Positions 1 to 33,397 of a DNA stretch of 33,397 nucleotides are shown piece after piece (position 1 is the stretch's first letter; every line of letters begins with the position of its first letter). A model generated the notes under the pieces. The model made no database searches. It was not told the origin of the DNA and was given only the letters and a program-made list of their open reading frames with translations. The position numbers were made by a program, and so were the translations under genes. Origin of the DNA: Pseudohongiella sp. (lineage in GTDB: Bacteria; Pseudomonadota; Gammaproteobacteria; Pseudomonadales; Pseudohongiellaceae); NCBI GenBank assembly GCA_030696315.1, contig JAUYSM010000045.1:1-33397 (forward strand), read 5' to 3'.

Positions 1-224
1 TCCATGTATGCCATGTTGCCGCGTTTACCAAAATGTGTCACTGGTAAAAAATGCACCGGATGCGGGTAAACAATTTCGTCCATGGTGGATGAGATCGGAC
101 CCCAGTCAGCGGGCGGCTCGCTGGGTGGTGTGCCGCTCTGGGCATACACACTACCGGCAGTCAGCGACAAACCGGCCACCAAGGCCAGTGCACTGAAGGT
201 TTTCAGCATATACAATTTTGACAT
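1..224 (-). CDS. Exported protein, probable alpha/beta hydrolase (N-terminal part only)
   Basis: Reading the minus strand from 224 gives 74 codons without a stop before the window ends, so only the start of the protein is here. The ATG at 224-222 is preceded by AGAGGA with a 7-base gap, a good ribosome binding site. Residues 1-29 form a signal peptide: a short basic start, a hydrophobic core ending in LTAG, and a likely cut after VYA. The mature part contains YPHPVHFLPV and GKRGNMAYM, which resemble the opening strands of periplasmic alpha/beta hydrolases of marine gammaproteobacteria, where a conserved MAYMD segment follows. The catalytic residues lie outside the window, so the family call is tentative. 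It sits 38 bp downstream of the antiporter gene on the same strand and could be co-transcribed. Confidence 0.55.
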   Translation of the reverse strand, partial: MSKLYMLKTFSALALVAGLSLTAGSVYAQSGTPPSEPPADWGPISSTMDEIVYPHPVHFLPVTHFGKRGNMAYM

Positions 225-262
225 TACGCAGTCCTCTGTTTTTTTGTTGTCATTTTAGTCAA

Positions 263-1984
263 TCAGGCGATTTTCATACCAACTCGTTTTACTTTGCCAT
301 CTTCTACCGATGCGATACTCCATACAAAACCCTGCCATTCGATCTGGTCACCTACCACAGGTTTGCCTCCCATCTTAACGGTCAGAAACTCTCCGATCGA
401 CTGAGACGCGACCAACGGTTCCGGATGCAAGCCATAGATAGGTGCCAAGTCCTGTATGCGGGCCGCAGCATCCAGAATAAAGTCACCAAAAAACCAGTCG
501 TTGAGCTCTTTGGCGGGGGCAACACTGAACAATTTACCCAGTGCCGGTAAATCATGCTCATGCCCGACTATACAGAGAATATCATCGGCCAGTAACCGCG
601 TACTACCGGTCGGATGCAGAAGCTCACGCCCTCTGAACAAAGCAGCGATGCGAGTGCCTTCGGGCATTCGCAATCCGCGCAGCTCTTTACCAATACACCA
701 CTTTTCAGCACCAAGCCGATAAACAAACAGCTCCCACTCACTGGTCGGATGAATCTCCAGACCGGCTCTTGAAATCGGCTGGGGCTGCGATGGTATCTGG
801 ACTTTGGCCAGACGTGTGGCGAAGGGAATGGAGCTGCCTTGCAACAATAAGGACACCAACACCACAAAAAATGCCAGATTGAAGTACAACTGAGCATTGG
901 GCAGTCCGGCCATTATTGGGTATACCGCAAGAATGATCGGCACCGCTCCACGCAGACCCAGCCAGGATATGTACCAACGCTCTCGCATTTTGAAACGACT
1001 GAAAGGCACCAGACTGATAAAAACTGCCAAAGGCCTCGCCACAAAAATGATGCCCAACGCCAGCAGCAAGCCGGGAACCGCTATTGGCAACAAGTCTGAT
1101 GGCGTCAGTAACAAACCCAGAACAAGGAACATACCGATCTGGCTTAACCATGCCATGCCATCGAGCACACTGAGGATGGACGGGCGGCTGCGCAGCGGTT
1201 TGTTACCCAGATACAAACCGGCCAGATAAATGGCTAGAAACCCGCTGCCACCCACATTGGCGGTCAATGCAAAAATAAACAGACCTCCACTGATCGCCAG
1301 CAGCGGATAAAGACCGTTGGCCAAGGTTGAGCGATTGATAAGCTGTAGCAGCAGATAACCACCCAGGCCGCCCAGGATCACGCCCAGGCCGAACTGCTGT
1401 ACCAGCATCCATGCAAATGCCAGAAATGATACGGTTTCTGCATTCTGTGCTTTGGCAACGATATCAATCAGAGCAACCGTCAGGAATATTGCCATCGGGT
1501 CATTACTGCCTGATTCAATTTCGAGTGTGGCGCGTACACGTTCGTTGATATTGCGACCACCCAGTAGAGAAAACACGGCGGCAGCATCAGTGGAGCCCAC
1601 AATGGCGCCAATCAGCAGGCCTTGCAGCAGATTCAAGTCAAATAACCAACTGGCCATGGCACCAGTCAGCGCTGCCGTAATCACCACACCAAACGTTGCC
1701 AGAGACAGTGCCGGGCCTAAGGCCACTTTAAAAGAGGCGACCTTGGTCCTTAATCCACCATCAAACAGAATGATGGCCAGCGCCAGATTGCTGGCGACAA
1801 ATGCCAAAGAGTAGTTATCAAACAGAATGCCGCCAATGCCATCTTCACCGGCCAACATGCCGACACCCAGAAAGATAAGCAGAATTGGAATGCCAAAACG
1901 CGAGGAAAGCGCACTGACCAATACGCTGAATCCGACCAGCAGCGAGCCGATCAGGAACAGAGAGTTCATGGTCAATAGATCCAT
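263..1984 (-). CDS. nhaP2: Potassium/proton antiporter, NhaP2/CvrA type
   Basis: 573-residue CPA1-type monovalent cation/proton antiporter of the inner membrane, a family that exports K+ (and sometimes Na+) in exchange for H+ during osmotic or alkaline stress. About twelve hydrophobic segments fill residues 5-395. The ion path motifs are visible: [10 protein letters not shown] at about 130-139 and ESGSNDPMA at about 157-165, the latter holding the conserved Asn-Asp pair. After the membrane part comes a cytosolic RCK_C (TrkA-C) domain, about 405-490, and a C-terminal CorC/HlyC-type transporter-associated domain, about 495-573. This order and length are typical of NhaP2/CvrA. The start is supported by AAGGGA six bases before the ATG. 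It follows purA by 76 bp on the same strand; a weak hairpin lies in that gap. Ion specificity cannot be read from sequence. Confidence 0.93.
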
Positions 1985-2060
1985 ACGATTTCCCTTATAC
2001 AGGGTGAGTTTGGCTCGGGTGATCCGGAATCCGGATTATCGGCCAACCGTCAGTGACCTG

Positions 2061-3392
<1,332 letters not shown>

Positions 3393-3430
3393 TTAAATCA
3401 CCCTGTCGCCAGAGCGGCGCGGATTGTATC

Positions 3431-4633
3431 TCAAGCAGGCGTAAGGTCAACCACCTGCCACTGACCTGATGAGTCTGACACGATACATCGCGTAGCATTT
3501 AATTCATTGATCAAGCTCACATCGGGCTCACCATCACCCAAATGTGTCACTACCGCATGCCCTTCAGCACGCAGTTTTTGGACCAGCAACAGCAGCGCAG
3601 GCTGATCAACATCAGGCGCAAGAATAACACAGCGGCGCGGATAGGCCCGGTTGCTGAGTCGGGCCAGTGTTTTTAAATCCACATCAAAACCGGACGCCGG
3701 CCGCGCGCGCCCAAACACTTCACCGATGTCATCGTAGCGTCCGCCTTTCGCGACTTCACTGCCGTGAGCTGGCGTATAGGCAGCAAAGACAATACCCGTG
3801 TGGTACTGGTAACCGCGCAATTCGGACAGATCAAAACCAAACGAGACATCTGGCAAGCGCTGTTGCACGCGTTCAGCGATCTGGCTGAGTTCATCCAACG
3901 CTGTACGGACAGACTGCGGCGCATGGGCAAATATCTTTTCAGCACTGCGCAATACACTGGCATCACCACTCAGGCGAGACAGGGATTTGATCATGCTGCA
4001 CAGCGACGGATCGCTTAGCTGCAGGTCCAGCAGGCTGTCCACCCGGTTATAGGCTTTGCGCTGCACCACATCAAACAATTCGCTTTCAGCATCTTTATCA
4101 AGATCAGCGGCTGCCAGCAGATTGCGGAAAATACCCACATGCCCCAGCACAATATGAACAGGACTGATGCCAGCGAGTCGCAAGGTCTCTGCCATTAATA
4201 CAATCAGTTCAACATCGCAGGCAGTGCCTGGATGCCCAAACAATTCAGCACCAATCCTGATGGGCGCGCGTGAACTCAGCAAGCCTCGTGGCAGGGTATG
4301 CAGTACGCTGTCGGCATAACACAAGCGAACAGGCCCATCACGATGAAGGTTACGTGCATCAATGCGCGCTACTTGCGGGGTAATATCCGCACGCACACCC
4401 ATCATTCGGCCACTCAGTTGATCAGTGATCTTGAAGGTATGAATATCAAGATCATGAGATGAACCCACAAGAAGCGAGTCCAGAAACTCGATCAATGGGG
4501 TTATGACCAGCTCATAACCCCAAGCTTGATACAGGTCCAGAATCTCTCGGCGCAGTGTTTCCAGCATCAAGGCTTGTGGAGGTAATACTTCCTCCACGCC
4601 CTCTGGCAGCAGCCATCGGTCAGCACGTGTCAT
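3431..4633 (-). CDS. hisZ: ATP phosphoribosyltransferase regulatory subunit
   Basis: 400-residue paralogue of histidyl-tRNA synthetase lacking its tRNA-binding function. HisZ pairs with the short form of HisG to make the first enzyme of histidine synthesis and confers histidine feedback control. The class II synthetase fold is visible from the start: LLPEGVEEVLPPQA, then the region with RADITPQVAR (motif 2-like), and a glycine-rich AKGGRYDDIG near residue 295. Compared with true HisS it lacks the full C-terminal anticodon domain, ending in a shortened alpha/beta remnant. Its location between hflC and purA rather than with other his genes is the usual one in Pseudomonas-like gammaproteobacteria. 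Its presence predicts a short-form hisG elsewhere in the genome; none is in this window. Confidence 0.93.
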   Translation of the reverse strand: MTRADRWLLPEGVEEVLPPQALMLETLRREILDLYQAWGYELVITPLIEFLDSLLVGSSHDLDIHTFKITDQLSGRMMGVRADITPQVARIDARNLHRDGPVRLCYADSVLHTLPRGLLSSRAPIRIGAELFGHPGTACDVELIVLMAETLRLAGISPVHIVLGHVGIFRNLLAAADLDKDAESELFDVVQRKAYNRVDSLLDLQLSDPSLCSMIKSLSRLSGDASVLRSAEKIFAHAPQSVRTALDELSQIAERVQQRLPDVSFGFDLSELRGYQYHTGIVFAAYTPAHGSEVAKGGRYDDIGEVFGRARPASGFDVDLKTLARLSNRAYPRRCVILAPDVDQPALLLLVQKLRAEGHAVVTHLGDGEPDVSLINELNATRCIVSDSSGQWQVVDLTPA

Positions 4634-4690
4634 GTTATTGTCCTGCCCAGATTTCCTGGCCCTGCTTTTGTCTTTGGGTCTTCCATGTAC

Positions 4691-5557
4691 TTACGGAGCA
4701 GTATCGCTACGCAGGTATTTGAAATAATCGCTGTCTGGTTGCATCAGCAATACATCACTCTTGGAGTTAAAGGTATCGCGGTACGAGTTCAGGCTGCGTG
4801 TGAACGAGTAAAACTCTGGATCTTTAGTGAACGCGCTGGCGTAAATCGCTGACGCTTGTGCGTCACCTTCACCGCGCACCAGTTCAGAATCACGATAAGC
4901 TTCTACCAGTAACACAGCTTCCTGACGGTCTGCATCCGCTTCGATGCCAATAGCCAATTCGTTACCACGTGAGCGCAGTTGTTGTGCTTCACGCTGACGC
5001 TCAGAGGTCATACGCTCGTATACCGAGGATCGCACATCGTCAGGCAGGTCGATACGCTTGACGCGCACGTCAATAACTTCGATGCCATATTCCTGTGCGG
5101 TGTACGTGTTCAGCTCTTGTGTCAGTTGCTGCATCAGTGAGTCGCGCTGACCGGACACCACTTCTTGCAGATCCCGCTCACCAAACTTGTTGCGCAGGCC
5201 GTCGTTTACACGCTGGGCAAGCAGAGAGTTGGCGCGAGACTCATCTCCGGACGTTGCTGTATAGAAGCGCTCCACATCAACAATGCGCCACATGGCATAG
5301 GAATCAACCAGCAAAGCTTTCTGCTCAAGGGTCAAATAACGCTGCGGTGTTGCATCCACTGTCAGAACACGCGCATCAAACTTACGCACGGTATTGACGT
5401 AAGGAATCTTGAAGTGCAGTCCTGGCGGTATGTCTGCTCTGACCATATCACCAAACTGCAGCATGACTGCGCGCTCGGTTTGACTGACCACAAACAAGGA
5501 GTTAGACACGACGGTCACAAGCAGGAATATAACGATACCCAATACTGTATTTTTCAT
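4691..5557 (-). CDS. hflC: Protease modulator HflC (SPFH/band 7 protein)
   Basis: 288-residue inner-membrane protein that with HflK forms a large periplasmic cage around the AAA protease FtsH and limits its access to membrane substrates. Residues 4-25 are the single N-terminal membrane anchor. A band 7/SPFH domain follows (SQTERAVMLQFGD, then VDSYAMWRI), and a long charged helix rich in Gln, Arg and Glu runs from about 165 to 235. Its start codon shares one base with the hflK stop (TAATG), so the two are translationally coupled, as expected for partners made in equal amounts. hisZ begins 57 bp downstream. Identity rests on family features plus the hflK-hflC order. Confidence 0.95.
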   Translation of the reverse strand: MKNTVLGIVIFLLVTVVSNSLFVVSQTERAVMLQFGDMVRADIPPGLHFKIPYVNTVRKFDARVLTVDATPQRYLTLEQKALLVDSYAMWRIVDVERFYTATSGDESRANSLLAQRVNDGLRNKFGERDLQEVVSGQRDSLMQQLTQELNTYTAQEYGIEVIDVRVKRIDLPDDVRSSVYERMTSERQREAQQLRSRGNELAIGIEADADRQEAVLLVEAYRDSELVRGEGDAQASAIYASAFTKDPEFYSFTRSLNSYRDTFNSKSDVLLMQPDSDYFKYLRSDTAP

Positions 5558-6783
5558 TAACGTGGTCCTCGTGCTGGAACGGTCTGCACACGTGCGCGAT
5601 CACCGGTTGTAGACTGAGAAGAAAGTTCGCGATTCACCTGATCAGCCAGATCGCGGATCTGCTGGCTGTTAAGCTGTAAACGTGAAGTGCCATCGGTACC
5701 ATCCGTCACACCCTGCATCATACGATCCAGTGGCAGGAACATCATGTTATTACCACCTTCGACATCGACCAGCACCTTACTGGTGTTGCTCAACACATCC
5801 TGAATAGCGTCAATATACAGACGTTCTCTGGTCACCTCTGGAGCACGCTGATACTCGGTCAATAACTGCTCAAAACGGGACGCTTCACCTTCCGCGCGGG
5901 CAATTACCTGGTCGCGATAGGCATTGGCCTGTTCGATGATACGTTGAGCCTCACCACGGGCTTCCGGAATAACCCGGTTTGCGTATGCAAGCGCCTGGTT
6001 TTGCGCACGTTGTTCATCTTCACGCGCTCGAATCACATCATCAAATGCGGCTTGCACAGCAATCGGCGGCTGCGCATTCTCGACGTTGACCTGCGTGATC
6101 ATGATACCCGTGCGATAAACTTCCATGTAGCTCTGGGCGCGGGTACGCACTTCGGCGGCGACGTCAGCACGACCTTGAGTCAATACGCGATCCATGGTGG
6201 TACTGCCGACTACGTGACGCACGGCAGATTCAACCGCCTGGTCAAGACCGAGCTGCGGATCACGCACCATCACTGCGTAGGCCATCGGATCAGCCACCAC
6301 AAACTGCACAGAAATCGCCACTGTCACGATATTCTCATCAGTGGTCAGCATGTCGCTGGAGTAGGAGCGCGTGTTGACCCGCGAAATATTAACTTTTTCC
6401 ACCTGATCAATCAGCGGAGGGTTCCAGCGCAAGCCTGGCAACACTACTTCTTCCTGGATTTCACCGAAGCGCAGAACAACACCCCGTTCTGCTTCATCAA
6501 TCGTGTAAAAGCCCAGTGCTGCCCAGACAACCGCGGCCAGCACAACCAGCCCGCCCAGCAATCCAATGGAGGCGCCGCTGCTCACAGACCCGCCGCCGCT
6601 GCCGCTGCCGCCAGAACTGCCGCCACTTTTACCACCCAACAAGCCGTTCAGGGTTTTGCTGAGCTTGCGAATCACTTCGTCAAGATCGGGCGGACCACCT
6701 TGGTCATTTGGGCGACGACCGCCCCCGTTACCACCCCAGGGATCGTTACCATTACCTTTGTTTCCAGGTTCATTCCAGGCCAT
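5557..6783 (-). CDS. hflK: FtsH protease activity modulator HflK
   Basis: 408-residue partner of HflC. The first 48 residues are a glycine- and asparagine-rich cytosolic tail (start MAWNEPGNKGNGNDPWGG, typical of HflK), followed by a Gly/Ser stretch at about 50-70. One membrane span lies at about 71-93. The SPFH domain begins with the ERGVVLRFGE segment at about 99-108, and a long helix includes ARAEGEASRFEQL. The C-terminal tail after residue 370 is polar and low in complexity. Length and domain order match the family. It lies 97 bp downstream of hflX and overlaps hflC by one base. The call is secure. Confidence 0.95.
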   Translation of the reverse strand: MAWNEPGNKGNGNDPWGGNGGGRRPNDQGGPPDLDEVIRKLSKTLNGLLGGKSGGSSGGSGSGGGSVSSGASIGLLGGLVVLAAVVWAALGFYTIDEAERGVVLRFGEIQEEVVLPGLRWNPPLIDQVEKVNISRVNTRSYSSDMLTTDENIVTVAISVQFVVADPMAYAVMVRDPQLGLDQAVESAVRHVVGSTTMDRVLTQGRADVAAEVRTRAQSYMEVYRTGIMITQVNVENAQPPIAVQAAFDDVIRAREDEQRAQNQALAYANRVIPEARGEAQRIIEQANAYRDQVIARAEGEASRFEQLLTEYQRAPEVTRERLYIDAIQDVLSNTSKVLVDVEGGNNMMFLPLDRMMQGVTDGTDGTSRLQLNSQQIRDLADQVNRELSSQSTTGDRARVQTVPARGPR

Positions 6784-6880
6784 CGTTTACTCCATACCCA
6801 TTCAGTTCGGGGGCGATTTTAACGAATTATTACGCGTAAACACAGCTTTTCAGTTCAGTCACCAAAAGCCGCGCGAGGAT

Positions 6881-8170
6881 TCAAGCTGAGAGATCCATTG
6901 AGTTCGGCCCACTGTCTTCCAGCAGCAAACGCTCAAAGTCCTGCCTCGGCAATTTGATATTCAGAACCGTTTGTCCCTGGTCATTGATCGTTTCGTGGCT
7001 GACCGCACCGCGCGAGTACAAGCGCGCACGTAAACGCCCCTGGTCGGGTGTCAATGTCAACTCTTTGACCACCACATCATCGGTGACCATTTCACTGATG
7101 GCAGCCAATAACAAATCGATGCCAGCGCCAGTTTTTGCCGATACCCAGACCCTGAAGGGTTTACCGTTCTCACCACGATCAATTTTTGGCTCAAATCCGG
7201 GCATCAAATCAATTTTATTGAGCACCTGAATACACGGAATTGCTTCAGCACCAATCTCAGTCAACACTTCATGCACTTGTTCAATATAGTAATCATGTGC
7301 TTCATTGGCGATATCGACCACGTGCAGTAACAAATCTGCCTGCACGGTTTCTTCCAGCGTGGCACGAAACGCCTCCACCAGTTTGTGCGGTAAATGGCTG
7401 ATAAATCCAACCGTATCAACCAGCACAGCTTCACCAAAAGAGGGCAACTGAATTTGTCGCAACGTAGCGTCAAGCGTTGCAAACAGCTGATCAGCCGCGT
7501 AAATACCTGCATGGGTTATAGCATTAAAAACCGATGACTTGCCCGCGTTTGTGTATCCCACCAGCGAGATGACCGGGATTTCGGCACGCTTGCGCGAGCG
7601 ACGCCCCTGTTCACGCTGGGCTCGGACTTTCTCCAGGCTCTTGTTAATATTTTTGATGCGCTGACGAATCATACGCTGGTCAAGTTCCAGCTGGGTTTCG
7701 CCGGCACCGCGCAGATTGACACCCCCCTTTTGTCTGTCAAGGTGAGTCCATCCGCGTTTAAGTCGGGTGACGGAGTGCTGCAACTGGGCAAGTTCAACTT
7801 GCAATTTGCCTTCGTAGGTAATGGCGCGCTGACCAAAAATATCCAGAATCAGGCCTGTTCGGTCCCTGACACGGCACTTCAGCACTTTCTCCAGATTGCG
7901 CTCCTGGCTGGGCGACAAGGTGTGGTTAAAAAGCACCAAGTCGGCTTTGTGCTCTTGCACAGCCGCAGCAATTTCTTCGAGCTTACCCTCACCTACAAAG
8001 GTTCTTGCGTCCGGCGACTTCCGACTGCCCTTGATAAAGCAGACAGGATCAGTGCCGGAAGATCGCGCCAGCTCTTCAAATTCAACGGGATCTTCCTGTT
8101 CGCGCAGTGAATTAAATTCAATGTGAACAAGTACGGAGGTTTCTCCCCCCTCAGGACGCTCAAAGAACAA
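6881..8170 (-). CDS. hflX: Ribosome-associated GTPase HflX (TTG start)
   Basis: 429-residue GTPase that splits stalled or stressed ribosomes. The N-terminal HflX domain carries the family glycine-rich loop around KGGVNLRGAGETQLE (148-162). A coiled helix pair links it to the G domain: G1 GYTNAGKS at 205-212, TLD near 232-234, G3 DTVGF at 252-256, and NKID near 318. The start is a TTG codon at 8170-8168. No in-frame ATG lies nearby, GAGGG sits just upstream, and the resulting MFFER start resembles HflX of pseudomonads. It is 13 bp downstream of hfq, the classic hfq-hflX-hflK-hflC order. The gene is named from the old high-frequency-lysogenization locus, though HflX itself is not part of the HflKC complex. 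Confidence 0.96.
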   Translation of the reverse strand: MFFERPEGGETSVLVHIEFNSLREQEDPVEFEELARSSGTDPVCFIKGSRKSPDARTFVGEGKLEEIAAAVQEHKADLVLFNHTLSPSQERNLEKVLKCRVRDRTGLILDIFGQRAITYEGKLQVELAQLQHSVTRLKRGWTHLDRQKGGVNLRGAGETQLELDQRMIRQRIKNINKSLEKVRAQREQGRRSRKRAEIPVISLVGYTNAGKSSVFNAITHAGIYAADQLFATLDATLRQIQLPSFGEAVLVDTVGFISHLPHKLVEAFRATLEETVQADLLLHVVDIANEAHDYYIEQVHEVLTEIGAEAIPCIQVLNKIDLMPGFEPKIDRGENGKPFRVWVSAKTGAGIDLLLAAISEMVTDDVVVKELTLTPDQGRLRARLYSRGAVSHETINDQGQTVLNIKLPRQDFERLLLEDSGPNSMDLSA

Positions 8171-8183
8171 TCAAGCCCTCGAT

Positions 8184-8456
8184 TCAGGCCATATTACCTG
8201 TAGCAGAGTCATCGTCATCCGGTCCGAACTCGCCACCCTGTGATGGGATCTTGACGGTACGTGCCGGCACAACTGTGGAAATAGCGTGTTTGTAGACCAT
8301 CTGGTTCACAGCGTTTTTCAGCAGTATGACAAATTGGTCAAAAGACTCGATCTGACCCTGCAGCTTGATGCCGCTGACCAGATAGATTGAAACCGGAATA
8401 CGCTCCTTGCGCAGCACATTCAGGAAAGGGTCTTGTAGGGAATGCCCTTTTGACAT
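8184..8456 (-). CDS. hfq: RNA chaperone Hfq
   Basis: 90-residue Sm-like protein that forms a hexameric ring and pairs small RNAs with target mRNAs. The Sm1 motif ([19 protein letters not shown], about 22-40) and Sm2 motif ([10 protein letters not shown], about 55-64) are intact. The proximal-face residues Q8 and the K56/H57 pair of the YKH motif are present. The C-terminal tail is short, about 25 residues, with an acidic DDDD run, as in many gammaproteobacteria outside the enterics. The ribosome binding site AAGGAG lies nine bases before the ATG. The 141-bp gap to miaA upstream is the largest in the core block and may hold an hfq promoter, although I cannot define one with confidence. Confidence 0.98.
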
Positions 8457-8597
8457 TTATATTCTCCTTAAGAAATTCAGCTAAAAAACCGTGTTAACCA
8501 GCGATATGGATCCGTCCAGCATAAATGTTAACAATCGCAACGATGTCTGTTGTATCGACTGTCTCAGCACTATAGGTGGAGACGGTTGTGAATGATT

Positions 8598-9536
8598 TCA
8601 AGTCTCAATCGTTTTTATGACACCATCAATCAGGTTTTTATCATCACTGTCAAAATTATGCAGCGCCGACCAGCTCCGCAACCATGTAATCTGCCGCTTC
8701 GCCAACTGTCTTGTAGCAATGATACCTCTTTCCACCATGGCATCATAGCCGAATTCATGGTCGAGATACTGCCACACCTGACGGTATCCTACGCTCCTGA
8801 TTGAGGGCAACTCTGGGGTCAGATCGCCGCGCGCATACAGCGCCTCGACCTCCGCCACCAATCCCTCGTCCAGCATCTGATAAAAACGCTTCGCAATTCT
8901 GCTATGTAGTACGCTGCGATCCACCGGCTGGATTGACAGAAAACGTAAAGTGTCATTTCCTGATGGTCCGATAGGCTGCAGCGCCTGCCAATCACTCAAA
9001 GACCGTCCGGACACACGAAATACTTCAAGTGCCCGCTGTAATCTTTGCGGATCGTTTGGATGAATCCTCAGGGCAGCAACCGGATCAACAGTCGCCAGCT
9101 CGGCATGCACGGCAGCCCAGCCCTCAGCATTGGCCAAAGCCAGAATTTCAGCCCTGACCTGCTCATTGGCTGCGGGCATTTGCGCGAGCCCATCGCGCAG
9201 TGCCTTGAAGTACAGCATAGTACCGCCGACCAGCAAAGGCACTTTGCCGGACGATCTGATATCGGCCATCTCGCGGCGCGCATCTTCGCAAAAACGCGCA
9301 GCGGAATAACTTTCCGATGGATCGAGAAAATCAATCAGACGGTGTGGCGCGCGAGTCAGGGTCTCGGCATCCGGCTTTCCTGTACCGACATTCATGTACT
9401 TGTATATCTGGGCAGAATCGACGCTGATGATTTCCAGAGGAAAGCGCTGCACAAGCTCAATGGCCAACGCGGTTTTACCCGAGGCAGTAGGCCCCATCAA
9501 ACAGATGGCAGGCGAGCGTTCCGGATCAAGTGTCAT
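8598..9536 (-). CDS. miaA: tRNA dimethylallyltransferase
   Basis: 312-residue enzyme that adds a dimethylallyl group to N6 of A37 in tRNAs reading codons beginning with U. The P-loop GPTASGKT is at residues 15-22. The conserved [16 protein letters not shown] segment (40-55) contains the catalytic Asp and substrate-contacting residues, and the [13 protein letters not shown] motif near the C-terminus is typical of MiaA. Length is normal. Only 3 bp separate it from the upstream mutL stop codon, so the two are surely co-transcribed. It is followed by hfq, the standard miaA-hfq order. The call is secure. Confidence 0.97.
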
Positions 9537-9539
9537 CGT

Positions 9540-11414
9540 TTATCGACCACGCAAAAACAGTTTGTCCAAATCTGCCAGCGACAGATAGACCCAGGTCGGG
9601 CGACCGTGGTTGCACTGGCCACTGCGTTCGGTGCGCTCCATGTCACGCAGCAAGGCATTCATTTCAGTGGTACCCAACTGCCGATTGGCGCGCACCGCGC
9701 CGTGGCATGCCATGGTCGCCAGCAACTCATCACGATAGGCACTGATACGTTCGCTTTGGCCATGTTCGCGCACATCCGACAGCACATCCCGCACCAGTTG
9801 TTCGATATTCGAACGCGCAAGAATCACCGGAACCTGCCGCACCACCAAGGACTCTGCGGCAACACGCTCGATCGCAAAACCCAACTCTTGCAGAGCGCTG
9901 GCCTGCTGCTCTGCGCAGTCAGCTTCAGCCTCACTGACCGCAAGGGACAAAGGCACCAAGAGCGGTTGCGCCTTGACACTCTGGGTATCACAGGCGGTTT
10001 TCATATGCTCATAGGTGATTCGTTCGTGCGCCGCGTGCATATCAACAATAATCAAGCCGTGCTGATTCTGGGCAAGAATATAAATGCCATGCAGTTGGGC
10101 AATCGCAAAACCCAAAGGAGGGATTTCCGCATCGCTGGCCAGTTGCTGGTAAACCGCAGCTTGATCGGCCATGACACGGGGTGATACCGGGGCTTGAGTA
10201 TACTGCCGGAAAGTTGCAGTAGCACTGCTGCCCACGGGGCGGTTTATGTCGGCCGATCCCTGGGCAAAGGCAAATGCAGGCGCTGACAAAATCTCACCGG
10301 TACCCGGATCCACACTAAAACCAAGCGCGGCCTGTTGATGCAGAACTGAGGCTTCATCCGCCATGGCAACACCGGCCTGCTGATGACCACTTAGATGGTC
10401 GTCCGGACGCACATCAGCCAAGGCTTGATGAAGCGAACGAAACAGAAAGTCATGCACCAGACGCTGATCACGAAAGCGCACTTCATGTTTGGTCGGATGC
10501 ACATTAACATCAACCAAGGCGGGCTGAAGCTCAAGATACAACACAAAAGCGGGGTGGCGACCGCCAAACAACACGTCACGGTAGGCCTGCTTGACGGCGT
10601 GTGACACCAGCTTGTCGCGAATCACTCGACCGTTCACATAAAAATACTGTAGATCCGGCTGACTGCGTGAAAAGGTTGGCAAACACACCCAGCCCCACAA
10701 ACGCAGGCCGGATGCTTCAATATCGATATAAACCGCATGCTCCAGAAACGCTGGCCCGCACACCAGACCAATTCGACGCTGGCGTTCCTGAACAGTGCGC
10801 GCTGCCTGAAGTTGATGCACAGTGCGCTGATTGTGGCGTAGCGTAAAAGCGACATCAAAGCGACTGAGCGCCAGGCGTTTGATGACCTCGTCAATACGTG
10901 CGAACTCGGTGTTTTCAGTACGCAGGAATTTTTTTCGGGCAGGGGTGTTAAAAAACAGATCGCGCACCTCTACGCTGGTGCCCTGGGTATGCGGCGCCGG
11001 ACTTAGGGATGCTGTCATCGACTGCCCTTCGGCCTCCACCAGCCAGCCACCCGCATCTTCGGCGTCCATCGCTCTGGAGATCAACTGCAGCCGCGACACC
11101 GAACTGATACTGGCAAGTGCTTCACCCCGAAACCCCAGGCTGGCAATATTTTCCAGATCGTCCAGATCAGCGATTTTGCTGGTGGCATGCCTGCTTAATG
11201 CCAGCGCCAGATCGTTTTTGTTGATGCCCTGGCCATCGTCGCGGATACGAATGAGTTTGCTGCCGCCTTGTTCGATCTCAACATCGATACGGCCGGCCCC
11301 TGCATCCAGGCTGTTTTCCAACAACTCTTTCACCACGGATGCCGGTCGTTCAACGACCTCACCGGCCGCAATCTGGTTAGCCAGTCGCTGACTGAGCAAA
11401 GCAATACGTTTCAT
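9540..11414 (-). CDS. mutL: DNA mismatch repair protein MutL with endonuclease motif
   Basis: 624-residue mismatch repair protein that couples MutS mismatch recognition to strand incision. The N-terminal GHKL ATPase is complete: ENSLDAGA at 33-40, DDGQGI at 59-64, ATSKI at 77-81 and GFRGEAL at 94-100. A Gln/Ala-rich linker spans roughly 335-430. The C-terminal domain carries [12 protein letters not shown] at 458-469, which fits the metal-binding DQHA(X)2E(X)4E endonuclease signature with Met for Gln. [10 protein letters not shown] (569-578), CNHGRP (601-606) and a terminal FLRG are also present. This is the nicking-MutL type of Pseudomonas and most bacteria, not the MutH-dependent E. coli type. 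It is followed by miaA after 3 bp. Confidence 0.97.
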
Positions 11415-11463
11415 TGGAATCCGGAATTGGGCCGTTCAGGCGCGACGAGAATGGAGTCCGGGT

Positions 11464-13092
11464 TCAGGAACCTGGTATGACCAGTACCTGACCCACCCGG
11501 ATTGTATCATTGCGCAAGTGGTTGGCCTCCCGCAAGCGCGAGAGGCTGATGCTGTAGCGCGCGGCGATGCCCGACAAGGTTTCGCCACGCGCAATGGTAT
11601 GCTCAGAAACTTGTGGCGGTGTAACGGCTGCAATCAAAGCCGGACCGGTGCCTGGTATTCGCAATGTCTGGCCAATATGAATGGTGTCGCTGCGTAAACT
11701 ATTGGCAGAACGCAGCTGCGACAGGCTGACATTATGGCGCTGAGCGATTAGTGACAAGCTGTCTCCGCGCCCCACGACGTATTGCCGATCTGGTCCTTGA
11801 TTGGTCGATTTCTGCCACGCAATCAACGTGCCTTCCGGCGGTCTTTCGTAGAAATAATTCATGACGCCCTGAACAATCGAATCTGCCAGCGTGCGCTGAT
11901 AATCTGCGCTGGCCAATCTGCGTGCTTCAGCGGGGTTCGATAAGTATCCGGTTTCAATCAGCAAGGAAGGAATATCGGGCGAGCGCAAAACCCAGAGATT
12001 GCCCTGCTGGGGCACGTCACGGCGCAGTTTTGCAACATTGCCGATGGCATTCAGAATGTAGCTGCCCGCTGCCATGCTTTGTTCGATGCTCCAGGACATA
12101 GAGAGGTCCAGCAGGGTTAACGCCAGATCGTCGTCAAAATTACGCAAACTGGTGTCGCCTGACATGCCACCAAGCAAATCAGATGAGTTCTCTTTTTCGG
12201 TAACTCGCCGGATGTTTTCATCTTCAGCAGTGCGCTGCGAAAGCGCGTAAATGGTTACCCCTTCTGCACGCGAGGTGGAATAAGAGTCGGCATGTATCGA
12301 CAGAAAAATATCTGCCCGATTTTGCCTCGCCAATTGCGGACGCTGCTGAAGCTGAACGTAGTAATCGCCATCACGAATCATGACCGCCTCAAAGCCCGGC
12401 ATGGATTTGATTCGCTCAGCAACCGCTCTGGAAATCGCCAGCGCTACGTCTTTTTCCCGCAAACGACCGTCATGTGCAATGGCACCCGGATCATTACCAC
12501 CATGGCCGGCATCGATGGCCACCACAATATTGCGACGCGCCGGCATCTCGGCAACAACCGGCATTGAGGACGCTTGAGATTCGACCGGGGCTGGTGCAGC
12601 ACTGGCAGGGGCAAGCGCCGGGGCCTGCGTATTGGCATCGTACAAATCCACCACCAGTCGCTCACCATGCTCGGCATTGGGCGGCAGCGAATAACTGCTG
12701 GGATTTACCGGAGCACTCAAGTCCAGCACTATCCGGGTATCCGTTTCATTACGTGAACCGCTGCGTATAGAGATAACCTGACTTCCAAACAGATCAAGGT
12801 CTCGCAGACTGGCATTCATGCGCGAATCACGAATATCGATCACTACCCGGTGCGGATCTTCCAACACAAACACACTGTATTCCGGTCGCTTGCTGACATC
12901 AATTACAACGCGAGTAAAGTCCGGTGATCGCCAGATGCCTACCGCATCAACATCCGCAGCTTTCGCAGCGACTGGCAGAATTCCCACGGCGGCCAGCAGC
13001 AGTGCACTTAAAACCAGCTTGCACAGCAATGCCCTGCGTGCTGATCCCAGCACACAAAAAAACTGCTCACTGTAAAAATTCCTGACTGTCAT
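11464..13092 (-). CDS. amiB: N-acetylmuramoyl-L-alanine amidase, AmiB/AmiC type, with two LysM domains
   Basis: 542-residue periplasmic zinc amidase that cuts the bond between MurNAc and the peptide stem, mainly to separate daughter cells. Residues 1-46 form a long signal peptide with a hydrophobic core at about 22-42 and a cut near AKA. An AMIN domain (about 50-150) targets the septum. A Pro/Ala linker follows, then the Amidase_3 domain, about 188-415, with zinc ligands H197, E213 and H267 and catalytic E380 (LLIETGYLSN). An inserted helix around 315-350 matches the EnvC/NlpD-regulated inhibitory helix. Two LysM repeats, about 437-480 and 497-540, bind glycan; they share nearly identical last 16 residues. 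The start overlaps the end of tsaE by 26 bp. The choice between amiB and amiC as a name is by operon position. Confidence 0.94.
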   Translation of the reverse strand: MTVRNFYSEQFFCVLGSARRALLCKLVLSALLLAAVGILPVAAKAADVDAVGIWRSPDFTRVVIDVSKRPEYSVFVLEDPHRVVIDIRDSRMNASLRDLDLFGSQVISIRSGSRNETDTRIVLDLSAPVNPSSYSLPPNAEHGERLVVDLYDANTQAPALAPASAAPAPVESQASSMPVVAEMPARRNIVVAIDAGHGGNDPGAIAHDGRLREKDVALAISRAVAERIKSMPGFEAVMIRDGDYYVQLQQRPQLARQNRADIFLSIHADSYSTSRAEGVTIYALSQRTAEDENIRRVTEKENSSDLLGGMSGDTSLRNFDDDLALTLLDLSMSWSIEQSMAAGSYILNAIGNVAKLRRDVPQQGNLWVLRSPDIPSLLIETGYLSNPAEARRLASADYQRTLADSIVQGVMNYFYERPPEGTLIAWQKSTNQGPDRQYVVGRGDSLSLIAQRHNVSLSQLRSANSLRSDTIHIGQTLRIPGTGPALIAAVTPPQVSEHTIARGETLSGIAARYSISLSRLREANHLRNDTIRVGQVLVIPGS

Positions 13093-13579
13093 TGCTGCCC
13101 TGTACTACCAGTAACTCATTGAGCTTGTTTGCTATTTCAGCCCCTTTAACGGTCGCTGCCTGCCACCGTAAGCGCCGCCCCTGCCCCTCGTCGGTCAGAT
13201 AAACATGGATATCCGCCGCTGGCAAAAACCCCTTGCCGCGCCCTGGCCATTCAATCAGGCACACGGATGGTGGTTTGAAATAGTCATCAACCCCCAGGAA
13301 TTCTACCTCCTCGGGATGCGATAGTCTATACAGATCAAAGTGATAGAGAGGAAACTCAAAATCTTCATAAGGTTCGACCAGCGTATAGGTCGGGCTCTTG
13401 ACTGCTCCCCGATGCCCGAGCGCCCGAATGAGCCCGCGCGACAAGGTGGTTTTGCCAGCCCCCAAGTCGCCTTCCAGGTAGAGCACAGCACCATTGAGCG
13501 GCAGTGATTTGGCCAGGCAAGCACCTGCCAGCTCAGTAGCGTGCTCGTCAGCTAAGAAACATTCGAAGTCTGCGCTCAT
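13067..13579 (-). CDS. tsaE: tRNA threonylcarbamoyladenosine biosynthesis ATPase TsaE
   Basis: 170-residue ATPase that works with TsaB and TsaD to make threonylcarbamoyl-A37 in tRNAs reading ANN codons. The Walker A loop GDLGAGKT is at 37-44. The TYTLVEPYE region follows, and the HFDLYRL and IEWPGRG segments are typical of the family. It is slightly longer than the usual 150-155 residues because of an extended C-terminal tail after the conserved core, and this tail is the part overlapped by the amidase start. The ATG overlaps the stop of nnr as ATGA, so it is translationally coupled to it. The nnr-tsaE-ami-mutL order is classic for gammaproteobacteria. Confidence 0.96.
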   Translation of the reverse strand: MSADFECFLADEHATELAGACLAKSLPLNGAVLYLEGDLGAGKTTLSRGLIRALGHRGAVKSPTYTLVEPYEDFEFPLYHFDLYRLSHPEEVEFLGVDDYFKPPSVCLIEWPGRGKGFLPAADIHVYLTDEGQGRRLRWQAATVKGAEIANKLNELLVVQGSNDSQEFLQ

Positions 13580-15144
13580 GACAATCCACTCTCACCTGAC
13601 AGCAGCGCTGGTAAAAATCGAAACAAGTCCGTCGCCAGCAAACCGCGCTGGCCTATCTCAGCCGCTGCCAGATCCGCTGCCTCACCATGTGCACACACCG
13701 CCAATCGTGCGGCCTCAGACGCGTTAAAAGTGTGTTCGCCGCACTGACCCAACGCCAGCATTGCCCCACAAATGCCAGACAGAACGTCACCCATACCGCC
13801 AGTGGCCATACCAGGATTACCTTCAAGGCAGATATCAACCATGTCGCCGGCCTCCGGAAAAGCCAACAAACTGCCAGCACCTTTGAGCACCACCACACAA
13901 TCCGTTTTTAGCTGCAATGCCCGCACAGCGCTGAAGCGATCCCGGTTGATGGCCGCGGTATCGCATGCCAACAGCCGTGCGGCCTCGCCCGGATGCGGGG
14001 TGAGAATCCACTGCGCCCGTTGGGTAACGGGTGCCAGCTCTTGCCAATCGATATCCTCTAGCGCCAGCAAATTCAAAGCATCAGCATCAAGCACCAGGGG
14101 AATCTGCCGCTGCGCTGCGCGCGCTAACACTGCGTGTAACAACCACAATGACCAAGGCGAGCGCCCAAGCCCTGGTCCCAGTACCACGGCGCTGGCACGA
14201 TTCAGCAACTTCAAGGCACTGTCGGCAGCCTCACCACGTATATGATCAACGCCGTGCACCATCACTTCCGGACAACGCGTCAACATGGCAGTGACGTGAG
14301 CAGTCCGTGTAATCAGGCTGACAGTACCAGCACCTGAACGGGCAGCGGCCTGAGCGGCCATCAACGCTGCGCCGCCGAAACCCGAATCGCCGCCTATGAC
14401 CAGCACATGGCCCGAATCGCCCTTGTGCGCTGTGCGTTTTCGCGCCAGCTCCGCCGTGTGCAGTATTCGACTGTCGATGCCCCTGGCAGAGGGCACTCCG
14501 CCAGCGATTCCCAGATCGTCAAACCGCAACTCTCCGACAAAGGCGGGCGCATCCCCGGTATACAAACCTTGTTTGCGCGCGACAAGCGTCAGACAGATCT
14601 GGGCAACCACAGCCTGATTGTCAACGTGTCCGGTGTCTGCACACACACCCGTCGGCACATCAATTGCCAACACTGGCGCGGCACACCGATTGATAAAATC
14701 CACAGCCTGCGCATAGTCAGCGCGAAGTGCGCCCTTACAGCCGATACCCAGTAATGCATCAATCAGCACGGTATGCTGGACGTGATGTGATAAAAACCAA
14801 TACTCGGCCAGCGCTGCTTCAAACAGCTGACAAGACACGCCTGCCGCCTCAGCCGCCCGCGCTGCCACCTGCGCATCCCCCTGCAAGTCGTCCGGCGTGC
14901 GCAGCATAAAAACCTGCACATCCAGCCCATTGATGACGGCCTGGCGGGCAATCTCATAACCGTCGCCACCGTTGTTTCCGCCGCCACAAAACACCATCAA
15001 ATGACGGGCATGCGGCCAGCGCTGGGCGATGGCGCGCAAAGCTGCTGATGCCGCTCGCTGCATCAACGCATAGCCGGTGATACCGCTGTCAATGGCCTGC
15101 TGGTCAATGTGACGAACCTGATCACTGGTGAAAAGTGGAATCAT
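13576..15144 (-). CDS. nnr: Bifunctional NAD(P)H-hydrate epimerase / ADP-dependent NAD(P)H-hydrate dehydratase
   Basis: 522-residue repair enzyme that restores damaged NADH and NADPH. The N-terminal YjeF_N domain (about 1-215) interconverts the R and S hydrates; its nucleotide loop GGGNNGGDG is at 54-62. The C-terminal carbohydrate-kinase-like domain, about 225-520, dehydrates the S form with ADP; GHVLVIGGDSGFGGA and the phosphate-binding GNPGMATGGMGD segment (about 438-450) are clear. Length and fusion match YjeF. It is the first core gene of the block: the upstream neighbour is the MarR-type regulator only 7 bp away, where many relatives have queG divergently placed. I see no promoter in that 7-bp gap, so transcription must start inside or before marR. 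Confidence 0.96.
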   Translation of the reverse strand: MIPLFTSDQVRHIDQQAIDSGITGYALMQRAASAALRAIAQRWPHARHLMVFCGGGNNGGDGYEIARQAVINGLDVQVFMLRTPDDLQGDAQVAARAAEAAGVSCQLFEAALAEYWFLSHHVQHTVLIDALLGIGCKGALRADYAQAVDFINRCAAPVLAIDVPTGVCADTGHVDNQAVVAQICLTLVARKQGLYTGDAPAFVGELRFDDLGIAGGVPSARGIDSRILHTAELARKRTAHKGDSGHVLVIGGDSGFGGAALMAAQAAARSGAGTVSLITRTAHVTAMLTRCPEVMVHGVDHIRGEAADSALKLLNRASAVVLGPGLGRSPWSLWLLHAVLARAAQRQIPLVLDADALNLLALEDIDWQELAPVTQRAQWILTPHPGEAARLLACDTAAINRDRFSAVRALQLKTDCVVVLKGAGSLLAFPEAGDMVDICLEGNPGMATGGMGDVLSGICGAMLALGQCGEHTFNASEAARLAVCAHGEAADLAAAEIGQRGLLATDLFRFLPALLSGESGLS

Positions 15145-15151
15145 GAGCTAC

Positions 15152-15598
15152 TCAAGGTTTTTCCATGCGGAATATCAGGCGCTGCAACAAGCGCAGCGCA
15201 CTTTCAAGCTCATCGACCGGCACATCGTCTGTCAAGCCGATCGCCCAAGGGTCCTGCACCGTGCGTAAGGCGTGGTAAACCTGCTGCCCCTGATCCGTCA
15301 ACTGCACCAGCACCGAGCGCTTGTGGCGTGGATTGGTGGCGTAACTGACAAGTCCATCGGTTTGCATGACATCGGTAATGCGCTGCACGGCCTGTCGGGA
15401 CTGCCCCAGTGCCCGAGCGATGCCGGGCACGGTAACCCCGGCATTGGACAAGGCAATGATACCAATCACTTTCCAGCGCGCACTGGTCAGTCCGACTCCT
15501 TCCGCCATGCGGTCGCCATCAGCCAGTAAAAGACCATTGATACGGAAGATGGCCCGCACCAGGTCCAGAAAAAGTTTTCGTTTGGGAGAGTGGGCCAT
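15152..15598 (-). CDS. MarR-family transcriptional regulator
   Basis: 148-residue winged-helix DNA-binding protein from the chosen ATG at 15598; an upstream ATG at 15655 would add 19 residues. I prefer the shorter form because MAHSPKRKLFLDLVRAIF gives the usual first MarR helix and because the longer start would sit against the 15659-15678 dyad. Neither start has a strong Shine-Dalgarno. The domain is clear: SARWKVIGIIALSNAGVTVP, the recognition-helix region ALGQSRQAVQRITDVM, and the wing NPRHKRSVLVQLTDQG. MarR proteins usually repress neighbouring genes and release DNA on binding a phenolic or aromatic ligand. Here the gene lies directly downstream of a molybdenum hydroxylase operon on the same strand, so that operon and itself are the likely targets. 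The ligand is unknown. Confidence 0.88.
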   Translation of the reverse strand: MAHSPKRKLFLDLVRAIFRINGLLLADGDRMAEGVGLTSARWKVIGIIALSNAGVTVPGIARALGQSRQAVQRITDVMQTDGLVSYATNPRHKRSVLVQLTDQGQQVYHALRTVQDPWAIGLTDDVPVDELESALRLLQRLIFRMEKP

Positions 15599-15658
15599 GA
15601 GTTTGAATGATCTGCTCTGTAATTGGACAAGGATCAAGCCGGACGCGCTTAGCATCCG

Positions 15659-15678
15659 GCCTGATGATCGTGTCAGGC
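15659..15678. promoter_or_regulatory. Inverted repeat upstream of marR, candidate operator
   Basis: GCCTGA and TCAGGC are perfect 6-bp arms separated by 8 bases, and one further matching pair lies two bases outside each arm. The 20-bp dyad sits in the gap between the end of the molybdopterin subunit gene and the marR reading frame. MarR proteins bind dyads of about this size, so autoregulation is plausible. With no T-tract on the minus strand it is a poor terminator. Function is inferred only. Confidence 0.4.
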
Positions 15679-15711
15679 TGACTGTATGTTGTCAATCTGG
15701 CCAGACGCCAT

Positions 15712-18030
15712 TCACTGTCGGCGGCGACGGGCGGCGCGCTTGAGGGCTTTATGTATTGCCGGCGGCGACATGGGCAAATCAAACAGCCGTGTTCCGGCAG
15801 CACGGGCCACCGCATTGGCCACTGCACCCAGGGGCGGAATGATTGGCACTTCACCCACGCCTTTCACACCAAATGGATGACGGGGATTTGGCACTTCAAC
15901 CAGTACCGTGTCGATCATGGGCACATCCGAGGCCACGGGTATACGGTAATCCAGAAACCCAGGATTCAGCAGCCTGCCGTTTTCATCGTAGAGATAGGCT
16001 TCGTTTAATGCCCAGCCGATCCCTTGTACCGCGCCACCTTGCATTTGACCTTCGACGTACGCCGGATGAATCGCCTTGCCAACATCCTGAATAGCGGTGT
16101 AGCGCAGGACTTTGACGCCACCGGTTTCCGGATCAAGTTCAACGTCGCAGATGTGTGTGGCAAACCCGGGGCCAGCGCCTTGTGCGTTGATTGTAATCTC
16201 TGCTGTGATAGGACCACCCGTGTCTGCGCTGTGCTGTGCAAGCTCCGCCAGACTGAACCGCTTGGGCGTTGTAGCATTCATCAACAGGGCAAAACCAGCT
16301 GACCACGTCACCTGATCCTGATCTACCTGCCACAACAAGGCTGCCCTGCGCCGCAGATCTTCCACAACAGCGCTTGCCGCCTGTGACACGGCCATACCCA
16401 CCGCAAATGTCACCCGACTACCCCCCGTGAGATCGGAAGGTGCAATCGAACTGGTATCCACAATTTCAACCTGAATCTGCTCATAGGCAAGCCCCAGAAT
16501 ATCTGCGGCCATCATGGCCATAGAGGCCCGCGACCCACCAATATCAGGATTGCCCGTGCTTACAAGAACGGAGCCATCATTATTGATGCGGATGGCGGCA
16601 CTGGAGTGGCCACCAATATTGAACCAGAACCCGGATGCAATGCCTCGGCCCTGATGAGGACCAAGCGGGGCACTGTAATGCGGGTGATTGCGGGCAGCCT
16701 CGAGCGTCTGGCGATATCCGATGTTCTTGAAGTTCACGCCGTATGCTGTTTGTGTGCCATTGTCAGCAGCATTCAACATGCGCAATGCTATGGGATCCAT
16801 CTTAAGCTTTTGCGCCAGCATATCGATCAGGCTTTCGGCAGCAAACGATGCCATCGGCGCGCCCGGGGCGCGATAGGCCGCACTTTTGGGGCGATTGACC
16901 AGCACGTCATAACCAATCAATTTGACGTTAGGGATGTTGTAAGGCGCAAAGGCTGTCATACAACCGAGTCGCACCGGCGAGCCGGGGAAAGCGCCGGCCT
17001 GGTAACACAACACGCCTTCCACCGCCACGATTGTGCCATCGTTGCGCGCACCGATTTTGATGCTCATGTAGCTGCCAGACGTGGGGCCAGTCGCCTTGAA
17101 CACTTCCGCGCGGGTCATTTCCATACGTACCGGACAACCGGTTTTTTGCGATAACAGCACCGCCAAGGGTTCGAGATAGACAGTCGTTTTGCCACCAAAA
17201 CCGCCGCCTATTTCCATCGGAATCACACGAATATCGGACAGCGGCATTTGCAACAGACGGGCACAATAGGCCTGCACCATAAATTGCCCCTGACTACTGC
17301 ACCAGATATCAGTCTTCCCTGAAGGCGCCACTTGAGCCAGACACGCGTGTGGTTCTATATATGCTTGATGAACCGGTTGGGTCGTAAACTCCTCAACAAT
17401 AATAATTTCGGCTTCTGCAAAACCTGCGGCAACATCGCCATGAACCTGCTCGTAACGACTGGCAATATTTGACGGTTTTTTGGGAGCAGGTTTAATGCCT
17501 TTGGTGATGTTGTGTTCATTCAGCAGTGGCGCGTCCGGTTCCATGGCCTGTTGCAGATCGATAACATGCGGCAGAACCGCATAATCCACCTCAATCAACG
17601 ACAAGGCCTGCTGGGCGGTCATTTCATCAATGGCCGCAATCGCAGCAATTGCATGTCCCTCGTACAAGACTTTTTCGCGCGCCAGAATATTGGCCGACAT
17701 ATCCCTGAAATCGGGCGGCTGGCCTTTGTCCATGGCCAGTTCTTCTGCGATCAACGGCAAATCATCCGAGGTGATGATCGCTTTAACCCCCGGCAAGGCC
17801 AGCGCCGCAGAGACGTTGATTTTTAACAAACGCGCGTGCGCGTGCGGGCTCCTGAACACAACGCCGGTCAGCGTGCCGGGCAACTGTATATCCGCACCAA
17901 AGCGTGCCTTGCCTGTGACTTTATCAATACCGTCAGGACGTACTGGTCGGGTTCCGACTACCGAGCCCGATAACAACTTGCCAGAATTGAGCTCCGCAAC
18001 ATCTGCGTACTGGGTGGGCTCTTCGTTCAC
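15712..18030 (-). CDS. Xanthine dehydrogenase-family molybdopterin-binding subunit (large subunit)
   Basis: 772-residue catalytic subunit of a three-subunit molybdenum hydroxylase, which oxidises a carbon next to nitrogen or an aldehyde using water as the oxygen source. The a/b hammerhead domain is at about 30-145 (DKVTGKARFGADI). The molybdopterin domains contain EIGGGFGGKT, YRAPGAPMASFAAES and, near the end, GVKGVGE with E727 as the expected catalytic glutamate. No signal peptide is seen, so it should be cytosolic. The start is GTG, overlapping the 2Fe-2S gene stop as GTGA. Order FAD, Fe-S, Mo matches CO dehydrogenase/nicotinate or xanthine-type enzymes. The substrate cannot be assigned, and no xdhC-type maturation gene is adjacent. 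Confidence 0.9.
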   Translation of the reverse strand: MNEEPTQYADVAELNSGKLLSGSVVGTRPVRPDGIDKVTGKARFGADIQLPGTLTGVVFRSPHAHARLLKINVSAALALPGVKAIITSDDLPLIAEELAMDKGQPPDFRDMSANILAREKVLYEGHAIAAIAAIDEMTAQQALSLIEVDYAVLPHVIDLQQAMEPDAPLLNEHNITKGIKPAPKKPSNIASRYEQVHGDVAAGFAEAEIIIVEEFTTQPVHQAYIEPHACLAQVAPSGKTDIWCSSQGQFMVQAYCARLLQMPLSDIRVIPMEIGGGFGGKTTVYLEPLAVLLSQKTGCPVRMEMTRAEVFKATGPTSGSYMSIKIGARNDGTIVAVEGVLCYQAGAFPGSPVRLGCMTAFAPYNIPNVKLIGYDVLVNRPKSAAYRAPGAPMASFAAESLIDMLAQKLKMDPIALRMLNAADNGTQTAYGVNFKNIGYRQTLEAARNHPHYSAPLGPHQGRGIASGFWFNIGGHSSAAIRINNDGSVLVSTGNPDIGGSRASMAMMAADILGLAYEQIQVEIVDTSSIAPSDLTGGSRVTFAVGMAVSQAASAVVEDLRRRAALLWQVDQDQVTWSAGFALLMNATTPKRFSLAELAQHSADTGGPITAEITINAQGAGPGFATHICDVELDPETGGVKVLRYTAIQDVGKAIHPAYVEGQMQGGAVQGIGWALNEAYLYDENGRLLNPGFLDYRIPVASDVPMIDTVLVEVPNPRHPFGVKGVGEVPIIPPLGAVANAVARAAGTRLFDLPMSPPAIHKALKRAARRRRQ

Positions 18031-18527
18031 GACACGTCCCCTGTTAGATTTTGCATTGCAAGCGCATGTTTCGGCGCGGCATCCATAATGGCGCGCACAA
18101 TTTTATCGTAACCCGTGCACCGGCACAGATTGCCCGCAATCCAGTATCTGACTGTGGTCTCGTCCGGGTCGGGATTTTTGTCCAGCAGCGCTTTTGCGGC
18201 CATCAGCAAACCGGGTGTGCAAATACCGCATTGCAATGCCGCGTTATCCAGAAATGACTGCTGCAAGGGGTGCAAGGTGTCGCCCGATGCCAGGCCCTCC
18301 ACTGTCGCAATATCGGCCTGCTCGCACTCAACGGCCAAGACCAGACATGCACACACCAGTTCGCCATCAACAATCACGCTGCAGGCGCCGCAGTCACCCG
18401 TTGCGCAGCCGCTCTTGGTGCCGGTCAACTCTAAGGTCTGACGTAATACAGTCAGCAGCGTATCGCTTGTTTCACAGAGAAACTCACGGGCTTGACCATT
18501 GATGACGGTGTGGACGAGTTTTTTCAT
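18027..18527 (-). CDS. (2Fe-2S)-binding small subunit of molybdenum hydroxylase
   Basis: 166-residue electron-transfer subunit carrying two 2Fe-2S clusters that pass electrons from the molybdenum centre to FAD. The plant-ferredoxin-type cluster is held by C41, C46, C49 and C61. The second, helical cluster is held by C100, C103, C135 and C137, in the family contexts QCGICTPG and NLCRCTGY. All eight ligands are present. It has no signal peptide. It overlaps both neighbours by 4 bp (ATGA with the FAD gene, GTGA with the large-subunit gene), so the three are made in a fixed ratio. Confidence 0.94.
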   Translation of the reverse strand: MKKLVHTVINGQAREFLCETSDTLLTVLRQTLELTGTKSGCATGDCGACSVIVDGELVCACLVLAVECEQADIATVEGLASGDTLHPLQQSFLDNAALQCGICTPGLLMAAKALLDKNPDPDETTVRYWIAGNLCRCTGYDKIVRAIMDAAPKHALAMQNLTGDVS

Positions 18528-19384
18528 GCCATTGCCCTGCTGTATGCCACCAATGCGGCGCGTTCTGCCAAAACTGCGGTGACATCGGTGCGATATTCAG
18601 CGGATCCCCGTTTGTCACTGATAGGACGACACATCACGCTGACTTGTCGCTTGAAACGCTGCCTGACCTCGTCTTCCAGCCTGGTGCCCAACAGTATCCG
18701 CGCGGCTGCCAGTGCATACACTGGAATCGGGCCTACCGCGCCGAGTACCACATGACATTCCTGGATGACACCATGTTCATCCAGCGTGAGATTCACCGCC
18801 GCACCGGCGATGGCAATATCCATTTCAGTTCTCGGTGTCATACGCAGATACGCATCTGCGCTACGCTGAGGTCTGGCAGGCAGAGAAAAACTGACAATAA
18901 ATTCATCCTGACGCAAGCAGGTGCGGCCGGGAGAGACAATCACATCTTCAACCGGCAGTTCACGCTCACTGTTGCTGCCAGCAATACGACAACGGGCACG
19001 CGCCGCGATCAGCGCCGGCACCGAGTCTGCTGCTGGCGAGGCATTACACAAATTGCCGCCCAAGGACGCCCGCCCTTGAATCTGCACAGAACCAATCAGG
19101 TCCATCGCTTCTGTCAATCCAGGCCAGCTGGCCACCAAGGCTGTTTGCGCGCTGATCTGGTTGCCAGAACAGGCAGATCCAATCACAAAACCGCCGTCTG
19201 ATAACTGTCGAATCTCACGCGCTTCCGGCACTTTTTTAATGTCAATCACCAATGCTGGACGAGGCGTCCCGGCGGCGAATCGAGGCAACAAATCTGTGCC
19301 ACCCGCCATCACTTTTACCGTGCCAGATGCAGCCCCCAAAGCGGCGCACGCCTCAGCCAGTGTCCCTGGCGCACAATATTCCAT
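18524..19384 (-). CDS. FAD-binding subunit of molybdenum hydroxylase
   Basis: 286-residue medium subunit (CoxM/XdhB type) that binds FAD and passes electrons to the final acceptor. The FAD-binding motifs AGGTDLLP near residue 27 and SLGGNLCNASPAAD near 107-120 are clear, and a CO_deh_flav_C domain follows from about 175. I chose the ATG at 19384 over the GTG at 19390 because AGGGA then lies eight bases upstream; from the GTG the gap would be only two. It is the first gene of the operon. The 72-bp gap before it, downstream of the DUF481 gene, could hold a promoter. A small ATGTT/AACAT dyad is at 19403-19413. Confidence 0.92.
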   Translation of the reverse strand: MEYCAPGTLAEACAALGAASGTVKVMAGGTDLLPRFAAGTPRPALVIDIKKVPEAREIRQLSDGGFVIGSACSGNQISAQTALVASWPGLTEAMDLIGSVQIQGRASLGGNLCNASPAADSVPALIAARARCRIAGSNSERELPVEDVIVSPGRTCLRQDEFIVSFSLPARPQRSADAYLRMTPRTEMDIAIAGAAVNLTLDEHGVIQECHVVLGAVGPIPVYALAAARILLGTRLEDEVRQRFKRQVSVMCRPISDKRGSAEYRTDVTAVLAERAALVAYSRAMA

Positions 19385-19456
19385 CGTCACAGTCCCTGCA
19401 GAATGTTTAACATATAAAAACAGCCTGGCTCGAAAACCCTGAACCGCCCGATTGAC

Positions 19457-20227
19457 TCAGAATCGCAACAACACGGTCGCGGCAAATTCAGAGTCGGTCT
19501 TTTTGCGCGTCAAGGGCACCTCGGTCTGATGTTTTACTTTGATTGCAAACTTCATGGACAAATTTTCCATGATGTCAGATTCAACAGCCGTTTCAGAGCG
19601 GGCAATACTGGTCTCTTCACCTGCATCGACGCTTAGCGCCTGTATGAAACGCGCATTTTCAGATAATTGCCACTGATAATCGGTCGACAGTCGCAATATT
19701 GCTTCGCTGAACGAGTCTCCCGCCGGACCTGACTCTTTTGAGTTACGTACCCCGGCACCCGCCGTATACTGCAGGGTCATGTTCTCGGAATCTCGCAGTA
19801 GCTCCTGACCATAACTCACAGAAAAATCCGTCTGGCTGTCATAACCACTAAACCGATCATCGTCGTGTGCAACACGCGAGACCACAAAATTGTCTGGATC
19901 AAAGTTATAGGTGGCGCTGCCAATGCTGTAAAGGCGCTGGGCTGCCAGCACATCCTGTTTGGAGGATCGGAATCCATCAACAGAAAACAGATATGACCAT
20001 TGTTCGCGTGCTGCGTCGAACTGACCTTTAAAACGAATATTCTCGTCTTCGGTATTTCCTGCCGTAATCACAGCGCCCAATTCAAGCTGTGTTTGCAGAT
20101 CCCAGTTCTGTGCCATCGCAGACGTTGCTGTCAACATCAGTAAAGTACTCAGTGTCGCAACCAGAGTGCGTCGTGCGATTAAATGGTTTGCGAACATACT
20201 TTCTGGTTTATTTTGGGGTGATAACAT
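19457..20227 (-). CDS. DUF481 family outer-membrane protein
   Basis: 256 residues with an N-terminal signal peptide cut near AMA-Q (about residue 39). The mature part opens with NWDLQTQLELGAVITAGNTE, the typical DUF481 start, and runs as alternating beta strands to a terminal phenylalanine (VLLRF), as in beta-barrel proteins sorted by BAM. DUF481 proteins are salt-stress-induced outer-membrane proteins of unknown function. The chosen start has AGAGGAG six bases upstream; a second in-frame ATG ten codons later lacks a site. It reads away from the SixA-like gene (divergent, 144 bp) and towards the molybdenum hydroxylase operon, with which it could share a transcript. Confidence 0.85.
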   Translation of the reverse strand: MLSPQNKPESMFANHLIARRTLVATLSTLLMLTATSAMAQNWDLQTQLELGAVITAGNTEDENIRFKGQFDAAREQWSYLFSVDGFRSSKQDVLAAQRLYSIGSATYNFDPDNFVVSRVAHDDDRFSGYDSQTDFSVSYGQELLRDSENMTLQYTAGAGVRNSKESGPAGDSFSEAILRLSTDYQWQLSENARFIQALSVDAGEETSIARSETAVESDIMENLSMKFAIKVKHQTEVPLTRKKTDSEFAATVLLRF

Positions 20228-20371
20228 CGTGGACTCCTCTTTGGTTGTGACCGAATTCTGAGCATTTCAAACCTTAAAGTCCAGCCTGACCAAGGATGCC
20301 TGCCAAGGTATTTTTTACAGCAAGTACTGGTTACAATGGGTTTCACCACATTGACAGAAACGACAAATATT

Positions 20372-20884
20372 ATGAAAACCTTGATACTGCTCAGGCATGC
20401 CAAATCGAGCTGGAACGATCAAGCTCAACGCGACATAGACAGGCCATTAAACGAGCGCGGCCGCGACGACGCTCCCATGATGGCAGACCGCCTCGCCGCC
20501 CGCGGAACATGCCCTCAGCGCGTGTTGTGCAGCCCCGCTCTGCGCACTGTCACCACCGCTGAAATTTTTGCCAGCCGTTTGCATATGCCGCGGGAACTCA
20601 TTCAACTGGAGCGACAGATTTACCTGTCTGGGCCTGCGCATTTGTTGCACCTTGTCAGGCAGCAGGAAAGCACGATTGATTGCGTTATGCTGGTTGGCCA
20701 TAATCCGGCTTTAACAGATTTTTTAAATGAGCTGTGCACTGATGCCCGCGTGGACAACATGCCGACCTGTTGCGTGGCTGAGTTGTCATTCGCGTCAAAC
20801 GATTGGGCCTCCATCGACTTTGGACAGGCTGAACTGAAAGTGCTTGATTACCCAAAACTGGACAAAGCCCCCAAAAAATCATAG
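20372..20884 (+). CDS. SixA-like histidine phosphatase
   Basis: 170-residue protein of the histidine phosphatase (phosphoglycerate mutase-like) superfamily. The catalytic LLRHAKSSW motif gives R8 and nucleophile H9; R58 in SPALRT and H110 in LVGHNP complete the phosphate pocket. The RHAK form and short length match SixA, which dephosphorylates phosphohistidine on HPt domains and, in E. coli, the nitrogen phosphotransferase protein NPr. The ATG at 20372 is chosen because the conserved first strand starts there; an ATG at 20336 would add 12 unrelated residues. The Shine-Dalgarno is weak. Its real substrate is unknown. The ChaN-like gene follows closely on the same strand. Confidence 0.88.
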   Translation: MKTLILLRHAKSSWNDQAQRDIDRPLNERGRDDAPMMADRLAARGTCPQRVLCSPALRTVTTAEIFASRLHMPRELIQLERQIYLSGPAHLLHLVRQQESTIDCVMLVGHNPALTDFLNELCTDARVDNMPTCCVAELSFASNDWASIDFGQAELKVLDYPKLDKAPKKS

Positions 20885-20897
20885 TGGATACAACACA

Positions 20898-21827
20898 TTG
20901 AAGCTGCCGATTGTCTGTACACTGCTGTTGACCCTAAGCGGCACATCCCTGGTGCTTCATGCCAGTGATGGCTCTGCGCCATGGCAGAGTGATCTGCATG
21001 CTGATCACGCGCTGGTCGGGCAAATCTGGGACACCCAGGCTCAAAGATTTGTCAGTCAGGATGCCTTGCTGGAAAAACTGGCCAACTCACACACGCTGTT
21101 GTTGGGCGAAAAACATGACAATCCTGATCATCACAGGCTGCGACTGAGTTTGCTGGAACGTTTGCTTGATACCGGGCAACCGGCGTTGCTGGCGATGGAA
21201 ATGCTTACAGAATCCCAACAGACTGCCATCAACGCATTGTCAGCGTCACAACCCTTACCCGGCAGTGAGACCTGGCAGTCGATGCTGACTTGGGATGATG
21301 GCTGGACCTGGGAATTTTATGAACCGGCCTTGCGTGCCGGATTAACAACCGGGTCCAGAATTGTGGCTGGCAACATCAGCAGCGACACCATGATGCAGGT
21401 GTACCGGGCAGACACGAGCGAGGCCATCGCAGCGCCTGCGCTTCTGAACACCACTCAATTGCAGCGCCTGACGGAGGAAATCGATGTCAGTCATTGCGGC
21501 ATGCTGCCTGCAGCGCAGATTCCACCGATGGTGCGGGTGCAACAGGCACGTGATCAGCACATGGCAAACGCGCTGACCACACCCGGCGACTTTTCCCGGC
21601 GTATACTGCTGGCTGGCAACTTTCATATCCGGCACGATTTAAGTGTGCCCAATTATCTGCCAGAAGAGTTTGACCGGCCACTTGCACTGGCCTTTCTCGA
21701 AGTGGATCCCGCCGCCCTGCAGGCCTCAGATTATCTCTCAGACGCGGCGGGTGATCGGGTCTACGATTTTATCTGGTTCACACCAGCGATTCGCGGCGAC
21801 GACTATTGCGCTGACCTCGAGCAGTAA
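20898..21827 (+). CDS. ChaN-like (DUF399) exported haem-binding-family protein
   Basis: About 309 residues. The family core is visible: LLGEKHDNPDHH at 68-79, AMEML, and AGNFHIRHDLSVP towards the end, as in ChaN/Tiki-like proteins (Cofac_haem_bdg). Campylobacter ChaN binds haem and is an iron-regulated lipoprotein. Here there is no lipobox; residues 1-22 form an ordinary signal peptide (KLPIVCTLLLTLSG, cut near LHA). No in-frame ATG exists upstream. I chose the TTG at 20898 because the signal peptide begins exactly there. Another TTG at 20844 would overlap the phosphatase gene by 41 bp and put 18 polar residues ahead of the signal. Start confidence is moderate; family confidence is good. Confidence 0.8.
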   Translation: MKLPIVCTLLLTLSGTSLVLHASDGSAPWQSDLHADHALVGQIWDTQAQRFVSQDALLEKLANSHTLLLGEKHDNPDHHRLRLSLLERLLDTGQPALLAMEMLTESQQTAINALSASQPLPGSETWQSMLTWDDGWTWEFYEPALRAGLTTGSRIVAGNISSDTMMQVYRADTSEAIAAPALLNTTQLQRLTEEIDVSHCGMLPAAQIPPMVRVQQARDQHMANALTTPGDFSRRILLAGNFHIRHDLSVPNYLPEEFDRPLALAFLEVDPAALQASDYLSDAAGDRVYDFIWFTPAIRGDDYCADLEQ

Positions 21828-21858
21828 ACCAGGCGCGGTCTTTCAAGGTTTGACCCGG

Positions 21859-22713
21859 TCAGTGTGTCATGGAATAAATCAGATAATTCAAGCCCATCTG
21901 GTAGGCAAGATTTGCAAAGCGGGTTGGATAACGCGGATGGTAGGTGTGTTCCCAGCCGTCGCCCATATCCGTATTCCAATTGATCAACACCATAATCCGG
22001 CCATCATCGTCCAGGATGGCGTGTAACGATGCCTCGCCCACATCACGCTCCGGCTGGGCATTTTCATTGCCCAAAGCCGGAATCATCTGCGGCCCATCAA
22101 TATCGTAATACACCCGGAAAATCTCATGGTCAGCCTGCAATCTGACGATTTCGCGCTCCGGAAATACTGCGGAGAATGAGCTTTCGAATGCCTGCCATTC
22201 GCGCGTTCCCCAAAAGTCATCAATCAGCAGAAAACCACCGCGCAGCAGATATTCCCGCAGATTGCCCAACTCTGATGGAGAAAAATAAGGCCCGCCGTTG
22301 CGCCCGACTTCCAGCATGTACAAAAACGGATACTCAAAAATCTCATCATTATCCAGACGCAATACAATCGGCTCAGGCATCACTCTGACATTGCTCAGGC
22401 GCGCCACCCCGCGCAGGAAATTCCGATCAGCATCCGGAAAATCAACAGACCAGGGGCCATAACCAAAACCGCCCTGGTAGTACGAATCATATTGTACGCG
22501 CGCAAAGGCGAATTCACCGGCAATGTCAGGTTCAATGGGGTCAATACTGGGGAAGCCCGATTGCGGGATGGCCGGCTGAGCAAGCAAGGGTTGCGCGCTA
22601 ACCGACATAGGCATCAAGACATGCACAAGAAGTATCAGCAGTAACACCCTGATCTGCGATGTCGGGATCAGTGTGTTTTCAAGCCAGGATTGTGTAGTGG
22701 GTGCGCTCAACAT
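21859..22713 (-). CDS. DUF4159 domain-containing exported protein
   Basis: 284 residues from the ATG at 22713; the open frame extends 41 codons further upstream but that part lacks family character and would run into the divergent gene. A hydrophobic segment (IRVLLLILLVHVLMP) followed by SVSAQ near residue 40 is a signal peptide or anchor. The rest is a DUF4159 domain: FAFARVQYDS, YPFLYMLEVGRNG, LRGGFLLIDDFWG and a final NLAYQMGLNYLIYSMTH. This domain has a glutamine-amidotransferase-like fold and is often found with MoxR/DUF58-type gene sets, none of which is here. It is convergent with the ChaN-like gene (31 bp) and divergent from the DUF6351-type gene (104 bp). Function unknown. Confidence 0.82.
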   Translation of the reverse strand: MLSAPTTQSWLENTLIPTSQIRVLLLILLVHVLMPMSVSAQPLLAQPAIPQSGFPSIDPIEPDIAGEFAFARVQYDSYYQGGFGYGPWSVDFPDADRNFLRGVARLSNVRVMPEPIVLRLDNDEIFEYPFLYMLEVGRNGGPYFSPSELGNLREYLLRGGFLLIDDFWGTREWQAFESSFSAVFPEREIVRLQADHEIFRVYYDIDGPQMIPALGNENAQPERDVGEASLHAILDDDGRIMVLINWNTDMGDGWEHTYHPRYPTRFANLAYQMGLNYLIYSMTH

Positions 22714-22817
22714 GGTGAACCAGTGTCTGATGTGCCGGCATTGCAGTTTGGTGTAAGCTGATCCGGATTTCAACCCAATCACAACTGAAGTCTTGCAGAA
22801 AAAACCGGGAGCCCGCC

Positions 22818-25028
22818 ATGACAATAAAAACAACACCCCTGATCCTGCTCAGCCTTGCCCTTGCAGCCTGTCAGGATACCGGTGATAACACGCCCGTGGA
22901 ACTCAGCCTGTCAGTCATATCCAGCGCCCCCCATCTGGTCACGGGCGGGGACGCTCTGATTGAAGTGCGTTACCGTCCAAACGACTTCCGCACACCTGAA
23001 CTCATGCTCAACGGCTCTGCTGCCGGTACAGATCTTTTCAACCGCTCACACAGCGTTGAACAGGATGGGGTCAGGATTGTAAATACGCTGGTCACCGGCC
23101 TGACCGAGGGCGAAAACACCCTGACCGCGTCACTGAATGGTTCACAAGCCAGCATTACACTGGTGAATTACCCCAAGACTGGCCCCGTGATCTCAGGTGC
23201 GCAGCAAACACCGTATGTTTGCCTGCAGGACCTCGCCCCAGACCGGGAAGGCAACCCCCGTCGCTTTGCAATTGGTAATGGCGAGTACCTGGATGTCAGC
23301 AGTCAATCTGAGGATTGTGCACTGCCCACGCGTTTTGACTACCTATATCGTGCGCAAGACAGTGAAGGTTTTGTCGCGCTGAATGACCCCAGGCAGTTGC
23401 CTGACAATGTCGCTCTAATAAGTACTGCCATGGGTCAGCAAGTGCCTTTTATTGTCAAACTGGAGACGGGCACCATCAACCGGGCGATCTATCAAATCGC
23501 TACGCTGTACGACCCAGAATCACAATCCGGTCGCTCATTCGGGTGGAACGGACGCTTGGTGTACAGTTACGGTGGTGGCTGCGAGGCGGGATATTTCCAG
23601 GGCACGTCCACCGGCGGCGTTTTGCGCGAGTCCACATTGGCGGCCGGTTATGCCGTCGCCTCATCCACCCTGAATGTGAATGCGCAGGGAGGATGTAATG
23701 ACGTGTTGTCCGCTGAAACCACCATGATGGTGAAAGAACATTTTACCGAACACTATGGTCCACCCGTGCATACCATTGGCACAGGGGGATCTGGCGGTGC
23801 CATGCAGCAACTGCTGATTGCGGGTGCTTACCCCGGCATTCTGGATGGTTTGCTGATCAGCATGACTTTCCCGGATGCAGTGACCTATTTCACCGACTCA
23901 CAGGAATGCAGCGGTCCCTGGCGCCGCTATGCAAACGACCCGGCCAACGGTCTGGATGAAGCCACCCGCACTCTTATCGGCGGCTGGCCGAACTGGTATC
24001 TGTGTGACCAGTCTCTGGGCTTACGTCCGGATCGCATTTCGCCTTTTGATTGTTCCGCAGAAATTCCGGCCATGCTGCATTACCATCCACAAACCAATCC
24101 CGGTGGCGCCCGATGCTCCATTTACGATGGTATGCGCAATGTCTTTGGTGAAAAGGTGTTCCCGGACATCAACAAAGATCGCGCGTTTGCAGTCAGCCCT
24201 CATGACAACGTGGGTGTTCAGTACGGCTTGATGGCGCTCAACCAAGGCTTGATAGATAAAGCGCTGTTTCTGGATATCAACGAGAAATTCGGAGGCTGGG
24301 ATATCGATTACCAGCCGACAACCGAACGTACACAAGGCGATAGTGACGCCATCCGTATCGCTTATGAAACCGGTCGTATTAGCAATGGCAGTGCGGGATT
24401 ATCCCGCGTGCCCATCATTGATGACCGCCCCTATCTTGATCACGAAGGTAACTTTCACGCCAGTGTGTACTCATTTGTGACGCGGGCAAGGCTGGAACGG
24501 GACAACGGCCATGCGGACAATTACGTGATCCGTCGTCATCAAAGTTCACTGTCACTGGCGGATGAAAATCTGATGCTGATGAATCGCTGGCTGGACTACA
24601 TCAAAGCGGATACCAGCAACCGACCACTGCTTGATCGTATTGCGGCCGCGCGGCCTGCTGAACTGGCGGATGATTGCTTCACACCTGAGGGCGAGCGCAT
24701 TGTTGAACCGGCAGTTTTTGATCTGACACGTATCCTCGACGGTACGCAGGCTGATGCAGATCAGGGGCGTTGCAATCAACTGTATCCTCCGCATGCTGGC
24801 TTACGTCTGGTGGCAGGTGCCCCACTCAGCAATGACATCATGAAATGTTCATTGAAACCCATCGACTATGATGATTACCGGGTTGAATTTACTGCGGACG
24901 AAAAACAACGCCTTGAGGCAATCTTCCCGCAAGGCGTTTGTGATTGGTCGCAACCAGGGCAGGCACAAGCCAGCAATGACACCTGGCTGTCTTTTGGTCC
25001 GTCACCCGTTAACTTATACCGCCCCTGA
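22818..25028 (+). CDS. DUF6351-type lipoprotein, probable alpha/beta-hydrolase fold
   Basis: 736 residues. The N-terminus is a lipoprotein signal with lipobox LAAC (C18); Gln at +2 predicts the outer membrane. An Ig-like beta domain (about 25-120) precedes the large catalytic-looking region. GTGGSGGAMQQ, with S325 in a Gly-x-Ser-x-Gly elbow, and the preceding YSYGGGCEAGYFQG fit an alpha/beta hydrolase. Many cysteines suggest disulfides outside the cytoplasm. I place it in the DUF6351 family from memory; its enzymes' substrates are not established to my knowledge. GGGAG lies seven bases before the ATG. Its last 15 bp overlap the convergent TRAP permease gene. A role in releasing a transportable acid from an ester is possible but unproven. 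Confidence 0.75.
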   Translation: MTIKTTPLILLSLALAACQDTGDNTPVELSLSVISSAPHLVTGGDALIEVRYRPNDFRTPELMLNGSAAGTDLFNRSHSVEQDGVRIVNTLVTGLTEGENTLTASLNGSQASITLVNYPKTGPVISGAQQTPYVCLQDLAPDREGNPRRFAIGNGEYLDVSSQSEDCALPTRFDYLYRAQDSEGFVALNDPRQLPDNVALISTAMGQQVPFIVKLETGTINRAIYQIATLYDPESQSGRSFGWNGRLVYSYGGGCEAGYFQGTSTGGVLRESTLAAGYAVASSTLNVNAQGGCNDVLSAETTMMVKEHFTEHYGPPVHTIGTGGSGGAMQQLLIAGAYPGILDGLLISMTFPDAVTYFTDSQECSGPWRRYANDPANGLDEATRTLIGGWPNWYLCDQSLGLRPDRISPFDCSAEIPAMLHYHPQTNPGGARCSIYDGMRNVFGEKVFPDINKDRAFAVSPHDNVGVQYGLMALNQGLIDKALFLDINEKFGGWDIDYQPTTERTQGDSDAIRIAYETGRISNGSAGLSRVPIIDDRPYLDHEGNFHASVYSFVTRARLERDNGHADNYVIRRHQSSLSLADENLMLMNRWLDYIKADTSNRPLLDRIAAARPAELADDCFTPEGERIVEPAVFDLTRILDGTQADADQGRCNQLYPPHAGLRLVAGAPLSNDIMKCSLKPIDYDDYRVEFTADEKQRLEAIFPQGVCDWSQPGQAQASNDTWLSFGPSPVNLYRP

Positions 25029-27014
25029 AACGTCCAATGAAGCGCGTGAGCGTCGACTGGCAAGGATGCCAATCACGCTCAGGCTCAGACCTGATACAAA
25101 CAAAGGAACATCGCCAATCGGTATGCCGATGGACTCCAGCCCGGGCAAGGCCACGAGGATGCCACCAAAAACAATCAGAACCCGTCCAACACCGGACCAC
25201 AATCCGGTTTTGTCCAGCAAACCCAGCACCGGCATGTAGCCTTGTAGACCGCCGGCAATCAGGGTAATTCCCAGCGCCACCACAATTGTTGTGAGCACAA
25301 TATCCGACACCGACCCCTGCATGATCAGTGCCGGCTCAAGCACAAAAAAGAAAGGAATAAAATAAATCACACTACCAAGCTGCATGGCTTTAAAGCCGGT
25401 TTTTAAGGCAGAAGCACCTGCGATACTGGCCGCTGCAAAGGCGCCCAGCGCGACCGGTGGCGTGATAAATGACAGCATACCCCAGTACAAAATGAACAGG
25501 TGCACACTCATGGGGTCGAGACCACCCTGCACAAGTGCGGGTGCCAGTACAATCGCCAGAAAAATATAGGCGGCGGTCACTGTCATACCAATACCCAGAA
25601 TAAAGCTGGTAAATGCCCCCATCAGCAGCAACATCAATATGGAATCACCCGCGATAAACAGCAGGTCGTTAACCAGCGTGCCCGACAATCCAGTGACAGA
25701 CAGAGCGCCCACAATCAAGCCGACGCCAGCCATAATAGCCAATAGCTCCACCAGCAACTTGCCGCAGGCCACCAGGAATGCACCGGTTTTATCGAGATCC
25801 CAGCGATTTTTAGGAGAGAGCTGATTCAACACCAGCAACATGCCGGTGGCATAAAATGGCGCCACCGCTTCACGCTGCATAAACACCAACAAAAAAATCA
25901 GCACGGCAAACGAGGCCATGTAGAACCAGCCTTCTTTCACCGTATCACTGAGTTTGGGCAACTCCTCACGCGGCGTGCCTTGTAAACCCTGGCGTGCAGC
26001 ATAGGCATCGATCTGCATAAACAAGCCAAAAAAGTACAGCAAAGCAGGAATAGTCGCCGCGATTGCAACCGTGGTGTAGGGCACATTCAGGAAGGTTGCC
26101 ATCACAAATGCAGTGGATCCCATGATGGGCGGCAACAGCACACCACCGGTAGACGCACAGGCCTCCACACCACCGGCATATTCACGCGAAAACCCATTTT
26201 TACGCATGGCCGGAATGGTCAGCGGGCCAGTGGACAGCACGTTGGTAATCACACTGCCGCTCATAGATCCCATCAAACCACTGGATACGATCGCTACTTT
26301 GGCAGAACCGCCGCGCACGTGACCAAACCCGGCAAAGGCCAGATTGATAAAAAAGCGTCCGCCACCAGTGTGCTGCAAGGCCACACCAAAAATCAGAAAT
26401 CCAATCACTAATTGCGCAAACGCACGAAAGGGCAAACCGAGAATACTTTCGATACTCATCACATGGTATGACGCGGTTTCGGCAGCAGATGAAGCCATAC
26501 CTGAGATTGGACCGGGCATCTTGTCCGCAAAAATCGGATAAATCGAAAACACCAGTACCAGCCAGAACAGTGTCGCCCCGCCGCAACGCCGCACAGCTTC
26601 CAAGGCAAGGGCCCACAACATATAACTCATGAACACTGCAGTGTCGGGCGCGGAAAACTCCCAGCCATAATCCAGCATGGTTTCCGAGTTTATAAAAAAG
26701 AATCCGCAGATACCAAACGTCGCCACACTCAGAATTATGTCGTACCAGTAGCGGGTAGCATTTTTAACGGGCGGATAAATCAGAAAACTGAACGGCAGCA
26801 GCAGTGCCAACAAGGCATAGTAATAGTGATTCTGGACGGTGATTACAAACTCCATCAGTGGCCGTTCGGAGAACAAGCGCAAGGAGTCCATCGCCAAAAA
26901 CACACTGAGAATTGCTGCAACCGCCACCAGCCAGCGCAGCAGCACCGGCATTTCTGTTGAAGATCTGAACGCGGTTAAACCGTTATTATTTTTATTATCG
27001 AGTATTGTGCTCAC
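25014..27014 (-). CDS. TRAP transporter fused permease subunit (DctQM fusion)
   Basis: 666-residue inner-membrane protein combining the small four-helix (DctQ-like) and large (DctM-like) permease parts, the form that accompanies TAXI-type binding proteins. Hydrophobic segments run almost continuously from residue 28 to 650. DctM motifs are strong: GSMSGSVITNVLSTGPLTIP, GGVEACASTGGVLLPPIMG, and later TPPVALGAFAAASIAG. The last 100 residues add further membrane spans, as in fused permeases with a C-terminal extension. TRAP systems import organic acids using the sodium gradient. The start is GTG, overlapping the binding-protein stop as GTGA. The stop lies inside the end of the oppositely oriented DUF6351-type gene. 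Confidence 0.95.
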   Translation of the reverse strand: MSTILDNKNNNGLTAFRSSTEMPVLLRWLVAVAAILSVFLAMDSLRLFSERPLMEFVITVQNHYYYALLALLLPFSFLIYPPVKNATRYWYDIILSVATFGICGFFFINSETMLDYGWEFSAPDTAVFMSYMLWALALEAVRRCGGATLFWLVLVFSIYPIFADKMPGPISGMASSAAETASYHVMSIESILGLPFRAFAQLVIGFLIFGVALQHTGGGRFFINLAFAGFGHVRGGSAKVAIVSSGLMGSMSGSVITNVLSTGPLTIPAMRKNGFSREYAGGVEACASTGGVLLPPIMGSTAFVMATFLNVPYTTVAIAATIPALLYFFGLFMQIDAYAARQGLQGTPREELPKLSDTVKEGWFYMASFAVLIFLLVFMQREAVAPFYATGMLLVLNQLSPKNRWDLDKTGAFLVACGKLLVELLAIMAGVGLIVGALSVTGLSGTLVNDLLFIAGDSILMLLLMGAFTSFILGIGMTVTAAYIFLAIVLAPALVQGGLDPMSVHLFILYWGMLSFITPPVALGAFAAASIAGASALKTGFKAMQLGSVIYFIPFFFVLEPALIMQGSVSDIVLTTIVVALGITLIAGGLQGYMPVLGLLDKTGLWSGVGRVLIVFGGILVALPGLESIGIPIGDVPLFVSGLSLSVIGILASRRSRASLDVSGAV

Positions 27015-28240
27015 GGCTCAGTTGTTTCCCATATAGGGGCAAATCCTGCAGCGCGCAGGCGTTCCGCACGCAGTTGATGCCAAGCCGTCAAAAATTCTTG
27101 CTGATCACGAATCCGCCGCCCCGTCACCTCGGTCCATGCACTGGCCAGTACGTCCTGGCGGCGTATCAGATCTGCGTTGTGAGCTTCGTATGCATCTGTC
27201 CACACCCCAATTTCTTTCCAGTAACGCACAGCCCCTTCATGGTAGGGCACAACCCAGTCAAACACCTGAAACTCCAGAGCCCAGCCTATGGCGCCTGGAT
27301 CCGCATCCTTGTAGGTGTCGTAATTTTCGTTCATTACCCGGGTCAGCCAATAAACAGTATCTTCATCCTGCTCAGCCTGTGTAATCAGAATGGGGTAAGG
27401 ATAGGTGCCGGCCTCTTGGGGATTTTCATCACTGATGCCCGGGCCACGGGTTGCGTTGTACTTTGTGAAGTACGGCGCAACGTTCAACAAACGCTCCCAG
27501 CAGGCGTCATCATCATGCGGGGCCGGCAACCAGGCGATGCCCCGTGGCGAAGCTTCAAGCCGACGTGTAGGTCCTGAGACGGTCGTGCCAAACGCCACAT
27601 CTACATCGCCGTTGATGATGCCTTCCCAGGCTGCGTCATAGCCCGGAAAGTCGACCCGCACCACGTCATTCCAGGTCAAACCGCCGCAGGCAAGGTAGGC
27701 TTCCATAGAAATATTCAGCGCCGGCGCGGCACGCACAAACGGCACACGGCGACCCCGTAATTCTGCAAAGGTAGACACTCCAATATCAGCGGCAACCGCA
27801 ACTGCCTGATTGCTCAGGCCACTGGAACTCATGACCATGCGAAGTGGCTGCGGTCCCCACTCCGGATCTGCAAACTGGTACACCCCTTCCTGTGCAAAGT
27901 ACGTCGCAACACCATTGGCTGAGAATTGCACTCGCCCGGTTTTAAGCGGTAACAAACGGGAAACATCGTTCTGCCCGGGAATAACCCTGAGTGTGACATT
28001 GTACTTTTCACGCAACATGGCCCCGATGGCAACCGATTGGTTGTAACCAGTTGTTCCCAGATTGTAGGCCGTCCACGCCATTTGAGCGGGCAATTGTGGC
28101 TGATCGCTCTGTGCGGATACGGGCCTGCTGCCAGTGATCACAACAGCACACAACAGACCGGCTGCCATCCCCATCAAACTATTTCTGACAAATGATTGGC
28201 GACCTGCGCCGTGTATGACACTCAAGTGCTTGAGTTGCAT
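27011..28240 (-). CDS. TAXI family TRAP transporter solute-binding protein
   Basis: 409-residue periplasmic binding protein that delivers a ligand to the TRAP permease downstream. Residues 1-44 form a signal peptide (MGMAAGLLCAVVITGSRPVSAQ). The TAXI fold starts with WTAYNLGTTGYNQSVAIG and includes RVIPGQNDVSRLLPLKTGRVQFS and GYDAAWEGIINGDVDVAFG. It is longer than the usual 320-residue TAXI protein by about 80 residues, mainly in the C-terminal third. The ATG at 28240 is chosen because GGGAG lies seven bases upstream and the signal peptide begins soon after; the open frame extends 40 codons further but without a plausible site. The ligand is unknown; glutamate and dicarboxylates are known for the family. 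Confidence 0.92.
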   Translation of the reverse strand: MQLKHLSVIHGAGRQSFVRNSLMGMAAGLLCAVVITGSRPVSAQSDQPQLPAQMAWTAYNLGTTGYNQSVAIGAMLREKYNVTLRVIPGQNDVSRLLPLKTGRVQFSANGVATYFAQEGVYQFADPEWGPQPLRMVMSSSGLSNQAVAVAADIGVSTFAELRGRRVPFVRAAPALNISMEAYLACGGLTWNDVVRVDFPGYDAAWEGIINGDVDVAFGTTVSGPTRRLEASPRGIAWLPAPHDDDACWERLLNVAPYFTKYNATRGPGISDENPQEAGTYPYPILITQAEQDEDTVYWLTRVMNENYDTYKDADPGAIGWALEFQVFDWVVPYHEGAVRYWKEIGVWTDAYEAHNADLIRRQDVLASAWTEVTGRRIRDQQEFLTAWHQLRAERLRAAGFAPIWETTEP

Positions 28241-28261
28241 TATTATTCTCCCGGAAGGGCA

Positions 28262-28279
28262 TTTGGCAAAGACGCCAAA
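28262..28279. promoter_or_regulatory. Inverted repeat between TAXI and MoaD-like genes, candidate operator
   Basis: TTTGGC and GCCAAA are perfect 6-bp arms around AAAGAC, giving an 18-bp dyad in the 131-bp divergent intergenic region. It lies 22 bp upstream of the TAXI start, where a repressor would block that operon. A second dyad, CTTCG-CCG-CGAAG, is at 28321-28333 on the MoaD-like side. No regulator gene adjoins them. Function is inferred from symmetry and position only. Confidence 0.4.
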
Positions 28280-28371
28280 GATTATCAGGGACAGTAACAC
28301 AGTGGAAGAAATATGCGATACTTCGCCGCGAAGACGTGGCAGCCTGTCACAAAAGGTCATTTCGGAGAATC

Positions 28372-28638
28372 ATGGCAAAACTGACAATCAACAGCCTTCT
28401 GCGTGATGCAGTATCTGTTAGCGGAAAAAACCTTCCGTCCGGCAAGTGGATGGAGGTCGAGGCCAATTCGGTGATTACACTGATCAAGGCGCTTGAGAAA
28501 TTGTACCCGGGCTGCGGCTCGGCTTTGACAACAGCATCTGTTGCCATTGACGGCGACATTTATAGCGAGGACGCATTGACAGAACCCTTGGACGAGCTCA
28601 GCGAAGTCGTTTTTATCCCATCGATCGAGGGCGGTTAA
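28372..28638 (+). CDS. MoaD/ThiS-like ubiquitin-fold sulfur carrier (orphan)
   Basis: 88-residue beta-grasp protein ending in Ile-Glu-Gly-Gly. The free C-terminal Gly-Gly is the feature that is adenylated and thiocarboxylated in MoaD and ThiS. The body fits the family: MAKLTINSLLRDAV, a central helix (VITLIKALEKLYPG), VAIDGDIY, and a last strand EVVFIPSIEGG. The ATG at 28372 has CGGAG five bases upstream; an ATG-initiated form from 28336 would add 12 residues. No moaE, moeB, thiG or other partner is in the window. It is divergent from the TAXI-TRAP operon and lies between two molybdenum hydroxylases, so a link to cofactor supply or to sulfur transfer in a catabolic path is possible. Its stop codon lies within a terminator stem. 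Confidence 0.82.
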   Translation: MAKLTINSLLRDAVSVSGKNLPSGKWMEVEANSVITLIKALEKLYPGCGSALTTASVAIDGDIYSEDALTEPLDELSEVVFIPSIEGG

Positions 28639-28658
28639 CCGCCCTCTCTCAATTTTTT
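28627..28658 (+). terminator. Rho-independent terminator of the MoaD-like gene
   Basis: GAGGGCGGTT and AACCGCCCTC form a perfect 20-bp palindrome (28627-28646), followed after six bases by TTTTTT (28653-28658). The palindrome includes the last codons (Glu-Gly-Gly) and the TAA stop of the MoaD-like gene. Because the arms meet with no spacer, the real hairpin would open two or more central pairs as a loop. It is followed by a second small hairpin, CGTCAGT-GATT-ACTGACG (28669-28686), over the stop codon of the convergent lipoprotein gene. Confidence 0.75.
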
Positions 28659-28677
28659 ACCTGATATCCGTCAGTGA

Positions 28678-29049
28678 TTACTGACGAGTACCTGTTACAG
28701 CAATTGGTCCAAAATCTGTATTGAACTGGCCGGCGAGCTGGTCACCTGACACGGTACCGTTAAATGCCAGGGTGATTGTCTGACCTTGTGCATCAATAGT
28801 TGTGCTGAACTGAACAGCTTCGCCGTCAACTGTGATGCCGTTCAGTGCTGCTGAACCCAGGTCTGTTGAACTCATTTCGCCAGTCATGTCTGGGTTGATG
28901 TTCAAGTTACCGTTCATCGCGCCAACCGGTGTATCAATGGTAATTGCCCATGCACCCACCAACGGGTGCGGTGCTGAGGTGCCGGCACATGCTGTCAGCA
29001 GCAACGCCACCGCAAAACCCATCAGCAAAGATGCTATTCTTGTCTTCAT
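28678..29049 (-). CDS. Small putative lipoprotein
   Basis: 123 residues. A lipoprotein signal with lipobox LTAC (C21) is clear; Ala at +2 predicts the outer membrane. The mature part is a small beta-rich domain: HPLVGAWAITIDTPVGAMNG, then repeated strands with ALNGITVDG and LAFNGTVSGDQLAGQF. It looks like a lipocalin-like or calycin-like half barrel of the kind that opens with a G-x-W motif (GAW here), but I cannot assign a family. GGGGAA lies six bases before the ATG. It is convergent with the MoaD-like gene and divergent from the second molybdenum hydroxylase operon, separated from it by a 360-bp gap. Function unknown. Confidence 0.8.
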   Translation of the reverse strand: MKTRIASLLMGFAVALLLTACAGTSAPHPLVGAWAITIDTPVGAMNGNLNINPDMTGEMSSTDLGSAALNGITVDGEAVQFSTTIDAQGQTITLAFNGTVSGDQLAGQFNTDFGPIAVTGTRQ

Positions 29050-29054
29050 TACGA

Positions 29055-29067
29055 ATTCCCCTTAAAA
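29055..29067. repeat. 13-bp direct repeat, copy 1
   Basis: ATTCCCCTTAAAA here is repeated exactly at 29256-29268. On the minus strand this copy reads TTTTAAGGGGAAT and contains the ribosome binding site of the small lipoprotein gene. Confidence 0.7.
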
Positions 29068-29255
29068 GAATTGTTATTTGCCCAAATGTTATTCAGAACT
29101 TTAAAATTGTTACCCGATATCTCGCGGAAGCACCTGACTATTGGCAAACGCTGTTTCGTCTAACACTGCATTGTTAAATTCCTGGAAAACCACTCGCTTA
29201 AAATGCAGCGCCTACTGTGATATTGAAATACCAAAGGGTCAACGCATTTTCGGCG

Positions 29256-29268
29256 ATTCCCCTTAAAA
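29256..29268. repeat. 13-bp direct repeat, copy 2
   Basis: Exact second copy of ATTCCCCTTAAAA, 201 bp from the first. It has no start codon close by on the minus strand, so it may be a remnant of a duplicated leader, or a binding site upstream of the right-hand operon. Confidence 0.6.
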
Positions 29269-29291
29269 TAGTGACCAATGGCCTATCAGTT

Positions 29292-29321
29292 TTGAGCAAA
29301 GCATCTTTGTCTGGAATTAAT
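29292..29321 (+). promoter_or_regulatory. Candidate sigma-70 promoter for the isoquinoline-oxidoreductase-type operon
   Basis: TTGAGC (29292-29297) and ATTAAT (29316-29321) are 18 bases apart, on the correct strand and about 90 bp before the first gene. Each hexamer matches the consensus in four or five positions. Weak evidence; other AT-rich hexamers lie nearby. Confidence 0.3.
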
Positions 29322-29409
29322 GGTGTGCTACAAAGGCGTCAGCACACATCCAGATATCCTGCAGACCACTGACAGATCCCCAAATTACCTTGCCAACAAG
29401 AGGCACACC

Positions 29410-29901
29410 ATGATCGAACTTCAAATTAACGGAGAAACGAGGCAACTCGATATTGAGCCGGAGATGCCCTTATTGTGGGCACTTCGCAATGAACTGGGGC
29501 TGACTGGCACCAAATTTGGGTGCGGAATCGCTGCCTGCGGCGCCTGTACAGTTCATGTTAACGGACAGGCCATCCGCAGTTGTGTGACACCGGTCAGTGC
29601 CGTGCAGAACACTCAGATTACCACCATCGAAGGGCTCTCTGCCGGCGGCCTGACGCCAGTGCAGCAAGCCTGGATTCAACACCAGATTCCCCAGTGTGGT
29701 TATTGCCAGTCCGGCATGATCATGGCAGTGAGCGCACTGCTTGAGTCCAACCCCAACCCCGACGAGCAAGCCGTCGCGAACAGCATCAGTAATGTTTGTC
29801 GCTGTGGTACGTATCCGCGTATCAGCAAAGCCATTGCCGGATTGATTGCAAACCGCACCGACACCCCCTTTGTTGATGCGACCGCGGAGGCCAGTGTATG
29901 A
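29410..29901 (+). CDS. (2Fe-2S)-binding subunit, isoquinoline 1-oxidoreductase alpha type
   Basis: 163-residue small subunit of a two-gene molybdenum hydroxylase. Both 2Fe-2S clusters are complete: C38, C43, C46 and C58 for the ferredoxin-type cluster, and C96, C99, C130 and C132 for the helical one (QCGYCQSG, NVCRCGTY). The CGYCQSGM and CRCGTYPRI spelling is that of IorA-type subunits rather than xanthine dehydrogenase. The ATG at 29410 is preceded by AAGAGG six bases away; the open frame extends 30 codons upstream without family character. It has no signal peptide of its own and would travel with the large subunit. It overlaps the next gene by 4 bp (ATGA). Confidence 0.93.
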   Translation: MIELQINGETRQLDIEPEMPLLWALRNELGLTGTKFGCGIAACGACTVHVNGQAIRSCVTPVSAVQNTQITTIEGLSAGGLTPVQQAWIQHQIPQCGYCQSGMIMAVSALLESNPNPDEQAVANSISNVCRCGTYPRISKAIAGLIANRTDTPFVDATAEASV

Positions 29902-32135
29902 GTATTTCACGCAGACGTTTTTTATTAGGTGCCGCCGTTGTCGGTGGCGGATTGCTGCTGGGTTATGCCAGCACACGCCCCAGCCGCCAGAGTATCGCCA
30001 ACCGCGACTATGCTGAGGATGGCCAGACGTTTCTGACAACCTGGTTGCGTATTGATCCAGACAATATCGTGACGGTTATTGTGCCGCATTCGGAAATGGG
30101 ACAGGGTGTACTGACGTCTCTGCCCATGATGGCTGCAGATGAACTGGATGCAGACTGGGCGAATGTCCGTGTCGAGCAGGCTCCTGCAACCGACCTGTTT
30201 GCCAACGGCGTGCTGGTTAAAGGTTTTGCGGCCTCCATGGGTTTTGCTGCGCCGGCGTTCCTTAACAGGACGATGGATTTTGTGACCTTAAAAGCTGCTG
30301 AAATCATGAATATGCAAATCACCGGTGGCAGCAGCTCCGTGCGATTTACGGGTGAAATGGGCATGCGCGCGGCCGGCGCGGCTGCTCGTGAAATGCTGGT
30401 TAAAGCCGCTGCGCAAGCGTGGGATGTGCCCGCCTCAGAAATCGCAACACGCAACAGCCGGGTTTATCACGAAGCCAGCAACCGCAGCCTGAGTTATGGT
30501 GAACTGGCCAGCGCGGCGGCGCAGTTTGAACCGTCTCGTTCACCCGTGCTGAAACGCCCTGATCAGTTCACGCTGATGGGTACATCGGTGCCCCGCGTTG
30601 ACATCCCTGCCAAAGTGGACGGCACCGCGCAATTTGGTATCGACGCCATGCCAGAAGGCATGCTTTATGCGGCAGTCACTACCTCGCCGGTGTTTGGTGG
30701 GCAATTACAAAGCGTTGGCAACAAAGATGCTGCACTGCAACAGCGCGGTGTTGTTCGTATTGTTGAGCTCAGCGATGCCGTTGCGGTAGTCGCTGACAAC
30801 TACTGGCGGGCTAACAAAGCGTTGGCACTGCTACAACCGGTTTTCAGCAGCACCGACGCAGACAACCGATCCAGCACTGATATTTTTGCTGACTTTGATG
30901 CGGCACTGGATAACGGCGAACGTTTTGAAGATGTGGTGGTGGGTGATGCCGGGCAAGCTCTGGCCAGCACCGCCGATGTGATCACTGCAAACTATCGCGT
31001 ACCATTCCTGGCGCACGCCGCCATGGAGCCCATGAACTGCACGGTGTTGTTCCGCGAGGGTCGCTGTGAGGTGTGGACCGGCACACAAGACAACCTTGGT
31101 ATTCGCGGCAGAGTTGCCACGGTAGCCGACCTCGACGAAAACTCGGTCACTGTACACCCGTTTTATCTGGGGGGCGGTTTTGGCCGTCGCCTGCCGATGT
31201 CAACCAACACCATTGATCAGGCTACGCTGATCGCACAGCAGTTTGATGTGCCTGTACAAACCTTGTGGAGTCGTGAAGAAGATACCCGCCAGGACTATTA
31301 TCGCCCAGCGGTAAGCAGTCGCTTCCGCGCCGGTTTTGACAGCAGTGGCAATCTGGTAGCCTGGGAAAATGCCTATATCGGTAAAAATGAGCCGGTAGAA
31401 GCCGCCCATATTGCCTACAGCATTCCCAATCAGAAGATTGATTATGTTGAGAGCCCAACCCATGTTCCGTTTGGCGCATGGCGCAGTGTTGCACACTCAC
31501 AGCACACGTTTTTCCTGGAGTCCTTTACTGACGAGCTGGCATGGAAGCAGCAGCAGGACCCGCTGCAATTCAGACTATCGATGCTCGCCAATAAACCGCG
31601 CCACGCGCGCGTGCTGCGCGAAGCTGCCGACAAGGCCGGATGGTCAACACCTGCCCCCGCCGGTCGTGCACGCGGCATCGCACTTCAGGAAAGTTTCGGA
31701 AGTATCGTTGCGGAAGTTGCCGAAGTGTCATTGACTGACGATGGCCGCGTCCGCGTTGAGAAAGTGACCTGCGCCATCGATTGTGGTCGCGTGGTGCACC
31801 CCGACAATGCTGCCTCTCAAGTGGAGAGCGGCATCATTTACGGACTGACAGCCGCCATGTATGGTCAGATCAGCATTGAGCAAGGTCGCGTCAAAGAAAG
31901 TAATTTCCATGACTATGAAATGCTGCGTTTGTCCGAGTCTCCCGAAATCCAGGTGGTACTGCTGGAATCAGAAGGCGCTTCAATCGGTGGATTGGGTGAA
32001 CCTGCCACGCCGCCGATTTCTGCTGCCGTGAGTAATGCGCTGTATGCGCTGACGGGCCAACGCGTCAGAGAGTTACCATTAAAAAATTACCGCTTCCTGC
32101 CACCGCCGGTTGAGCGTGGCGCGGTTGATGCGTGA
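29898..32135 (+). CDS. Molybdopterin-binding subunit, isoquinoline 1-oxidoreductase beta type, Tat-exported
   Basis: 745-residue catalytic subunit. The N-terminus SRRRFLLGAAVVGGGLLLG is a twin-arginine signal, so the folded enzyme should go to the periplasm with its Fe-S subunit. The duplicated aldehyde-oxidase-type molybdopterin domains include YLGGGFGRRLP, GAWRSVAHSQHTFFLESF and, near the end, GGLGEPATPP with E701 as the expected catalytic glutamate. The layout is that of IorB and related membrane-side aldehyde or N-heterocycle oxidoreductases, which usually pass electrons to a cytochrome c; no cytochrome or FAD subunit gene follows here. The substrate is unknown. The gene ends before a strong bidirectional terminator. 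Confidence 0.92.
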   Translation: MSISRRRFLLGAAVVGGGLLLGYASTRPSRQSIANRDYAEDGQTFLTTWLRIDPDNIVTVIVPHSEMGQGVLTSLPMMAADELDADWANVRVEQAPATDLFANGVLVKGFAASMGFAAPAFLNRTMDFVTLKAAEIMNMQITGGSSSVRFTGEMGMRAAGAAAREMLVKAAAQAWDVPASEIATRNSRVYHEASNRSLSYGELASAAAQFEPSRSPVLKRPDQFTLMGTSVPRVDIPAKVDGTAQFGIDAMPEGMLYAAVTTSPVFGGQLQSVGNKDAALQQRGVVRIVELSDAVAVVADNYWRANKALALLQPVFSSTDADNRSSTDIFADFDAALDNGERFEDVVVGDAGQALASTADVITANYRVPFLAHAAMEPMNCTVLFREGRCEVWTGTQDNLGIRGRVATVADLDENSVTVHPFYLGGGFGRRLPMSTNTIDQATLIAQQFDVPVQTLWSREEDTRQDYYRPAVSSRFRAGFDSSGNLVAWENAYIGKNEPVEAAHIAYSIPNQKIDYVESPTHVPFGAWRSVAHSQHTFFLESFTDELAWKQQQDPLQFRLSMLANKPRHARVLREAADKAGWSTPAPAGRARGIALQESFGSIVAEVAEVSLTDDGRVRVEKVTCAIDCGRVVHPDNAASQVESGIIYGLTAAMYGQISIEQGRVKESNFHDYEMLRLSESPEIQVVLLESEGASIGGLGEPATPPISAAVSNALYALTGQRVRELPLKNYRFLPPPVERGAVDA

Positions 32136-32149
32136 TGTAATTCGGCAAT

Positions 32150-32183
32150 AAAAAAAACGGCTACCGATTGGTAGCCGTTTTTT
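32150..32183. terminator. Bidirectional rho-independent terminator
   Basis: CGGCTACC (32158-32165) and GGTAGCCG (32170-32177) form a perfect 8-bp stem with a GATT loop. Eight A bases precede it and six T bases follow, so it can stop transcription on both strands. It lies between the convergent Mo-hydroxylase operon and the right-edge copper protein gene and would serve both. Confidence 0.93.
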
Positions 32184-32200
32184 ATTGCGCCAGCAGAAAG

Positions 32201-33397
32201 TTACAACTGATCGACCATGTTGGTCTGAATCATGAATTGCTGAAACTCTGCGAACTCCAGACCACCGGTTTTGTCCTTATCCATCATGGCAAATACCAAG
32301 GCCAATTGCTGACGCGCCTGCTCGGGCATCTCATCCAGACTGACGCGACCATCCATATTTTTGTCGAACATACCCATACCCAGCGAAGTGAAGTAATCGG
32401 GTACATTGATTTCGAAGTCGTTCTCGCGCGCCTCTGCGTAGCGGAAGGAAATACCGCCGTACAACATCTCTTCCCAGGTCTGCTCACCAAAACGCACGGT
32501 GACTGTCGGGTCAGGGTTGCTCAGATTAGCCGTTGAATTGTCATAGGTAGTGCGGTGAATAACCAGAGTGCCGGCCGGCACCGCTATAGGCTGTTGAAAC
32601 TGGAAGTAACGCTGCCAGTTAAAATCGTAATTTGGCACGGATAACACCACTTCTTCGCGGCCATCGGGGTAACGCAGTGCAAACTCGGATGAACGCCCCC
32701 GGTAGTGAGCATGCGGGAACAGGCTGTAGATCACCGCATCACGCTGGAAAGCATAGTAGGAGCTCTCTTCGTGCTCAGCCTCACCCGCAGGAATATTCAA
32801 ATCCTGGTTGATGATCGAATAGTGCTGAAGCACGTGGTGAGGCGCTTCATCCGCAAAATATAATCCGATTTTGGTCTGATCACGGGTTTCACGGCCGTAG
32901 GTTGTGTAATGCATTTGTGTATAAAACGATGTGCCTGCAGGCACAAATACACCGGTGTCTTCCGGATACACGTAGGTGTCATTTCCTGGCACAAACGTCA
33001 TTAACTGTGGCTGGAACAAAGACGAGCTGCTGTTACCCATACCACCGGGCACGGAGCCAAAGGTGGCAATGGCATGGTGCACAACCTGACGATCACCCGG
33101 GGCAATCTGTACAGCTTTTACCCAGACGTCGCGATCCAGTGTGTTAGGTACCTCAAAAAACTGATAGTCCAGGGATCCGGTGGCAGGAATATCAAATTCC
33201 GGCAGCGTTATAATGTAGTCAGGCTCTCCCATCGACCATTCGGTCAACTGCGCATCCACGGCGGTCAGGGGGTCATCACCTGCACCGCGAGGCGAGCCAG
33301 CATCTATCCAGGATAAGAGTTGCTGTTTTTGCTCAACAGACAGACTCATGTCGTGCATAAATTCACCGATCGCAGGATCAGCATGCCATGGCGGCAT
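32201..33397 (-). CDS. PHM-like copper monooxygenase-fold protein with C-terminal EF-hands (5' end missing)
   Basis: 398 residues are visible; the N-terminus lies beyond the right edge. The Met at the very edge is an internal residue of an MPPWHADP motif, not a start. This motif and the following LLSWIDAGSPRGAGDD resemble the end of the cytochrome c-like domain often found ahead of this fold. The copper type II monooxygenase-like region follows. HH (visible residues 107-108), H163 in MHYTTYG, HAH (229-231) and M311 match in order the copper ligands of peptidylglycine hydroxylating monooxygenase. Two EF-hand loops, DKNMDGRVSLDE (345-356) and DKDKTGGLEFAE (373-384), end the protein. It is probably exported. 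Substrate unknown. A shared terminator lies just downstream. Confidence 0.8.
   Translation of the reverse strand: MPPWHADPAIGEFMHDMSLSVEQKQQLLSWIDAGSPRGAGDDPLTAVDAQLTEWSMGEPDYIITLPEFDIPATGSLDYQFFEVPNTLDRDVWVKAVQIAPGDRQVVHHAIATFGSVPGGMGNSSSSLFQPQLMTFVPGNDTYVYPEDTGVFVPAGTSFYTQMHYTTYGRETRDQTKIGLYFADEAPHHVLQHYSIINQDLNIPAGEAEHEESSYYAFQRDAVIYSLFPHAHYRGRSSEFALRYPDGREEVVLSVPNYDFNWQRYFQFQQPIAVPAGTLVIHRTTYDNSTANLSNPDPTVTVRFGEQTWEEMLYGGISFRYAEARENDFEINVPDYFTSLGMGMFDKNMDGRVSLDEMPEQARQQLALVFAMMDKDKTGGLEFAEFQQFMIQTNMVDQL

Follow-up and report, generated by a model that had tools for sequence, protein, structure and literature searches.

A MoaD-like protein paired with a three-subunit molybdenum hydroxylase is a candidate dedicated sulfur carrier for cofactor assembly

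Gene content of the locus

The window, by which we mean the whole stretch of DNA analysed here, comprises 33,397 nt from Pseudohongiella and is one entire contig (C37) of a genome of 4.0 Mb spread over 117 contigs. All the gene parts named in a preliminary description of it, the copper monooxygenase excepted, are open reading frames whose profile matches agree with the description. A gene for a MarR-type regulator (15152-15655, reverse strand; PF12802) lies beside the genes of a three-subunit hydroxylase of the xanthine dehydrogenase family on the same strand: xdhL (15712-18030; PF02738, PF20256, PF01315) for the Mo-binding large subunit, xdhS (18027-18527; PF01799 and PF00111, both cysteine motifs present) for the 2 x [2Fe-2S] subunit and xdhM (18524-19390; PF00941, PF03450) for the FAD subunit. 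Further along are a forward-strand gene for a DUF6351 tannase-like protein (22818-25028; PF19878, 750 bits) and, on the reverse strand, the genes for a fused TRAP permease (25014-27014) and a TAXI solute-binding protein (27011-28360, the start perhaps being 28240). The gene for a MoaD-like carrier (28372-28638, forward strand) comes next, followed by one for a small lipoprotein-like protein (28678-29049, reverse strand), which is divergent from the forward-strand genes for an IorA-like 2 x [2Fe-2S] subunit (29410-29901; PF01799, PF00111) and an IorB-like Mo subunit (29898-32135; PF02738, PF20256). The last gene (32201-33397, reverse strand), for an EF-hand protein, is truncated by the contig end.

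The two molybdenum hydroxylases that had been singled out within about 18 kb are thus both present, but their proximity is less striking than it seemed, since the whole genome has five PF02738 Mo-subunit matches, of which two are within the window. The description of the first as a cytosolic three-subunit enzyme (15712-19390) was borne out by overlapping open reading frames with profile matches and, by eye, no export signal. The hydrolase described as exported corresponds to the tannase-like protein, which has a lipoprotein-like start by eye and which we treat as separate from the other parts.

The cytosolic enzyme

The FAD, 2 x [2Fe-2S] and Mo subunits are encoded together, as in the three-subunit xanthine dehydrogenase type. 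The best solved relative of XdhL is the alpha subunit of 4-hydroxybenzoyl-CoA reductase, and its best NCBIfam match is TIGR03194. However, none of the three subunit models for 4-hydroxybenzoyl-CoA reductase reached its equivalog cut-off (478.7 bits for XdhL with TIGR03194 against 994.55, and 108.7 against 404.55 and 162.4 against 257.8 bits for the others), and the subunits were under every NCBIfam cut-off reported. The enzyme resembles the 4-hydroxybenzoyl-CoA reductase/three-subunit xanthine dehydrogenase family in subunit make-up and domains, but differs in scoring below the NCBIfam cut-offs. Aerobic CO dehydrogenase of form I is marked by an AYxCSFR loop; this pattern was not found in XdhL, which has AYRAPGAPM at residue 385. 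An identity as form I CO dehydrogenase or as 4-hydroxybenzoyl-CoA reductase was accordingly ruled out, by the missing motif and the sub-cut-off scores.

The nearest named relatives of XdhL are those of a Pseudohongiella MAG (99% identity) and of strain LSUCC0112 (90%). Neighbours of the xdh genes vary among relatives and include acyl-CoA dehydrogenases and CoA-transferase-like and aldehyde-dehydrogenase-like genes (mostly named by eye), and in one clade the neighbours of xdhL are a P450-like gene and a TAXI-TRAP. The MarR gene was considered as the enzyme's own regulator and rejected, because G017 and G020, in which the search found no XdhL, have it too. In three members of the genus the xdh slot is occupied by other xanthine-dehydrogenase-type sets (L044, 1921-4886, in G009; L045, 15100-18065, in G007; L046, 7585-10741, in G012), and in G007 and G009 a 686-aa protein begins with a 2Fe-2S-like domain.

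The carrier

The gene at 28372-28638 had been described as an orphan MoaD-like carrier with a free GG terminus. Its product is indeed a GG-ending protein of the MoaD/ThiS type, with the C-terminus IEGG, but it is an orphan in position only, having an enzyme partner in relatives. The match to PF02597 is barely above the cut-off for the isolated protein (22.8 against 22.5 bits) and just under it in the whole-genome scan (22.2 bits); four relatives scored from 13.9 to 44.7 bits. The predicted model (pLDDT 92.6) is a beta-grasp fold with CysO, MoaD and SAMP1 among the top fold matches, the best Foldseek match being CysO (3dwg_C, E 3.9e-5, TM 0.72 by query length). A search of PDB sequences with a profile of nine carrier sequences gave a single match (E 0.029), which we took as chance. 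The last glycine is the sole invariant column in 61 aligned carrier sequences, and the C-terminus is GG in 61 of 67 carriers and AG in the other 6.

Elsewhere in the genome, a moaD gene lies between moaC and moaE and a thiS gene beside thiG (neighbours named by eye). With an ordinary moaD and thiS present, the window's carrier is therefore an extra one, and the idea that it is the genome's sole MoaD was discarded. A second TAXI-TRAP in the same genome (L088, 8845-12130; permease 53% identical) sits beside thiG and a trmB-like gene, apparently by chance; the ThiS gene near it, on contig C38, was rejected as a meaningful association because it adjoins thiG. One further PF02597 match each, elsewhere in the genome, was seen in G001, G012 and G014 (22.0 to 28.3 bits).

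Linkage of carrier and enzyme

We searched a sample of 76 genomes, consisting of the window's own and its relatives, for the importer permease, IorB, the carrier and XdhL. XdhL (E <= 1e-100) was found in 16, five of them from other families; the members of the window's family outside the genus had neither the cytosolic enzyme at this threshold nor a carrier match. Fifteen of the 16 XdhL genomes also had the carrier (12 by single-sequence search, and G054, G067 and G068 by profile), the exception being G008. Within the window, the carrier gene is in another transcription unit than xdhL and about 10 kb from it, a displacement found in the genus; in G049 and G050, which are from other families, it comes immediately after xdhM-xdhS-xdhL. 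The carrier was not found in G007, G009 or G012, the genomes in which xdhL is replaced by other xanthine-dehydrogenase-type genes.

The association was also seen in wider samples. Across 390 genomes of the order, XdhL (E <= 1e-150) occurred in 36, a match to the carrier profile in 38 and both in 34 (hypergeometric p 5e-42, a value that ignores shared descent), and of 46 carrier matches, 31 were on the strand of xdhL and at most 500 bp downstream of it. Four genomes had a carrier match without XdhL at the threshold (G144, G156, G189 and G344; all weak, E 2.7e-5 to 7e-4), two had XdhL without a carrier match (G008 and G316), and the 14 with two XdhL matches were evenly divided between those with two carrier matches (7) and those with one (7). 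In a sample of 369 genomes of the class, XdhL (E <= 1e-150) was found in 12 and a strong carrier match (E <= 1e-15) in exactly the same 12, the profile used here (A2) being tuned to the carrier subfamily because it was built largely from carriers found adjoining xdhL. The two genes are adjacent in all 11 of these genomes beyond the window's own, all of them from other orders; a second xdhL, in G773, is without a carrier neighbour. A further 22 genomes of the class sample gave weak carrier matches (E 1e-6 to 1e-3), perhaps ordinary MoaD proteins.

Among GTDB genomes, a scan for XdhL yielded 274 relatives, and the 80 best of these served as the named loci, with carriers counted by tblastn and profiles. 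The carrier adjoins xdhL in 42 of these 80 and is missing beside it in 35, while 3 loci are cut off; the 35 had room for a carrier, and 2 of them are from Pseudohongiella, where it is displaced. On a tree built from 87 sequences, 5 changes suffice for the carrier label, whereas 500 shuffles required 26.5 on average, in a test that ignores shared descent. The tree is a quick one, in which any stop in a tblastn-derived translation was replaced by X. The Pseudohongiella loci L121 and L122, whose carrier lies outside the fetched stretch (as given by the coordinates for L122 and assumed for L121), were labelled carrier-bearing by hand, and the three cut-off loci were assigned to neither group. One alphaproteobacterial group (Rhodospirillales, Acetobacteraceae and kin) accounts for 30 of the 34 carrier-less rows, and the rows with a carrier take in loci given as Myxococcota and Binatota (MAG labels). 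This distribution suggests an old partnership of carrier and enzyme with one loss in the alphaproteobacterial group, a direction that we infer on a tree whose root is arbitrary. The XdhL relatives in the 30 alphaproteobacterial rows lack the carrier, which is therefore not strictly required.

In one Myxococcota-labelled MAG (L167, 12232-13419), a single frame contains PF02597 followed by PF00941 and PF03450, so that the carrier is fused N-terminally to the FAD subunit. Long frames in G538 and G630 that were considered as further fusions proved to be upstream extensions overlapping xdhL in another frame, and were rejected. Taken together, these comparisons of gene content and gene order argue strongly that the carrier is paired with the cytosolic enzyme across many bacteria, and the carrier is probably this enzyme's own cofactor helper.

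Role of the carrier

In the mechanism we propose, the carrier would be adenylated by a MoeB/ThiF-type enzyme, its last glycine would become a thiocarboxylate, and the sulfur of that thiocarboxylate would be passed into the molybdenum cofactor of the cytosolic hydroxylase only. The simplest route of delivery would be through the dithiolene-forming step, together with MoaE; alternatively, the carrier might supply the Mo=S ligand. We think it rather probable that the window consists of several separate modules in a stable chromosomal slot, and that the family of the cytosolic hydroxylase has its own dedicated MoaD-like sulfur carrier for cofactor assembly.

A comparable arrangement is described in the gene-neighbourhood survey of Iyer et al. 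(2006, PMC1779556), where one set of MoaDs is strictly linked to tungsten aldehyde:ferredoxin oxidoreductase (AOR) and is proposed to serve its cofactor; the precedent includes the MoaD-like AorD and AorE of Aromatoleum (PMC6365974). There too, a MoaD-family gene adjoins one cofactor enzyme and, in some organisms, stands apart from the general moa operon, and in Azoarcus it is fused to the enzyme (PMC1779556). The partner there, however, is a tungsten AOR and not, as here, a molybdenum hydroxylase from the xanthine dehydrogenase family, and the only fusion seen here joins the carrier to the FAD subunit. The carrier is like the MoaD of molybdopterin synthase in its fold, its C-terminal GG and PF02597, but unlike it in lying outside the moa operon, at the edge of PF02597, in tracking one enzyme family and in having an ordinary moaD alongside it in the genome. 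CysO of Mycobacterium tuberculosis, although the best Foldseek match, serves cysteine synthesis according to the title of its entry, and no such gene partner was noticed here. No description of a carrier paired with the xanthine dehydrogenase family appears among the titles and abstract openings of the literature matches listed, subscription literature lying outside that scope, and the main text of the survey of Iyer et al. (2006, PMC1779556) contains neither "xanthine" nor "dehydrogenase".

The maturation of xanthine oxidase/dehydrogenase family enzymes usually depends on XdhC-type chaperones (PMC2997495). XdhC, the usual helper in sulfuration, was present in 13 of 13 genomes tested, both with and without the carrier; there is therefore no sign of the carrier substituting for XdhC, and such a replacement was ruled out. 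The more specific proposal that the hydroxylases of this family receive their equatorial sulfido ligand (Mo=S) directly from the carrier, by a thiocarboxylate route to sulfuration of the active site beside or instead of the known cysteine desulfurase/XdhC route, seems to us unlikely. A private MoaD-like carrier kept by a large lineage suggests an additional or alternative sulfur supply, and offers a hint for the active expression of such enzymes in a foreign host, namely to add the carrier.

Another way to view the carrier is as a ubiquitin-like subunit with a structural or regulatory role in the enzyme, and not as a sulfur donor, in the manner of TmoB in toluene monooxygenase. Strict co-occurrence with one enzyme fits this reading, as does the natural fusion to the FAD subunit, which places the GG motif internally, and the ubiquitin-like TmoB is, according to PMC1779556, encoded with toluene monooxygenase. 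However, an internal GG can be released by cleavage: PMC4326299 reports that MoaX, a fusion of MoaD and MoaE, is active only once cleaved at its GG motif, so that fusion does not by itself make a carrier structural. A terminal glycine conserved in all 61 sequences would be needless in a purely structural role, and the MoaD-like proteins AorD and AorE are reported to be missing from the purified AOR of Aromatoleum (PMC6365974). A subunit role thus appears unlikely. It is decidedly unlikely, in our estimation, that the carrier is a redundant second MoaD for general molybdopterin synthesis whose operon link is hitchhiking. The sameness of its fold with that of MoaD, and the many XdhL relatives without a carrier, would agree with redundancy; its tight co-occurrence with one enzyme family would not, and neither would the lack of a carrier match in G007, G009 and G012, which have other xanthine-dehydrogenase-type genes in the slot.

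The importer and the exported enzyme

The TAXI-TRAP importer (25014 to 28240 or 28360, depending on the start chosen) was confirmed by matches over the cut-offs, with 181 against 84.35 bits for the solute-binding protein (TIGR02122) and 551.4 against 320.65 bits for the permease (TIGR02123). The exported two-subunit enzyme (29410-32135) likewise stood, its Tat export being predicted from a twin-arginine motif in the large subunit (RRRFL, residue 5). Enzymes of the isoquinoline 1-oxidoreductase type (IorAB) have two subunits and no FAD subunit. Consistent with this, the exported enzyme is made up of two IorAB-like subunits and no gene for an FAD subunit lies beside them among the window's genes. 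The best solved relative of the IorB-like subunit is the large subunit of an aldehyde dehydrogenase (8gy3).

In the 76-genome sample, the exported enzyme (IorB, at least 58% identity) was found in 28 genomes, the window's own included, and the importer permease (at least 74% identity) in 16. All 16 have the exported enzyme, side by side with the importer in 14, and the importer is missing in 12 of the 28 genomes with the exported enzyme. These counts give moderate support for a pair formed by importer and exported enzyme, which is found in two genera only. The two form a neighbouring module, probably an independent one, for periplasmic oxidation and uptake, and G007 and G009 keep the importer despite their replaced xdh slot. 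A literature search for IorAB paired with TRAP gave no lead. Importer orthologues of G046 and G042 (L050, 4246-11962, and L051, 9418-18908, respectively) lie near PQQ-dependent-dehydrogenase-like genes (one by Pfam, the others by likeness), neighbours that give a possible hint at the class of substrate imported.

The small protein encoded at 28678-29049 (123 aa) is lipoprotein-like and has no Pfam match. In all 23 fetched loci with IorA, its gene is next to the IorAB genes and divergent from them. The product is predicted to be an eight-stranded beta barrel, with no fold match below E 0.001 and designed barrels and fatty-acid-binding proteins as the best matches. It is possibly an accessory of the exported enzyme.

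The preliminary description joined the parts into one system, in which a compound would be oxidised by IorAB in the periplasm, taken up by the TAXI-TRAP importer and oxidised again by the cytosolic enzyme, and suggested looking for repeated co-occurrence of the five parts in related genomes. After placing the genes of the window on 40 fetched stretches, we found the five parts together only within the genus, where they share a single slot on the chromosome next to housekeeping genes (purA to nnrDE), and scattered outside it. Because gene order, including that of the housekeeping neighbours, is largely conserved in the genus, co-occurrence there mostly reflects shared descent and is weak evidence. 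Seven enzyme-bearing stretches from other orders (10-19 kb) had no TRAP match, and their only IorA and IorB matches were on xdhS and xdhL themselves. Given the scatter outside the genus and the lack of TRAP at these enzyme loci, a single pathway is therefore unsupported, and we consider it very improbable. The adjacency of importer and IorAB in 14 of 16 importer genomes speaks for it, as do 4 of the 80 named loci, in which a low-identity TAXI-TRAP (permease 30-34%) and a P450-like gene lie just upstream of xdhL and the carrier. However, these four loci belong to a single clade of the tree, and so perhaps stem from one event, and the importer orthologues in G046 and G042 are near the PQQ-dehydrogenase-like genes instead. 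What stands of a joint role is the strong link between carrier and cytosolic enzyme and the moderate one between importer and exported enzyme; the five parts as one system do not.

Overall, a TRAP permease match was present in six of the named loci (best 80 of 274 relatives), namely L122 from Pseudohongiella, four of one clade, and L162, where it is weak. In the gammaproteobacterial loci L176 (4086-13832), L187, L191 and L198, a TAXI-TRAP, a cytochrome P450-like gene, xdhL and the carrier gene are consecutive (Pfam-tested in L176), and no xdhM or xdhS match was assigned in these stretches.

The truncated last gene

The gene at 32201-33397 had been read as a copper monooxygenase, an assignment that we do not retain: it is cut by the contig end at 33397, and neither the fragment nor three full-length homologues reach the cut-off of a copper domain. 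No copper monooxygenase domain of Pfam was found in the window's fragment at E 0.001, and a PDB search with the truncated EF-hand protein gave no useful match. In two of the three full-length homologues PF03712 appears below the cut-off (E 0.045 and 0.23), and in the third it does not appear. EF hands are above the cut-off in two of the three and AhpC/TSA in one. The full-length homologue from G001 (L036, 16696-18684) has an unusual mix of domains that fits no clear family, combining a redoxin-like N-terminus and a CxxCH motif, both seen by eye, with EF hands matched by Pfam; the weak PF03712 matches are those of the other two homologues.
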